From a virus: a DNA stretch of 45,226 bases. The stretch lies in IMG/VR virus record IMGVR_UViG_3300046665_000206, positions 1 through 45,226 of that record; one strand, 5' to 3'. Position numbers and translations under genes: made by a program. Under the pieces are notes generated by a model that saw only the letters and a list, made by a program, of their open reading frames with translations, was not told the origin of the DNA and did no database searches. Of the stretch, positions 1-45,226 are shown one piece after another; positions within the stretch are counted from its first letter, which is position 1; each line of letters opens with the position of its first letter.

Positions 1-72
1 CGATGGGCCGAAAGGTCCCTAACCTACCAAGGGATCGCGGATGCCATGGCTGACCAATGGAGCCACCTGTGA
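1..72 (+). CDS. 3' end of the methyltransferase-like gene (duplicate of 45100-45171)
   Basis: These 24 codons, ending at TGA 70-72, are the C-terminus of the methyltransferase-like gene whose full copy is at 44515-45171. The fragment exists only because the contig was opened inside the overlap. It shows that the plus-strand arm continues across the contig joint. Confidence 0.85.
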   Translation, partial: RWAERSLTYQGIADAMADQWSHL

Positions 73-127
73 ACGGTGTCCGTTTCACCCTAATGACCAA
101 TTGACACAGGCTTCAGGATCGAGCAGA
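1..127. repeat. Terminal overlap of a circular assembly (copy 1)
   Basis: Bases 1-127 are identical to 45100-45226. A 127-base overlap is what a de Bruijn assembler running at k=127 leaves on a circular or terminally redundant molecule, so it is probably an assembly product, not a biological terminal repeat. The unique genome is about 45,099 bp. The true packaged ends cannot be read from this contig. Confidence 0.9.
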
Positions 128-153
128 ACCACGCGGTAAATGGGAATGCAACC

Positions 154-258
154 ATGCTGTTCTGGTCTCTGCTCGTCCTTGGCGCTGTTGTGGTGTTAGG
201 GCTCCTTGGTTTCTTAGGCTACCTTACCGTCTACTCAGCGACACTTTTAGACGAGTGA
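154..258 (+). CDS. Small single-span membrane protein (34 aa), last gene of the plus arm
   Basis: An ATG at 154 opens a 34-codon frame ending at TGA 256-258. The product is a run of Leu, Val and Gly with Phe, Trp and Tyr from about residue 2 to 28, followed by an acidic end (LLDE), which reads as one transmembrane helix. The possible ribosome site upstream (GGGA at 142-145) is weak. It sits between the methyltransferase-like gene and the convergent terminator, on the early strand. No family is recognised. A holin-like or superinfection role is possible but only a guess. Confidence 0.5.
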   Translation: MLFWSLLVLGAVVVLGLLGFLGYLTVYSATLLDE

Positions 259-263
259 AAAAT

Positions 264-303
264 AACCCCCAGACGTCTCCGTAGAGATATCTGGGGGTTT
301 TTT
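264..303. terminator. Rho-independent terminator between convergent arms, probably bidirectional
   Basis: AACCCCCAGA (264-273) pairs over 10 bp with TCTGGGGGTT (290-299). The loop contains a further short pairing (GTCTC with GAGAT). On the plus strand it runs into six T residues (298-303). On the minus strand the stem is followed by TTATTTTT. It lies between the last plus gene and the last minus gene, so it can end both arms. Confidence 0.88.
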
Positions 304-305
304 GT

Positions 306-485
306 TTAGTCGTCGGGAGCAGCTTTGCGCTCCTTCTTAATCTTGAAGTACATCTGCATCACCAACCAGGCACAGCCCAGGATCGGGAGTGCCCACGTGG
401 CGGCTTCGCTACCGTGTGTGAGAGCTGAGAGCCACCAAGGGCTCACTACGGCTGCACCAGCGCCAGCAGTCGTTACGGTTTCCAT
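306..485 (-). CDS. Putative holin (59 aa)
   Basis: The small protein has a hydrophobic helix of about 18 residues (ATWALPILGCAWLVMQMYF) and a basic, charged C-terminus (KIKKERKAAPDD), the pattern of small phage holins of the T7 gp17.5 / Phage_holin_3 type. It would form the inner-membrane lesion that lets endolysin out. I chose the ATG at 485 because it overlaps the upstream TAA as TAATG and has AAGAAG upstream. A start at 503 (65 aa) in the same frame is also possible and could give a dual-start pair. Much longer readings only run over the upstream gene. It is the last gene of the late operon, directly before the terminator. Confidence 0.72.
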   Translation of the reverse strand: METVTTAGAGAAVVSPWWLSALTHGSEAATWALPILGCAWLVMQMYFKIKKERKAAPDD

Positions 486-913
486 TACGTCTTCTTTGTC
501 CATGCGGACGCTATGCGGTCGATTACAGTGAGGGAGCCGTGCAGACCGAACATGGAGAGCACGATGAGATGTGCGAAGTCTTCCTGTGCCTGAGGGACCC
601 GCTGGATTGCCCAGCCGAGCCCGGGGAACGTCGAGACCCAGAAGATGCAGCCGTGATACATGGCCACAGGGAACACAAAGGCTCCCCAAGCCCACCAGTA
701 GACGGGATGATTCATGGCGGCCTTCTGGACGTCGGCAAGAACCTTCGTGGTCTCTACGGTCCCCGTGATGGAGGCCGTAGTGACGTCACGAGCGCCCTCA
801 GTGTGGATACGCGTGGTGTCCACAGTTGCATCAACCTGCTTTGACTTGTAGCCCAGCCACTCCTTTAGGAGCGCCGGGAGGCCCCCTAGGAGGCTGAGGG
901 CAAACGCCAGCAT
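485..913 (-). CDS. Membrane protein of the lysis cassette (142 aa)
   Basis: The N-terminus (MLAFALSLLGGLPALLKEWLG) is an amphipathic or hydrophobic segment. A polar stretch rich in Thr follows at about 24-65, then a hydrophobic stretch near 70-95 (PVYWWAWGAFVFPVAMYHG) and another near 113-130. The architecture resembles the membrane proteins found next to endolysin and holin in many proteobacterial phages. It overlaps its upstream neighbour as ATGA and its downstream one as TAATG, so the cassette is translationally coupled. It could be a second holin, an antiholin or a spanin-like partner; the sequence does not decide. Confidence 0.65.
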   Translation of the reverse strand: MLAFALSLLGGLPALLKEWLGYKSKQVDATVDTTRIHTEGARDVTTASITGTVETTKVLADVQKAAMNHPVYWWAWGAFVFPVAMYHGCIFWVSTFPGLGWAIQRVPQAQEDFAHLIVLSMFGLHGSLTVIDRIASAWTKKT

Positions 914-1137
914 CAGTCGTGTTCCTTGGGGGCCATGTGAAGCATGGGTTTCATGAAGGCGAGCGCGATGAGGACCATGGTGGCCTTCTGCTCACCGATC
1001 CACGGGCCTAGTACGGCCTTCAGGTCGATCACGCCGAGCGCGTCGAGGATATCAGGGAGCGCGGCTAGGAACACCACAGCGAGCGCGCCGAGGCGCACCC
1101 GTAGGCGGCTTATGTAGCCCTTGATAGTTTCGAACAT
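913..1137 (-). CDS. Small two-helix membrane protein of the lysis cassette (74 aa)
   Basis: There are two hydrophobic segments, about residues 17-34 (GALAVVFLAALPDILDAL) and 53-66 (KATMVLIALAFMKPM), with a basic N-terminus (YISRLRVRLG) and a charged tail (PKEHD). It lies directly downstream of the endolysin, with a TAATG overlap, and ends in an ATGA overlap with the next membrane protein. Size and position suit a holin or antiholin, but no family is recognised with certainty. Confidence 0.62.
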   Translation of the reverse strand: MFETIKGYISRLRVRLGALAVVFLAALPDILDALGVIDLKAVLGPWIGEQKATMVLIALAFMKPMLHMAPKEHD

Positions 1138-1862
1138 TATACGGCCTTGACAGCTTGCGTGTACGCAGAGCTGCGCAGGTAGTTCACGTAAGCCTTGTGA
1201 ATGAAGTAAGCGGCCACGCCCAAGGCGATCACGCCAATGAAGATCAGGCCAGCTTTGGTCGAGGTATCGACACCGGAGATGTCGGGGATCGTCGGAGCGA
1301 CACCGGCACCAACGGCACCCGTGGCGTTCTTATGGCCCGACGTCTTGGCTTCCTTGGCTTCCGCGAGGAGCACAGGAGCCACAGGTTTCCCAGCGGCCTT
1401 GGTGGCCATGGTTACACCAGTGACTTCCACGTCGATAACGCGGCGGGTCCAGCCTTTGCCGAAGGTCACGAAAGTCTTCAGGGACTTCAGGAAGCTCAGA
1501 CGTCGCTTGCAGAACTCCTTGACGTAGGCAGCGGGCTCCAGCTTCGGCATCGCAGCGCGATACTTAAGGGACCGCGAGACACCTGAGTTCACACCGAAGT
1601 CGAACTCTACGAGGTCAACGCCAGCTGGGCGGTTGTCACAGTCCATCTTCGCCCAATACTTGGAGCGGTAGATGTCGATAGCAACGGACTTCGGCATAGC
1701 CTTAACGTCCGAGGGGGAAGCATCGTACTTCCAGTACATGCGTGCGTCAGCAATGGTGATGCCCCAATTGGTGGCACCGCCCGGGTCACGAGGGTCGTTG
1801 GTGTAACCACCCTCGTAAGTCAGGGTCTTGCTGATGGACGCTTCACGATTTGAAGCGGTCAA
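1137..1862 (-). CDS. Endolysin, GH108-type N-acetylmuramidase with C-terminal membrane helix
   Basis: Residues about 15-36 carry the glycoside hydrolase 108 signature: EGGYTNDPRDPGGATNWGIT, with Glu17 as expected catalytic acid. A PG_binding_3-like domain follows (DFGVNSG, about 90-100). After a Gly/Ala-rich linker the protein ends in a membrane-spanning segment (GLIFIGVIALGVAAYFI, about 205-222), an unusual feature suggesting membrane tethering before lysis. The start is TTG 1862: an AAGGA ribosome site overlaps the upstream gene's stop and lies at good spacing, and no ATG is available before the domain. It cuts peptidoglycan at the end of infection. Confidence 0.9.
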   Translation of the reverse strand: MTASNREASISKTLTYEGGYTNDPRDPGGATNWGITIADARMYWKYDASPSDVKAMPKSVAIDIYRSKYWAKMDCDNRPAGVDLVEFDFGVNSGVSRSLKYRAAMPKLEPAAYVKEFCKRRLSFLKSLKTFVTFGKGWTRRVIDVEVTGVTMATKAAGKPVAPVLLAEAKEAKTSGHKNATGAVGAGVAPTIPDISGVDTSTKAGLIFIGVIALGVAAYFIHKAYVNYLRSSAYTQAVKAV

Positions 1863-1871
1863 ATGTAGTCC

Positions 1872-2270
1872 TTATGGAATTGCTGCCGCCGAGATGAATA
1901 GCTGATCCACTTGGGCATCAGTCATCGGCGGGTAGAGCTGAGATATCAGCGCGAGAAGCATTGGGTCATTGCGGTCTACGGAGAGCCCGTAGTCCCAAGC
2001 AATCTGTGTTGCTTCGGGAGCCGCGCGGACCATTGCGTTTACCTGGGTGAGCAGGCCTGCAGCTGAGAGAGCTAGGCGTGCCTGCTTGGGTGTAACAGAT
2101 GCAGGAACCTGCGGAACAGGAGGTACATACGCATCTGGTGTGTTACCGTTCGATATCCAGTCGAGATAATCCAGATAATCCTTATTAGAAGCATCAACTG
2201 GAATTGATAGACTTCCATCAGGGCGTATGCGAACCACAATCTCTCGATTTGTTAATTGGTATTCTGACAC
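1872..2270 (-). CDS. Tail-fibre-associated protein (132 aa)
   Basis: The product contains a DYLDWISNGNTPDAYVPP segment near residues 33-50. The W-x-x-x-G-N-T-P-x motif is common in small proteins encoded right after phage tail fibres and at fibre C-termini. The rest is helical, with several Gln/Ala-rich stretches. It follows the fibre gene by nine bases, so it is probably a fibre assembly factor or minor fibre component. The exact role is inferred from position. Confidence 0.6.
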   Translation of the reverse strand: MSEYQLTNREIVVRIRPDGSLSIPVDASNKDYLDYLDWISNGNTPDAYVPPVPQVPASVTPKQARLALSAAGLLTQVNAMVRAAPEATQIAWDYGLSVDRNDPMLLALISQLYPPMTDAQVDQLFISAAAIP

Positions 2271-2279
2271 AAGACCTAC

Positions 2280-4364
2280 TCAGATTTCCGCGTCAATGAT
2301 GATACGGGCAGCTGCTGTGTTGTTCGCTTGTAGAGAACCGCCGCCTCCTGCAGTGAAACCTGTACCTGACAGCTGAATTTGCAGCGACGACTGAGAGCCC
2401 GCAGCGGTCGCAATCGTTGTCCCTACTACAATTCCAGCCGCTGTATTTCCTATGAAAGTATTAGCCGCTGAGTATGCTACTGTGGGAACTTTTATCTTCT
2501 TAACCGCGTAGTTGTAGATACCGTAGAAGACCGTGCTAGACAGGGCGAAGCCGCCACAGAACAACTCGTAAGCGACTGTTCCTCCAGAGCCAAGAGCTTC
2601 ACAGTAAGGAAGGCACAAGGCCAACTCTTGTGAGCCTAAGCGTTGATCATACGGAGAACCGTAGCTACCATCTTCAAGCTGAACGCTTGAAACGCTGAAG
2701 CTGTCACCAGCAGAGTAAGATTTGTCATCGTTCCAAATGAGAACCGCTAGATTGTTGAAGGAGGTCCCCAACGTAGCGGTTACAGAATAGCCTAATGAAG
2801 ACGTTGTAGCTCCTAGGTTCACTGGCGTGTTCTTGAAGGTCCAGTTTGTGGCAAGTGTTGGCGTAACACCATCTGCGCCCCAGGCCGACACAGGATCGCC
2901 AGTGGTTGCATCTTCGGTACCTGTCCACTCAAGAATCCCAATCTTCATGTTAGCAAGTCGAACATTCGAGACTTGTAGAAGCAGAGATAAGGTCACGGAT
3001 TTGCCGCGAAGATGTTTGCAGTTCTTCCCTCGAACGACTTGGAAGACCCCTCCCTTGTCAGTCGTGCCAGAGAACGAAAGCGTTCCAGCCAGAACATTAC
3101 CCCCAGCTTGGTTGAAATTACCAGAAGAGACTACGGCTGCTGCCTCACCAACATATCGCCAGCGATCCGCCCAATAGGTGTTGTCAGAAGTGCTTGTTCC
3201 AACACCGTTGTTACGTTGGTCAATCTCAAATTGACCGTTGATGATGACGTTCCTACCAGGAACAAACGCGTTCGCCTTTACTAATCCTGAGGTCGTCCAA
3301 TCCCACCTGATCGTACTGGTGTCTGTTACAACACGCTCCGCGCTCAGTCCGGCGTCTGATGTTTTGACTAGATAATCGCTAGTTGTTGGCGCACCACCTG
3401 ATGCGCTATACGCGTTCCACGATGAACCATTGAATATACGTAATTCACCAGCTGTGGAGTTCCAATAGAAGTCACCCGCGTTGCACGCGTTGCCATCTGG
3501 GTCCAACGACGGATTCGACGCAAGTGATCCGTAGTAGACGTCTCGAAAGGACTTTAGGCTGTTTAGCGCATTGGTCTCACTAGTGGCGGCATTAGTCGCA
3601 CTGGTGGAAGCGTTGGTAGCCGAAGTGGCTGCTGCATTCTTCGAAGCAAGAGCGTTGGTCTCGCTGGTGGCAGCATTTGTTGCTGACGTGGACGCGGCAT
3701 TCTTGGATGCGAGCGCATTGGTTTCGCTTGTTGAAGCGTTGGTAGCCGAAGTGGCTGCTGCATTCTTCGAAGCAAGAGCGTTGGTCTCGCTGGTGGCAGC
3801 ATTTGTTGCCGAAGTAGCAGCTGCGTTCTTCGAAGCAAGCGCGTTGGTCTCGCTGGTGGCTGCGTTGGTCGCACTGGTAGCCGCAGCGTTCTTGGACGCG
3901 AGAGCGTTGGTTTCGCTCGTTGCAGCATTGGTGGCCGACGTGGCCGCTTGGGACGCCTTGGTCGTCGCGATGCCCGCCTGCGTGGTAGCTGTAGAAGCTG
4001 ATCCTGCTGACGTCGTGGCGCTGTTGGCAGAGTTGGTTGCCGACGTGGCTGCATTGGTCTCACTGGTCGCCGCGTGGTTCTCGCTAACGAGCGCAGCAGC
4101 AGCAGAAGCAGCCGAATCATCTGCACTGTCCTGCGCGTGTTCAGCGTTGACGGCACCAGCAGCCGCAGCAGCCTCCGTGGCCACCTTGAGCGCCGTCATA
4201 TCCGCTAGGACACTATCGCTGTCGTGAAGAGCCTCGTATGCCGTGCCGTTCGGATAGAATGAGCTTGGAGCCTTGGAGTTGCCCTGTGGAGGCGTGGTGT
4301 CATTATCGACAACCACAGCCTCAGCGTAGGCGTTCCCGTCAGCGTAGAATGAACTCTTGGTCAC
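2280..4364 (-). CDS. Tail fibre protein with internal repeats (694 aa)
   Basis: The N-terminus is followed by an Ala/Ser/Thr/Asn-rich region (about 65-270) made of near-identical 21-residue units built on TSETNALASKNAA, likely a trimeric coiled-coil or beta-stalk. Next comes a DPDGNACNAGDFYWN/LRIFNGSSWNAY stretch, then a C-terminal domain opening with NVIINGQFEIDQRNNG, a carbohydrate-binding-like start found in receptor-binding proteins. I place the start at GTG 4364. It overlaps the adaptor stop as GTGA and has GAGGG six bases upstream, whereas the longer TTG at 4370 abuts the ribosome site. The fibre should decide host-receptor binding. Confidence 0.85.
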   Translation of the reverse strand: MTKSSFYADGNAYAEAVVVDNDTTPPQGNSKAPSSFYPNGTAYEALHDSDSVLADMTALKVATEAAAAAGAVNAEHAQDSADDSAASAAAALVSENHAATSETNAATSATNSANSATTSAGSASTATTQAGIATTKASQAATSATNAATSETNALASKNAAATSATNAATSETNALASKNAAATSATNAATSETNALASKNAAATSATNASTSETNALASKNAASTSATNAATSETNALASKNAAATSATNASTSATNAATSETNALNSLKSFRDVYYGSLASNPSLDPDGNACNAGDFYWNSTAGELRIFNGSSWNAYSASGGAPTTSDYLVKTSDAGLSAERVVTDTSTIRWDWTTSGLVKANAFVPGRNVIINGQFEIDQRNNGVGTSTSDNTYWADRWRYVGEAAAVVSSGNFNQAGGNVLAGTLSFSGTTDKGGVFQVVRGKNCKHLRGKSVTLSLLLQVSNVRLANMKIGILEWTGTEDATTGDPVSAWGADGVTPTLATNWTFKNTPVNLGATTSSLGYSVTATLGTSFNNLAVLIWNDDKSYSAGDSFSVSSVQLEDGSYGSPYDQRLGSQELALCLPYCEALGSGGTVAYELFCGGFALSSTVFYGIYNYAVKKIKVPTVAYSAANTFIGNTAAGIVVGTTIATAAGSQSSLQIQLSGTGFTAGGGGSLQANNTAAARIIIDAEI
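3606..3920 (-). repeat. Five 63-bp in-frame repeats in the tail fibre gene
   Basis: Five consecutive units of 63 bp encode 21-residue repeats (TSETNALASKNAA plus an eight-residue A/S/T/N stretch). Copies differ by a few synonymous changes and Ala/Ser swaps. Partial units extend to both sides. Unit number could change by recombination, altering shaft length. Confidence 0.88.
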
Positions 4365-5002
4365 CAGCAACCCTCATCACCGATAGGCAACGCAGGGCGC
4401 ACAGCGGCGTCCGCAGTAAGCTCATCGCCATCGGCTTGTTCTTGGAGTAGGTCTTTGATTTGGGTGTAACGCTTCTCGTAGCCGCCTGCCCGCTCGTCCA
4501 CCAGATAGTCACAGGCGAACGAAAGGGCTCCGTAGAGAACGGCGTCCCAAGCAACCTTGAGGCACGTGTTCTCCGAAGTGTCATCGGTGAGAGGCGCAAA
4601 CTCTGCGTAGTAGTGGATTAGAACCTTGTCGCCTTCACGCGGGCGCGGGCCAAGGACCCAGCTGCCTCCCTGTCGGGAATACACACGAGGAACCGAGGCG
4701 TACTCGGATTGCTTGGCGACGCGCGTGAGGTCCACACGTTGCAGCTGGTAATCCATAACGCCGTCCTGATCCTCATCGACCATGATGGCGATAAGCTCAA
4801 GGAGGTCCGAAGGGATCGACAGCTTCGTGTAGTCCGAAGGTATCGTGAAGAGTATCTGCTTCTCCATGAAGGGCACGCGGAGTTCGCGCTGGAGACGCAT
4901 GATTGCTTGGTTGATGAACGTGGCAACCAAGGCGTCATTTCGAGAGACTACGGTATTGTTGAGCAAGCCTTTGAATTGAGTTTTGAGGTCGCCTAAGTTC
5001 AT
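4361..5002 (-). CDS. Head-tail adaptor protein (213 aa), SU10-adaptor-like
   Basis: The sequence begins MNLGDLKTQFKGLLNN and continues with a helical region (FINQAIMRLQRELRVPF), then KLSIPSDLLELIAIMVDEDG-type strands and a C-terminal helical part. This layout matches the adaptor family of SU10/phiEco32-like podoviruses, the functional counterpart of T7 gp11, which joins the portal ring to the tail nozzle. Its place between capsid and fibre genes agrees. It starts with ATG at 5002, and its stop overlaps the fibre start as GTGA. Confidence 0.75.
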   Translation of the reverse strand: MNLGDLKTQFKGLLNNTVVSRNDALVATFINQAIMRLQRELRVPFMEKQILFTIPSDYTKLSIPSDLLELIAIMVDEDQDGVMDYQLQRVDLTRVAKQSEYASVPRVYSRQGGSWVLGPRPREGDKVLIHYYAEFAPLTDDTSENTCLKVAWDAVLYGALSFACDYLVDERAGGYEKRYTQIKDLLQEQADGDELTADAAVRPALPIGDEGCW

Positions 5003-5008
5003 TGGTTC

Positions 5009-5335
5009 TTAAATTCGTTTGTTGGTAAGAAGGAAGACGTCCAGCTCGTAACGCTTGAGCATCTTCACGGTCTCTTGGACGGGAGCTGTCATGACGTCGA
5101 AGCCGTACATGCGTAGCAACTCGTCGCAGACCTCTACGGGCACAGAAGCAACGTGAAGCATCTCACCGGATCGTTGGTGAACGCTGTCCGCACGCGCTGA
5201 GCGCAGTTCGGATAACCAGTCGTCGGGAATGTGCTGTGTGCGATTGATAATCAAATCACCTGTCACGCGGTCTTCATCAAACGCGACGAGGCTATCGAGA
5301 AGCTTAGGCTCCTCGTGGAATGTTTCTGCTGACAT
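5009..5335 (-). CDS. Hypothetical structural-region protein (108 aa)
   Basis: An acidic N-terminus (ETFHEEPKLLDSLVAFDED) is followed by a region with HIPDDWLSELRSARADS and a C-terminal helical part (VQETVKMLKRYELDVFLLTNKRI). The order capsid, this protein, adaptor is common in podoviruses with SU10-like capsids. It may be a virion component or assembly factor. No specific family is identified. A stable RNA hairpin lies just upstream. Confidence 0.62.
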   Translation of the reverse strand: MSAETFHEEPKLLDSLVAFDEDRVTGDLIINRTQHIPDDWLSELRSARADSVHQRSGEMLHVASVPVEVCDELLRMYGFDVMTAPVQETVKMLKRYELDVFLLTNKRI

Positions 5336-5353
5336 AAATTCTCAAAGGTCGAA

Positions 5354-5381
5354 GGGACCACAAGCCTAAGCCTGTGATCCC
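5354..5381 (-). terminator. Hairpin after the major capsid gene (attenuating terminator or processing site)
   Basis: GGGATCACAGGC (minus strand) folds onto GCTTGTGGTCCC, a 12-bp stem with a four-base loop. Two positions pair only as G-U in minus-strand RNA and would be A-C mismatches on the plus strand, which ties the structure to the late transcript. The bases after the stem (TTCGACCTTTGAG) are only weakly U-rich. By position it resembles the T7 T-phi terminator behind gene 10. Confidence 0.6.
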
Positions 5382-5392
5382 TCCGTAGTTGA

Positions 5393-6298
5393 TTAGAAGC
5401 CGGTAGCCGCTTCGATGACTGCCGAGGAAGCGAAGAAGTTCTTGTGCTTCAGTGAGAACTCACCGAGCAGCATTGCCTTCTCGCTATCGCCGGTCTTGGC
5501 CAGAGCCTTGCGCTCCCAAGGACGCAGGGTCACGTTGGTCCACTGGTCGGGCTCGAAGATCAGCGTGTTCTTCGCCTTCTGGAAGCGGTTGATTTCAACC
5601 TTCTGCTCACCGAACGGCGAGACGTAGAGGTTGACCACGTTGACAATCGCCTTGTCATTGCCACCCGTGGGCAGCGTGCGGTAACGGCCAGCAGCCGAAG
5701 CGAAGCCAGCGAGGACCACGGAGTTCGAAGGGGTCACGTGGATACGCGTGGGCTCAGCACCAGCCACGTAGGCGTTCTGCAGAGCAGTCACGAGCAGAGC
5801 TTCGGACAGCGGGGTCGCCGCGCCACCAGTGTAGACCACAGTGGTGCTATCAAGCTGCTGCTGGAAACCAGCGAGCGTCGAAGCGGTCGTCGAGTTACCG
5901 GCCGATTTCGTCTGAGCGGTGCCAACGAGAGCGTTCTCACGGTCGCGCTTGATAGCCGCCGAAGACTTAGCCATCTGGTACGCCATTTCGCGCTTGCGGC
6001 CATAAGTGGACACAACATTGGCGCGGTCGGTAACCTGCACGGCTTCAGTGAAAATCTGCGTGTAGTTGTTACGCATCACGGTCGGGACAGCGGTGATGAA
6101 CGAAGCATCAGCGCCTTCAACCGCAGCGTTGGTGCCAACGGCGCGCAGGCTGTCTTCCTGCCACTGGAACAGAGGCTGGGTCACCTTCTCATTGCCGATG
6201 GCGCTCTGGAAGGGCGTCTTGCGCGGCGAGAGGTTGGTGATGACGTCGGAAATGTCTTCTTTGATACCCACCATCTGGTAGGTCTGGTAATTAGCCAT
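5393..6298 (-). CDS. Major capsid protein, SU10_MHP / DUF5309 family (301 aa)
   Basis: Residues 14-36 (KEDISDVITNLSPRKTPFQSAIG) and about 77-90 (MRNNYTQIFTEAVQ), with a downstream GRKREMAYQMAKSSAAIKRD helix, are the pattern of the SU10-type major head protein family, an HK97-fold capsid. The length of about 300 residues is usual. The gene follows the scaffold gene by 32 bp. It is not recognisable as a T7 gp10 relative, although the replication genes are T7-like. Confidence 0.88.
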   Translation of the reverse strand: MANYQTYQMVGIKEDISDVITNLSPRKTPFQSAIGNEKVTQPLFQWQEDSLRAVGTNAAVEGADASFITAVPTVMRNNYTQIFTEAVQVTDRANVVSTYGRKREMAYQMAKSSAAIKRDRENALVGTAQTKSAGNSTTASTLAGFQQQLDSTTVVYTGGAATPLSEALLVTALQNAYVAGAEPTRIHVTPSNSVVLAGFASAAGRYRTLPTGGNDKAIVNVVNLYVSPFGEQKVEINRFQKAKNTLIFEPDQWTNVTLRPWERKALAKTGDSEKAMLLGEFSLKHKNFFASSAVIEAATGF

Positions 6299-6330
6299 AG
6301 TTCAGAAATTCTCTTTGATCGAAATAAAGT

Positions 6331-7395
6331 TTAGTCGTCGCCCATAAGGGCAAGGAAGGCGTTCTCTGCATCCTGTCGGGTGCCGCTCTGCTTGGCCTTT
6401 GCCACAGCGGATTTGGCGGTCACTTCCTTGGAGGATGCACGAGCTGCTGGAGCTGATGCGGAGTTCTTCACAATCTTCGTAGGCGTCTTGTTGACCTTCT
6501 TAGTCTGGACCTTTGAAGCACCACGCTTGAACTGCATGGCCATATGGAGCACCTTGAATGCACCGGGATCAGTGAGGTTGTTCACCATCTCAGCGTCGAG
6601 GCCCATCTCAGAGCCGAACGCGCGGATGTCGTTGTAGACAGCCTCGTTCCAACCTTTGATGTGCGTCGGGCTCTCAGGGTTAGTCAGCGCAGTGACACAA
6701 GCCTTTGCGGACTTGGCCTGAGCCGTCTTCTGCTCGTCGGTGACGCGCGCCATGAAGCCGTCGAGTTCGTTCTTGATGAACGTCTCGCTTTCGATTGCTT
6801 CCTTGGCCTCATCCTGCAGAGCCTGCAGCTGTTCGGGCGGGAAGTTCGGGTCCTTCATGAGCTGCATCCACGGGATGGCTCGATACTGGTCAGCCTTTGC
6901 GGTGACCTTCTTCAGCATGACGTCGTAAGCTGCGATGTTCTTCGCACGCTCAGCGTCAATTACCTTGCGCTCTTCAGCGACTTCTTGGGATTTACGTGTA
7001 AGAGATGCCTCTTGGCCCCAAAGACGTTTCAGGTCCTTGACAGGAACTTCGTGCTCCGTGTCACCTTCCTTGATCTTGACGTAGGTCTCATCGCTGTCGT
7101 CAGCGAACTTCTTGGCCTTCGTCTTGTCGTCTTCGTCGCCCTCGCCTTCGTCGCCTTCGTCGTCACCCTCTGGATTTTCATCGGAGGTCTCTTCGTTGTC
7201 AGCTTCGTCGTCGTTAGCTTCGTCTTCATTCGAGGGTTCATCGCCCTCAGGCTTCTTACCTTCTTCGGATGGCTCTACAGCGTCCTCATCCTCTTCAGGA
7301 TCAGTAAGGAAAGCATTGATGCCAGCTTCGTCGCCGTCGATAGCATCGGGGTATTCGTTAGTTGCAAGTGCAGCGTCCGAGAGGATGGCTGGCAT
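6331..7395 (-). CDS. Capsid scaffolding protein (354 aa)
   Basis: An extremely acidic N-terminal third (about residues 33-95, mostly Asp and Glu with Gly, Asn and Ser) is followed by a long charged helical region (SLTRKSQEVAEERKVIDAERA, about 140-200) and a Lys/Ala-rich basic C-terminus. That polarity is typical of podoviral scaffolding proteins. It lies directly upstream of the capsid gene. It would guide procapsid assembly and then leave or be degraded. Confidence 0.82.
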   Translation of the reverse strand: MPAILSDAALATNEYPDAIDGDEAGINAFLTDPEEDEDAVEPSEEGKKPEGDEPSNEDEANDDEADNEETSDENPEGDDEGDEGEGDEDDKTKAKKFADDSDETYVKIKEGDTEHEVPVKDLKRLWGQEASLTRKSQEVAEERKVIDAERAKNIAAYDVMLKKVTAKADQYRAIPWMQLMKDPNFPPEQLQALQDEAKEAIESETFIKNELDGFMARVTDEQKTAQAKSAKACVTALTNPESPTHIKGWNEAVYNDIRAFGSEMGLDAEMVNNLTDPGAFKVLHMAMQFKRGASKVQTKKVNKTPTKIVKNSASAPAARASSKEVTAKSAVAKAKQSGTRQDAENAFLALMGDD

Positions 7396-7397
7396 GG

Positions 7398-7694
7398 TCA
7401 GTTCGTTCCGTCATAGATGTCGTGGACACGGGGATCGTCCGTAGTGTCAACGAGCACGGGTTCTGGGAGTGGTGCTTGTGCCGCGTCCGCGAATTTCTTC
7501 ACGAGCACGAGGAAACCTTCGAAGCCTTGGAAGGACGCGTAGATTTGTTCGCGAGCTTTGGTTTCGTGAGGTTTGGTTTGGAGAATGTCGGCGGCGCACT
7601 GCTGCGAATAGAGCTGTGTGAGAGCGCCGAAGTTCTCCGAGCTAAGGAGGTCCAAACAGAACGCCCCTAGCTCAGAGATTGTTGCTTCGTTCAA
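7398..7694 (-). CDS. Hypothetical protein between portal and scaffold (98 aa)
   Basis: This small mostly helical protein has a C-terminal PEPVLVDTTDDPRVHDIYDG tail. Its start is TTG 7694, which overlaps the upstream stop as TTGA and has AAGGA six bases before it. It sits three bases from the scaffold gene. A head-assembly accessory role is likely from context only. Confidence 0.6.
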   Translation of the reverse strand: MNEATISELGAFCLDLLSSENFGALTQLYSQQCAADILQTKPHETKAREQIYASFQGFEGFLVLVKKFADAAQAPLPEPVLVDTTDDPRVHDIYDGTN

Positions 7695-8218
7695 GCGATG
7701 TCCTTGTTGTGCAGGTAGGCCATCATCTTGTTGATGAGGTCAGGCCCACGCACGGCCTGTGCTTGCGCAGCGGCCATAGGGTCGATGAATTGTCCCGTAC
7801 CTGGGTCAGTCATCATCGCTGAGTTGCGCTGAAAGAATGACATAGGGTCAGCCTGTGGTGCTTCGGCAGGACGGGCCTGCGGCATTGGCACTGAGGCTTG
7901 CGGCACTGGTGATCCATTGGGGGCACCGGGAGGCCGTGGCTGGGGCATTGGTGTTGCCGGGAGAGCGCCGAAGGACTGCATAATGTGGTCCATTGGCGTC
8001 ATGTCAGCACTGTAGTTTGTCGGTGTCGCAGAGTTGTCCGTCGAGATAGGCGGGGAAACTGCGGGAGCGCCCCCCGGCTCCACAGGCTGAGCTGTGGGCT
8101 GGGGAACGTCGATTTGTGAGGTCTTCCAGAACGGAGTGGCGAATGAACCCCCGCGCGAAAGGACGCGCGAGAGCACAGGGGCCAGCCGTGAAAGCTGTTG
8201 CATTACGACAGGGTTCAT
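7691..8218 (-). CDS. Proline-rich protein next to the portal (175 aa)
   Basis: The N-terminus (MNPVVMQQLSRLAPVLSRVLSRG) is a predicted amphipathic helix. Residues about 38-130 are low-complexity Pro/Ala/Gln/Met sequence with repeated PMPQ(A/P)R units, and the C-terminus (GPDLINKMMAYLHNKDIA) is helical again. It overlaps the portal stop as TAATG. Such linker proteins next to portals are often minor virion or assembly components. No domain is recognised. Confidence 0.6.
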   Translation of the reverse strand: MNPVVMQQLSRLAPVLSRVLSRGGSFATPFWKTSQIDVPQPTAQPVEPGGAPAVSPPISTDNSATPTNYSADMTPMDHIMQSFGALPATPMPQPRPPGAPNGSPVPQASVPMPQARPAEAPQADPMSFFQRNSAMMTDPGTGQFIDPMAAAQAQAVRGPDLINKMMAYLHNKDIA

Positions 8219-10263
8219 TAGGGGCTTGCGTTTGCCGATACAGACACAGAGGCTTCCTTGTCCTTCATCGCCTCACGCTGGATAACCAGCTCTTCATTGG
8301 CGACGTGAACACGGGATGCCGTATCCAAGTCCTGTCGGTCGTTGTCGCGGTCCATATCCAGAGCCTTCAGCTGCATCTCTGCTGCGTCTTGCTCAGTACG
8401 GGTTTGATCGAGAGCGTACAGTCGGCTTGCGTCTGCTTCGTCGATTGTCAGCTTGCGCTCAGTGACGGCAACACCGCGTTCCTTCAGCTCCAGTTCCTTC
8501 ATCTTGAGCGGATCGGGCTGCTGAGGCGGCACTTGATCAGGTCGAGCTAGGTAAGCAGAGAAGCGGTTCATGCCAGATAGCTTGGCCATGTCGTGAAGCA
8601 TCTCGTAACGCTGAGAGCCACCAAACTGATTACCAAGGCCTCCGTCTTTCGCCATCATTTCGTAGGCGCGACCGAGCTTCTGAACTGCCATGTCCTTCTC
8701 ACCGTAGCCAAGGTGCATCGAGACGCTGCAAGTGCGGCGCTCTGTCCAAGACTGCGGATTGACCTTCAGTTCACCACCAGCGACTTCAATCACCTTCTCC
8801 TTCTTCTCATTGAGGATTGCGAGCCGAATGACTTCAATCATCAGAGGAACAAGGAAGTTGGCAGCGAAGTTGCGAGCCATGATCTTCTGACGGCCACCTG
8901 AGGCCTTCATCATGTTGTCCACGAGACCTTGTGAGTTCTGCGTGGAGATGGCGTCCTTGTTCAGGCCCTGAGAGAGCGCAGAGATGCCAGTTGACTTCTC
9001 GTTGTTCTCAGTGAGCATTCCAAGGACATTGAACACGTAAGGGTTCAGGTTGTTCTGCTGGAACGGAGTAACGCTGTCGGGACGACGCACGTTGACGACA
9101 CCACCAAGGCGGTTGTCTAAGAGTTCGCGCGGGTTCATCAGACCGCCGTTGACCACGGCCCATCGCGGGTTCGTGGTGATAGCCGTGTGATCGAGTACGC
9201 CCCGGAACAATACAGTGCGTGCGTTCTGCGTGTGGATCACGCGGGCGGCGTAGTTGTTGCCGTAGAAGACGTGAGGGATTGGCAGAGGCACGTAGGCGAT
9301 AAACGGAGGCTTATCTACCTCCTGCTTGTCGAGCAGCGTGTTGCCAGCGTAGCAGACCTTGTAAAGTCTGACGCCCTTCCCTGCATCAATCTGCATCTTC
9401 ACGTAGTTCTCGTAGTAGACCACGTATTCCAGTTCGTTCTGGATTGGCTCATCGGAGCCTTCGACGCCATGGGTTGGCGAGGTACGTGCGAGAACTTCAG
9501 GGCTGAACTGCAGCTCCTTGGCATCGTCAGCTGGGATAGCCTCTACGATGCTCTTCTTGTATCCCATCTCGATAAGCTCAGCGCGCGTCTTAGGCGTGCG
9601 ATGGCCTGTGTAGTTGGCCGAGAAGATGCTGGTTGCCAGAGGCTCGATTAGGAACTCTTCAGGCGCGATTGGGTCAATGCAGACCTTGGAGACGTCACGC
9701 TTGCGCATGAGTGTCCCGCTGAACATATCGCTGCCCAGCTCACTTTCGGTCGCGTCGAACTCATCGACATCTTCCTGAGACGCAAGTGCATGAGCATCGG
9801 CACCTGAGAGGTCTTCGAAGGTCTCTTCGGCGTACTCGTACTTATCTTGCCAGTACACCTTAACGACGCCAGCGCGGGCCGTTAGGCCGTCGTGCATGAC
9901 GCTATTGAAGATGTTGTAACCTTCATTCTCTCGGAAGATCACATATGACGCATATTCGGTCGCTACACGGCAGACTTCGGCGTTCATGTCCTGATCAGGA
10001 TCGAACACAGCGATTTGGTCGCCGCCTGCGAACACTTCCAGCAACTGCGAACGCATCATCTCTACGCTGTCGTAGACGTCGGATGATACATAGGACGAGG
10101 AGCCCTCTGAAGTACGCTTCGGGAGGTCCCCGTTGAGGTAGCGAGTGACGCGCTCTCGCTCTCGTGCGAGACGGCTGTCGAACCAACTAACGCTAGTGGT
10201 AGCCTTAGCCTGAACTCGTGTGAGGATTTCTGCGTCCCTAAGAATACTTGGCTTCTGAGCCAT
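8218..10263 (-). CDS. Portal protein (681 aa)
   Basis: The N-terminus (SWFDSRLARERERVTRYLNGDLP) followed by SSYVSSDVYDSVEMMRSQLLEVFAGGDQ is the conserved opening of podovirus portal proteins of the P22/phiEco32 type, which form the 12-subunit ring through which DNA enters and leaves. Further markers are NTGHRTPKTRAELIEMGY-like and RVIHTQNARTVLFRGVLDH segments mid-protein and a charged helical C-terminus. The length of 681 residues suits this class. It lies 12 bp downstream of the large terminase gene. Confidence 0.88.
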   Translation of the reverse strand: MAQKPSILRDAEILTRVQAKATTSVSWFDSRLARERERVTRYLNGDLPKRTSEGSSSYVSSDVYDSVEMMRSQLLEVFAGGDQIAVFDPDQDMNAEVCRVATEYASYVIFRENEGYNIFNSVMHDGLTARAGVVKVYWQDKYEYAEETFEDLSGADAHALASQEDVDEFDATESELGSDMFSGTLMRKRDVSKVCIDPIAPEEFLIEPLATSIFSANYTGHRTPKTRAELIEMGYKKSIVEAIPADDAKELQFSPEVLARTSPTHGVEGSDEPIQNELEYVVYYENYVKMQIDAGKGVRLYKVCYAGNTLLDKQEVDKPPFIAYVPLPIPHVFYGNNYAARVIHTQNARTVLFRGVLDHTAITTNPRWAVVNGGLMNPRELLDNRLGGVVNVRRPDSVTPFQQNNLNPYVFNVLGMLTENNEKSTGISALSQGLNKDAISTQNSQGLVDNMMKASGGRQKIMARNFAANFLVPLMIEVIRLAILNEKKEKVIEVAGGELKVNPQSWTERRTCSVSMHLGYGEKDMAVQKLGRAYEMMAKDGGLGNQFGGSQRYEMLHDMAKLSGMNRFSAYLARPDQVPPQQPDPLKMKELELKERGVAVTERKLTIDEADASRLYALDQTRTEQDAAEMQLKALDMDRDNDRQDLDTASRVHVANEELVIQREAMKDKEASVSVSANASP

Positions 10264-10275
10264 TAGGGTCCTTGG

Positions 10276-11931
10276 TTAAATTGCTTGGGTGTAAAATTCG
10301 TCTGAGACTTCCACGGGGGTCCATGTGCCCTCGTGCGCGTAGTTCGCGATGGCGAGTGACATCACACAGTCGTCGTGTGAGCCGCCTTCGGCTTCCATAC
10401 GGCCAGCTTCGGTGACGACGAACGTCATCATTTCCTTCAGCGTGGTCTCGTCGTTAATCTCAATCTGCTTTTCGCGGTCGCAAGCTCGCAGACCGTCGAT
10501 GATCAAAGGCTTGGTGCGTTCACTCGTGAAGAAGCCAAGGTTGATCGTGTCCTTCTCAGGATCGAGGGTGCCCTCTACCTGGTCCGTGTATAGGTACGGA
10601 TAGTCGGCATCACGCAGAGCCACACACGTCACTAGGCCGTGGTTATTCCGCTCAGGCGCGATTAGCGCGCTGTTGTAATGATAGCCGAGGGTAATTAGGA
10701 TTCTTGCGAACACGTCGGGATGCGCTAGGCCTCGCCATACGGCTACCTGCCGCTTCTTGCTGTCGAGGATTTGGGCAACGGATGGGTCACCATCCTTGCG
10801 TCCCTTGACGCCTTGACGAAGGCCCATGCCAACGTCGGCACCGATCACGTATGTCTCTTTAGGATCGACTTTATAGTAGACCTTCAGTTCACCACGTGGG
10901 TTCTCTCGGAGCACACGCAGAGGAAGGGGCTTGCCTGTCGAGTTGTCGAAGCTCTCTTCAACCGCCATCAGGGCAATAGGCGGCTTAATGACCACCAACC
11001 GCGACTGTATGTAGTCGTTGTTGAAGATTGGACGGCCCGTGCTGAGGAAGGCTTCCTCTGGGGTCGCTGGGTATTCCTGCTTGAACAGTTCAAGACCGTT
11101 CGTCGCTACCTTCTTACGTCGCCAGTAGAGCTGATCGTTGCTGTTGAGCAGCGGAGCGAATTGCTTCAGCATCAACTCTTCTTCAGGCGTCCTCTCGAAA
11201 TCTGGAGGCGCTTGTTCGCGGTACTCATCGCTTTCGAACCATGCGGAGAAGAACACTTCGTAGCCGTTCCAACGATGATCCTTGGTGGCTGCACCTTGGT
11301 ACATCTCGTAGAACTTGCCCGTGACGCCCTGAGCCGTACTTTCGAGGAAGATGGCCGTGCCTTCTTCTTCAGGAATAGCCTGAACGAGACCATTGAAGTT
11401 CGTTGCTGCGAACGCCGGGGGCCAGAAGGCCACTTCGGACAGATGCGCAACAGTAAGCGTTTCACCACGGGCAACGCCTCGACCGCCTGCGGTAGCAACC
11501 CGGAGGCCGCTGTCGAGCTTGTCGAACGTCAATTCGTTACGTGAGAGATACTTCGTGCTTGGGCGAACGATGTCCGGTACGTTGTCGTGTATACGACGGT
11601 ACATATCGAGCAGCGTTGTGGTGCTGTCGCCCTCGTGCGCCATAACGAGGCCCTTCTGAGCCTTGCGCTGAGAGAGCCACCAGTATTGCCACGCAGAGAT
11701 AACCGTCGAGAGGCCCTGCTGTCGTGCTTTGAGCACAACGAAGCGGACCTTGCCGGTTTCCAACTGTTGCTTGATGATTGCTTTAGCGAAACGCTTCTGC
11801 ACGCGGTTCAAGACGAGCGGGGTAATCTTGCCCTGCTTCGTCCTGATCTTCACACAGTGCTTGGCGTAGAACTCAAAGTCGTCGAGAAGCCGCTTGCGGG
11901 CCTTTAATTGATCCGCAGTCAGCTCACTCAT
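10276..11931 (-). CDS. terL: Terminase large subunit (551 aa)
   Basis: This is the packaging ATPase and nuclease. The Walker A is at about 68-75 (KARQQGLST). A Walker B with the catalytic Glu is near 160-167 (LTVAHLSEV), and the coupling motif is at about 194-200 (IFLESTA). The C-terminal RNase H-like nuclease begins with YVIGADVGMG, whose Asp binds metal, and continues with DGDPSVAQIL and APERNNHG. It overlaps the small subunit gene by eight bases and precedes the portal gene. The family type might predict the packaging mode, but that needs a tree. Confidence 0.93.
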   Translation of the reverse strand: MSELTADQLKARKRLLDDFEFYAKHCVKIRTKQGKITPLVLNRVQKRFAKAIIKQQLETGKVRFVVLKARQQGLSTVISAWQYWWLSQRKAQKGLVMAHEGDSTTTLLDMYRRIHDNVPDIVRPSTKYLSRNELTFDKLDSGLRVATAGGRGVARGETLTVAHLSEVAFWPPAFAATNFNGLVQAIPEEEGTAIFLESTAQGVTGKFYEMYQGAATKDHRWNGYEVFFSAWFESDEYREQAPPDFERTPEEELMLKQFAPLLNSNDQLYWRRKKVATNGLELFKQEYPATPEEAFLSTGRPIFNNDYIQSRLVVIKPPIALMAVEESFDNSTGKPLPLRVLRENPRGELKVYYKVDPKETYVIGADVGMGLRQGVKGRKDGDPSVAQILDSKKRQVAVWRGLAHPDVFARILITLGYHYNSALIAPERNNHGLVTCVALRDADYPYLYTDQVEGTLDPEKDTINLGFFTSERTKPLIIDGLRACDREKQIEINDETTLKEMMTFVVTEAGRMEAEGGSHDDCVMSLAIANYAHEGTWTPVEVSDEFYTQAI

Positions 11932-12487
11932 TCATTTCCTGCGCTACCGCGTCGAGGAAGTCTTCCGCCTTGTTGAGCGTCAGCTTCGACTTCGTTTCAG
12001 GCTTGCTCTTCGTGAAGTTGAGCACGGTGTTAATAGCCTGAATTTTGATCTTGTTGTCAGTTGGGCCTACAGCGAGCACGAAAGCTTCACGCAGCGCAGC
12101 TGTTGCCTTACCGTCGTCAGACGTCGGGACTTGGATGGACGTTACTTCGCCCTCGTCACCGATGAGTTCAACGATTTCATCGGCGGCTGGGAGCTGGCCA
12201 GCGTCTTTCATGATCTGGATAAACCTATCTGCTTGGGCGTATGCGCGTTCCCACAAAGGGATTGCATCGCGCTTGCGCATCCCATCAGGGACGCCGCGCC
12301 GCCAAAATTTGTTCGGGTTGAGCTTCGCCGCAGCAATGCGGTCTTCGTCGCGCTTCTTCATGCGCTCGCGAAACTCAGGAGTGGCCCAAAGCTCTTTCAA
12401 TCGCTGAGAGGCTTTGGACACTTTGAATTTTCCTTGTGAACGCGAGGACTTCTTTCGAGGCCCCCGCGTCTTCTTTACTTCTGCCAA
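11924..12487 (-). CDS. terS: Probable terminase small subunit (187 aa)
   Basis: A Lys/Arg-rich N-terminus (KKTRGPRKKSSRSQGKFKVS) is followed by SQRLKELWATPEFRERMKKRDEDR, a DNA-binding-like helical region, then an acidic mid-part and a C-terminal ALREAFVLAVG...IQAINTVLNFTKSKPE helix pair. Position directly before the large terminase supports the call. The start is TTG 12487, with GGA about six bases upstream. It overlaps the upstream internal-protein gene by 13 bp. Confidence 0.7.
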   Translation of the reverse strand: MAEVKKTRGPRKKSSRSQGKFKVSKASQRLKELWATPEFRERMKKRDEDRIAAAKLNPNKFWRRGVPDGMRKRDAIPLWERAYAQADRFIQIMKDAGQLPAADEIVELIGDEGEVTSIQVPTSDDGKATAALREAFVLAVGPTDNKIKIQAINTVLNFTKSKPETKSKLTLNKAEDFLDAVAQEMNE

Positions 12488-14919
12488 ATTCTATCCAACT
12501 GAGGCTTGAAGGCATCTTTCAAGGCCTTTCCTGCATCTGTTGGAAGTAGGCCAGCGTAGTGATTGATTGCTTCCAGCGCGCGGTTGCGCTTGCTGCCAAT
12601 CTTGTAGAGCTGTCGCAGCAGACCATCGAATGCAGCTCCGTATTGCGGATACTGCGACTTCATCGCGTTGATGATGTCGTGACGTGCTGTGGCGGTGTCT
12701 GTAATGCTTTCGATGTAGCTCTCGCGACGCCCCTTCGGCACATTCGGCCCCAGGTAATTGCTTGCTTCCATCTCTGCGTACTGGCCGGGTGAGATACCCT
12801 GCGGATACAGACGTTCATTCGGGATAGGCTCGTAACCGCCTAGGCCTTCGAACGGGTCGGATGTTTCCACCTTGCCGTTGGCTTTGGTGATCTTCGTGAC
12901 CTTTGGTGCCGCTGCAGCCTCTTCCTTGGCTTTCATCTTCTGGACCTTTGCGAGGCCTGACATGAGAGCTTTGGTCTGCGCTGCTACGTCCTTCGGGATA
13001 CCCTGAGGAACGGGAGCTGGCACAGGAGACGGTTCTGGTGCGGCCACAGGAGCTGCCTGCGGTTCTGCCGGGAGACCCTGCTTCAGCCGTGCCTTCAGCA
13101 TGGAGATTGCCATAGGGCTGATCGGCGGCGCTGCTGGTGCGGCCTCAGGCTGCGGCGGTGGCGCTACAGGCTCAGGAGGCAGACCCTTCTTCAAGGACTG
13201 CTTCAGCATCGACAGGGCCATAGGACTGATCTGCGGTTGCTGTACAGGAGGCACAGGAGCTGCAGGAGGAGCCACGGGAGGCACAGAAGTTGTCGGTGTC
13301 GGTCGAGGACCCCACGGCCCGGGAGCTGGCGCGGTAGGCGGTGCACCGGGAGGCGCAACCTGCGGACCCGTAGGACCTGAAGGCAGCGGACGCGGAGCAC
13401 CCCAAGGCTGGGATGGACCCTGCGGAGGAGCTGCGGGAGCCTGCGGCGTCTGCGGCATACGCAGTCGAGCCGTGCTGTCCGCGAAGTGTTCAGCGAACGT
13501 CTTGGCCGGGGATCGGACACCCGCCACGCCGTCAAGCATACGAGCGCCGCCGTAGGCACCTGCGACACTGCCAGCGAACAGAGGGTTACTGAGGCCAAGC
13601 AAGTGCATACCGAGCGCCGTAGCGACGGTGCCACCAGCGAGGCGCACAGGATTCAGCAGGAAGCCAAGGTTCTTGTCCATGACACCCGAGATACCGCCTG
13701 CCCAACCTTTGTCACCGTATGACCCACGCTCTTGAGCGAGCTGGGCGACACGCATGGTGCGAGCTAGGTAGGCCGCATTGGCTCCGTCTGGAGCTGCAGC
13801 TGTTCCGCTTTCAATAGTCGCGATGTCGGTAGGCGTCAGCGGCTTGCCCGTCTGGGCACGCTGGAGCGCGTTGTCTACATCGGGAGCGAGAGGAACATCA
13901 CGACGGACATTCCGCGCGGCGTCACCTAATTCATTCTGGATGTCAGACTTCACGTTCTCATGTGACGTGCGGTCTACCTTGGAGTTACCAAGGTTGCCGT
14001 CGCCTGCGGTCTGCAGACGCGTTGCGTAATTCTTGGTTGCCTCAGCGTTTGCGCCACCAAACTCACGCAGGCTGGATGCCCGCGCTACGTCTGCGGTGCC
14101 ACGTGGTGAAGCCATCGCAGCACTCGTAAACATGCCGCCCGCCCCCGCTTCCAACGTGCGAGCTGGGTCAATCGTAAGGCCCTTGTCGGTGCCAACGGTG
14201 AGACCTGCTTGCGTGGTTGCGTCGGATGCAGCGCCTGCCCCTGCGCCAACTGCGGCAGTGGTGAGATACTTCTTGGCTGCATCGAGAGCACCTTGAGCGC
14301 CCACGGTAGCAATCTTATTGGTGCCCGGGACGAAACGTAGAGGATTGACAGAACCGACAGCCGACGAAGCTGCAGCGGTGAGACCGCCGCGTACCTTGTC
14401 TTGTGTTTCAGGCTCTGCATCAGGATTGCCAGTGCGATCAGCAGCAGCCTCTTTGGCCGTGCTTCCTGCCGTGCGCTGCCATGCAGACAGTGCGCCACCC
14501 GCCAAGCCTGCAAGGGCAGACATCTTCGCACCAGCGCCTAGACCCTTCGTGGTCTTCGCAGCAGCTGTTGCAGCAAGAATGTCCTGACCGAGCCCGGGGG
14601 CTTGCTCAGCAATCTTCTGAGGAATTTGTGAGTAGTTCCAGTTCAGCGGATTGGCCGAACCGTTCGTTATATTCGCAGGTACGTAGTTAGGGTCAGGCCT
14701 GTCGCCGCCCTGCCCTACCCCCATAAACTGCTTGGCCGTCTCGCTGTCGCCAGAGACCAAATCTTTTACGCCGTGCACAGCACCCGCGAGAACACCGGAA
14801 GGAGCCTTAGCTCCCTCCTGAGTTTGGAAGTGCTTAAAGCCTGCCAGCGCGGCCTCTTGGTCGTCAGCTTCGATACGGAGCTTTCGGCCATCGTCGAGGC
14901 CAAGTTCAAAGACTGGCAT
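12475..14919 (-). CDS. Large internal virion / DNA ejection protein (814 aa)
   Basis: The first 30 residues resemble a small beta domain (FELGLDDGRKLRIEADDQEAA). Long Ala/Gly-rich amphipathic stretches follow (for example LAGLAGGALSAW, about 133-145, and TAAVGAGAGAAS). Residues about 480-650 are Pro/Ala-rich low complexity, and the C-terminus is helical (YAEMEASNYLG ... RQLYKIGSKRNRALEAINHY). The makeup suits a membrane-active ejection protein, the role of T7 gp15/gp16. It is encoded next to the peptidoglycan hydrolase and upstream of the terminases. Confidence 0.65.
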   Translation of the reverse strand: MPVFELGLDDGRKLRIEADDQEAALAGFKHFQTQEGAKAPSGVLAGAVHGVKDLVSGDSETAKQFMGVGQGGDRPDPNYVPANITNGSANPLNWNYSQIPQKIAEQAPGLGQDILAATAAAKTTKGLGAGAKMSALAGLAGGALSAWQRTAGSTAKEAAADRTGNPDAEPETQDKVRGGLTAAASSAVGSVNPLRFVPGTNKIATVGAQGALDAAKKYLTTAAVGAGAGAASDATTQAGLTVGTDKGLTIDPARTLEAGAGGMFTSAAMASPRGTADVARASSLREFGGANAEATKNYATRLQTAGDGNLGNSKVDRTSHENVKSDIQNELGDAARNVRRDVPLAPDVDNALQRAQTGKPLTPTDIATIESGTAAAPDGANAAYLARTMRVAQLAQERGSYGDKGWAGGISGVMDKNLGFLLNPVRLAGGTVATALGMHLLGLSNPLFAGSVAGAYGGARMLDGVAGVRSPAKTFAEHFADSTARLRMPQTPQAPAAPPQGPSQPWGAPRPLPSGPTGPQVAPPGAPPTAPAPGPWGPRPTPTTSVPPVAPPAAPVPPVQQPQISPMALSMLKQSLKKGLPPEPVAPPPQPEAAPAAPPISPMAISMLKARLKQGLPAEPQAAPVAAPEPSPVPAPVPQGIPKDVAAQTKALMSGLAKVQKMKAKEEAAAAPKVTKITKANGKVETSDPFEGLGGYEPIPNERLYPQGISPGQYAEMEASNYLGPNVPKGRRESYIESITDTATARHDIINAMKSQYPQYGAAFDGLLRQLYKIGSKRNRALEAINHYAGLLPTDAGKALKDAFKPQLDRIWQK

Positions 14920-14929
14920 TAAGCCGTTC

Positions 14930-16342
14930 CTATTGTACGAGTTGAATTGATTTCACGCCCTTAGGAAGCGCGGGCTTACCTGGGGCAGACTTCGGCGCTG
15001 CGGCCTCAGCCTTGGAACGTTCCTGATCTTCGGTTGCCCACTTGGAAGAGAGCGTGCCGAGTTCAGTACGGAACGAAGGCTTGATGACACCGCCGTTTGC
15101 GGCTTCGTGATCCTGTCTCAGCTTCTCTGCTTCCATGACGCGTCCATTGGCGCGGTCGTAGATGTCGAGAAGGCGAATGTTGGCGTCTTTGCTGTTGTTC
15201 AGCGAAGTTGCCATCTGGGTCACGAACTTACGGTCGCTGTCCGAGAACGATCCAGGTAGAAGCTTGGTGCCGCCGTTGTTCACGAGCTGCAGAGCGAGCT
15301 TGTTGCTGAGAGCAGACGCCATGTCGCCATCTGCCACGGCCTTTGGATCACCAAAGCCCATCGCTGAGTAAAGCTTGCGTGCGCCTTGGACCCAATCGCC
15401 TCCTGTGCCCTGATACACACCGTCATTACTGAAGACGTTGCGTAGTTCGTTCACGGTAGTCTGTTGGTTCACAGCGTCACGCGCGGCGCTCGACAGGCCA
15501 GTACCAAGCTCGACCATGCCCTTTGCATTGTCCTTGTTGTACTGCTCTGTGTAAGTGTCGTCGTCAGGCTTCGGCGTGAATGCTTGGAAGCGAATAACCT
15601 TGTTTCCAACCTGCCCAAGGGCCATGCCGGTCTTAGGGTCTACATGCCCGATAGTCAGCTTGTTGGCTGCGTTCGGTGCCTTCTGCATCGCTACTTGAGC
15701 TTGTGTAAGCGCGTTGGCCTGTGCGGGAGATGAGATACCAGCCAAAGCCGATCCCATACCAGTTAGGCTTGAGCCAATTACGCCCGCCTTGTCTACACCG
15801 CCATCACCAGCTCCCGCCGAGAATAGTACGCCGGGTCCTAGTGTGTTGTTCGCGCTGAGAGCGCCACTGTCCTTCGAAGGATCAGCAAACGCGGAAGTGA
15901 GTGCACCGGGGTTTGAAGGCTGAATGCCAGCAGCAGAGTTGATAGCGGATACGCCATCGCCGCCGTTAGCTCCTAAGAACTTGTTGAACTTGCCAACATA
16001 ACCGCTGCCTGAAGTACCGAGGATGTCACGCTTGTTCGCGCCAGTGGACATAGGGCCACCAGTGAACCACGCGGACGCGGCGTCCTGCGGGTTGCCGTAC
16101 TTGTTGACGTAGCTGCCGAACTGTCCGTTGAACACGGCGTCCTGCGCATCCTTGTCGGCAAGGAACTGCTCAGGCGTCATAGACTGCCCAAGGTGCTTCT
16201 TGGTCCATTCGGGGATGTTCGCACCCATGACCTGATAAGCGCCGTATGCACGGTCACCGCTGTTGGTCACAGGGCCGAGCAGTCCGTAGTTTCCGCCGCT
16301 GCTCTCGATGCTCTTGATTGCGTTCTGATATAGACTGTTCAT
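14930..16342 (-). CDS. Internal virion protein with lysozyme-like peptidoglycan hydrolase domain (470 aa)
   Basis: Residues 1-120 form a lysozyme-fold domain: IKSIESSGGNYGLLGP with the likely catalytic Glu, RAYGAYQVMG, and AQDAVF..YGNPQDAASAWFTGG. This local wall-cutting activity would help DNA entry, as gp16 does in T7. The remaining 350 residues are helical and contain GPGVLFSAGAGDG-like glycine-rich parts. The ATG at 16342 is the start because it overlaps the upstream TAA as TAATG and gives the domain's natural N-terminus; a longer in-frame extension is an artefact. Confidence 0.85.
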   Translation of the reverse strand: MNSLYQNAIKSIESSGGNYGLLGPVTNSGDRAYGAYQVMGANIPEWTKKHLGQSMTPEQFLADKDAQDAVFNGQFGSYVNKYGNPQDAASAWFTGGPMSTGANKRDILGTSGSGYVGKFNKFLGANGGDGVSAINSAAGIQPSNPGALTSAFADPSKDSGALSANNTLGPGVLFSAGAGDGGVDKAGVIGSSLTGMGSALAGISSPAQANALTQAQVAMQKAPNAANKLTIGHVDPKTGMALGQVGNKVIRFQAFTPKPDDDTYTEQYNKDNAKGMVELGTGLSSAARDAVNQQTTVNELRNVFSNDGVYQGTGGDWVQGARKLYSAMGFGDPKAVADGDMASALSNKLALQLVNNGGTKLLPGSFSDSDRKFVTQMATSLNNSKDANIRLLDIYDRANGRVMEAEKLRQDHEAANGGVIKPSFRTELGTLSSKWATEDQERSKAEAAAPKSAPGKPALPKGVKSIQLVQ

Positions 16343-17334
16343 TAGCTGAAAGGCTTCCAGCCGAGACCGCCGAGGCCGGTTGCTGCCGAACCTGCGGTGC
16401 CAAGCAAGCCACCAAGGACGGACCACGCGCTAGGCGAGGACGTCGATGTGGAAGTGCCTGTCGAGCTGCCGCCCCAATTCTGCGTGCCGATAATGCCCAT
16501 GAGGCCGTTCAGCGCGTCATACGGAGACGAAACCTGCGACTGATACTGAGCCTGCTGGTTGTTGAGATTTGCCTGAGACGCCGCCTGCTGGCCTGAGCCC
16601 GCCTGCGTTGCCAGATTGAATAGGTTTCCCTGATCGGTGATCGACTGAGAGCCCGCGTTGACACCAGCGTTTGCCGCTGCGGTGCCTGCGTTGGCTGCAC
16701 CAGTGAGCGCACCAAGTTGATTGGTGTTGTTCGCGTTGGCGTTCGCAGAGGCGAGCTGAAGGCCCGTCTGGTACGCGCTGTTGCGCATAGTGGCACCAAG
16801 GTCTGACGACTGCTGAGCCAAGCCGCGCTGCACGAGACCATCAGCAATTCCCGTTCGGGAGCTGTTGGTGTTGCCGGTAATTGATGCGTTCTGCTCGATA
16901 CCCGGGAGCGTCACGTCACGCGCCGTCTGGGTAGCGTTCAGCATCGCGTTGCGAACTTGGCTGTCGATGTCTTGACCAGCCACGTACTTATTCGCGCTGT
17001 CTACGATAGACTGCGTGTTGTTCAGCTTAGTGGGGTCGTACTGACCAAGGCCTGATAGTGCGCCTGTGGTAGCAGCAGAGCCTGCGTTGCTTAGAGCAGT
17101 ACCTGTTGCGGAGTTCTGCGCCGATGTGCCATTCCCGTTCGCGTAGTTAAGCGCGCTCTGGAATGTCTTGAGCTGATCGGGAGTGTACTGAGCAACGAAA
17201 TCTGTAGGGGCCTGAGCTTGTGAAGCCTGCCCGTAGGCATTCTGCGCATTCGAGAACGCTGAAGTAAGAGCGCCTGCCTGCGGTGCCCAAGGGCTCGTCT
17301 GCTGAGACGTCTGTTGAGTTTGAGAACCGCTCAT
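16342..17334 (-). CDS. Probable internal virion / ejection protein (330 aa)
   Basis: The protein is strongly biased to Ala, Gln, Asn, Ser, Thr and Gly. It opens with SQQTSPWAPQAGALTSAFSNA, an N-terminal motif often seen in podoviral virion proteins next to ejection lysozymes. A helical middle (DSQVRNAMLNATQTARDVTLPG) and a Gly/Ser-rich, hydrophobic C-terminus (SVLGGLLGTAGSAATGLGGLGW) follow. The C-terminus could insert in a membrane. Its gene overlaps the hydrolase gene. Confidence 0.65.
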   Translation of the reverse strand: MSGSQTQQTSQQTSPWAPQAGALTSAFSNAQNAYGQASQAQAPTDFVAQYTPDQLKTFQSALNYANGNGTSAQNSATGTALSNAGSAATTGALSGLGQYDPTKLNNTQSIVDSANKYVAGQDIDSQVRNAMLNATQTARDVTLPGIEQNASITGNTNSSRTGIADGLVQRGLAQQSSDLGATMRNSAYQTGLQLASANANANNTNQLGALTGAANAGTAAANAGVNAGSQSITDQGNLFNLATQAGSGQQAASQANLNNQQAQYQSQVSSPYDALNGLMGIIGTQNWGGSSTGTSTSTSSPSAWSVLGGLLGTAGSAATGLGGLGWKPFS

Positions 17335-17341
17335 CGCGTCC

Positions 17342-17665
17342 TTAAATGGAATGAATGAATAGAGGGCGCTGAGCGCCGTTGTTACAAATGACGTCCTGAA
17401 GGGGCTTGAAGCCGAGAAGTGAAACGAACTTCACCCACTTCGCGTCTGCTACTTCCGGGCACGCATAAAGCGGCGCGCGGCACACAGTGCGGAAGGTCTT
17501 GAACTCTCGGATGAGACGTTTGCAGACGGACGGAGACCAGTGAACTACGCGGATGTGGGCGAGAAGGAATTGCTCCCCTCCCGCCGTCCGGTATTCGTCA
17601 ATCTCGCACCAGTAATCATCAGTGATTTGGATGGGGTGCCGCTGGACGAATGAAAAATCGTTCAA
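17342..17665 (-). CDS. Small internal virion protein candidate, GNAT-like tail (107 aa)
   Basis: Beta-rich sequence ends in AKWVKFVSLLGFKPLQDVICNNGAQ-like residues, reminiscent of the last strand-helix-strand of GNAT folds, in which T7-like gp13 proteins also show remote similarity. The order nozzle, small proteins, ejection proteins matches T7 genes 12 to 16. The start is TTG 17665 with a TTGA overlap and GGA five bases upstream. The functional assignment is tentative. Confidence 0.55.
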   Translation of the reverse strand: MNDFSFVQRHPIQITDDYWCEIDEYRTAGGEQFLLAHIRVVHWSPSVCKRLIREFKTFRTVCRAPLYACPEVADAKWVKFVSLLGFKPLQDVICNNGAQRPLFIHSI

Positions 17666-17844
17666 CTAAGTCCGTTGGTATTCATGCGAGTTTCGAGAGA
17701 ACTCACAACTGCAATCAGCTGTGCTATTGAGTTCTGCAGTTTGGTCAACTCGCCGGTAATGAAGCGTTGTTCGCCGCCGTCAATCGACGGATAGCTCTTC
17801 GGTGTGTATGCGAGTAGCTTCTTGGATTCAGTGTGAACCGTCAT
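17662..17844 (-). CDS. Small coiled-coil protein after the nozzle gene (60 aa)
   Basis: Sixty residues with a C-terminal amphipathic helix (TKLQNSIAQLIAVVSSLETRMN) that looks like a coiled coil. The start overlaps the nozzle stop as ATGA and the stop overlaps the next TTG as TTGA, so it is translationally coupled on both sides. No family is recognised. A minor tail part or chaperone is possible. Confidence 0.62.
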   Translation of the reverse strand: MTVHTESKKLLAYTPKSYPSIDGGEQRFITGELTKLQNSIAQLIAVVSSLETRMNTNGLS

Positions 17845-19463
17845 CCGCGTGAAGCCAGAACCTTGAGGTCCAAATCGAACCCTGTAATGGTCATCTCTTT
17901 GTAGTCGTCGTAACGGATGCGATACGCGAGATATCGACCAGCTGTGTTGAAGTCGAGCTTCTTAAGGTCAGCACCGTTGTAGGGCTGGTAGCCTGTGAAC
18001 ACAGGGTCCTCGTTGAAGCTATCTGACGAACCTACGTCTATCATCAGGTCAGCTGAGCCTGAGCCAAGTCGTACTTGCGGATAGATGGAGGACAGAACCT
18101 TGTAGCCTTGCAAGTCAACGCCAACCTCGTCGAGGTCAACTCCTGTGCGCTCAAGATAACGCGGCTTGGTGGCCGCTATGTCCACAGGGTACGCCACGGT
18201 TGAACCTTGGCCGTACAAATCGAATGCGTATAGGGACTTGGTTAGCCCTGATGTCGAGTTCGATCCGCCAACGTAAACTGACGTGCGCTTGTAGCCGTCT
18301 TCCTGATCCTGATACGAACCGCCAATGGTCTCATACGATGCCGTGGCGTCCGTGTAGGTCAGCAGGTTGCTTAAGTTTGCCTGCGTTGCGCTATGGACTG
18401 ACGGAAGGTCGTCGAAGGTCCAAGTGTCATCAATGTAATTCCACACGGCCTGTCGGTTGCATCCGTTGTTGCTGTCGAAAGCAATCAAGGCATCACCTGA
18501 CACGTAGCTGAACGTGATTTCCTTCAGCTTCGGATTATGGCTTACAAAGCAGCGATCAGCCTTTGAAAGGTTGAGCGAGCCGTAGATGTAGTCACGAGTA
18601 CGTTTGTCGCACACCGACTTCTCACTAACGCCGTCGTGCTGCCAGATGTCATCAGGTCCGAACACAACATTCTTGCCGTCGAACTCAACAGAGCAATTGG
18701 CGCTTAGTGATCCCTTTTGGAAAGGCAGAGGCTCATAGTTGTAGACGCTGAGCTGGCCATTAGCCTGCATATGCCATGCCTGCTTGAAGCCGTATATGAT
18801 CAGGTCGCTACCGAGGTTGCAGCCGTCCGTAATTGGCCCCTGCATCTCAGCAAGGATGTTCTCAGAGGCGAGCGTGGCTGGGTTCGTGATGTCCCATGAA
18901 GCAGGCACTGTGCCCGCAAGTGGAATACTAGATGTCTTCACCATCGTTGGTGAGTTCACCGCACCCTTGGTCACGTTGAGCGCAACAAGAGCGCCCGCGC
19001 ATGAGCGTAGTAGAACACAGGACCACGATGGGTCCCATCCAGACGAGCTAAGGTTTTGGAAGATGCTGTCGGAAGTCCGAAGATACCACGGCGTGCGATC
19101 AGAACGGTTTACATAGGTTACGTTGGCAAGCGTCGTGCTTGTCCACGTAGCTTCAACCGATGAAGGCGTATAGCCTGCAATGCTGCATGGAGTTTCGGTA
19201 ACACCAGTGATCCGGCTAACTGTGCCGTTCATGTATCCGACGAAGAGAAGGTCGAGGCCCGCTGTAGGGTTCGACGAGAACACGTAGCGAGGTTCTTCAG
19301 TACCAAGGTGGACTACACTGCGGAACACAGGTCCGCTGGTGATCTTACCGTTGCGAAACCTGACATTGACACCAGCAGAGAAAGCCTCTTGGGGTAAGTC
19401 ATATGGGTCAATATCATTGATGACACCATACTTCGCTAGATTGCGAAGATGGACGTTAGCCAT
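17841..19463 (-). CDS. Tail nozzle / tail tubular protein B-like (540 aa)
   Basis: The opening (NLAKYGVINDIDPYDLPQEAFSAGVNVRFRNGKI) is a recurrent N-terminal signature of podoviral nozzle proteins (counterpart of T7 gp12), with about 500 residues of beta-rich sequence typical of a propeller. Later segments such as FGPDDIWQHDG, CFVSHNPKLKEITFSYVSGDALIAFDSNN and the C-terminal GRYLAYRIRYDDYKEMTITGFDLDL fit the same class. The hexameric nozzle closes the tail tube. The start ATG has TTAGGAAA upstream. Confidence 0.82.
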   Translation of the reverse strand: MANVHLRNLAKYGVINDIDPYDLPQEAFSAGVNVRFRNGKITSGPVFRSVVHLGTEEPRYVFSSNPTAGLDLLFVGYMNGTVSRITGVTETPCSIAGYTPSSVEATWTSTTLANVTYVNRSDRTPWYLRTSDSIFQNLSSSGWDPSWSCVLLRSCAGALVALNVTKGAVNSPTMVKTSSIPLAGTVPASWDITNPATLASENILAEMQGPITDGCNLGSDLIIYGFKQAWHMQANGQLSVYNYEPLPFQKGSLSANCSVEFDGKNVVFGPDDIWQHDGVSEKSVCDKRTRDYIYGSLNLSKADRCFVSHNPKLKEITFSYVSGDALIAFDSNNGCNRQAVWNYIDDTWTFDDLPSVHSATQANLSNLLTYTDATASYETIGGSYQDQEDGYKRTSVYVGGSNSTSGLTKSLYAFDLYGQGSTVAYPVDIAATKPRYLERTGVDLDEVGVDLQGYKVLSSIYPQVRLGSGSADLMIDVGSSDSFNEDPVFTGYQPYNGADLKKLDFNTAGRYLAYRIRYDDYKEMTITGFDLDLKVLASRG

Positions 19464-19555
19464 AGGTTTCCTAAAGGATACTAAGGAGAACCTGAGAGTT
19501 CTCTTATTTGGAAATAAAAATGATCATCAACCAAAGCTCTACTTAAGGAGCCTGA

Positions 19556-19583
19556 GGGATACCTATGTTTCCTAAGGTATCCC
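19556..19583 (-). promoter_or_regulatory. Nine-bp hairpin in the leader of the nozzle operon
   Basis: GGGATACCT (19556-19564) pairs perfectly with AGGTATCCC (19575-19583) around a ten-base loop. A second hairpin, GAGAAC/GTTCTC at 19486-19503, lies closer to the nozzle gene. Both sit in the 160-bp spacer 19464-19623, the largest gap inside the late block. Neither is followed by a clear T run in the minus direction, so an RNA processing or stabilising role is as likely as termination. Confidence 0.5.
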
Positions 19584-19623
19584 CCTTACCCCCAAAGGAG
19601 CTAAGGTCGAGCGAGGCGCTTGA

Positions 19624-19794
19624 TTAGGAAGCGGCCCCGACTTGAGGATTTGGCACAGCCACCACAGTCCATACCTGACATTCCTTTTCGGTATCGAAAC
19701 GGGTCATTAGGGTCACGTGGTTTGTGCCTTCAGCGATAGCAGCTGAGAGGCCTTTGGTAGCCTCTGTGAAGTCAGTGTAGTCGGTGGAGATCAT
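19624..19794 (-). CDS. Small hypothetical protein after the tail collar gene (56 aa)
   Basis: The ATG at 19794 begins a 56-codon frame (MISTDYTDFTEATKGLSAAI...) ending at TAA 19624-19626. AAGAG lies about five bases upstream of the start, overlapping the end of the collar gene seven bases away. The product has a helical first half and a beta-like second half (QVWTVVAVPNP). Placement suggests a minor tail factor; no family is known to me. Confidence 0.6.
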   Translation of the reverse strand: MISTDYTDFTEATKGLSAAIAEGTNHVTLMTRFDTEKECQVWTVVAVPNPQVGAAS

Positions 19795-19801
19795 TGGTCT
19801 C

Positions 19802-20695
19802 TTAAGTCTTGATACATTTGATTACGCTGTACGCTTCTGGGCGGGTTTCAGCACCTACGTTCGCAGCGACAGTGATGTTGTGAGAATGCGCCCCTTGAGC
19901 GTCCGTAGCACCACCAACGCCGTGTGCGTGGTTCACCGAGGTCGGAGCTATCGAGAACGGGGCCCTGCCGTAAAGGCCGCTACCGTTTGCAATGTGGGTG
20001 TCGTTGAACCCTGCGACAGCTAGACGGTCAGCTTCCGCAATCGCGTGTGCGTGCGGATCGTTGCGATCCATAAATCCGGTCGAGCCTGACACGTTGTGCG
20101 CGTGAGAACCTTGTGTGTCTGCAGTGGCCGTATGTCCATGCGCTCCGACAAGTCCTGATTCCTTCGTGCCTGCAGTAACACCAGTGCGCCGTGAGCGCGG
20201 GAAGCGTCCTGTGTCAGTCACGTTGATCAGAGCGAACGTGGACGTGGATATGCCAAGATGCGTAGCGAGACGTGGATAGTCCGCTGTATTGTAGGTTTGG
20301 CCGTTCAGCTCCAGGTATTGACCACCTGCGCTGCCATCGTTCTTGAAGCCCTCAGGCTCGACAAGAAACTCGTGAAGAGAGCCAACAGGAACGGCACCGT
20401 TGCCGCTTAGTCGGCCACCAACAATCGTGATGAGCCCTGAGGCTGATCGGTAGAGGCCAAGCGTAGGCTCGTCGGTAAAGGAGTACGAAGGGGTAGCAGC
20501 GGCACCAGAGGGCACAATGAGCCCCTGAGCGCGCGACCACGGAGAACTGACGCCCGGGAAGCTGTTCTTCAACACCGCCTTGATCAGGCGCATGTGGTCA
20601 TCAGCGTTGTTAATGCCATCCGAAGCGGCAGGGTTGGACGTGATGAGGTCCTGAATGTAAGTGGCGGTCTCTAAGGGCAACCTGTGGGGTCCCAA
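19802..20695 (-). CDS. Tail collar / receptor-binding fibre protein (about 297 aa)
   Basis: The N-terminal YIQDLITSNPAASDGINNAD and DDHMRLIKAVLKNSFPGV motif anchors many podoviral fibres. A phage tail collar domain follows (QYLELNGQTYNTADYPRLA, about 130-150), then a region with paired His motifs (HGH, HAH, HAH, HAH, HSH) that in T4 gp12-like tips bind iron. It ends in ETRPEAYSVIKCIKT. No ATG precedes the domain. TTG at 20695 and TTG 15 bases later are the options; both overlap a GGGACCC repeat. It is the first gene of the late block. Confidence 0.82.
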   Translation of the reverse strand: MGPHRLPLETATYIQDLITSNPAASDGINNADDHMRLIKAVLKNSFPGVSSPWSRAQGLIVPSGAAATPSYSFTDEPTLGLYRSASGLITIVGGRLSGNGAVPVGSLHEFLVEPEGFKNDGSAGGQYLELNGQTYNTADYPRLATHLGISTSTFALINVTDTGRFPRSRRTGVTAGTKESGLVGAHGHTATADTQGSHAHNVSGSTGFMDRNDPHAHAIAEADRLAVAGFNDTHIANGSGLYGRAPFSIAPTSVNHAHGVGGATDAQGAHSHNITVAANVGAETRPEAYSVIKCIKT

Positions 20696-20740
20696 GTATT
20701 CGTAGTGTTTTGAAATAAGGCTAAATTGAGAGACATCAGA

Positions 20741-20769
20741 CGGCCTCTCTTCTATAGGTCAGTGGGTTT
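20741..20769 (-). promoter_or_regulatory. Candidate phage RNA polymerase promoter for the late block
   Basis: On the minus strand this reads CACTGACCTATAGAAGAGAG near its centre. The CCTATAGA core followed by purines resembles the initiation end of T7-type promoters (CACTATAGGGAGA). The same CCTATAGA core occurs on the plus strand at 26408-26415, upstream of the RNA polymerase gene. It points into the tail collar gene about 50 bases away. Not proven. Confidence 0.35.
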
Positions 20770-20829
20770 GCCATCTAACCCATTGATAACACTACATAAG
20801 TGTGTTTTCTTGCCTTAATCGGGCCACAA

Positions 20830-21034
20830 AGGACCCAATGGGACCCAAAGTCGAGCGCGGCGCGGTATCCCGATGTGTACTGGCGGATACATGGGACCCA
20901 AATGGGACCCAAGGTTTCCCGAAGCACAGTGCTGCTGTAACCTAGGCGGCGGCGGCGGCTTTACTCCGAATATTTTGAAGTCGGGTCGCCGGGTCGATCC
21001 CAAAAGGGTCCCATGGGCCAATATGGGACCCAAA
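20830..21034. repeat. TGGGACCCAA iteron-like repeats
   Basis: Copies of TGGGACCCAA(A/G) are at 20839-20849, 20892-20901, 20903-20913 and 21024-21034, with an imperfect one at 20830-20838 and an inverted AGGGTCCCA at 21005-21013. A related TTGGGACCCC overlaps the collar gene start at 20686-20695 (minus). The GGG-A-CCC core is nearly palindromic, as for a dimer-binding site. Confidence 0.75.
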
Positions 21035-21116
21035 TACCCCGCGCACATACCCCGCATACCCGCTAAGTCATTGGTCTTGCTGGCGTGTCATCGGATTAGA
21101 TAACCGAATGCCAGCA

Positions 21117-21188
21117 CGTCGAGGGCCTGCGTGGGCGTGTGTATGCCTGGCTTCAACCTGGTGCATTGGGGCTCGTCGAGGGCCTGCG
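21117..21188 (+). repeat. 15-bp direct repeat, 57-bp period
   Basis: CGTCGAGGGCCTGCG occurs exactly at 21117-21131 and again at 21174-21188. The spacing between starts is 57 bp. Both copies lie in the non-coding control region. A protein-binding role is possible. Confidence 0.6.
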
Positions 21189-21439
21189 GTGTCCGCAAGT
21201 ATTCACGGGTTGCATTGTGTGCGGATCAGTACAGAAAGTTTATGAGCGGGCGGGATAATCCCCTCTTATATGGCTGATTAGGCTCTCGACGGGCCACAGA
21301 GCCCCAAGGATTCGATTGGGCAACCTGAGGGCTACCAACGTATCCCCACGATCCCACGGCTCTCCTGAGGCTTCCCACGAGACAGCCATGCGTCCTAGGA
21401 ATCCCTGATATGTTCCTGACCTATTCGTCACTATTTCCG

Positions 21440-21468
21440 TTGACGACAGGATCAGCCGGGATCAGATT
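21440..21468 (+). promoter_or_regulatory. Possible host sigma-70 promoter of the first early genes
   Basis: TTGACG (21440-21445) lies 17 bases before CAGATT (21463-21468). The -35 box matches five of six positions, the -10 box only three. It is about 50 bases before the first early start codon. No better host promoter is visible just upstream of this arm. Confidence 0.35.
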
Positions 21469-21479
21469 AGTTTCCGAAA

Positions 21480-21500
21480 GGTCACTAACGACCAATCAGG
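21480..21500 (+). promoter_or_regulatory. TGACCAAT-type intergenic motif, copy upstream of the first early gene
   Basis: GGTCACTAACGACCAATCAG resembles motifs at 21740, 25153 and 26449: a TNACTGACCAAT-like core. It lies 20 bases before the ATG at 21520. It may be a phage promoter or a regulator site. Confidence 0.35.
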
Positions 21501-21519
21501 CAAACCACGGGGAACACCA

Positions 21520-21741
21520 ATGATCACCTTGCACCCAGCAGTTAAGACCACGGCAGACGGCTTCATTCCGATGATCACCATTCGCGGCGCAAAGGGTCAG
21601 ATGCGCGGCTCTGTTACGCCTCAGGGTGATGCCCGTGAGTTTCGTACATTCACCAATGCTCTCGCCGCTGAGGTCGAGGCGCGCGTCATCGCTCTCCGTT
21701 GTGCCCTGCAGTATCCCAACGCTCTCCGCGTCTCCATTTGA
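21520..21741 (+). CDS. Early hypothetical protein (73 aa)
   Basis: This is the first gene of the plus arm, with a strong GGGGA ribosome site six bases before ATG. The product has a short beta-rich part (GFIPMITIRGAKGQMRGSV) and a helix (ALAAEVEARVIALRCALQY). In T7-like phages genes here often counter host defences or take over the host; that role is only inferred from position. It ends 30 bases before the next start, and its TGA lies inside a TGACCAAT motif. Confidence 0.62.
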   Translation: MITLHPAVKTTADGFIPMITIRGAKGQMRGSVTPQGDAREFRTFTNALAAEVEARVIALRCALQYPNALRVSI

Positions 21742-21761
21742 CCAATTACTGACCAATAGGG
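21740..21761 (+). promoter_or_regulatory. TGACCAAT-type intergenic motif between early genes 1 and 2
   Basis: GACCAATTACTGACCAATAG contains the box twice. It matches 25153-25176 at about 18 of 24 positions by eye. It overlaps the end of the first gene and the AGGGA ribosome site of the second. Confidence 0.35.
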
Positions 21762-21771
21762 AATGATGACC

Positions 21772-22416
21772 ATGACGAAGTACACCACACAGGTTGAACG
21801 CTACGGACGCACTGAGAGCGTTGTGGATGCACAGGCATTCGCGCGTGACCTCTCCAAGACCCTTGGGGGCGGTGCCCTGCTCCCGCCGCACCCTAATTCG
21901 CTTGCCTCCGAACACCACTCGTTCGCCTCGTTCCCTATGGGCCTGAACATCATCAGCGTCAGGGCAAACCACTATGGCTCTAAGGGTCGTGTGGAAGTCC
22001 GCATATCTGCTTCGGATGTCGCGTTTGATGAGTTCAACCGATACGCCAAGACGCACGACACACAGAGCGCCACGGTAGACCCTGAGGCGCGCACGATTGA
22101 GCGTATCGCGGTTGATATCAAAAAGCGTGTCATTGACGCGTCAGCGGATGCCCTGAGGCTTCAACGGGAATACGCATCCAGCATTCGCGCAAACCGTGAT
22201 GAGTTGGGCGAAGATATCAAGACGCTCAACGCTTCGGGATACGTGGCCACACGTCGTCAAGGTGAGCGAGACGTCAAGGCCTCTGTGTATTCCGCAGGCG
22301 GTCATCATTACGTGTCGGGCTACGTCACCAACGGCACAGTCTCAATCGACCACATCGGCAGCATGAGCGTTGCCAAGTTCCTGCGCGTGGTCGCGGCTCT
22401 CAACTCCAAAGACTGA
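21772..22416 (+). CDS. Early hypothetical protein (214 aa)
   Basis: Three in-frame ATGs (21763, 21766, 21772) open this frame. I favour 21772 because AGGGA then lies nine bases upstream. The protein begins TKYTTQVERYGRTESVVDAQAFARDL and ends with a compact beta-helix unit (RDVKASVYSAGGHHYVSGYVTNGTV...). No known domain is recognised. It is the longest gene of the early cluster before the integrase. Confidence 0.62.
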   Translation: MTKYTTQVERYGRTESVVDAQAFARDLSKTLGGGALLPPHPNSLASEHHSFASFPMGLNIISVRANHYGSKGRVEVRISASDVAFDEFNRYAKTHDTQSATVDPEARTIERIAVDIKKRVIDASADALRLQREYASSIRANRDELGEDIKTLNASGYVATRRQGERDVKASVYSAGGHHYVSGYVTNGTVSIDHIGSMSVAKFLRVVAALNSKD

Positions 22417-22428
22417 CCCAAGGTCGAA

Positions 22429-22461
22429 AGGCCTTCGGGCCTCGCAGTGTGTGGCACTGCC
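22429..22461 (+). promoter_or_regulatory. Tandem hairpins with a UUCG tetraloop in an early spacer
   Basis: AGGCC-TTCG-GGCCT (22429-22442) is an ideal stable tetraloop hairpin. GCAGTG-TGTGG-CACTGC (22445-22461) follows at once. No T run follows, so RNA stabilisation or processing is likelier than termination. Confidence 0.55.
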
Positions 22462-22502
22462 TGATGATGACCGTCAGCCTCCAAGCTCCCAAGGTATCCC
22501 AA

Positions 22503-22832
22503 ATGCCCCCTATTGATTTCATGACATGCACCGCGCGTGACGTCATTGCTCGCTCGCTCCTGTGTCACCCTTCGACGCTCGCAGGGCGCTTGATGGAAGT
22601 CGCAAAGACGCACGCGGGTTATTCCATCGTGACCCCTGACGCGACCGTTGCAGCCATCGCACGCCGTATGGGTGAGAAGGCTTTTCTCGCTGCAAGCCAT
22701 GCACGCGTCGAGAGCATCGAACCAATCATGGCCGACTTTGATCAGGTCATAGCCACCTTGCATTGCGCGTGTGAACTGCAGCTAGTCCCGCGTTCCCTGC
22801 GTGGCGACATCGCCGCACGTATGGAGGCCTGA
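22503..22832 (+). CDS. Early hypothetical protein (109 aa)
   Basis: I start the gene at ATG 22503, which has AAGG about eight bases upstream. Earlier in-frame ATGs run through the hairpins and the spacer. The product begins MPPIDFMTCTARDVIARS and is largely helical, with several Cys and His residues (LLCHPST, LHCACELQ). No family is recognised. Confidence 0.58.
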   Translation: MPPIDFMTCTARDVIARSLLCHPSTLAGRLMEVAKTHAGYSIVTPDATVAAIARRMGEKAFLAASHARVESIEPIMADFDQVIATLHCACELQLVPRSLRGDIAARMEA

Positions 22833-22836
22833 GCCA

Positions 22837-22998
22837 ATGTCATCGCTCTTAGAAACCGCATCATGGGTGATCCGCGAGAAGGCTACAGGCCGCGTGATTG
22901 GGGAGACCTTCAATAGCAAGGTTCTGCAGGTTCTCAACACAGCTCGATATGAAGCCGTGCCCATCCTCGAATATTTGCAATCACTCAATCGCAAATGA
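22837..22998 (+). CDS. Early hypothetical protein (53 aa)
   Basis: The ATG at 22837 has GGAGG nine bases upstream, at the end of the preceding gene, so it is preferred to an in-frame start at 22801. The product is MSSLLETASWVIREKATGRV followed by a helical C-terminus (VLNTARYEAVPILEYLQSLN). The pattern W-x-I-R-x-K-x-T-G-x-V-I-x-E-T-F is common in small phage proteins of unknown function. Confidence 0.6.
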   Translation: MSSLLETASWVIREKATGRVIGETFNSKVLQVLNTARYEAVPILEYLQSLNRK

Positions 22999-23100
22999 GA
23001 GCCCGAAACCTAAGGGGCTCCATGGGGCTCCTGACGGTCGTCACGTAATCGCGTGGCCTGATGATGGGCATCAGCAATCGACTACACACAAGGGTCACCA

Positions 23101-23424
23101 ATGGCCAAGACGTTCACACACAGACTAGGCAAGTCCCGCGCTGGCGATGGCACGCGCGTATGGTTGGAAGGCAAGCGCCTTTCGGCTCATGGGTTCATCC
23201 ACAAGGCCCCCTGCGAACGCAAGTGGTCCGAAGGCAAGCTAGTGATACGCGTGGTCACTCAGGAAGCCTTTGACGCCTTGGAGCGCAACAACCGCACGAC
23301 CGTTGCGGGCTCCGTGGATCGTCCCATCATCGACATCACGGGGGAAGCCGTGGCCGCTGCGTTCCCTAGTGGCCTCGTTACGGTCACGTGGTCCCAAGGT
23401 CGTTGCGTGATCACGGGGGCATGA
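23101..23424 (+). CDS. Early hypothetical protein (107 aa)
   Basis: AAGGG six bases before the ATG supports the start. The protein is beta-rich: FTHRLGKSRAGDGTRVWLEG, then KLVIRVVTQEAFDALER. Its length and composition suggest a single small domain. The stop overlaps the next start as ATGATG. The 102-bp leader 22999-23100 contains a GAGCCC/GGGCTC hairpin and a CTGATG/CATCAG hairpin similar to the one before the 22503 gene. Confidence 0.62.
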   Translation: MAKTFTHRLGKSRAGDGTRVWLEGKRLSAHGFIHKAPCERKWSEGKLVIRVVTQEAFDALERNNRTTVAGSVDRPIIDITGEAVAAAFPSGLVTVTWSQGRCVITGA

Positions 23425-23531
23425 TGCGTGACCTTGAAGCATCCGACTTGCTGGCGGGGATTACCCTGCTGGCGTTCGGTTTCACTGTGCTCCTTTGGGG
23501 CGAAATCATGGGAGGGTTAATCCGTGGATGA
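23421..23531 (+). CDS. Single-span membrane microprotein (36 aa)
   Basis: ATG 23421 (or 23424) overlaps the previous stop. The product has one hydrophobic helix (LLAGITLLAFGFTVLLWGEI, about 10-29) and a short basic end (GLIRG). It overlaps the next gene's GTG start by eight bases, and that gene's GGAGGG ribosome site lies inside it. The tight coupling on both sides argues that it is translated. Function unknown. Confidence 0.55.
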   Translation: MMRDLEASDLLAGITLLAFGFTVLLWGEIMGGLIRG

Positions 23532-23739
23532 CCCAATGAGTAAAATTGAACGCGTAAAGCTTAAGGGTCGGGAGACCGTGGCCCATCTGGCTACCGTGGA
23601 TGACCTGATTATCCACAGCGATGAGCAAGGCGGTGCCATTTTAGAATTCGTCTCATATGGGGCTGATAACAAGCCCTTAGAGAGCTTTCGTGCGTCACTT
23701 TGCCCTGAGGATTGCGCACGTCTCAAAGGGGTCTTGTGA
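23524..23739 (+). CDS. Early hypothetical protein (71 aa)
   Basis: The start is GTG 23524, with an excellent GGAGGG seven bases upstream. The product, with LKGRETVAHLATVDDLIIHS and EFVSYGADNKPLESFRAS, looks like a small alpha/beta protein with no known domain. A 160-bp spacer with possible operators follows. Confidence 0.6.
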   Translation: MDDPMSKIERVKLKGRETVAHLATVDDLIIHSDEQGGAILEFVSYGADNKPLESFRASLCPEDCARLKGVL

Positions 23740-23899
23740 CATCAGTCTTAGGAATAAGTTGACATAGGATTGTGGTCGCCACTAGGTTCAAGGGCCGTTC
23801 ACGCTCCGTTCTAGCGTAAAGGTGTAACTTGCAACCGTGCTCATTGGAACTTATCACCAATGTGTCACTTTATTTCCCGCACACTGAAAGACTAAAGCT
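23740..23899 (+). promoter_or_regulatory. Spacer with TTGACA box and an ATTGG/CCAAT inverted repeat
   Basis: TTGACA at 23759-23764 has no good -10 box at 16-18 bases. ATTGG (23843-23847) and CCAAT (23857-23861) form an inverted repeat around GGAACTTAT, a nine-base string that recurs at 24296-24304 before another gene. The pair suggests binding sites for one regulator. Confidence 0.4.
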
Positions 23900-24271
23900 A
23901 TGCGCCCTGCTTTTCTTTTCGATGCTGAGTTAAAGCCTGTGTCTTGTCTGCTGCCAAAGAGCATCCCGGGAGCGTTCATCCCGGGAATGGAAATCAAACT
24001 AACGCGCGCATACAACACCGAGTTCGGTGAAATACCCCTTGGCACAAAGGGTTTCGTTGAGTTCGTAGATGACGAGACAGGGCATGTCGAGGTGCTTATG
24101 GAAGGCATCTGGCCCGCTCTGATGCACTGGTACAACAAGCTTATCCTCGTGCCATTTGATACTGAAGACCTGACCGATTGCATGGTGTGCGGCCTGCGGA
24201 CCATTAGCAACGTGCAGGAACTCTTCGGAGATAAAGTGCTGGATAATGTCGCACACTTGCGCAGTAGTTGA
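23900..24271 (+). CDS. Early hypothetical protein with a small beta-barrel-like domain (123 aa)
   Basis: The middle part (MEIKLTRAYNTEFGEIPLGT, then GFVEFVDDETGHVEVLMEG and W.NKLILVPFD) has the repeated beta pattern of SH3/KOW-like phage proteins. The C-terminus, with a CMVCG motif, is distinct. The start lacks a strong ribosome site (GAAAG about 12 bases upstream). It lies in the group of genes leading to the integrase and may be part of a lysogeny control segment. Confidence 0.55.
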   Translation: MRPAFLFDAELKPVSCLLPKSIPGAFIPGMEIKLTRAYNTEFGEIPLGTKGFVEFVDDETGHVEVLMEGIWPALMHWYNKLILVPFDTEDLTDCMVCGLRTISNVQELFGDKVLDNVAHLRSS

Positions 24272-24274
24272 GAA

Positions 24275-24304
24275 TTGACAACTAGTTCCGGTTGTGGAAC
24301 TTAT
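24275..24304 (+). promoter_or_regulatory. TTGACA box with an overlapping GTTCC/GGAAC operator-like repeat
   Basis: A consensus TTGACA (24275-24280) is followed 18 bases later by ACTTAT (24299-24304), a poor -10 box. Inside the spacer GTTCC (24285-24289) and GGAAC (24296-24300) form an inverted repeat. This would suit a repressed promoter for the membrane ORF, winged-helix gene, lipoprotein and integrase. Confidence 0.45.
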
Positions 24305-24328
24305 GCGCAGTCACGAGAGGTTATTCTT

Positions 24329-24448
24329 ATGTTGGTAATCACAGGCGCTCTTATCGGGATACTGGCTTTCATAGCAGTTTCCCTTGAGGCCACGAGCGGC
24401 GCGCTGATCCTAGGCGTCGTTGCCTTCACTCTTATAAAGCTGTCGTAA
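24329..24448 (+). CDS. Two-helix membrane microprotein (39 aa)
   Basis: GAGAGG eight bases before ATG 24329 is a clear ribosome site. The product consists of two hydrophobic helices (LVITGALIGILAFIAVSL and GALILGVVAFTLIKL) separated by EATS. It is encoded just upstream of the MarR-like gene. Holin-like and superinfection-exclusion proteins can look like this, but there is no direct evidence of function. Confidence 0.6.
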   Translation: MLVITGALIGILAFIAVSLEATSGALILGVVAFTLIKLS

Positions 24449-24460
24449 GGAGTTCTGACC

Positions 24461-24919
24461 ATGCTACATGAGCCATCAGACGCTATGTCTAATGAGTCGC
24501 TGTTTATGGGAACCAAGATGTCAGATGTAAAGCCTACTCTAAATGAGCAAGAGAAGGCTGTATGCTTGGCTGTTTACAACATACTGGACGGCTTTACGGA
24601 CCTGCAGAAAACGATAACTGCACAGTCTATCAAATCGTTTCTGCTGGTCTGTCTCGACGAAGGCAATGGTAGCACAGAGTACGCCGAACGCCTTGGCGTC
24701 AACGCTTCCATCATGACGCGCTATCTACTTGACTGGAGCGAACGTAACCGCGCCAGAGAAGAAGGCTTCAACTTCATTCAACAGAACCGTGACACGTTCG
24801 ATCTACGGCGTCAGCAGGCCATCCTAAAGCCCCCGGGTAAAACCATGGTCCACAAGATGGTCCGCAACATCGCTGCTGCGTGTCGTGTGTTAGCAACTGC
24901 TTCCCCAGGTAAGCCATGA
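24461..24919 (+). CDS. MarR-like winged-helix protein, possible lysogeny regulator (152 aa)
   Basis: Residues about 50-135 show a winged-helix layout: a helical ITAQSIKSFLLVCLDEGNGST, a recognition segment (YAERLGVNASIMTRYLLDWSE), and a wing plus C-terminal helix (FDLRRQQAILKPPGKTMVHK). MarR-type phage regulators have the same spacing. The gene starts at ATG 24461 with AAGGAG eight bases upstream. It precedes the lipoprotein and the integrase, and inverted repeats lie close upstream. It is the best repressor or activator candidate in the window, although it is not a classical CI. Confidence 0.68.
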   Translation: MLHEPSDAMSNESLFMGTKMSDVKPTLNEQEKAVCLAVYNILDGFTDLQKTITAQSIKSFLLVCLDEGNGSTEYAERLGVNASIMTRYLLDWSERNRAREEGFNFIQQNRDTFDLRRQQAILKPPGKTMVHKMVRNIAAACRVLATASPGKP

Positions 24920-25122
24920 GAACTGTAGTAGCCCTTACGTTTACCGCCCTCCTCCTCGCTGGATGCCAGAAGGACGTCGAGGCCCGTGAAACCGCCGATG
25001 ATAGTTTCTGTCGCAAGACTGTCGCAGAGAGAAACGACAGCCGTCCTGACGCTTACAAAGAGTGTCGAGCGAACCTGATGCAGTATCACCAACAGAAGGC
25101 CATAGCGGCCTCAGGCAAGTAA
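24916..25122 (+). CDS. Small lipoprotein (68 aa)
   Basis: The N-terminus MRTVVALTFTALLLAGC is a lipoprotein signal with lipobox LAGC and Cys17 as the acylation site. The mature part is charged and hydrophilic, with two more Cys residues. The start overlaps the winged-helix gene as ATGA. Prophage lipoproteins near integrases often exclude superinfecting phage. An Rz1-like role is less likely because the lysis cassette is on the other arm. Confidence 0.72.
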   Translation: MRTVVALTFTALLLAGCQKDVEARETADDSFCRKTVAERNDSRPDAYKECRANLMQYHQQKAIAASGK

Positions 25123-25129
25123 CAAAACT

Positions 25130-25149
25130 AGTAGGCCCATCGGTCTACT
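25130..25149 (+). promoter_or_regulatory. Eight-bp hairpin before the integrase gene
   Basis: AGTAGGCC pairs with GGTCTACT around a CATC loop (one pair is G-U on plus-strand RNA). No T run follows. It lies in the 73-bp lipoprotein-integrase spacer and may act on mRNA or be an Int/Xis site. Confidence 0.4.
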
Positions 25150-25152
25150 CAC

Positions 25153-25176
25153 GTCCAATTAGTGACCATTCGGACA
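25153..25176 (+). promoter_or_regulatory. TGACCAAT-type motif upstream of the integrase
   Basis: CCAATTAGTGACCATTCGGA, 20 bases before the integrase ATG, resembles the sequence at 26449-26473 before the RNA polymerase gene (about 17 of 24 positions). TAGTGA also occurs twice here. Confidence 0.38.
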
Positions 25177-25195
25177 TAGTGAACGAGAGGCAACA

Positions 25196-26299
25196 ATGGC
25201 ATACGCAGACAAGCGCGATGGCAAGCTGACCGGCTCCTTCGTTGGTGAGGCTCCTAAGCTGGGCAAGAAGCGACGCTTCAAGACCATGAGGGACGCCAAG
25301 GACTACGAGACGTTCTGTAAGCTCATGGGACGAGAGCCGCCGACCATTGATGATGGCTTGGAGGGCACAGGTGCACCCACGTTCGCGCAAGTCGCTGAGA
25401 AGGCCAAGAAGGCTGGAGGCCCCAAGGGTAAATGGCTGAAGCAGCGGGACCACAGCATCATCCAACGCATCGACTATTGCGTGGGGATCATCGGCCCCTA
25501 TGAGGTCCATAGGATCGACCGCGCCATCCTGAAGAAGATTCCCGACAGCCTTGAGAGAGCCAAGGCCCCAGGTAAGAAGCACATGCTGAGTGCGGCCACC
25601 AAGAACCGCTACATGGCCGCTGCTGGAGCCGTGCTGACCTATGCGGTGATGGACGGAGTGATCCAGCACAAGCCTATGATGCCCCTGCTGGACGAGAAGA
25701 GTGACCGCAAGGAGCGCGACATCCTGCAGTACGGACAGGATGAGGTTGTCCTGAAGATCATGCGAGAGGAAGGCCACGTGACGTCCGCGTTGTGTGTGGA
25801 AGCTCTCATCGAGACCGGGCTCCGCTCAGGCGAACTGTTGCACAAGCTGCGGCCTGATCAGATTGTCATCAAGACGGTCGAGGACGAAGAGGGAACAGAA
25901 GTTACTGTCGGCATCCTCATTCTGGATAAGGGACAGACCAAGAACAATAGTTTCCGAAAGGTCCTGATGGACCCTGATCTAGCCAAGCAAATCAGAGCCT
26001 TAATCGCTGCCGGAAAGATGCCAACTAGTGACGTATTGCTCAACAACTTCAAATCTGCCTGTAAACGTGCGGGGTACGAAGGCAACCTTGTGATCCACTC
26101 GCTACGTCACACACGCAATACGCGTCTCCGCAAGGCTGGTGTTGATCGCAAAATTCGTAAGGAATTGCTTGGACATATGAGCGATGCAGCTCATGACATC
26201 TACGACCACACCGACTTGGAGGATCAGCTGGAAGTTGTGAAAAAAGTGAAAGAGTACGCGGGGAAAAGGGCCAAACGGACGGCTCTTTCAATTGTCTAA
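25196..26299 (+). CDS. int: Tyrosine recombinase / phage integrase (367 aa)
   Basis: The catalytic domain is complete: Arg210 (ETGLRSGEL), a likely Lys near 246-249 (LDKGQTKN), His301 and Arg304 (HSLRHT), His327 (LLGHMS) and the nucleophile Tyr336 (IYDHT). The N-terminal region (about 1-60) is basic and the core-binding domain spans about 60-165. It would integrate the circular genome at a host attB. The candidate attP begins 26 bases after the stop, so gene and site move together. GAGAGG precedes the ATG. It proves recombination capacity; lysogeny itself is inferred. Confidence 0.95.
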   Translation: MAYADKRDGKLTGSFVGEAPKLGKKRRFKTMRDAKDYETFCKLMGREPPTIDDGLEGTGAPTFAQVAEKAKKAGGPKGKWLKQRDHSIIQRIDYCVGIIGPYEVHRIDRAILKKIPDSLERAKAPGKKHMLSAATKNRYMAAAGAVLTYAVMDGVIQHKPMMPLLDEKSDRKERDILQYGQDEVVLKIMREEGHVTSALCVEALIETGLRSGELLHKLRPDQIVIKTVEDEEGTEVTVGILILDKGQTKNNSFRKVLMDPDLAKQIRALIAAGKMPTSDVLLNNFKSACKRAGYEGNLVIHSLRHTRNTRLRKAGVDRKIRKELLGHMSDAAHDIYDHTDLEDQLEVVKKVKEYAGKRAKRTALSIV

Positions 26300-26325
26300 G
26301 TCCTCGTATATGCAGAGGTTTCTAC

Positions 26326-26387
26326 GGAAAGGTGGCCGAGTGGTTTAAGGCAGCGGTCTTGAAAACCGAATAAGTAACCTTTCCCTA
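26326..26387 (+). other. attP: Candidate attP: truncated tRNA-Ser (UGA)-like sequence
   Basis: Bases 26326-26368 match the 5' half of a bacterial tRNA-Ser: acceptor strand GGAAAGG, D arm GCCGAGTGGTTTAAGGC, and an anticodon arm with loop CTTGAAA (anticodon TGA). The variable and T arms are absent; no GGTTCGAATC-like segment follows. CCTTTCC (26378-26384) can pair perfectly with GGAAAGG. The place directly behind the integrase marks it as the integration core, not a working tRNA gene. The crossover should fall within 26326-26368. Confidence 0.78.
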
Positions 26388-26415
26388 TTGGAAACTAAAA
26401 TTTCATCCCTATAGA
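26388..26415 (+). promoter_or_regulatory. Candidate promoter upstream of the RNA polymerase gene
   Basis: TTGGAA (26388-26393) lies 16 bases before TATAGA (26410-26415), a fair host sigma-70 match. The same place reads CCTATAGAGAAC, which resembles the initiation end of T7-type promoters. Host-driven expression of the polymerase would be expected. The terminator-like hairpin just downstream complicates both readings. Confidence 0.45.
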
Positions 26416-26424
26416 GAACGAACA

Positions 26425-26448
26425 GGTCGCTTTGTGCGGCCTTTTCTT
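26425..26448 (+). terminator. Rho-independent terminator or 5' stem-loop after int/attP
   Basis: GGTCGC (26425-26430) pairs with GCGGCC (26436-26441; one G-U pair) over a five-base loop, followed by TTTTCTT. It would end the integrase transcript. In an integrated prophage it would block host tRNA-Ser promoter readthrough into the RNA polymerase gene. Confidence 0.65.
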
Positions 26449-26473
26449 GGACCATTTCCTGACTAATCGGAAA
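26449..26473 (+). promoter_or_regulatory. TGACCAAT-type motif upstream of the RNA polymerase gene
   Basis: ACCATTTCCTGACTAATCGG is related to the motif before the integrase. A second partial copy, GGTCAAATCGGACACAG (26477-26493), matches the CGGACA-TAG end of the integrase copy. Confidence 0.35.
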
Positions 26474-26571
26474 CTAGGTCAAATCGGACACAGTTTCTGA
26501 AATATCAAACACTTACCGGCCAAACACCCTGACCTTCACCAGAGAGCCGCTTCGGAAAGGACCGTCCCCAG

Positions 26572-29124
26572 ATGGACAACCCAGTGATTACCAATGTTCC
26601 CAATGTTGCTCACGTCGAGCTGATCAAGGCTCAGGCCAAACAGGACAAGCTCAAGGAACGCGCCGAGACCAATGTTGGCTTTGGTGCGACCGTTGGTGGA
26701 ATGACCATTACGGCAAACTACCACGCCAAGGTCACCGAGACCGTAATAGCGAAGCTCTCAGGGCCTCGTGGTCGCCCCCAGAGCATGGAGTTCAAGATTG
26801 AGCGCCTGCTTAGGCAGCTCCGTCCCGAAGTGCTGGCCCTGTGTATCCTGCAGTCGGGCCTTCATGCCGTGGCGATCCAAGGGAACCATACGGTTGCCGT
26901 GTTGCGCATTGGCGAGGCCATCAACGATGAATGCTTCGCCTTCAAGCTCCTGCAGACCGACAAGAAGCTCGCTGGCAAGATCAACAAGCGGGTCAAGGAG
27001 AGCTTCGGTTCCGTAGAGGTCCGCAAGGCTGTCGCCAAGAAGGCCGCAGCTGACGCCGGGTTCACTCTGGCGGATTGGACTGAGGGTATGCTGGCGCACG
27101 CTGGCCAGTGGGGCATGAATGTCCTGCTGGAGTGTCTGCCTGACGTGTTCCAGCTCACGGAACCCCAAGGGCACCGTGGGACCCGCGAATGGACCCTGAC
27201 GGACGGCGGTGAGGCAATGGCTGAGGCCGCGATGGCTGAGGCTGTCGTTAAGAGCCCTGTGTATCAGCCGCGCACCGAGCGCCCTGCGGATTGGGGACAC
27301 TTCTTTGCCCGTGTGGCTGAGGATGACCGCACCGTTGCACGAGCCCAGCTCCTGCGGACGGGTCACAAGGACATCATCAGTGCCGCGAAGCACGCGATGA
27401 AGACAGGGACGATGGCCCCTACCCTGCGGGCTATCAACACGCTGCAGTCGGTGCCGTTCGTGATCAACACGTGGATCATGGACATCATCCAGGAATGCTA
27501 CGACCGAAACATCAAGGTCGATGGCCTTCCGTCGCAGAAGCCTCTGCCCGTTCCTGAGCGCCTATCGTCGGAAGCCTTCTCTGCGCTGAGCGTCGAGGAG
27601 CGTCGTCTTCTCAGCAAGACCATTCGCGGCATCAAGCGCGCCAACCGCTCGCTGGTGTCCGAACGCTTCCAGTTCTCCGAAGATATGGAAGTAGCCAAGC
27701 GGCAGTCCGTCGTTGAGCAGTTCTATTGCCCAATGAATATGGATTGGCGTGGTCGCGTCTACAGCCTCACGCACTTCAACTTCCAACGTGAGGATCGAGT
27801 GCGCGCAATGTTCCTTTTCGCCAATGGGGAAACCATCGGTGACGAAGGTATCGAGTGGCTGAAGATTCACACGGCGAACTGCGGTGACTTCGGCAAGGTC
27901 AGCAAGCGTCCAATGGAGGAGCGTATCAAATGGTGCGACGACAATCTGGAGCTGATGACGGACTACGTGAAGCGTCCGCTCTACAACACGGGATGGACGG
28001 AGGCCGATGCCCCTTTTCTGTTCTTAGCGGCGTGCCGCGAACTGGTAACTGCACTGGAAGTCGGCCCCTCAAACCATGTGTGTCATCTGCCTGTGTCGTT
28101 CGACGGTTCATGCAGTGGACTTCAGCATCTCGCAGCGATGACCCGGGCTCCAGAGGGAGCATTGGTCAACCTGACGAACAACGAAATCCCAGCGGATGTG
28201 TATCAGACCGTTGCGGACCTCGATAAGGAACGCATCACAGAGGACCTGAGCAGCGAAGAGCTGTTCGGCAAAGCTGATGATGACAAGCCTGAGCGCAAGA
28301 CTATCGCCCCCATCAAGAAGTTGGCGGCTATCGCTCTGTCCTACGGTGTCGATCGGAGCCTAGTGAAGCGTAACGTGATGACGTTTGCCTACTCGTCAAA
28401 AGAGTTCGGCATGTCTGAGCAGCACTTCGAAGACACCATGGAGCCCTTGGAGCTTAAGTGGCTCAAAGGTGAACTGCAGGAACACCCGTTCGGTGAGACC
28501 GATGACGAGTGGCGTCTGAGCAGCCGCTACCTTGCCAAGCGCACGTTAGCCGCAATCAAGGACGTCGTTAGGCTTCCCGCAGAAGCAATGGAGTTCATGC
28601 AGAAGCTCGCAAAGGTGATGGCCCATGAAGGTAAACCCCTTCGTTGGACTAGCCCTGCTGGCCTGCCCTGCATCAACCGATACCACGACAGCACGACGGA
28701 AGTAATCGAGCTGTGGTGCTACGACAAGGGTGTAAAGCGTAGGATGCAGATGAAGGTGGCCGATGGCTACGAACATCTCATCTCAAAGGACAAGGCCGCT
28801 GCTGGCATTGCTCCTAACTTCGTTCACTCACACGACGCCGCACACTTGCTGCTGACTGTGGCCGCTTCGGCGGACGAAGGTATCCCCGACATCGCAACGG
28901 TGCACGATAGCTTCGGCTGTCTTCCATCACGCGCGACTAGGTTCAACCAAATCATCCGGGAGCAATTCCTGGATATGTACGTCACGCACGATGTTCTCGC
29001 TGAACTGCTGGCATCCGCCAAAGCAGACCTCACCGAGGCGTCCCATTCCAAGCTACCCGAACTGCCGATGTACGGCACCCTAGACCTCAAGGAGATATTG
29101 AATGCACGGTACGCTTTCGCCTGA
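26572..29124 (+). CDS. Single-subunit DNA-directed RNA polymerase, T7-like (850 aa)
   Basis: All core motifs are present: motif A DGSCSGLQHL with catalytic Asp511; motif B VKRNVMTFAYSSKEFG with Lys599 and Tyr607 (T7 Lys631, Tyr639); motif C ATVHDSFG with Asp779 (T7 Asp812). APNFVHSHDAAHL and the C-terminal ...YAFA (T7 ends FAFA) also match. The length is close to the T7 enzyme's 883. It should transcribe phage genes from its own promoters. AAGGA lies ten bases before the ATG. Uncommonly, the gene follows an integrase and attP, so the prophage boundary lies just upstream of it. Confidence 0.97.
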   Translation: MDNPVITNVPNVAHVELIKAQAKQDKLKERAETNVGFGATVGGMTITANYHAKVTETVIAKLSGPRGRPQSMEFKIERLLRQLRPEVLALCILQSGLHAVAIQGNHTVAVLRIGEAINDECFAFKLLQTDKKLAGKINKRVKESFGSVEVRKAVAKKAAADAGFTLADWTEGMLAHAGQWGMNVLLECLPDVFQLTEPQGHRGTREWTLTDGGEAMAEAAMAEAVVKSPVYQPRTERPADWGHFFARVAEDDRTVARAQLLRTGHKDIISAAKHAMKTGTMAPTLRAINTLQSVPFVINTWIMDIIQECYDRNIKVDGLPSQKPLPVPERLSSEAFSALSVEERRLLSKTIRGIKRANRSLVSERFQFSEDMEVAKRQSVVEQFYCPMNMDWRGRVYSLTHFNFQREDRVRAMFLFANGETIGDEGIEWLKIHTANCGDFGKVSKRPMEERIKWCDDNLELMTDYVKRPLYNTGWTEADAPFLFLAACRELVTALEVGPSNHVCHLPVSFDGSCSGLQHLAAMTRAPEGALVNLTNNEIPADVYQTVADLDKERITEDLSSEELFGKADDDKPERKTIAPIKKLAAIALSYGVDRSLVKRNVMTFAYSSKEFGMSEQHFEDTMEPLELKWLKGELQEHPFGETDDEWRLSSRYLAKRTLAAIKDVVRLPAEAMEFMQKLAKVMAHEGKPLRWTSPAGLPCINRYHDSTTEVIELWCYDKGVKRRMQMKVADGYEHLISKDKAAAGIAPNFVHSHDAAHLLLTVAASADEGIPDIATVHDSFGCLPSRATRFNQIIREQFLDMYVTHDVLAELLASAKADLTEASHSKLPELPMYGTLDLKEILNARYAFA

Positions 29125-29293
29125 CACCAAGGCGAACCTACACACCGCACACGTCGAGAACGTGTTCAACACCCTCATTCCGAAGCGCGCCTTGCAGGTC
29201 AAGGTTGAGCCCTTCGGCGTGACCTATCTGCACCCAACGAAGGGTTACCGAACCATCGGTAAGAAACGCTTCGCTGTGCGTGGGGTGAGCTGA
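29102..29293 (+). CDS. Hypothetical protein overlapping the RNA polymerase end (63 aa)
   Basis: The ATG at 29102 lies inside the polymerase gene (23-bp overlap) with AAGGAG seven bases upstream, so the start is well supported. The product is basic (IPKRALQVKVEPFGVTYLHP, GYRTIGKKRFAVRG) and may be one small beta domain. In T7 the gene after the polymerase is a host-takeover gene, but nothing here proves that role. Confidence 0.62.
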   Translation: MHGTLSPDTKANLHTAHVENVFNTLIPKRALQVKVEPFGVTYLHPTKGYRTIGKKRFAVRGVS

Positions 29294-29298
29294 TCACT

Positions 29299-29502
29299 AT
29301 GGGTCTGTTCAAACACCCAATCGACAAGACGCGCTTGCTCAGCACAGCGCATTCCAAGGCGTTCCACACGTCCCATGGGTGCGCACACATCGCCTACTTC
29401 GTGGCCGTCCTCGTCGAGGGCCACGGAATGTACGCCCTCATCGGGGGCGTCATGGTCATCTTCTCATTCATCACCGTTATCACGGACACGGAGGAACACT
29501 AA
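29299..29502 (+). CDS. Small membrane protein (67 aa)
   Basis: A His-rich N-terminal half (HPIDKTRLLSTAHSKAFHTSHG) precedes two close hydrophobic stretches (AHIAYFVAVLVEG and MYALIGGVMVIFSFITVI). The stop overlaps the next ATG as TAATG. No family is recognised. Confidence 0.58.
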   Translation: MGLFKHPIDKTRLLSTAHSKAFHTSHGCAHIAYFVAVLVEGHGMYALIGGVMVIFSFITVITDTEEH

Positions 29503-29666
29503 TGGAATACCAAGTTAAACATTCGTCTCCCCATCGCACCTTCCGTGCTGCTGTGTTGAACGGACACGAGCCCCCAGCTGCCGTTGTGGCAGTGCTGCAG
29601 TCCCAAGGCGTGGACACTGCGGAGCTGGAAGCACGTATCCGGCAGAGCGTGGAGCACGTACACTGA
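29502..29666 (+). CDS. Hypothetical protein (54 aa)
   Basis: ATG 29502 overlaps the previous stop (TAATG) and has GGAGG upstream, so it is preferred over a longer frame starting at 29379. The product (MEYQVKHSSPHRTFRAAVLN ... VDTAELEARIRQSVEHVH) is helical and basic then acidic. It overlaps the next gene as TGATG. Confidence 0.58.
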   Translation: MEYQVKHSSPHRTFRAAVLNGHEPPAAVVAVLQSQGVDTAELEARIRQSVEHVH

Positions 29667-29836
29667 TGCCACACGCGCCCTATCGGCGCACAGGTAAACC
29701 CTACATCGTCAATCGGACCCCTCGTGGGTCCGTTGTCATTTGTACGGAGCACCTTGTGACCGATGAAATCACTAACGACGAAGCTCAGGCTCTCGCTCGT
29801 GCTCTCAACGAAGAACATCTCAAGAGGCATTCATGA
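29666..29836 (+). CDS. Hypothetical protein (56 aa)
   Basis: The frame from ATG 29666 to TGA 29834-29836 is coupled to its neighbours by TGATG and ATGA overlaps. The product has a beta-like first half (RTGKPYIVNRTPRGSVVICT) and a helical second half (DEAQALARALNEEHLKRH). Its codon usage resembles neighbouring genes. Function unknown. Confidence 0.55.
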   Translation: MPHAPYRRTGKPYIVNRTPRGSVVICTEHLVTDEITNDEAQALARALNEEHLKRHS

Positions 29837-29952
29837 CCGTGATCGACCGCGTAGCTGACTGGCACGCAACCTTGGCTCTGAAGGCCTACCGCAAGCGTGA
29901 CTACGAAACCTACGTTCGGCACATCAAGATTGCCGACCGCCTGCGCAAGTAA
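29833..29952 (+). CDS. Basic microprotein (39 aa)
   Basis: The ATGA overlap puts the start at 29833 and the frame ends at TAA 29950-29952. The product, MTVIDRVADWHATLALKAYR followed by KRDYETYVRHIKIADRLRK, is a strongly basic, probably wholly helical peptide. The coupling supports translation. It may bind nucleic acid, but that is speculation. Confidence 0.5.
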   Translation: MTVIDRVADWHATLALKAYRKRDYETYVRHIKIADRLRK

Positions 29953-30068
29953 TTCTAGGCATCCACGGGTAGCGCCTGTGGCGACGAGTGAAATCGTGAC
30001 ACGCGGGGAGAGACCCGCCCATCACCCAACAATCCGCTGAGACCCACCTGAGAGACAAAGGATGACCC

Positions 30069-30425
30069 ATGTCCACACGTACTGACTTCACGCCTACTGG
30101 AATCAAGCTTGAAGGCCCCTACGAGAACGACCGCAATCAAGAAAACCAAGAGCTGTATAAAGCAATCATCCGTGAGGCCTACGGGGTCACCGATGTGATC
30201 TGCGGCCATCACCTTGTCTATCAGGTCGAGGACAAGCGGCCAGATGGCTTCACCTACACGTTCGTCGAGGAAGTACCGAGCGCCGACACGCTCATCTTCG
30301 ACACCGACGTTGCCAAGAAGCTCTGGGGTGACCAGTGGAAGAGCATACTCACCATTCTTGCGGTGACGCCGATTGCCGAGCGCGATGCTCTGCTTGGTCA
30401 GTTCTACTACGGGCGTGGCAAGTAA
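30069..30425 (+). CDS. Hypothetical protein (118 aa)
   Basis: AAGGA six bases before ATG 30069 supports the start. The 116-bp spacer before it contains a GCGGG/CCCGC hairpin. The protein has an AYGVTDVICGHHLVYQVEDK segment, FTYTFVEEVPSADTLIFDTD, and a helical C-terminus (WKSILTILAVTPIAERDALL). It is of a type often seen in podovirus early regions without known function. Confidence 0.6.
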   Translation: MSTRTDFTPTGIKLEGPYENDRNQENQELYKAIIREAYGVTDVICGHHLVYQVEDKRPDGFTYTFVEEVPSADTLIFDTDVAKKLWGDQWKSILTILAVTPIAERDALLGQFYYGRGK

Positions 30426-30426
30426 T

Positions 30427-30600
30427 ATGTACGTCCTGATCATCGCAACCCTCATGGGCGGATCAGTCCAAGGTTGGAACGTCACCAAGCAGGAAGGCTT
30501 CACCACCAAAGCCGCCTGCGACACTGCAGGAGCACAGGTCTCCGCGCTGTCAGACCGCTACTACCCTATCAAGTTCACATGCCTCAACAGGAACCCGTGA
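30427..30600 (+). CDS. Small possibly exported protein (57 aa)
   Basis: ATG 30427 lies one base after the previous stop; a longer frame starting at 30373 would overlap that gene. The first 16 residues (MYVLIIATLMGGSVQG) are hydrophobic, and two Cys residues (C31 region, C52 region) could form a disulfide, so an exported or periplasmic peptide is possible. Confidence 0.52.
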   Translation: MYVLIIATLMGGSVQGWNVTKQEGFTTKAACDTAGAQVSALSDRYYPIKFTCLNRNP

Positions 30601-30602
30601 TC

Positions 30603-30956
30603 ATGAAGTCGGAAGTGGATTTCCAGAACATCCTTCGTCGCATCAGTTACCCCGGCTTCGAATACGTCCTGCGCCACGACGGTCACTTCTACCTGCAGAT
30701 TGATTGCAAGGGGGCGTGCAACGTGACAGGGGCCAACATGAGCTGGAGTAGCCGCAAGTGGCGTCTGTCCATTCACATGACGGACGGCGAAGTGGTCCAG
30801 ACGGCCTTCATGGCCACCATGGCCGCAATCGAACACGAGACCCGCGAGCTGTTCAAGTATCGCGACGTCTCAGTCTTTGACCCTCACTACGACATCGAAA
30901 AACTCGTGGCTCTGCGCAATCAGCCGGACGCCCTCAAGGAGCGAGAAGCAGCATGA
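30603..30956 (+). CDS. Conserved phage protein of unknown function (117 aa)
   Basis: The protein (MKSEVDFQNILRRISYPGFE..., then WSSRKWRLSIHMTDGEVVQT and ATMAAIEHETRELFKYRDVSVFDPHYD) matches a pattern found in many unrelated tailed phages: YLQI, KWRLS-H-M, EhE-RE-F-Y, DPH. I do not know a demonstrated function. ATG 30603 is the natural start; a longer in-frame reading goes back into the neighbour. It overlaps the next gene as ATGA. Confidence 0.68.
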   Translation: MKSEVDFQNILRRISYPGFEYVLRHDGHFYLQIDCKGACNVTGANMSWSSRKWRLSIHMTDGEVVQTAFMATMAAIEHETRELFKYRDVSVFDPHYDIEKLVALRNQPDALKEREAA

Positions 30957-31120
30957 AATCGAACGTCATCATCCGCATGGGTGCGTCTCGCTGGGACGTG
31001 ACCGTGAAGGACGCCAAGGGCAACCCGATCACCTTCGACCTCTACCGGATGTCCAAGGATCATCGCCGCCAGTTTCACCGTGAGTTCATGAAGGCCTATC
31101 GGGCCAACAACAAGGGCTAA
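30953..31120 (+). CDS. Small basic protein (55 aa)
   Basis: The frame from ATG 30953 to TAA 31118-31120 overlaps the previous stop. The product (MKSNVIIRMGASRWDVTVKD then a basic helix HRRQFHREFMKAYRANNKG) may bind nucleic acid. The neighbouring genes are of unknown function. Confidence 0.55.
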   Translation: MKSNVIIRMGASRWDVTVKDAKGNPITFDLYRMSKDHRRQFHREFMKAYRANNKG

Positions 31121-31126
31121 GCTTCA

Positions 31127-31516
31127 ATGACACAGCAAGAAATCTTCGACACCGTTGTTCGCGCTCTTGGTATTCAAGGCAAGCCTTCGATGCAAGGTTC
31201 GCACTGTATGTACCGCGCAGCTGACGGCTCTAAATGTGCAGCTGGCCACCTGATTCCGGACGAGGCCTACAAGACCTCTATGGAACATAAGGTAGTATCG
31301 CAGATAAGTGATGCGCCCGGAATGCCAGCATTTTTCAAACAACAGACAGCGTTCATCCGAGAGCTGCAGAAGGCCCACGATGAACGCTTCTACGATCCGA
31401 TGGCAAAGACTATCAACACGCCTGCATTCATCTCTCGACTGCGGCACATCTCGGATGTCTACAGCTTGAACCCTGCTGTCATCGACGAAGCGTTCCCTCT
31501 GGCGACTGCTGCCTAA
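31127..31516 (+). CDS. Conserved phage protein of unknown function (129 aa)
   Basis: MTQQEIFDTVVRALGIQGKP is followed by CMYRAADGSKCAAGHLIPDE, a C-x-Y-R-x2-D-G-x-K-C-A-x-G motif common to a family of small phage and plasmid proteins without known role. Two Cys and a His could bind metal, but that is untested. The remainder is helical. It starts six bases after the preceding stop. Confidence 0.65.
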   Translation: MTQQEIFDTVVRALGIQGKPSMQGSHCMYRAADGSKCAAGHLIPDEAYKTSMEHKVVSQISDAPGMPAFFKQQTAFIRELQKAHDERFYDPMAKTINTPAFISRLRHISDVYSLNPAVIDEAFPLATAA

Positions 31517-31523
31517 CGCTTCC

Positions 31524-31970
31524 ATGCGCAACTTCTTGGGGGGCCTTCTGGCCCTCCTTTTCATCGGCGCGGTTCAACCCGCCAAAGCCGCCTACACGAT
31601 CACCTTTGACCCAGGCGGCGTCATCACCGAGTTCTACGACAAGTACACACTCATCCGCCAAGCGGGCGGCAAGGTCATCATAGACGGCCCTTGCATCTCC
31701 GCGTGTACGCTTGTCACCAACCTCATCGACAATGAGGACGTCTGTATCACACCGCGTGCCATCCTAGGTTTCCACTCTGCCTCACACGGGAGCGAGTTCT
31801 CCCCTGATGGCACAGGGTTGCTTTGGCACCAGTACCCCAAAGTTGTCCGTGACTTCCTTATCTCCAAGGGATGGGACGGCACCACGGCTCACCCTGAGCT
31901 GATCTGGATGGACAACGAGACCCTGCGCACGATTTACAAGACGTGCCCAACTCCCCGGAACAACGACTGA
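31524..31970 (+). CDS. Secreted ClpP/crotonase-like protein (148 aa)
   Basis: A signal peptide is evident (MRNFLGGLLALLFIGAVQPAKA, cleavage after AKA). The mature part contains GGKVIIDGPCISACTL, where Ser59 sits in the G-x-C-x-S-A-C-T motif of a periplasmic protein family related to ClpP/crotonase folds, and AILGFHSA with His84. Cys57, Cys61 and Cys74 could make disulfides. A serine-protease activity is possible by family resemblance, but a complete triad cannot be confirmed. Such bacterial-type genes are unusual in a T7-like early region and may be a lysogeny-related accessory gene. Confidence 0.62.
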   Translation: MRNFLGGLLALLFIGAVQPAKAAYTITFDPGGVITEFYDKYTLIRQAGGKVIIDGPCISACTLVTNLIDNEDVCITPRAILGFHSASHGSEFSPDGTGLLWHQYPKVVRDFLISKGWDGTTAHPELIWMDNETLRTIYKTCPTPRNND

Positions 31971-32227
31971 TGTATTCCAAATTGATCGCTTGGCTCACCG
32001 CAGCCGAGCACGACGTTGAAGCAATCCTCGCGAACTTCACCAGCACGGTTGACAAGCTTGAAGCTGCAGCTGTGGCCAAGTTCGACGAAGCCAAGGACCA
32101 CGCAGCAGCCGCTGTGCATTACCAGCAGATGTCCGAGTTCTTCTCGGAAGCTGAGGCAACCGTGAAGGCCAAGGCTCAAGAGGCCGCTGAAATCGCTGAG
32201 CGCATCAAAGGGCTAGTGACCGTCTGA
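31970..32227 (+). CDS. Helical coiled-coil protein (85 aa)
   Basis: ATG 31970 overlaps the preceding TGA (TGATG), so an earlier in-frame start at 31943 is not needed. The product is almost all Ala, Glu, Lys and Asp, with KLEAAAVAKFDEAKDHAAAA and SEAEATVKAKAQEAAEIAER, forming long amphipathic helices. It is encoded between a secreted protein and an 18-codon membrane peptide; an envelope-associated role is possible. Confidence 0.58.
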   Translation: MYSKLIAWLTAAEHDVEAILANFTSTVDKLEAAAVAKFDEAKDHAAAAVHYQQMSEFFSEAEATVKAKAQEAAEIAERIKGLVTV

Positions 32228-32283
32228 TGGACGCCATCTGGTTCATCTTCTTCATCTGCTTCATCATCATTCTGAGCCACTAA
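32227..32283 (+). CDS. 18-aa membrane peptide
   Basis: The frame MDAIWFIFFICFIIILSH runs from ATG 32227 to TAA 32281-32283. It overlaps the previous stop as TGATG and the next start as TAATG. Nearly every residue is hydrophobic. Such tight coupling on both sides makes a real peptide plausible, though a passive spacer cannot be ruled out. Confidence 0.45.
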   Translation: MDAIWFIFFICFIIILSH

Positions 32284-32870
32284 TGCCCACGCACCATCTG
32301 CATATCTCTACGCCGTTCCTCTTCATCCTCTCCTTCTTCGTCGTCGCCATCGTTGCGGTGATCCTTTCGTACATCCGCACGGTTCGCCGGGATCGTCAGG
32401 AAGCAAAGCTGGCCGAGGAAGAGCTGAAGTATCGCGCGGCGTTCACTGCCAAGACCAACGAAGTCTACCCGCCAGCAAATCGTTACGAGGAGCCTTCGGC
32501 CTCCGAAGTTGACAGCTTCATGAGCACGGGACGTACTGTGCCACCACGGAGCTACGGAGGTGGTTACGTGCCTAGCACCCCTGCCCCTGTCGTGCACCAG
32601 CACTACGCTCCCGCAGTTGCGGCTGGCGGTAACGACGCGATGCTTGGGTTGACCACGGGTATGCTCCTTGGCAACGCGCTGAGCCATCACGGCCACGGCG
32701 GAACCACGATCATCAATAACGACAGTGGCCACACCCACTCTACGTCGTCCTACAGCGACAGCTATTCGTCGCCTTCGTACTCATCGTCATCGGACAGCGG
32801 CTTCAGCTACAGCGACAGCAGCCCGTCCTACGACAGCGGCTCCTCTGGCGGTTTCGACGCCAGCTGGTGA
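32283..32870 (+). CDS. Membrane-anchored protein with Ser/Tyr-rich tail (195 aa)
   Basis: Residues about 11-32 (PFLFILSFFVVAIVAVILSY) form one membrane helix. The adjacent RTVRRDRQEAKLAEEELKYR is a charged helix. After about residue 85 the protein is Gly/Pro-rich, then a C-terminal low-complexity tail of Ser, Tyr, Asp and Gly (SYSSPSYSSSSDSGFSYSDSS). The tail may be surface-exposed or disordered. No family is recognised. Confidence 0.58.
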   Translation: MPTHHLHISTPFLFILSFFVVAIVAVILSYIRTVRRDRQEAKLAEEELKYRAAFTAKTNEVYPPANRYEEPSASEVDSFMSTGRTVPPRSYGGGYVPSTPAPVVHQHYAPAVAAGGNDAMLGLTTGMLLGNALSHHGHGGTTIINNDSGHTHSTSSYSDSYSSPSYSSSSDSGFSYSDSSPSYDSGSSGGFDASW

Positions 32871-32876
32871 CCAATC

Positions 32877-32943
32877 GCGCTGAGGGAAGACGGTTTGTCC
32901 GTGGTCGAGCAGGACGTATAGCGCCTGCCCTTCACCTCAGCGC
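32877..32943 (+). ncRNA. Candidate three-way-junction RNA upstream of the SSB gene
   Basis: GCGCTGAGG (32877-32885) pairs perfectly over nine bases with CCTCAGCGC (32935-32943). Two hairpins lie inside: ACGG/CCGT (32890-32893 with 32899-32902) and GCAGG/CCTGC (32909-32913 with 32924-32928). The 67-base structure fills most of the 106-bp spacer before the SSB start. It could be a translational operator or an RNA processing site. Confidence 0.5.
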
Positions 32944-32976
32944 CTACGTTCTAAAAGAGAAGACCAACTACATTTC

Positions 32977-33543
32977 ATGACCAAGAAGACCACTATCATC
33001 CTCCCTCCGGGCATTGCTGTCTGGCCGAAGCTCAACGAAGTCGATGTCTACCAGCCGGTTGACAAGAAGGGCCGCCCTAGCGGTGCCGAGAAGCGCCGTT
33101 TCATCACGCGCGTTAAGTTCGACGATGAGAACTTCCGCAAGGTGGATGAGTTCCTGAAGCAGTGTCTTAAAGACTTCGATCTGGAAGACGGCAAGCTGCC
33201 GTGGAAGAAGGATAAGAAGACCGGGGACTTGCTTCTCGAAGCAACGTCGGGTGAGAAGTATCGCCCGGCAGTATGGGACGCTAAGAACCGCAAGGTGCCT
33301 GCCAAGGTAGTCATCGGCGGCGGCTCAGAGCTGCGTCTCGACGTAACCGTGAACCCTTACACAGGCTTCGGCGGCGGCATCAATCTCTACATCAACGCCG
33401 TGAAGCTCCTGAAGCTGAAGCAGCGTGAAGAGAACCGCTTCGAAGAGGAAGAGGGTTACACTTACGAGGGTGATGACGAGGAGAACGATACCGCAGGGTC
33501 TCCGTTCGGCTCCGAGACTGAAGACGACGACATTCCCTTCTAA
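32977..33543 (+). CDS. Single-stranded DNA-binding protein, T7 gp2.5-like (188 aa)
   Basis: The protein has an OB-fold-like N-terminal part (FDDENFRKVDEFLKQCLKDF, ELRLDVTVNPYTGFGGGINLYINAVKLLKL) and an acidic C-terminal tail ending DDDIPF, with a terminal Phe as in T7 gp2.5. That tail contacts DNA polymerase and helicase. It starts the replication block and overlaps the endonuclease I gene as TAATG. The upstream spacer has a strong RNA fold. Confidence 0.85.
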   Translation: MTKKTTIILPPGIAVWPKLNEVDVYQPVDKKGRPSGAEKRRFITRVKFDDENFRKVDEFLKQCLKDFDLEDGKLPWKKDKKTGDLLLEATSGEKYRPAVWDAKNRKVPAKVVIGGGSELRLDVTVNPYTGFGGGINLYINAVKLLKLKQREENRFEEEEGYTYEGDDEENDTAGSPFGSETEDDDIPF

Positions 33544-34001
33544 TGTATAAGCCCGCACTTAGTATCGAGCCCAACTTTCGTTCTGGGCTTGAGAAAAAGG
33601 TAGCGGAGCAACTAGAGCAGGACGGTGTTGAATACGGCCACGAAAGTCAGTGGATACGTTACACCGTCCCAGCTCGCGAAGCGAAGTACCTTCCAGACTT
33701 CTCGTTCGCAGGTTCACCAATCATCATTGAGGCCAAGGGCCGCTTTGGTGGCGGCAATCCGCGCTTCAAGCAACCTGCAAGCGACGGCGCAAAGGAACGG
33801 CAAAAGCTGATCCTGCTTAAGGAGCAACATCCTGAGCTGGACATTCGCATTGTCTTCCAGCGCGCCTCTACGCCGATCTATCCCGGCAGCAAAACCACTT
33901 ACGGCAAATGGGCTGACGACCACGGATTTCTGTGGTCCGACAAAGGCACCGTTCCTGACAAGTGGAAACAAGACATCAAACAATCCTTGAAGAGAAAGTG
34001 A
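33543..34001 (+). CDS. Endonuclease I, T7 gp3-like Holliday junction resolvase (152 aa)
   Basis: Strong match to the T7 enzyme: FRSGLEKKVAEQLE (Glu17), YLPDF (Asp52), IIEAKG (Glu63, Lys65) and EQHPELDIRIVFQRA, then YPGSKTTYGKWADDHG. All four catalytic residues of the PD-(D/E)xK fold are present. It resolves branched DNA and degrades host DNA. The length is like T7's 149. The start overlaps the SSB stop as TAATG. Confidence 0.95.
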   Translation: MYKPALSIEPNFRSGLEKKVAEQLEQDGVEYGHESQWIRYTVPAREAKYLPDFSFAGSPIIIEAKGRFGGGNPRFKQPASDGAKERQKLILLKEQHPELDIRIVFQRASTPIYPGSKTTYGKWADDHGFLWSDKGTVPDKWKQDIKQSLKRK

Positions 34002-34005
34002 GACC

Positions 34006-34266
34006 ATGACGGACACGTTCACCATCGGTACTGAGAAGTTTGCGACGGACATGCGCCTGAGCCCTCAGTGTCGCAAAATCCTAGCGCACCTGAAGGACGG
34101 CAAGACGATCACGAACAACGAGAGCATGTTGGTTTACCACGTGCCCCGTCTGTCTGACGTTATCTTCAAGCTGCGTGAGGCCGGTTACGACGTCTCGACT
34201 ACGATGAAGGAAGACGCCGTGGGCGGTAAATACGCCAGCTACAAGCTCGTGGGCACGAAGCACTAA
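34006..34266 (+). CDS. Helix-turn-helix protein, HTH_39-like (86 aa)
   Basis: Residues about 22-62 (RKILAHLKDGKTITNNESML, then VYHVPRLSDVIFKLREAGYDV) match the small helix-turn-helix protein family common in phages, in which a YHxPRLSDxIxKLR recognition helix is conserved. The C-terminal KYASYKLVG strand completes a winged fold. DNA binding and a regulatory role are likely from the family; the target is unknown. It sits inside the replication operon. Confidence 0.72.
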   Translation: MTDTFTIGTEKFATDMRLSPQCRKILAHLKDGKTITNNESMLVYHVPRLSDVIFKLREAGYDVSTTMKEDAVGGKYASYKLVGTKH

Positions 34267-34464
34267 GTGTCTCTCCTAGCCCTCACGGGCGCGATAACGG
34301 CGGCAGCGGTTCTCTTCGGAAAACTGCTGCTGCTGTTGGTCGGCAGCGTGTGCGTTCTTAGCGCATTCGTTGTCGGGCTCGTAGCCAACGACATCATGAA
34401 GACAATACGCATCAAGAAGGAGCGCCGTGGCGTTCATACGACACGATCCATGCCCGTGCGGTAA
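34267..34464 (+). CDS. Small membrane protein (65 aa)
   Basis: The start is GTG 34267, directly after the previous TAA. The product has a long hydrophobic segment that may form two helices (LLALTGAITAAAVLFGKLLL and VGSVCVLSAFVVGLVANDI) followed by a basic tail. It overlaps the primase-helicase start by 38 bp. Function unknown. Confidence 0.5.
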   Translation: MSLLALTGAITAAAVLFGKLLLLLVGSVCVLSAFVVGLVANDIMKTIRIKKERRGVHTTRSMPVR

Positions 34465-36067
34465 ATCATCGGACGGGCTATCGGTATACGACGACGGGAG
34501 CTTCTGCCAAGTCTGCGAGAAACCCTTCAAGGGTGACGGCACAGAGACCACAACGGCTCCCAAGGAACACGAGGAGCGCGATTGGAAGCCCAACCCGGGC
34601 CACTACGAAGACCTCGTGAAGCGTGGTATCCGCGAAGATACCTGTAAGCGATTTGGCTATCAGGTTGGTGACCGCTTCGGTGAGCGGGTCCACATCCAGA
34701 ACATTCGCGGTGATCGCGGTGAACTGCTGGGCCAGAAGTTTCGCGACAAAGAGAAGAACTTCACGTGGATTGGTCCAGCCAAGAAGGACCCGGGTATCAC
34801 AGGCTCGTGGCTGTGGCCTGAGAAGGGTAAGTCGGTTGTCATCACTGAAGGTGAAATCGACATGCTCACCGTGTCCCAGGTATTCGACAACAAGTGGCCA
34901 GTGGGCTCCCTGCCGAACGGTACGGGCTCCGTGGTCAAGGCGATCACCAAGGACTACGAAAAGCTCTGCAGGTTCGATCACATCGTTCTCTGCTTCGACA
35001 CCGACGAGCCCGGCCAAGAGGCCCTGAAGAAGGCCTGCGAAATCCTTCCGGTCGGTCGGGTCAAGATTATGTCCCTGCCCCGCAAGGACGCCAATGAGAC
35101 CCTGCGGGACAAAGAGCACGGCGCTGAGGCGATTGTGCGCGCCTTCTGGAACGCAGCTGTATGGCGTCCCGATGGCATCCGTGAGGGCCGTGAGTTCACC
35201 CGGGAACGGATGAAGCAAAGGCAGCGCACAGGGTATCCCCTGCCGTGGCCCAAGCTCGACGGGATGTGGATGGGGCTACGCGACGGTGAAATCACCACCA
35301 TCTGCGCAGGCTCAGGTATCGGCAAGTCCACCATTGCACGCGCGATGGCCTACCACTTGCGCATGGAGCACGGCCTGAAGGTCGGCAACATCTTCCTTGA
35401 GGAGGACAACGATACGTCCGTGAAGGCCTACGTTGGTCTCCATGCTGGCGTGCCGCTTAAGAACCTCATCGCGAACCCTGAGAGCCTATCGGACGAAGAG
35501 TGGGACGCATCCCTAGCCGCTGTGGTCTGGGACAACATGATGTTCTACGACCACTTCGGGTCTCTGCAGTCCAAGCGGCTGCTCACGATGATGCACTACA
35601 TGGCAGCTTCGGGCTGCAAGTTCATCGTGCTCGATCACATCAGTATTGTTGTGTCGGGCCTTGAGACCAATGACGAGCGCCGGGACATCGACATGCTGAT
35701 GACCGCCCTTGCCTCCTTCGTGAAGGAGACGGGTGTTGGCGTCATCGCCATCGTCCACTTGAAGCGCAGTCAGGGAAAGAACTTCAACGAGGGTGGCCAA
35801 ATCAGCCTCAATGACCTTCGTGGCTCTGCATCTATCGAGCAGCTTTCGTTCAACGTGTTGGCTGCTGAGCGCAATCAACAGGACGAAGACAAGAAGCTCT
35901 TTGCATTACTGCGGAGCCTCAAGTGCCGCATCACTGGTGACACTGGTGAGGCCGACACACTGAAATGGAATGTCGAGAAGGGTTGTTACGAGCTTGCGTC
36001 TCCGTTTGAAGCGGAGGCGGGTAGCCCGTTCGACGCTGACGACACCGAAGGAGACATACCCTTCTGA
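34427..36067 (+). CDS. Primase-helicase, T7 gp4-like (546 aa)
   Basis: The N-terminal zinc region (HDPCPCGKSSDGLSVYDDG, then CQVC) parallels T7 gp4, although the first Cys pair is C-x-C instead of C-x2-C. The toprim primase core has Glu141 (VITEGEID) and Asp191/Asp193 (CFDTDEPG). The helicase has Walker A GSGIGKST (about 295-302), Walker B KFIVLDH and IAIVHLKRS, and an acidic tail ending GDIPF for polymerase binding. The start is GTG 34427 with AAGGAG four bases upstream. It primes lagging-strand synthesis and unwinds DNA. Confidence 0.95.
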   Translation: MAFIRHDPCPCGKSSDGLSVYDDGSFCQVCEKPFKGDGTETTTAPKEHEERDWKPNPGHYEDLVKRGIREDTCKRFGYQVGDRFGERVHIQNIRGDRGELLGQKFRDKEKNFTWIGPAKKDPGITGSWLWPEKGKSVVITEGEIDMLTVSQVFDNKWPVGSLPNGTGSVVKAITKDYEKLCRFDHIVLCFDTDEPGQEALKKACEILPVGRVKIMSLPRKDANETLRDKEHGAEAIVRAFWNAAVWRPDGIREGREFTRERMKQRQRTGYPLPWPKLDGMWMGLRDGEITTICAGSGIGKSTIARAMAYHLRMEHGLKVGNIFLEEDNDTSVKAYVGLHAGVPLKNLIANPESLSDEEWDASLAAVVWDNMMFYDHFGSLQSKRLLTMMHYMAASGCKFIVLDHISIVVSGLETNDERRDIDMLMTALASFVKETGVGVIAIVHLKRSQGKNFNEGGQISLNDLRGSASIEQLSFNVLAAERNQQDEDKKLFALLRSLKCRITGDTGEADTLKWNVEKGCYELASPFEAEAGSPFDADDTEGDIPF

Positions 36068-38184
36068 GACTACTAGGCGACACCGAAAGCAACGGGTTCG
36101 TTGCGAATGCCACGAAGATACACTGCTCCTGCTTCGTGAACATTGATGACCGGGAGCAAGTCTGGGACTTCAAGCCGGGCGAGACTGACGCGATGATTGA
36201 GCTGCTGGACAAGGCAGACATGATCATCGGCCACAACTGGCAGCGACATGACGGCCCCCTGATCAAAAAGCTCACCCGATGGACCCCAAGACCCGGGGTT
36301 CTCGTGCGTGACACGATGATCATCTCACGCTTGAAGTTTCCGAACCTGAAGGCAACCGACAAGGCACTCGTGCAGTCGGGCAAGATGCCCCCAGGTAACA
36401 AGTACCAAGGCCGTCACACCATCGGTGCGTGGGGCTATCGCCTTGGTAATCCCAAGGGTGACTACGCGGCCATTCGAGAGGCCGAAGCTCTCGCAAAGGG
36501 CATCACTGATCCTGAAGCCATCGCACGCTACGTGTGGGGTGAATGGAACGAAGAGATGCACGACTACATGCTGCAGGACCGCTCGACGGGCCTAAGCCTC
36601 TGGGACGTGCTGAACCCTGACGCTTACTCGCAACCTGCTATCGAACTTGAGCATCGCGTAGCCCGCGTATGTGATGCCATGGAGAAGGCGGGCGTCCCGT
36701 TCAACCTTAAGGCCGCTGCTGAGCTGCAAGCCGAACTGGTAGGACGCAAGGACGTACTCGAAACGAAGCTCAAGGAAACCTACGGCTACTGGTACGCACC
36801 GATCAGCCCTAACCCGTCGAAGGCAATCTTCATTCCGAAGAAGGCTGACGAGAAGGCAGGTTATTGGGGTGACGAATGGACTACCGAAGTGCCTGTAACG
36901 AAGAACGGCGAGCCTGTTTACGACAGGAACGGAGTTCTCAAGACCAAGCTGAAGAAGCACTTCAAGGGATACCCCTGCACCAAGATTAAGCCCGTGATGT
37001 TCAACCCGGGCTCCTCAGACCATCTCGCCAAGGTCCTTCAGGATCAGGGCTGGAAGCCTACGAAGTTCACTGATGGCGGTAAGCCAGCAATGGACGAAGA
37101 GGTCATCGAGAGCATCACCAACCAGTTTCCGCAGATGGATGGGTTGGCTGAGCTGCTGATGATCAACAAGCGACTGTCGCAACTCGTGGGCGGCAAGAGC
37201 AGCAAGTATCCCCTCATTGACTGCGTGAAGGAAGACGGACGCATTCACGGCGTGATCAACCCTATGGGAACGATTACGTCCCGTGGCGCACATATGTTCC
37301 CTAACTTGGGACAAGTGCCGTCCGCTAAGAAGCCATACGGCATCGCCTTCCGCTCTCTGTTCTACGCACCGCAAGGATGGAAATTCCTGGGTGCTGACCA
37401 GCAGGGATTGGAGCTTCGTGGTCTCGCTCATTACCTGCATCCGCTCGACGGCGGCAAGTATATGGACGTCGTTATCGCTGGTGATCCCCATTGGCTTCAC
37501 GCTGAAGTAATGGACCTCGCCACAGGGCCTCGTGACAAGCACAACAAGTGCCACACGATCATCCGTGAGGATGGCACCAAGCGGTTCATCTACGCCTACA
37601 TCTACGGCGCTGGTGACGAAATGGTTGGCACCATCATCTACGAAGCCTTGCTGAACGCACGGCGCAACGGCGGTGACGAAGGTATCGCTCTCTACGTCAA
37701 GTTCTTCGGTGAAGAGGTTGTCGGTGAGAGCAAGCTCAAGAAGGTTGGCAAGGCAATCCGCTCTGCGTTCGCAAAGCGCATCGACGGTTACGGCAAGCTG
37801 CAGCAGAAGCTGAGCGAACAGGTAGCCAAGAAGCGCCGTGTGGTTGGTCTGGACGGTCGCAAAATCCCGATCCGGTCTGATCACTCTGCATTGAACTTCA
37901 TGATCCAATCTGCGGGTGCAATTGTCTGCAAGCGTTGGCTCGCTGACGCCTTCGAAGAGTGCGAGCGTCGGTTTGGTTACAACTACGATGACCCGTGGTC
38001 AGGAGTGTTTGTCTTCTGTCTCTGGGTGCACGACGAAGTTCAGCTCTGTGTCCGTGAAGGATACGAGAAGGAAGTCGGTGACATCATCGTGGAATGCGCA
38101 CGGCGCGCTGGGGACCCTTATGGTTTCCGTGTGCCTCTGGATAGCGAATGGTCCACAGGCGACAATTGGGCTGACACTCACTGA
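36064..38184 (+). CDS. DNA polymerase, family A, T7 gp5-like (706 aa) with apparent CTG start
   Basis: Polymerase motifs: A FLGADQQGLELR with Asp445, B KRFIYAYIYGAG (about 506-517), C WVHDEVQL with Asp657. The N-terminal 3'-5' exonuclease begins LLGDTESNG (Asp and Glu), which lies upstream of any ATG, GTG or TTG; the GTG at 36136 would remove it. CTG 36064 starts MRLLGDTESNG, overlaps the primase stop as CTGA, and has AAGGAG ten bases upstream. It replicates the genome and probably uses a host processivity factor, as T7 uses thioredoxin. Confidence 0.93.
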   Translation: MRLLGDTESNGFVANATKIHCSCFVNIDDREQVWDFKPGETDAMIELLDKADMIIGHNWQRHDGPLIKKLTRWTPRPGVLVRDTMIISRLKFPNLKATDKALVQSGKMPPGNKYQGRHTIGAWGYRLGNPKGDYAAIREAEALAKGITDPEAIARYVWGEWNEEMHDYMLQDRSTGLSLWDVLNPDAYSQPAIELEHRVARVCDAMEKAGVPFNLKAAAELQAELVGRKDVLETKLKETYGYWYAPISPNPSKAIFIPKKADEKAGYWGDEWTTEVPVTKNGEPVYDRNGVLKTKLKKHFKGYPCTKIKPVMFNPGSSDHLAKVLQDQGWKPTKFTDGGKPAMDEEVIESITNQFPQMDGLAELLMINKRLSQLVGGKSSKYPLIDCVKEDGRIHGVINPMGTITSRGAHMFPNLGQVPSAKKPYGIAFRSLFYAPQGWKFLGADQQGLELRGLAHYLHPLDGGKYMDVVIAGDPHWLHAEVMDLATGPRDKHNKCHTIIREDGTKRFIYAYIYGAGDEMVGTIIYEALLNARRNGGDEGIALYVKFFGEEVVGESKLKKVGKAIRSAFAKRIDGYGKLQQKLSEQVAKKRRVVGLDGRKIPIRSDHSALNFMIQSAGAIVCKRWLADAFEECERRFGYNYDDPWSGVFVFCLWVHDEVQLCVREGYEKEVGDIIVECARRAGDPYGFRVPLDSEWSTGDNWADTH

Positions 38185-38417
38185 TGGGTGTTCGCATAGA
38201 CGACACTGATCCCCTTGCGAGGCTCATAGAGCTTCTGACTGCCTGCTACCGCGATGGCGTGAGCGTTAAGTCAGACAGAGCCCGCAAGGACGCTGAAATC
38301 GTGGCTATGGCCGCGTCTCTTCAACTCATCACTACCAAGATTGGCAAGCAACGCTTCGCCAAGACTTGGCGCATCACACCCAAGGGCCTCACATGGCTAA
38401 ACGAAAAGGACAACTAA
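38184..38417 (+). CDS. Small protein, possible winged-helix (77 aa)
   Basis: ATG 38184 overlaps the polymerase stop (TGATG). After a helical start the C-terminal part (LQLITTKIGKQRFAKTWRIT, PKGLTWLN) looks like the wing of a winged-helix domain. It ends in a TAATG overlap with the next gene. No named family. Confidence 0.55.
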   Translation: MGVRIDDTDPLARLIELLTACYRDGVSVKSDRARKDAEIVAMAASLQLITTKIGKQRFAKTWRITPKGLTWLNEKDN

Positions 38418-38791
38418 TGATCCCTATGGTTCAAGAAGTAAACGTGTTGGCCCTGCGGCGCTCACTGGAGGCCGTTGTCGGCCCTGATCAGACACGCGTG
38501 ATCGAGGGCGTCTACCAGCTGATCGACCGCGCCATGAAGGACGGCTACGACCTTGGCCGGTCTGACGCTGAGCAGGACCAAGATAATAAACTCGACGCTG
38601 CCTTCGACAACGGGTTCGACGAAGGTTACCTCGCGGGTGTTGGTGACGCTCGTGTGCGTCCAGAGATGGCAGACCAGACCGTGCGGGAAATCCTATTTGA
38701 TCAGGATCAGTTCGCAATCAACGGCCAGTTCGATTTGGACCTCGTTCGCGATAGCGGCGACGAAGATGAGCAAGTGAAGGACGAATACTGA
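38417..38791 (+). CDS. Acidic hypothetical protein (124 aa)
   Basis: The natural start is ATG 38417, with AAGGA six bases upstream and a TAATG overlap. An earlier in-frame start at 38366 overlaps the neighbour. The product has a helical part (RVIEGVYQLIDRAMKDGYDL) and DAAFDNGFDEGYLAGVGDAR, a pattern of small phage proteins with GYxxG repeats. The C-terminus is very acidic. Function unknown. Confidence 0.6.
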   Translation: MIPMVQEVNVLALRRSLEAVVGPDQTRVIEGVYQLIDRAMKDGYDLGRSDAEQDQDNKLDAAFDNGFDEGYLAGVGDARVRPEMADQTVREILFDQDQFAINGQFDLDLVRDSGDEDEQVKDEY

Positions 38792-38955
38792 TGCGTAAGG
38801 TATTCGCCAACACTGTAGCGGTTATCATGCTTGCGCCTATTTGGCCATTCTACGGAGCAATGCTCTTTGGAAATTGGGCCATCATGGACCGCAAGTGGTC
38901 AACTTGGCTGTTCGACAAGACCGAGAACGTCCTCATGTGGGGTGAACGCGGCTAG
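38791..38955 (+). CDS. Small membrane-associated protein (54 aa)
   Basis: The frame from ATG 38791 overlaps the previous TGA (TGATG) and ends at TAG 38953-38955. A hydrophobic start (FANTVAVIMLAPIWPFYGAM, then LFGNWAIM) precedes a charged, Trp-rich tail. It may be inserted in the membrane. The coupling supports translation. Confidence 0.52.
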   Translation: MRKVFANTVAVIMLAPIWPFYGAMLFGNWAIMDRKWSTWLFDKTENVLMWGERG

Positions 38956-39119
38956 TGGAAGTAATGGAATACACCGGGGGACCATTCAACATGAAGGTCT
39001 CCCGGGAACGTAAGACCGTCACACTGTCTGTTGTGCGCGGAAGCGATGTGCTTACCGAGATTAAGTTTCCGGTTGGCGCAATCAACAAAGTCATTGAAGC
39101 ACTCAAGGACATTAGGTGA
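38955..39119 (+). CDS. Small hypothetical protein before the exonuclease (54 aa)
   Basis: The frame begins at GTG 38955, overlapping the previous stop as TAGTG, or at ATG 38964. The product (RKTVTLSVVRGSDVLTEIKF and INKVIEALKDI) is a small beta-beta-alpha-like protein. It overlaps the exonuclease start as GTGA. Confidence 0.52.
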   Translation: MEVMEYTGGPFNMKVSRERKTVTLSVVRGSDVLTEIKFPVGAINKVIEALKDIR

Positions 39120-39931
39120 AGAAACTACTACTCATCGACGGCGATGAGTTCATTTTCCGTGCGACTGCCGCAGTAGAACACGAGAGCCGCTGGGACGACC
39201 AGAACCACACGATCCACGCCAACGAGAACAAGGCGTGGGACACTCTCACCGGAATGATCAACCGCGTGTTCGAACGCTTTGAGACCAAGGAGCACATCCT
39301 GTGCTTCTCTCAGGCTCCGAACTTCCGGTTTACCGTCGATCCAACATACAAGAACAACCGCGCCGCCTCTCGCAAGCCTATCTGCTACGCGCTGATGCGT
39401 GAGTGGGTTGACGAGAAGTACAAGACCAAAGCGTTCCCCGGCCTAGAAGCCGATGACGTCATGGGCATCCTCGCCACACAGCCCGGCAAGTCACAGCGCA
39501 TCATCGTGTCCCAAGACAAGGACATGAAGACGATCCCGACGACCGTATGGGACGGTAAGGACCTTCGGACCATCACGGAAGCCGAAGCTGACCACAACCA
39601 TCTCTACCAGACCCTCATTGGCGATACGTCCGATGGGTACGCTGGGTGCCCCGGGGTTGGCCCTGTGGCCGCTGAGGAGTTCCTGGATAACCCGTTCGTC
39701 TGGGAGCCCTACGAGCACACGTTCAAGTCTGGACCGCGCAAGGGGCTCACCGAGCAACGCTGGAAGCCTGAACCTACCGATGACGTCTGGAAGGGCGTGG
39801 TGTCTCACTACGTCAAGGCCGGGCTCACCGAAGAGAACGCAATCACACAGGCGCGTCTCGCGCGCATCCTACGTTGGTCCGATTGGGACGGCGTGAAGAA
39901 ACAACCGATACTTTGGAGCCCAACTACTTGA
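39116..39931 (+). CDS. 5'-3' exonuclease, T7 gp6 / FEN-like (271 aa)
   Basis: This is a flap-endonuclease-type nuclease: LLLIDGDEFIFRA (Asp8, Asp10), YKNNR, LEADDVMG, IVSQDKDMKTIP and IGDTSDGYAGCPGVGPVAAEE. These are the metal-binding and helix-hairpin-helix parts of the family. It would remove RNA primers and degrade host DNA. The start is GTG 39116 with AAGGA six bases upstream and a GTGA overlap. The stop overlaps the HAD gene as TTGA. Confidence 0.93.
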   Translation: MKKLLLIDGDEFIFRATAAVEHESRWDDQNHTIHANENKAWDTLTGMINRVFERFETKEHILCFSQAPNFRFTVDPTYKNNRAASRKPICYALMREWVDEKYKTKAFPGLEADDVMGILATQPGKSQRIIVSQDKDMKTIPTTVWDGKDLRTITEAEADHNHLYQTLIGDTSDGYAGCPGVGPVAAEEFLDNPFVWEPYEHTFKSGPRKGLTEQRWKPEPTDDVWKGVVSHYVKAGLTEENAITQARLARILRWSDWDGVKKQPILWSPTT

Positions 39932-40407
39932 CCATCTACGTAGACCTCGACGGCGTACTATTCGACTACGACACCGCCGCGAACAAAGTTTTGAAGACCG
40001 ACAACCACTACAAGTACGAGTTCATCTGGGGTGCTGACAAATACTGGCAACGCCTGCATGAGAAGAAGGACTTCTTCGAAACCCTACCGCTGATGCCGGG
40101 CGCTGGACGCCTCTGGTCTGCCGTGAAGCCGTATGGTGCCAAAATTCTCACAGCCCTGCCTAAGTCGAATCCTGATCCAGTTGACCGCCAGAAGCGGCAG
40201 GCTGTGAAGGATAAGATTGATTGGAGGGCTGAGGTTATCACTTGCAGCACACTTGAGAAGCCCAACTTCTGCAAGCCGGGCGACATCCTCATCGACGACC
40301 GCGCTGTCAATCGAGACGCGTGGATCGCTAAAGGCGGTATCTACATCATTCACACAGACGCTGATCAGACCATTGGGACGCTGAGGGCCTTGGGGGTTAT
40401 CGACTAA
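39928..40407 (+). CDS. HAD-superfamily 5'(3')-deoxyribonucleotidase-like protein (159 aa)
   Basis: The product begins MTIYVDLDGVLFDYD, the HAD nucleophile motif D-x-D-G-V, and ends with DILIDDRAVNRDAW, an acidic motif IV. Size and motifs match phage nucleotidases of the NT5C type. The start is TTG 39928, overlapping the exonuclease stop as TTGA, with GGAG about nine bases upstream; the longer frame at 39874 would run over that gene. It would adjust dNMP pools. Confidence 0.82.
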   Translation: MTIYVDLDGVLFDYDTAANKVLKTDNHYKYEFIWGADKYWQRLHEKKDFFETLPLMPGAGRLWSAVKPYGAKILTALPKSNPDPVDRQKRQAVKDKIDWRAEVITCSTLEKPNFCKPGDILIDDRAVNRDAWIAKGGIYIIHTDADQTIGTLRALGVID

Positions 40408-41039
40408 TGGCTGCGATCAAAGGCGGCGACATTGTACGTGTTATCGAAGAAGAGACCTCGTGCGGTGAGCTGAAGCTGGGAGAAACCTACAAGGTCACTG
40501 GTGTAGACGACTACGGTTATCTCTCTATCTTCGGAAAGCTTGGTGTTTGGAGCCCGTGTCAGTTTAAGATTGTGACGGTCACCAACACGCCTCGTGATGG
40601 AGACAGCTTGCAGGACCTCTATGACCGCGCTGACCGTGCGCGTGCTCGTGGCTCCGATCTGCAACCGCAGACGCCTCAGGCTGTCCGTGAGTTCGGCACA
40701 GGGGCAACCCGTGACCTCGACGCGAACAAGCTGGACTTCGAAGGCTTCCTCTCGCCCCTCGTGCTGGAACGGTACGCCGAGCACATGCACAAGGCGCGCA
40801 GGATGCCCGATGGGTCCATGCGTGAGAGCGACAACTGGCAGCTTGGCATCCCTGTGCCTGTCTACATGAAGTCCCTCTTCCGCCATTTCTTCTCCGTGTG
40901 GAAGCTGCATCGCGGCCTGCCGGTCACCGAGGTTGTGAAGGGTGAGACCATCACGAAGGACTTGGAGACCGAGCTGTGCGCCACGTTGTTCAATGCGAGC
41001 GGTATGCTGCATGAAGTCCTGAAGGCAAAGAAGAAGTGA
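40407..41039 (+). CDS. dATP/dGTP pyrophosphohydrolase-like protein (210 aa)
   Basis: An SH3-like start (IKGGDIVRVIEEETSCGELK, TYKVTGVDDYGYLSI) precedes a conserved phage domain: FGTGATRDLDANKLDFEGFL, SPLVLERYAEHMHKARR, DGSMRESDNWQLGIP and YMKSLFRHFFSVWKLHRG. This is the pattern of the family annotated as dATP/dGTP diphosphohydrolase N-terminal domain (PF18909). It may change deoxynucleotide pools or serve base modification; activity is inferred. TAATG joins it to the HAD gene. Confidence 0.75.
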   Translation: MAAIKGGDIVRVIEEETSCGELKLGETYKVTGVDDYGYLSIFGKLGVWSPCQFKIVTVTNTPRDGDSLQDLYDRADRARARGSDLQPQTPQAVREFGTGATRDLDANKLDFEGFLSPLVLERYAEHMHKARRMPDGSMRESDNWQLGIPVPVYMKSLFRHFFSVWKLHRGLPVTEVVKGETITKDLETELCATLFNASGMLHEVLKAKKK

Positions 41040-41440
41040 TCGAATACAAGAATAACCCAACGGTCTGCTGTGTCCTACTGCCCATCAAGGATCGTGGCCT
41101 AGCTCTGATCCGCCGTGGTCTTCCTGATGGATATGGCCAGCTTGCTCTACCTGGTGGATTCCAGAACCACGGGGAAGCAATGCACGTTGCCGCTGCCCGT
41201 GAGCTGAAGGAAGAGACAGGTATCGACGTTGACCCGTGTGAACTCACGCTTATCAGCGGAGCTACGGACCACTACGGACATAATGTACTCTTCTTCCAGC
41301 ACGCCGAAATCGAGTGGCCGGGAGAGTTCGTCCACGACTACGAGATTCTGGAAGTGGTGCCGACGACAACGCCTGTGCTTACCGCGTACCCAATGCACAC
41401 AGCTGCTGTGGAACGGTTCTTCAATGGCCTGCAGAGCTAG
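41036..41440 (+). CDS. Nudix hydrolase (134 aa)
   Basis: The complete Nudix box is at residues 41-63: G-x5-E-x7-REL-x-EE-x-G-I, within LPGGFQNHGEAMHVAAAREL and KEETGI. The domain has the expected length. It would hydrolyse a nucleoside diphosphate linked to another group, such as a damaged or modified nucleotide or NAD-like substrate; the target is unknown. The start is GTG 41036, as GTGA overlap with the previous stop. Confidence 0.9.
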   Translation: MIEYKNNPTVCCVLLPIKDRGLALIRRGLPDGYGQLALPGGFQNHGEAMHVAAARELKEETGIDVDPCELTLISGATDHYGHNVLFFQHAEIEWPGEFVHDYEILEVVPTTTPVLTAYPMHTAAVERFFNGLQS

Positions 41441-41687
41441 TCGCGACCAGCACGGAACCACCTACCACGTTCCAGAAGGCAAGACAGGTAAGACGCCCGG
41501 GGGCCACCAGTTCCCCGGGTGCGCTGCTTTGGACGTGTGGTGGAAACGGGACCCGGATGACCCACGTGATGAGACAGTCATCATCCGACAAGAGAGCAAC
41601 AACGAACGCGCTGACGTGATCGAACTAACCCTTGGGCAGGTTTACGACCTGATCCACGCGTTGGGACATGCGGTGTTACGTTCCTAA
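41424..41687 (+). CDS. Hypothetical protein (87 aa)
   Basis: The most plausible start is ATG 41424, inside the Nudix gene's end. The product has GKTPGGHQFPGCAALDVWWK and ETVIIRQESNNERADVIELT, ending in a helix (LGQVYDLIHALGHAVLR). It resembles small phage proteins of unknown role. A longer frame from 41229 runs antiparallel to nothing real and over the Nudix gene. Confidence 0.58.
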   Translation: MACRASRDQHGTTYHVPEGKTGKTPGGHQFPGCAALDVWWKRDPDDPRDETVIIRQESNNERADVIELTLGQVYDLIHALGHAVLRS

Positions 41688-41693
41688 GGAGCA

Positions 41694-42284
41694 ATGGCTA
41701 CATTTCAACCTTTCCCAAAGCTCGCGCGGCTTTCCCGCGAGTGTGTCGTCACTGAGAAACTAGACGGCACCAATGCCTGCGTCGTGATCAGCGAATATGT
41801 TGGTGATTTCCAGACGTATCTAAACGTCGAGGCACAGTCACGCACTCGGATGATCTACCCAGGTAAGAAGACCGACAACTTCGGATTTGCCGAGTGGGTC
41901 AGAGAGCACGAGGAAGAGCTTAAGAAGCTTGGACCGGGCTACCATTATGGCGAGTGGTACGGCAAAGGCATCCAGCGCGGCTACGGCCTCAATGAGCGCC
42001 GCTTCGCCCTCTTCAATACCAGCCGATACGTCGCGGGTCCTGAGCCTGCTACGCAGGAGTTCGACGGACGCATTAGGGTCCCTTCGTGCTGCGAGGTCGT
42101 ACCTGAGCTTTACCGTGGAAACTTCTTCACCACGCAGGCTGATATCGAGCTGCACAATCTAGCGAGCACAGGTTCTCGCGCAGTGCCCGGCTTCATGAAC
42201 CCCGAGGGCATTGTGGTCTACCACACGCACGCTGGCGTTGCCTTCAAGAAGACCTTCGACGACAGGCACAAAGAAGCAGCATGA
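41694..42284 (+). CDS. ATP-dependent RNA/DNA ligase-like protein (196 aa)
   Basis: The nucleotidyltransferase motifs are present: motif I EKLDGTNA with Lys22, motif III-like YHYGEWYGKGIQ (about 83-94), motif IV EGIVVY (Glu171) and motif V FKKTF (Lys185-Lys186). This spacing fits the small RNA-ligase family (PF09414). The length of about 196 is short, a catalytic core only. It may repair RNA or nicked DNA. It has AAGGAG two bases before the ATG, an unusually tight spacing. Confidence 0.82.
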   Translation: MATFQPFPKLARLSRECVVTEKLDGTNACVVISEYVGDFQTYLNVEAQSRTRMIYPGKKTDNFGFAEWVREHEEELKKLGPGYHYGEWYGKGIQRGYGLNERRFALFNTSRYVAGPEPATQEFDGRIRVPSCCEVVPELYRGNFFTTQADIELHNLASTGSRAVPGFMNPEGIVVYHTHAGVAFKKTFDDRHKEAA

Positions 42285-42703
42285 CCACCATCGCCTACAA
42301 GGACGGTGAGCTGGCAGGAGACGGACGCATTACCGAGGATGGCACTGTCATCACCGATAAGCAGCGCAAGGTCCACAGGCTACGCGACGGACGTCTTGTA
42401 GGCTGGGCGGGGAGCCTTGCGGGCTCCAAGCGTTTCCTAAAGGCCCTTCGTGACAACCCTGACACGCTTCCAGAACTCAAGCTGGACGTAAACGCCATCG
42501 TCATCGCACGGAACGGCAAGGTATCGCTGTTCGAAGAGAACACGTGGATGGAGCTTAAGCAGCCCCACTACGCCTACGGTTCCGGCTCGCTGATCGCCCT
42601 TGGCGCGATGGACGCTGGAGCCTCAGCAACAGAAGCAGTGCGCATCGCAGCGCGTCGTGACACCGGCAGCGGCGGTCGCGTTCTAACCGAGAGATTGAAA
42701 TGA
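42281..42703 (+). CDS. Ntn-hydrolase (HslV/proteasome-like) protein (140 aa)
   Basis: MTTIAYKDGELAGDG resembles the start of phage HslV-like proteins, where Thr2 becomes the N-terminal nucleophile after Met removal. KVHRLRDGRLVGWAGS, GSGSLIALGAMDAGASATEA and RIAARRDTGSGG follow in the order of the family. Substrate and role in infection are unknown; protein turnover is the family expectation. It overlaps both neighbours as ATGA. Confidence 0.75.
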   Translation: MTTIAYKDGELAGDGRITEDGTVITDKQRKVHRLRDGRLVGWAGSLAGSKRFLKALRDNPDTLPELKLDVNAIVIARNGKVSLFEENTWMELKQPHYAYGSGSLIALGAMDAGASATEAVRIAARRDTGSGGRVLTERLK

Positions 42704-42846
42704 CCGATACCGTTGCTCTGACGTTGCGTGAATACGCTGACATTCAGGCGCGCCTAAGTCTTCTGGACGCACTGGAAGCCGCAGGCGTCGATAATTGGGA
42801 AGGCTACAGCTACGCACGTGAGCTGATGTCCGAGGATGAAGACTGA
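42700..42846 (+). CDS. Acidic microprotein (48 aa)
   Basis: The frame ATG 42700 to TGA 42844-42846 overlaps the neighbours as ATGA and TGATG. The product (MTDTVALTLREYADIQARLS..., ending ELMSEDED) is a helical acidic peptide. Function unknown. Confidence 0.55.
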   Translation: MTDTVALTLREYADIQARLSLLDALEAAGVDNWEGYSYARELMSEDED

Positions 42847-42941
42847 TGCCTGCTGATATCGCCTTCGTCTGCGGCGTGATCCTAGCCATCGTCATCTACG
42901 AATACACACTGAAGGACTTCATCCTGTGTCTGAAGAACTAA
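42846..42941 (+). CDS. Membrane microprotein (31 aa)
   Basis: The frame ATG 42846 to TAA 42939-42941 is joined to the previous gene as TGATG. One hydrophobic stretch (IAFVCGVILAIVIYEY) is followed by LKDFILCLKN, so it is probably one membrane helix. It overlaps the next gene's GTG start by 16 bases. Confidence 0.5.
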   Translation: MPADIAFVCGVILAIVIYEYTLKDFILCLKN

Positions 42942-43219
42942 CGAACCACATCGACGAGCTTTCGGCCTCGCTGCAGGACCGCAAGCGGGATCAGGTTGCC
43001 AACCACATCCGCACGATCCCTGAGCAGACCTTGGACGCCTTGTTGCGTATCGAGGAACTGCTGATCGCGCGGAACACACCTTGGGAGCCGCCGAAGCCTG
43101 AATACGAATGGCAGACTGATGCACTCCCTGACGCATCTGTGACGCCGAAGGCAACCCCGTTGCTCGACAAGCTCAGCGAGAAGAGGCCTGAGCAGCGCAA
43201 GAAGCCGAAGCAGCTCTAA
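42926..43219 (+). CDS. Hypothetical protein (97 aa)
   Basis: The start is GTG 42926, inside the previous microprotein, with AAGGA nine bases upstream. The product is helical and charged (SEELTNHIDELSASLQDRKR) with a Pro-rich middle and a basic end (KRPEQRKKPKQL). No family is recognised. The stop overlaps the next gene as TAATG. Confidence 0.58.
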   Translation: MSEELTNHIDELSASLQDRKRDQVANHIRTIPEQTLDALLRIEELLIARNTPWEPPKPEYEWQTDALPDASVTPKATPLLDKLSEKRPEQRKKPKQL

Positions 43220-43563
43220 TGGATTGGGATGAAAAGGTCCGTGGTCCCCGCATGTCGGAGAACACAGGCCGCGTGATCTGGAAGTACCAGATGCCCGTGC
43301 TTGAACAGTTCACCATGAAGCTCCCCAAGGGAGCCCAAATCATCCGCGTGGATGATCAAGGTGGAATGTTCTGGCTCTGGGCTCTGGTGGACACCAACGC
43401 TGAACTGGAGACACGCCGCTTCCGCTCGATCAAATGCGGAGCCAAGGCTCCAGACGGTGTTGCGTTGAAGTACATCGGCTTCTGCAAAATCTTCATTCAG
43501 CAGGAGCTTGGGCTCTACATTTTTGAAGAAATGGATGCTGATGAAGACAATCCTGTGTGGTGA
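43219..43563 (+). CDS. Conserved phage protein, DUF7352-like (114 aa)
   Basis: RVIWKYQMPVLEQFTMKLPK, GAQIIRVDDQGGMFWLWALV and YIGFCKIFIQQELGLYIFEE match the pattern of a small conserved family (IWKY-x-x-P ... PKGA-x-I-x-V ... WALVD). Function unknown. The start is ATG 43219 (TAATG overlap). Confidence 0.62.
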   Translation: MDWDEKVRGPRMSENTGRVIWKYQMPVLEQFTMKLPKGAQIIRVDDQGGMFWLWALVDTNAELETRRFRSIKCGAKAPDGVALKYIGFCKIFIQQELGLYIFEEMDADEDNPVW

Positions 43564-44188
43564 CGCACCTAAGGACCTTGGGGTAGTCGATCTGAACCCC
43601 AAGGAAATGATGGCTTGGCTTTACTGTCCCATCAAGCTTGCAGCCTCACGGCGCATTGTGCTGCCGTCGAACCTGAAGCAGTTCTCTCCTATCGTTGAGA
43701 AGGTGCGGCAGGATATCTCTGAGAAGAAGTGGGTTGCCAGCTACGTATACCTGACGGCCAAAACGCTCTTCGTGACCCCTGAGGCTCCCGGCAATCGCCC
43801 GGGCTGGCACGCAGACGGCTACATGAGCGACGACCTGAACTACGTATGGGCTGACCGTAACCCAACAATCTTCTGGGTCCCGCCTAAGCCCGTAGAGTTT
43901 CCAGCGGACCACAAGGTCTCGATGCCTCTGATGGACGAGTGGGCCACGCAGGCTCACCAGTATCAGGTCACGTATCCTGTGAAGACTTTGCTCCGCTTGG
44001 ATGAACACGTGCTTCACAGAGTTGGTGCGTGCGACACGCCGGGCATGAGGACCTTCGTGAAGGTCTCTGTGTCGGACAAGAAGTATCTGCTGTCGGGCAA
44101 TTCAGTGAACTACAACCTCGCTCCCGGCTGGACCTACACCGAGCGTGGGGCTGAACGCAACGATCCGTTGGCACCCTTAGCGGCGTGA
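43541..44188 (+). CDS. Possible 2OG-Fe(II) dioxygenase-like protein (215 aa)
   Basis: The start at ATG 43541 has GGA five bases upstream; earlier in-frame ATGs (43508, 43535) lie further inside the previous gene. GWHADGY has His90 and Asp92, VLHRVGA has His159 and RTFVKVS has Arg170. The H-x-D...H...R pattern and beta-rich sequence fit the cofactor-binding residues of this dioxygenase fold. The substrate is unknown; a nucleic-acid base is possible because a C5-methyltransferase-like gene is close. The assignment rests on short motifs. Confidence 0.55.
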   Translation: MKTILCGDAPKDLGVVDLNPKEMMAWLYCPIKLAASRRIVLPSNLKQFSPIVEKVRQDISEKKWVASYVYLTAKTLFVTPEAPGNRPGWHADGYMSDDLNYVWADRNPTIFWVPPKPVEFPADHKVSMPLMDEWATQAHQYQVTYPVKTLLRLDEHVLHRVGACDTPGMRTFVKVSVSDKKYLLSGNSVNYNLAPGWTYTERGAERNDPLAPLAA

Positions 44189-44496
44189 GCTGGAAGGAAG
44201 ACCAAGAGTTTGTCCGGCTGTCGTGGAAGCTGATCGAATGGAAAGCAGCGTACTACCAACCAGAGTGCGTGCATTCAAGTCGATTGAGCGATGTGACTGC
44301 TACAGACGATGAATACGATGCAGCCGAGGTACGTTACCTGGAGCTGTGCCGTAAGCTGGATAGAACAAACACCGTGGTCCACAAGCCCTACCCCGGCTTC
44401 GAAGACCTGATCACTGAGCGCGCTATGGTCGAGCTGGATGAGACACGTCCGTCCGTTCAGCTCGCCATGCGTAAGCTGGGCACACCGAAGACCTAA
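44185..44496 (+). CDS. Small protein resembling DNA ligase A domain Ia (103 aa)
   Basis: The segment IEWKAAYYQPECVHSSRLSD followed by TDDEYDAAEVRYLELCRKLD is like the Ia domain of NAD-dependent ligases (Y-Y-x ... S-D-x-E-Y-D). No adenylation core follows, so it is not a full ligase; such stand-alone relatives occur in other phages. The start is GTG 44185 (GTGA overlap). The TAA at 44494-44496 is in the same frame as the following methyltransferase-like gene. Confidence 0.6.
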   Translation: MSWKEDQEFVRLSWKLIEWKAAYYQPECVHSSRLSDVTATDDEYDAAEVRYLELCRKLDRTNTVVHKPYPGFEDLITERAMVELDETRPSVQLAMRKLGTPKT

Positions 44497-44514
44497 CCGA
44501 TACCAAATACCCCT

Positions 44515-45171
44515 CTGCGGGTCCTCGTTGGCTGTGAATACAGCGGACGTGTGAGAGACGCCTTCAGGGCTTTAGGGCACGACGCTTGGTCGTGTGACCT
44601 GTTGGCGGCACCGGGAAATCATTTTCAATGCGATGTTCTCTCCGTCCTCGATAGAGGATGGGACCTAGCGATTTTCCATCCACCCTGCACCTACCTGACC
44701 ATTGCGGCTGAGTGGGCGTATAAAGACCCCGACTTCGAACGCTACCCGGGCGTAGGCTATCACCAGAAGGTCAAGCCCGAGACGCTAACAGGGGCTGACA
44801 GACGCACCGCGCGTGAATGCGCGCTGATGTTTGTGCGTCATCTCATGAACGCGCCAATCCCAAGGATTGCCTTGGAGAATCCCAAGGGCGTCATCGGGTC
44901 CCGCATAGGGCCTTCGTCGCAGATTATCCAACCGTATGACTTCGGAGATGACGCCAGCAAGGCCACGTGCCTGTGGCTCAAAGGGCTCCCGAAGCTCACG
45001 CCTACGCTCTACGTGCCTCCTAGGATCACCAAGGACGGCAAGGAGCGTTGGGCTAACCAGACCGATAGCGGACAGAACCGGCTTGGTCCTTCGGAGGACC
45101 GATGGGCCGAAAGGTCCCTAACCTACCAAGGGATCGCGGATGCCATGGCTGACCAATGGAGCCACCTGTGA
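44515..45171 (+). CDS. C5-cytosine methyltransferase-like protein (218 aa) with apparent CTG start
   Basis: Motifs: VLVGCEYSGRVRDAF (SAM-binding loop), FHPPCTYL (PPC at 56-58, catalytic Cys of motif IV) and ALENP (121-123, motif VI). SLTYQGIADAMADQW ends the protein, as in the related phage family. No target-recognition domain is seen, so activity is uncertain. GTG 44551 would cut off the SAM loop. The upstream frame has only CTG 44515 (giving MRVLVGCEYSG) or ATA 44500 as possible starts. No clear ribosome site precedes either. The gene runs through the contig joint. Confidence 0.75.
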   Translation: MRVLVGCEYSGRVRDAFRALGHDAWSCDLLAAPGNHFQCDVLSVLDRGWDLAIFHPPCTYLTIAAEWAYKDPDFERYPGVGYHQKVKPETLTGADRRTARECALMFVRHLMNAPIPRIALENPKGVIGSRIGPSSQIIQPYDFGDDASKATCLWLKGLPKLTPTLYVPPRITKDGKERWANQTDSGQNRLGPSEDRWAERSLTYQGIADAMADQWSHL

Positions 45172-45226
45172 ACGGTGTCCGTTTCACCCTAATGACCAAT
45201 TGACACAGGCTTCAGGATCGAGCAGA
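45100..45226. repeat. Terminal overlap of a circular assembly (copy 2)
   Basis: Identical to bases 1-127. It contains the last 72 bases of the methyltransferase-like gene and 55 bases of the spacer behind it, including TAATGACCAATTGACACAGG. When the copies are merged the plus arm continues into the 34-aa membrane ORF at 154. Confidence 0.9.

Follow-up and report, generated by a model that had tools for sequence, protein, structure and literature searches.

A Probable Temperate Podovirus of an Undescribed Lineage with a T7-Type Replication Cassette and a LUZ24/SU10-Type Head Arm

The window analysed here, the 45,226 nucleotides of IMG/VR record IMGVR_UViG_3300046665_000206, likely comprises the whole circularised genome of a temperate podovirus of an undescribed lineage, in which two modules of different ancestry would work together in the steps proposed below. 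Judged by profile and family matches, module one is a temperate T7-type cassette in the order MarR-type regulator, integrase (int), attP, single-subunit RNA polymerase (RNAP), SSB, endonuclease I, primase-helicase, DNA polymerase, and exonuclease, and module two is an opposite-facing head arm of the LUZ24/SU10 type.

Genome and Layout

The record represents a circularly closed genome of 45,099 bp with an exact terminal repeat of 127 bp at the contig ends. Since the same 127-bp overlap is present in four relatives (five assemblies in all), the repeat is most likely an assembler overlap and not a physical phage end. The late block occupies the minus strand (about 306-20695), and the plus strand carries the replication arm (about 21763-45171). 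As stated in a preliminary description, the arms diverge from one control region and converge on one terminator:

20696..21762 (roughly 1 kb), unstranded: noncoding control region at which the two arms separate (gene orientations; repeats and sequence)
264..299, unstranded: bidirectional intrinsic terminator on which the arms converge (RNA fold)

The terminator has a predicted fold of -31.3 kcal/mol (z -6.9), with an A-run on the 5' side and a T-run on the 3' side. This layout had been regarded as a departure from classical T7 genomes, which are one-directional. The departure is seen here, with late genes on minus and replication genes on plus and not all genes in one direction as in Autographivirales and Autographiviridae; however, divergence alone is not odd, as LUZ24 and phiM5 are arranged likewise.

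The Head Arm

The following genes were identified on the minus strand:

1137..1862, minus: endolysin, glycosyl hydrolase 108 (PF05838, E 7e-26; phrog_315)
2280..4370, minus: tail fibre containing tandem repeats of 63 nt (phrog_38058, among other tail-fibre families)
4361..5002, minus: SU10-type adaptor (PF24175 SU10_adaptor, E 1.6e-26)
5393..6298, minus: SU10-type major capsid protein (PF17236 SU10_MCP, E 2.8e-76)
6331..7395, minus: head scaffolding protein (phrog_3927, E 1.8e-28; profile matches SU10, LUZ24, and phiM5 scaffolds)
8218..10263, minus: SU10-type portal (PF23899 SU10_portal, E 1.1e-157)
10276..11931, minus: large terminase (TerL), CRP-7 type (phrog_2; 34% identity to CRP-7)
11924..12487, minus: candidate small terminase (adjoins TerL and is kept across the lineage; without family match)
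16342..17334, minus: DNA ejection protein (phrog_4287, E 1.5e-16)
17841..19463, minus: virion structural protein (phrog_3287, E 1.2e-72)
19802..20695, minus: tail fibre or collar protein (phrog_6256, among other tail families)

Capsid and adaptor had been assigned to an SU10/DUF5309 type; the SU10 part holds by the Pfam families SU10_MCP and SU10_adaptor, whereas no DUF5309 match was reported. In a profile table, the lineage profiles for capsid, portal, scaffold, and adaptor matched LUZ24, SU10, and phiM5. The same head profiles gave no match to T7, Pasto, and P-SSP7 as far as each was tested, and for capsid and portal no match was obtained in any of these three phages. By these profiles, the head module is kin to those of LUZ24 and SU10. 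The lineage TerL profile matched neither the TerL of P-SSP7, HTVC019P, and YIMV22061 nor the LUZ24 and SU10 TerL references, and on this comparison TerL is assigned to a third source outside both sets compared. The T7-type capsid, portal, and TerL characteristic of Autographivirales and Autographiviridae were thus not found in this genome.

The T7-Type RNA Polymerase and Replication Genes

The T7-type genes named in the preliminary description were each confirmed by HMM or family matches:

26572..29124, plus: T7-type single-subunit RNAP (PF00940, E 1e-87; phrog_414, E 8e-182)
32977..33543, plus: gp2.5-like SSB (phrog_112)
33543..34001, plus: endonuclease I (PF05367)
34427..36067, plus: T7-type primase-helicase (phrog_239, PF21268)
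36064..38184, plus: T7-type family A DNA polymerase (PF00476)
39116..39931, plus: T7 gp6-type 5'-3' exonuclease (phrog_107, PF02739)

The RNAP retains all four T7 residues D537, K631, Y639, and D812, and its catalytic residues are thus intact; PF00940, these residues, and the RNAP tree identify it as the T7-type single-subunit RNAP characteristic of Autographivirales and Autographiviridae. For the DNA polymerase, the exonuclease motif DTES is located upstream of the first ATG, GTG, or TTG, and the start is probably the CTG at 36064. Lineage profiles of RNAP, SSB, endonuclease I, primase, polymerase, exonuclease, integrase, and MarR-type regulator matched T7-type phages. Among possible promoters for the phage RNAP, repeated 18-22-mers in noncoding DNA exceeded shuffled sequences, yet no T7-like promoter set was obtained from them. 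A GGAAAC-centred motif upstream of minus-strand late genes is a candidate only for an RNAP promoter. The RNAPs of the lineage have diverged promoter-specificity loops and might therefore provide new RNAP-promoter pairs.

Integration and the Proposed RNAP Switch

Between the regulator gene and the RNAP gene, the following elements were assigned:

24461..24919, plus: MarR-type winged-helix regulator, g24461 (phrog_9665)
25196..26299, plus: tyrosine integrase (PF00589)
26326..26368, plus: attP core, corresponding to the tRNA-Ser(UGA) 5' half through the anticodon stem (exact 43-bp match to an intact host tRNA-Ser gene)
26385..26397, plus: proposed operator copy 1, which overlaps the -35 element (position kept in relatives)
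26388..26415, plus: sigma70-like RNAP promoter TTGGAA-N16-TATAGA (TTGnnn-N16-TAnnnn kept in the attP-RNAP interval of the relatives read)
26424..26446, plus: RNAP leader terminator or attenuator (terminator scan; fold -14.4 kcal/mol, z -2.8; hairpin kept in relatives)
26463..26478, plus: proposed operator copy 2, located downstream of copy 1 at a distance of 79 bp (spacing repeated in relatives)

The integrase with attP, likewise noted beforehand, was corroborated by PF00589 and the 43-bp identity, which was found in 1 of 298 genomes of the order searched. The regulator gene lies shortly before int, and attP lies between int and RNAP, at the same place as in relatives, whose integrated copies carry flanking repeats. 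Because of this position of attP, relatives integrated in tRNA-Trp and tRNA-Cys have RNAP at one prophage edge and int at the other.

The MarR profile of the lineage matched the regulators of P-SSP7 and HTVC019P (E 7e-19 and 6e-20). PDB sequence matches of the g24461 product were all MarR, and Foldseek matches of its AlphaFold model were MarR-family regulators; the protein is proposed to be the lysogeny repressor. For temperate T7-like phages, MarR sites were described to flank the RNAP promoter (PMC10134795). Here, the operator-like pairs are individually weak and often not the best match of the genome, and their strength lies in the repeated spacing of 79-81 bp, which recurs across relatives that are not independent of each other. 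The promoter at 26388-26415 was not picked up by a generic consensus scan. A T7-like promoter (TAAT-N8-CTATA) upstream of RNAP was dropped, since the sigma70-like TTG-N16-TATA fits the alignment better, and an operator common to the RNAP leader and the control region (exact 11-mers) was rejected, being near chance in most relatives. We infer a switch in which a MarR repressor, paired putative operators, and a leader terminator gate the RNAP.

In the proposed sequence of steps, host RNA polymerase would transcribe the early genes, including those for the MarR-type regulator and the integrase. The integrase would recombine attP with a tRNA gene in the anticodon region, placing RNAP and int at opposite prophage edges. 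In the lysogen, the MarR-type protein would bind the two operator-like sites flanking the RNAP promoter, 79-81 bp apart, and the terminator just downstream of this promoter would insulate RNAP from read-through. Once repression is lifted, RNAP would be made and would transcribe both the replication arm and the late arm from its own putative promoters, with transcription of each ending at the common bidirectional terminator.

More tentatively, integration itself might rewire the switch, by which lysis control would be physically coupled to the state of the attachment site. As attP lies between int and RNAP, integration would sever the RNAP gene from the early operon. The integrated RNAP gene would then be located beside a fragment of a host tRNA gene, with the leader terminator and the paired operators as its only insulation, and 5'-half integrators such as the tRNA-Trp prophage would also bring the tRNA's own upstream region beside RNAP. 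If true, phages whose heads are unrelated would pass on this arrangement among each other as one unit.

Lineage Members and Host

The phage belongs to a whole unstudied lineage and is not a singleton. Each of the 14 IMG/VR records that have a close capsid and measure 37 kb or more also contains the RNAP, and layout and gene content are conserved in the near-complete relatives read. Such prophages occur in 3 of 272 Bradyrhizobium genomes, and RNAP was found in exactly these three; 27 other genomes of this set contain more distant SU10-type capsids without RNAP. In 398 genomes of the order no close capsid was found, in a search run without a positive control. The host is very likely a soil bacterium of the genus Bradyrhizobium or a close member of the Alphaproteobacteria. 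A poorly sampled lineage had been suspected, in agreement with the many uncultured relatives, the three Bradyrhizobium prophages, and the absence of a DNA-level match among 50,697 phage records with the first 25 kb of the genome as query.

Supposed relatives with 50-58% capsid identity lacking RNAP were rejected, as these records are fragments, of which one ends at int and one carries T7-type polymerase and exonuclease. RNAP matches in Bradyrhizobium retamae and Xylophilus are on contigs other than those with their SU10-type capsid.

Origin of the Two Modules

In trees of capsid, portal, and TerL, a Nitrospirillum prophage is placed beside the lineage. It was excluded from the lineage by AU tests for RNAP (p 0.0074), DNA polymerase (p 0.0045), and primase (p 0.0033), which carry a model risk because the Nitrospirillum and Xylophilus rows are long branches. 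Its RNAP groups with that of a T7-headed Xylophilus prophage (support 100/99). Discordant trees had been named in advance as support for mosaicism, and the discordance between head and replication genes of Nitrospirillum points to module swapping; with the opposing profile matches of the two arms, the mosaic proposal is upheld. Within the lineage, replication and head genes are concordant (Mantel r 0.68-0.88), which indicates that the two arms co-evolve.

This co-evolution would also fit an ancient separate lineage, including CRP-7, that always combined a T7-type RNAP with a LUZ24/SU10-type head, with one half each lost or replaced in Autographivirales and in LUZ24-like phages. CRP-7, which pairs T7-type replication genes with LUZ24-like head genes and a related TerL on the other strand, is in line with such an origin. 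However, the lineage RNAP is nested among the T7, Pasto, HTVC019P, and YIMV22061 enzymes and is not basal, with partly moderate support; the Nitrospirillum-Xylophilus grouping would require module transfer anyway; and CRP-7 differs in replication gene order and has no annotated integrase. An ancient pairing is thus considered unlikely.

That the phage is an ordinary Autographiviridae member whose head has diverged is highly improbable: the RNAP, the full T7-type replication cassette, and the same early gene order would agree with it, but capsid, portal, scaffold, and adaptor find LUZ24/SU10 counterparts and TerL a CRP-7 counterpart, none of T7 type, and the layout is two-directional. For an assembly chimera, in which arms of two phages were misjoined in a soil metagenome, it could be argued that the IMG/VR contig has no isolate and that the 127-bp terminal overlap resembles an assembler overlap. 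This possibility is practically negligible and already refuted, because independent genomes show the same arrangement: a near-identical second record exists (L002/L009), further independent records share the gene order, and the three Bradyrhizobium prophages have the same gene set and att flanks.

The preferred reading, a joining of two modules, suggests that the temperate T7 cassette of regulator, integrase, att, RNAP, and replisome is a portable unit able to run unrelated virion modules. For this lineage, a single joining event and long co-inheritance thereafter are suggested; in Nitrospirillum, the related head would be combined with another T7-type module. As RNAP-based (Autographivirales) and head-based classification disagree here, the lineage provides a clean test for taxonomy. 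Since Bradyrhizobium strains are culturable, the switch of MarR, operator, and terminator that has been proposed for temperate T7-like phages would be directly testable.

Comparison to Known Phages

The novelty is limited in that the divergent layout is known from LUZ24 and phiM5 and the pairing of RNAP and head already exists in CRP-7. The temperate T7-like phages P-SSP7, HTVC019P, Pasto, Limnohabitans YIMV22061, and LUZ100 contain an HTH/MarR-type regulator, integrase, and RNAP in this order, as described for LUZ100 (PMC10134795), followed by SSB, endonuclease I, primase-helicase, polymerase, and exonuclease. P-SSP7 and HTVC019P share the early order MarR-int-att-RNAP-2.5-3-4-5-6 with this lineage, and Pasto does so broadly, with extra genes. 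In Pasto, YIMV22061, P-SSP7, and HTVC019P, a tRNA gene or an att-sized gap is located between int and RNAP, like here. However, temperate T7-like phages have T7-type head genes and one main direction, in contrast to the SU10/LUZ24-type head, the other TerL, and the reversed late arm of this lineage.

LUZ24-like phages (Bruynoghevirus; Sinorhizobium phage phiM5) share the head gene order, with homologous capsid, portal, scaffold, and adaptor; matches to LUZ24-type capsid, portal, and scaffold had E values of 9e-63, 4e-85, and 1.5e-13. LUZ24 and phiM5 also have two converging arms, and LUZ24 an annotated bidirectional terminator. Their TerL is unmatched by the lineage profile, and no RNAP is annotated in LUZ24, whereas this lineage contains one. 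Unlike this lineage, phiM5, for which part of the genome was compared, encodes a primase/polymerase protein in addition to a pol A of its own. SU10 (Kuravirus), a phage with an elongated head, has the Pfam SU10 capsid, portal, and adaptor families in common with this phage, but its genome is 77.3 kb compared to 45.1 kb here, and its TerL is unmatched by the lineage profile.

Roseobacter phage CRP-7 carries a distant T7-type RNAP with replication genes (primase, polymerase, exonuclease) on one strand and a LUZ24-like head on the other, like this lineage, and its TerL belongs to the same family. Its RNAP is about 26% identical over 448 residues, and it differs by its 58 kb genome. CRP-7 is a distant published precedent for a T7-type RNAP with such a head (PMC6918029). 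The combination therefore also arose, or persisted, elsewhere, which counts against the preferred explanation.

The prophage of Nitrospirillum iridis DSM 22198 is similar in capsid (50%), TerL (47%), and portal (39%) and likewise has int and RNAP at opposite edges, whereas its RNAP, polymerase, and primase are derived from another T7-type branch.

Relatives and hosts

The lineage considered here comprises the window phage and its close relatives among IMG/VR records and Bradyrhizobium prophages. A capsid search of IMG/VR gave 139 relatives, of which 80 were kept. All 14 examined records that reach 37 kb and have a capsid identity of 65% or more contain a T7-type RNA polymerase (RNAP), and the ones that were read over their full length agree in gene order and orientation. 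Among annotated phage records no close relative was identified for the genes tested, the matches of RNAP, capsid, portal and TerL all being below 60% identity, and the first 25 kb of the window had no DNA-level match to phage records.

SU10-type capsids were identified in 30 of 272 Bradyrhizobium genomes, at 66-77% identity in three and at 34-47% in 27. Within these 30, the RNAP occurs in exactly the three with the 66-77% capsids, for which the chance under random assignment is 1 in 4,060; one of the three, BR158, matches the IMG/VR record G016. The other 27 carry a second, common SU10-type capsid group (for example, loci L213-L239), all without T7-type RNAP. Bradyrhizobium retamae contains another T7-type RNAP (contig C167, about 33.2-35.6 kb, L207), which is not on the contig of its SU10-type capsid and is sister to the RNAP of Rhizobium phage RHph_TM38 in the RNAP tree (100/100).

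Two ancestries of the genome

Profiles were made from members of the lineage alone and then searched against reference phages. Those of RNAP, primase-helicase, DNA polymerase, exonuclease, SSB, endonuclease I, integrase and the MarR-type regulator matched T7-type phages, and those of capsid, portal, scaffold and adaptor matched LUZ24, SU10 and phiM5. Among the T7-type references tested, the capsid and portal profiles had no match in T7, Pasto and P-SSP7, and the scaffold and adaptor profiles had none in Pasto. The TerL profile, without a match in the T7-type or LUZ24/SU10/phiM5 reference set, matched the roseophage CRP-7 and an uncultured phage from Manatee Spring.

The RNAP tree unites the lineage in a single clade (100/100), nested in a group (93/95) with T7, YIMV22061, Nitrospirillum/Xylophilus, Pasto, P-SSP7 and HTVC019P; the RNAPs of SP6, phiKMV and RHph_TM38 fall outside this group. 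The preliminary description had suggested a mosaic or poorly sampled lineage, with discordant protein trees as a sign of mosaicism, and such discordance was found for a prophage of Nitrospirillum iridis, a more distant relative. On the head side it joins the lineage and its near relatives (portal 100/99, TerL 96/95), and in the capsid tree it lies in the lineage fork (100/99), the inner order of which is without resolution and which also includes the long SU10 branch. Its RNAP, in contrast, pairs with that of a Xylophilus prophage with a T7-type head (100/99), and grouping Nitrospirillum with the lineage was rejected for RNAP (p = 0.0074), DNA polymerase (0.0045) and primase (0.0033). A constraint placing the lineage, Nitrospirillum and Xylophilus RNAPs together was not rejected (p = 0.21). 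The head and replication sides are discordant at one deep point, and long branches call for caution. Within the lineage, RNAP or polymerase distances track head-gene distances (Mantel r 0.68-0.88), and integrase distances do so less (0.41), so the join is an old, stable one and integrases were exchanged more.

In the Xylophilus metagenome-assembled genome G046, one region of contig C64 (L209, L275-L278) contains a T7-type head, TerL, RNAP and replication genes; it is an Autographiviridae-like prophage in a betaproteobacterium.

Genome organization of the window

The contig of 45,226 bases is closed by an exact 127-bp repeat at both ends, giving a unique length of 45,099. Since an overlap of identical length is present in the IMG/VR relatives G001, G002, G005 and G011, it is most likely a mark of circular assembly and not a phage terminus. 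Profile searches of the window confirmed all gene classes listed in the preliminary description. Its two arms do diverge from one control region (noncoding, 20.7-21.8 kb) and converge on one strong bidirectional terminator (264-299), but this layout is by itself no evidence of oddity, since LUZ24 and phiM5 share it, convergent ends included; the lineage acquired it along with the head side or has it in common with that side. Repeats of the GGGACCCAA type are concentrated at 20821-21034, in the divergent control region.

All four catalytic residues of T7 RNAP are conserved in the window enzyme, whose specificity loop has diverged. The exonuclease motif (DTES) of the DNA polymerase lies 5' of the first ATG, GTG or TTG in frame (36031-36141), and CTG at 36064 is probably the start of the gene, which likewise lacks a standard start in G001, G002, G006 and the Bradyrhizobium genome BR082. 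Among the accessory genes of the plus arm (41694-42703), a predicted RNA ligase gene adjoins a gene for a predicted HslV-like peptidase.

Attachment site and lysogeny

The attP (26326-26368) corresponds to the 5' half of tRNA-Ser(UGA), ending at the anticodon stem, and is located 27 bp 3' of int and about 200 bp 5' of the RNAP gene. An exact copy was identified within an intact tRNA-Ser(UGA) gene in one genome from the order to which Bradyrhizobium belongs. At the equivalent site, relatives have either the 5' half of a tRNA-Ser or tRNA-Cys, or a 3' half in reversed orientation. The type of half thus varies within the lineage, G002, G005 and BR158 standing against the window (a 5' half), G006 and G007, so that integration in some cases places the restored tRNA behind upstream sequence of the phage. 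Of the Bradyrhizobium prophages, BR239 sits in tRNA-Trp and is bordered on each side by a 43-bp repeat, and BR158 sits in tRNA-Cys with a 17-bp core; both have int and RNAP at opposite edges.

Directly after the tRNA half (window 26326-26384), ACCTTTCC pairs again with the GGAAAGGT acceptor strand of that half, so that in the phage form the region folds like a tRNA (fold z -2.2).

The RNAP leader and a proposed switch

In relatives, the interval from attP to RNAP contains a sigma70-like promoter (TTG..., 16-base spacer, TA...) directly followed by a terminator hairpin. One copy of a palindrome-like element overlaps the -35 region, and a second lies 3' of the hairpin. Direct scoring in eight relatives puts the two copies 79-81 bp from each other, in direct orientation in G002, G003, G005, G007 and G011 and inverted in G006, G015 and BR239. 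In the window, this spacing is seen in the GGAAACTA pair at 26390 and 26469. It is the recurring 79-81 bp spacing that marks the element as a candidate operator, individual pairs being weak.

A GGAAAC-centred motif was identified in noncoding DNA of the window 5' of late genes and RNAP (10 noncoding occurrences, 4.4 expected) and may represent operators or phage promoters:

19471, 19572, 20919 and 21475, minus strand, GGAAAC-centred motif in noncoding DNA
26390 and 26469, plus strand, GGAAAC-centred motif in noncoding DNA

The regulator gene shortly 5' of int was assigned to the MarR type by profile, PDB sequence search, an AlphaFold model (pLDDT 81) and Foldseek. The paper on LUZ100 relays a proposal for temperate T7-like phages in which RNAP is repressed by a MarR protein acting at promoter-flanking sites (PMC10134795). 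By analogy, the MarR-type protein of the lineage would bind on either side of the RNAP promoter and repress RNAP.

Comparison with known phages

There are precedents for temperate T7-like phages, for LUZ24-type heads and for phage mosaicism. P-SSP7 and HTVC019P share with the lineage the order MarR-int-RNAP-SSB-endonuclease I-primase-polymerase-exonuclease, and Pasto has the same order from MarR to exonuclease, but with extra genes. In CRP-7, a distant T7-type RNAP is joined to a LUZ24-like head, with a TerL related to that of the lineage (PMC6918029); however, CRP-7 has no annotated integrase and another gene order. A study on LUZ24-type structural modules among prophages of Alphaproteobacteria leaves Bradyrhizobium unmentioned in its main text (PMC10386132), and in a study of spontaneous Bradyrhizobium phages, podophages were seen by microscopy and a phage RNAP goes unmentioned (PMC10127595). 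Judged against the non-paywalled literature, the temperate lineage, its hosts, the arrangement of its att site, the discordance between modules and the architecture of the RNAP leader are new.

Follow-up and report, generated by a model that had tools for sequence, protein, structure and literature searches.

A CTG codon as the probable start of a T7-like phage DNA polymerase, in a start slot shared with other near-cognate codons among its relatives

Where does translation of the DNA polymerase of this T7-like phage begin? The window, meaning the whole stretch of 45,226 nucleotides analysed here (IMG/VR virus record IMGVR_UViG_3300046665_000206), encodes a polymerase whose exonuclease motif, GDTESNG, lies in frame and 5' of the first standard start codon (ATG, GTG or TTG), the GTG at 36136. 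To our knowledge, near-cognate starts have been proven for just a handful of bacterial genes and are ignored by gene finders. The elements of the locus are the following:

34427-36067, plus strand: T7-like primase-helicase gene, the upstream partner (Pfam Helic-prim_T7_N, Toprim_2 and DnaB_C; open reading frame list)
36047-36054, plus strand: Shine-Dalgarno (SD) sequence GAAGGAGA, spacing 9 to the CTG (-9.0 kcal/mol with the anti-SD)
36064-36067, plus strand: CTGA overlap of the putative polymerase CTG start and the primase TGA stop (sequence; CTG kept in relatives L001, L005 and L004)
36064-38184, plus strand: predicted coding sequence of a T7-like family A DNA polymerase, 706 aa from the CTG (PF00476; T7 DNA polymerase 6n7w)
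36079-36087, plus strand: exonuclease motif I, D-T-E, residues 6-8 from the CTG (aligned with T7 gp5 D5-I-E7)
36136-36138, plus strand: GTG, the earliest standard start codon, discarded as initiation site (no SD; unconserved; deletes motif I)

Read codon by codon, the polymerase frame is open from an in-frame TGA (36037-36039) to 38184 and begins CGA CAC CGA AGG AGA CAT ACC CTT CTG(36064) AGA CTA CTA GGC GAC ACC GAA AGC AAC GGG. No ATG, GTG or TTG occurs in this frame between that stop and GTG 36136, and CTG 36064 is the sole in-frame NCBI table-11 start codon 5' of the exonuclease motif. The first base of the four-base overlap CTGA precedes the TGA (36065-36067) of the primase-helicase. The best anti-SD pairing upstream is that of GAAGGAGA, a good SD at normal spacing, as found in genes with near-cognate starts; the AAGGAG within it (36048-36053) lies ten bases 5' of the CTG. 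The original prediction had described the motif ahead of GTG 36136, the frame devoid of standard codons, the CTGA and the AAGGAG, and every one of its coordinates proved correct. Its remark that the phage also uses ATGA, GTGA and TTGA overlaps holds as well (junctions at 42281, 41036 and 44185, and on the minus strand at 7691, 17662 and 17841). That CTGA completes this set is true but understated, as ATT, ATA and ATC serve in the clade as well.

The product matches the family A polymerase domain PF00476 (E 4.6e-29, 102 bits against a cut-off of 34.3) and, over its whole length including the N-terminus, T7 DNA polymerase (6n7w, E 1.2e-103). Residue 3 counted from the CTG aligns with residue 2 of the T7 chain, a CTG start giving an N-terminus one residue longer than that of T7, and D6 and E8 correspond to D5 and E7 of T7 gp5, the N-terminal 3'-5' exonuclease motif I. 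T7 gene 5 is thus homologous along its full length, and it is likewise encoded directly after the primase-helicase. It starts with ATG, unlike the polymerase of the window, in which no ATG, GTG or TTG is compatible with the conserved N-terminus. Initiation at GTG 36136 would make use of the first standard codon, but the polymerase would then lack the catalytic D and E of motif I, which is conserved in all relatives and in T7. Furthermore, the pairing with the anti-SD at this codon is just -1.2 kcal/mol, i.e. no SD, and the GTG is absent from two relatives (L005 and L002) and so not conserved. On these three grounds we rejected GTG 36136, whose use as the start is extremely unlikely. CTG 36064, in turn, is very probably the start of the polymerase, as originally proposed, a reading supported by the sequence of the window and by the retention of the CTG in relatives L001/L008, L005 and L004.

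The branching out of this start among related phages provides additional clues. Relatives were collected from viral-contig searches and one genome search, giving 43 distinct start regions with a polymerase identity of at least 44%, across which the start position is conserved. We define the slot as the two codons (-2 and -1) preceding R-L-L-x-D-T-E. It contains ATG in 17 regions, GTG in 5, TTG in 2, CTG in 6, ATT in 6, ATA in 4, ATC in 1 and GTT in 2; a standard codon is therefore found in 24/43 and a non-standard one in 19/43. The alignment of related phages that had been proposed as a check for ATG accordingly finds a standard codon in this position in others. Seventeen of the 19 non-standard regions carry CTG, ATT, ATA or ATC. 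In 12 of the 19 no in-frame standard codon exists back to the preceding stop, and in the other 7 the standard codon is at least 13 codons upstream, within the upstream gene. Near-cognates occupy codon -2 in 16/43 regions, against 8/430 across codons -12 to -3. When the 19 non-standard regions are grouped by upstream sequence, 13 of 14 groups have a near-cognate in the slot; with the groups treated as independent, and leucine at codon -1 being partly a protein feature, this gives P about 1.5e-17 over the flank background of 2.1% per codon, about 5e-9 with a generous 10% background, and about 1e-16 for codon -2 alone. The CTG of the window's lineage coincides with a second codon that encodes leucine in other members, and part of its conservation would follow from the protein sequence anyway. 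Non-standard starts are preceded by stronger SD pairing than standard ones (median -7.0 vs -5.8 kcal/mol; P = 0.002, kinship ignored), which is what compensation for weak codons would predict.

Individual relatives are informative too. L001 and L008 have a polymerase 95% identical to that of the window behind another upstream gene, and the same CTG; L001 matches the window again from CTGAGACTACTAGGC onward. L005 (77% identical) has the primase upstream and keeps the CTGA, and L004 (67%) has a different small gene upstream, with the CTGA one codon earlier and AAGGAG before it. In L100 the start, ATA, overlaps the primase stop as ATAA. Upstream sequence is swapped right up to the polymerase start in L001 (around 2929) and in L017 (around 2995); some recombinants thus seem to acquire the start codon together with the upstream module. 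The best annotated relative, RHph_I20, starts at an ATG that extends the N-terminus by 31 residues, and it is uninformative on the slot; the searches turned up no annotated phage DNA of close similarity to the window.

A different non-standard codon could in principle serve, such as CTT 36061 at -2, given that codon -2 is the start in most relatives and that L037 and L043 carry GTT there, six bases after GGAGGA. L001, however, has CGG at this position, and what the window, L001 and L005 have in common is only the CTG at -1; we regard CTT as an improbable start. Regarding the two GTT cases (L037/L119 and L043/L126, each pair from the same contig), the slot following the GGAGGA and six bases reads GTT CTA, neither codon being a table-11 start. 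With GTT CTA alone in the slot, L119 and L126 would use either a codon that table 11 does not list or some unseen mechanism.

The overlap might also be read as a site of programmed -1 frameshifting that fuses primase and polymerase, as the polymerase frame is -1 to that of the primase and has 8 open codons ahead of the CTG. The overlap contains no slippery heptamer, however, and the frame relation is +1 in L028, L032, L033 and L115, with upstream genes that vary. L017 is particularly telling. Its primase is followed by TAA ATT CTA AGG CTA CTA TGG GAT, with an in-frame TAA immediately 5' of the ATT, an overlap with the primase of 7 bases only, and GGAGGA six bases before the ATT. About half of the relatives, moreover, hold ATG, GTG or TTG in the slot. 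Frameshifting was rejected for its missing slippery site, the varied frame relation and the in-frame stop of L017, and is very unlikely. As for a standard start erased by sequencing or assembly error, the window, like most relatives, is a metagenome contig, but the same CTG recurs in contigs from several samples and similar starts are seen in the 14 upstream-sequence groups, such that an error is barely credible.

With CTG 36064 as the preferred start, we turn to how the slot has changed. Going by the well-supported branches of a tree built from 45 polymerases, the slot must have switched between standard and near-cognate codons at least 10 times. Sister pairs differ (L015 ATG and L017 ATT; L128 ATA and L120 GTG; L108 CTG and L031 ATA), and L017 and L015 have identical N-termini and nearly the same polymerase. 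Outside the clade, 24/24 more distant polymerases have an in-frame standard start. A further scan of polymerases below 44% identity found a standard start in all except L300, which we set aside because its frames look shifted. Overall, the pattern suggests from sequence comparison that one start slot is used interchangeably by AUG, GUG, UUG, CUG, AUU, AUA or AUC across the clade.

What such a start is for is a separate matter. We suggest, tentatively, that the purpose of the weak start is a low, primase-coupled and IF3-sensitive output of polymerase. The strong SD would position the 30S subunit at CUG 36064, ribosomes finishing the primase-helicase at the overlapping UGA would supply initiation there, and the CUG would be accepted with fMet-tRNA as a near-cognate start. 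No tRNA gene was found in the window, and thus no phage-encoded initiator tRNA. The weak codon would keep the polymerase low relative to the primase-helicase, its output being probably sensitive to IF3, which discriminates against near-cognate codons and reinitiation (PMC2268962; PMC5472188). Low output, reinitiation or coupling, and IF3 gating are put forward as hypotheses.

In an alternative scenario, the main one as regards purpose rather than the start site, the CTG start is real and has no regulatory role: SD and coupling would make the codon nearly irrelevant and leave it to neutral drift, especially upon recombination of the upstream gene. We hold this to be a serious possibility, if somewhat doubtful. 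Switching is frequent, even between near-identical polymerases, and L001 and L017, whose upstream sequence is exchanged as far as the start, fit as well. The interchange of the start with ATG or GTG in close relatives argues that these phages can do without a weak codon here, which leaves regulation a conjecture. Nevertheless, drift would be expected in all genes, and other conserved genes nearly always have a standard start. An alignment-based screen of gene families in 17 clade genomes (606 gene copies), which misplaces the start column in several families and whose "far upstream" class was left out, found 15 copies without a standard start, of which 4 are polymerases and 5 belong to one methylase-like family. 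This concentration counts against drift. An earlier blast screen for homology 5' of standard starts was set aside, since overlapping upstream genes produced false extensions.

The methylase-like family is also represented in the window:

44500-45171, plus strand: second gene lacking a standard start, encoding a methylase-like PPCTYL protein, with ATA 44500 and CTG 44515 as candidate starts (homolog comparison)

The beginning of this frame (44497-45171) reads TAA CCG ATA CCA AAT ACC CCT CTG CGG GTC CTC GTT GGC, and no SD precedes either the ATA or the CTG. Among 87 distinct homologs anchored by tblastn, 79 begin with a standard codon close to this position, which in 68 of them lies exactly before R-V-L-V. 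The 8 exceptions are six clade genomes (the window and five others), Pasto and L252. Each of the six clade exceptions has ATA or ATT five codons 5' of the CTG. We consider ATA 44500 or CTG 44515 the likely start of this gene. The isolated Bradyrhizobium phage Pasto carries ATT where Burkholderia phage Bcep1 has ATG, at the position homologous to CTG 44515. The annotated start of the Pasto methyltransferase (L184, MT708545.1, 13454-14068) is 26 codons 3' of the start of homology, and the published annotation thus appears too short, missing a putative near-cognate start. In L252, an unrelated contig, ATA stands directly before KVLVACEFSG, with no standard start nearby. Taking both genes together, one might envisage, more speculatively, a rhizobial-type clade that holds the polymerase and the methylase-like gene under switching near-cognates (CUG, AUU, AUA, AUC and possibly GUU), with replication gated by IF3 and by coupling to the primase.

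Near-cognate starts are already known for single genes, namely infC, sigR and RepFIB rep. A close parallel is the rep gene of RepFIB replicons in F-like plasmids, in which a CTG start with a good ribosome-binding site has been proven and a GTG 14 codons downstream is misannotated (PMC11983097). Like the polymerase of the window, it is a replication gene with a CTG, a good SD and a downstream GTG usually annotated instead, and its expression is held low by the CTG codon (PMC11983097). According to Hecht et al. 2017, as cited in PMC11983097, CTG yields about 1/10 of TTG in E. coli even with a good ribosome-binding site. The RepFIB start is, however, proven by N-terminal analysis and mutation, whereas that of the window is predicted from sequence. 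The RepFIB CTG is also a single codon conserved in a replicon group, with no turnover of seven codons or stop-start overlap described. In Streptomyces, sigR has been shown by experiment to start at GTC, with GTT inferred in two species, and is repressed by IF3 (PMC5472188). As proposed for the polymerase, a non-standard start there lies in a translationally coupled operon and sets the ratio of two products (PMC5472188), but in that pair sigR comes first, while in the phage the downstream gene bears the odd codon. The gene for IF3 itself, infC, has a near-cognate ATT or ATC after an SD, and its product feeds back on infC itself; the phage polymerase would be a target only.

In the open-licence literature we found neither a phage replicative polymerase with CTG, ATT or another near-cognate start nor a phage clade turning over all seven start codons. 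Standard gene finders would mis-annotate these polymerases, dropping the exonuclease motif. In this single slot before an essential enzyme, close relatives between them use every one of the seven table-11 start codons, a natural series that includes at least 10 switches. With such a series one can ask directly if a weak start tunes the polymerase to primase ratio, if overlap and SD make up for a weak codon, and if phage replication is under the control of IF3.

With regard to the host, one relative was found in Bradyrhizobium sp. BR 10289 by the genome search, which hints at infection of Bradyrhizobium, and R. japonicum ATCC 10324 served for the plating of Pasto (PMC8407765). A relative in a Bradyrhizobium genome and the plating host of Pasto make a rhizobial host likely, and the window's phage and its relatives probably infect soil rhizobia. 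Within a Bradyrhizobium genome, a 278-kb contig (L086, NZ_JACOFR010000008.1) contains a relative of this T7-like phage, which, being so embedded, may be a prophage. In Bradyrhizobium sp. BR 10289, infC (L265) reads GGAGAACCACCC ATT CGC CGT CCT. It appears to start at this ATT, in an SD arrangement like that of the phage polymerase starts and resembling those of L017 and L051.
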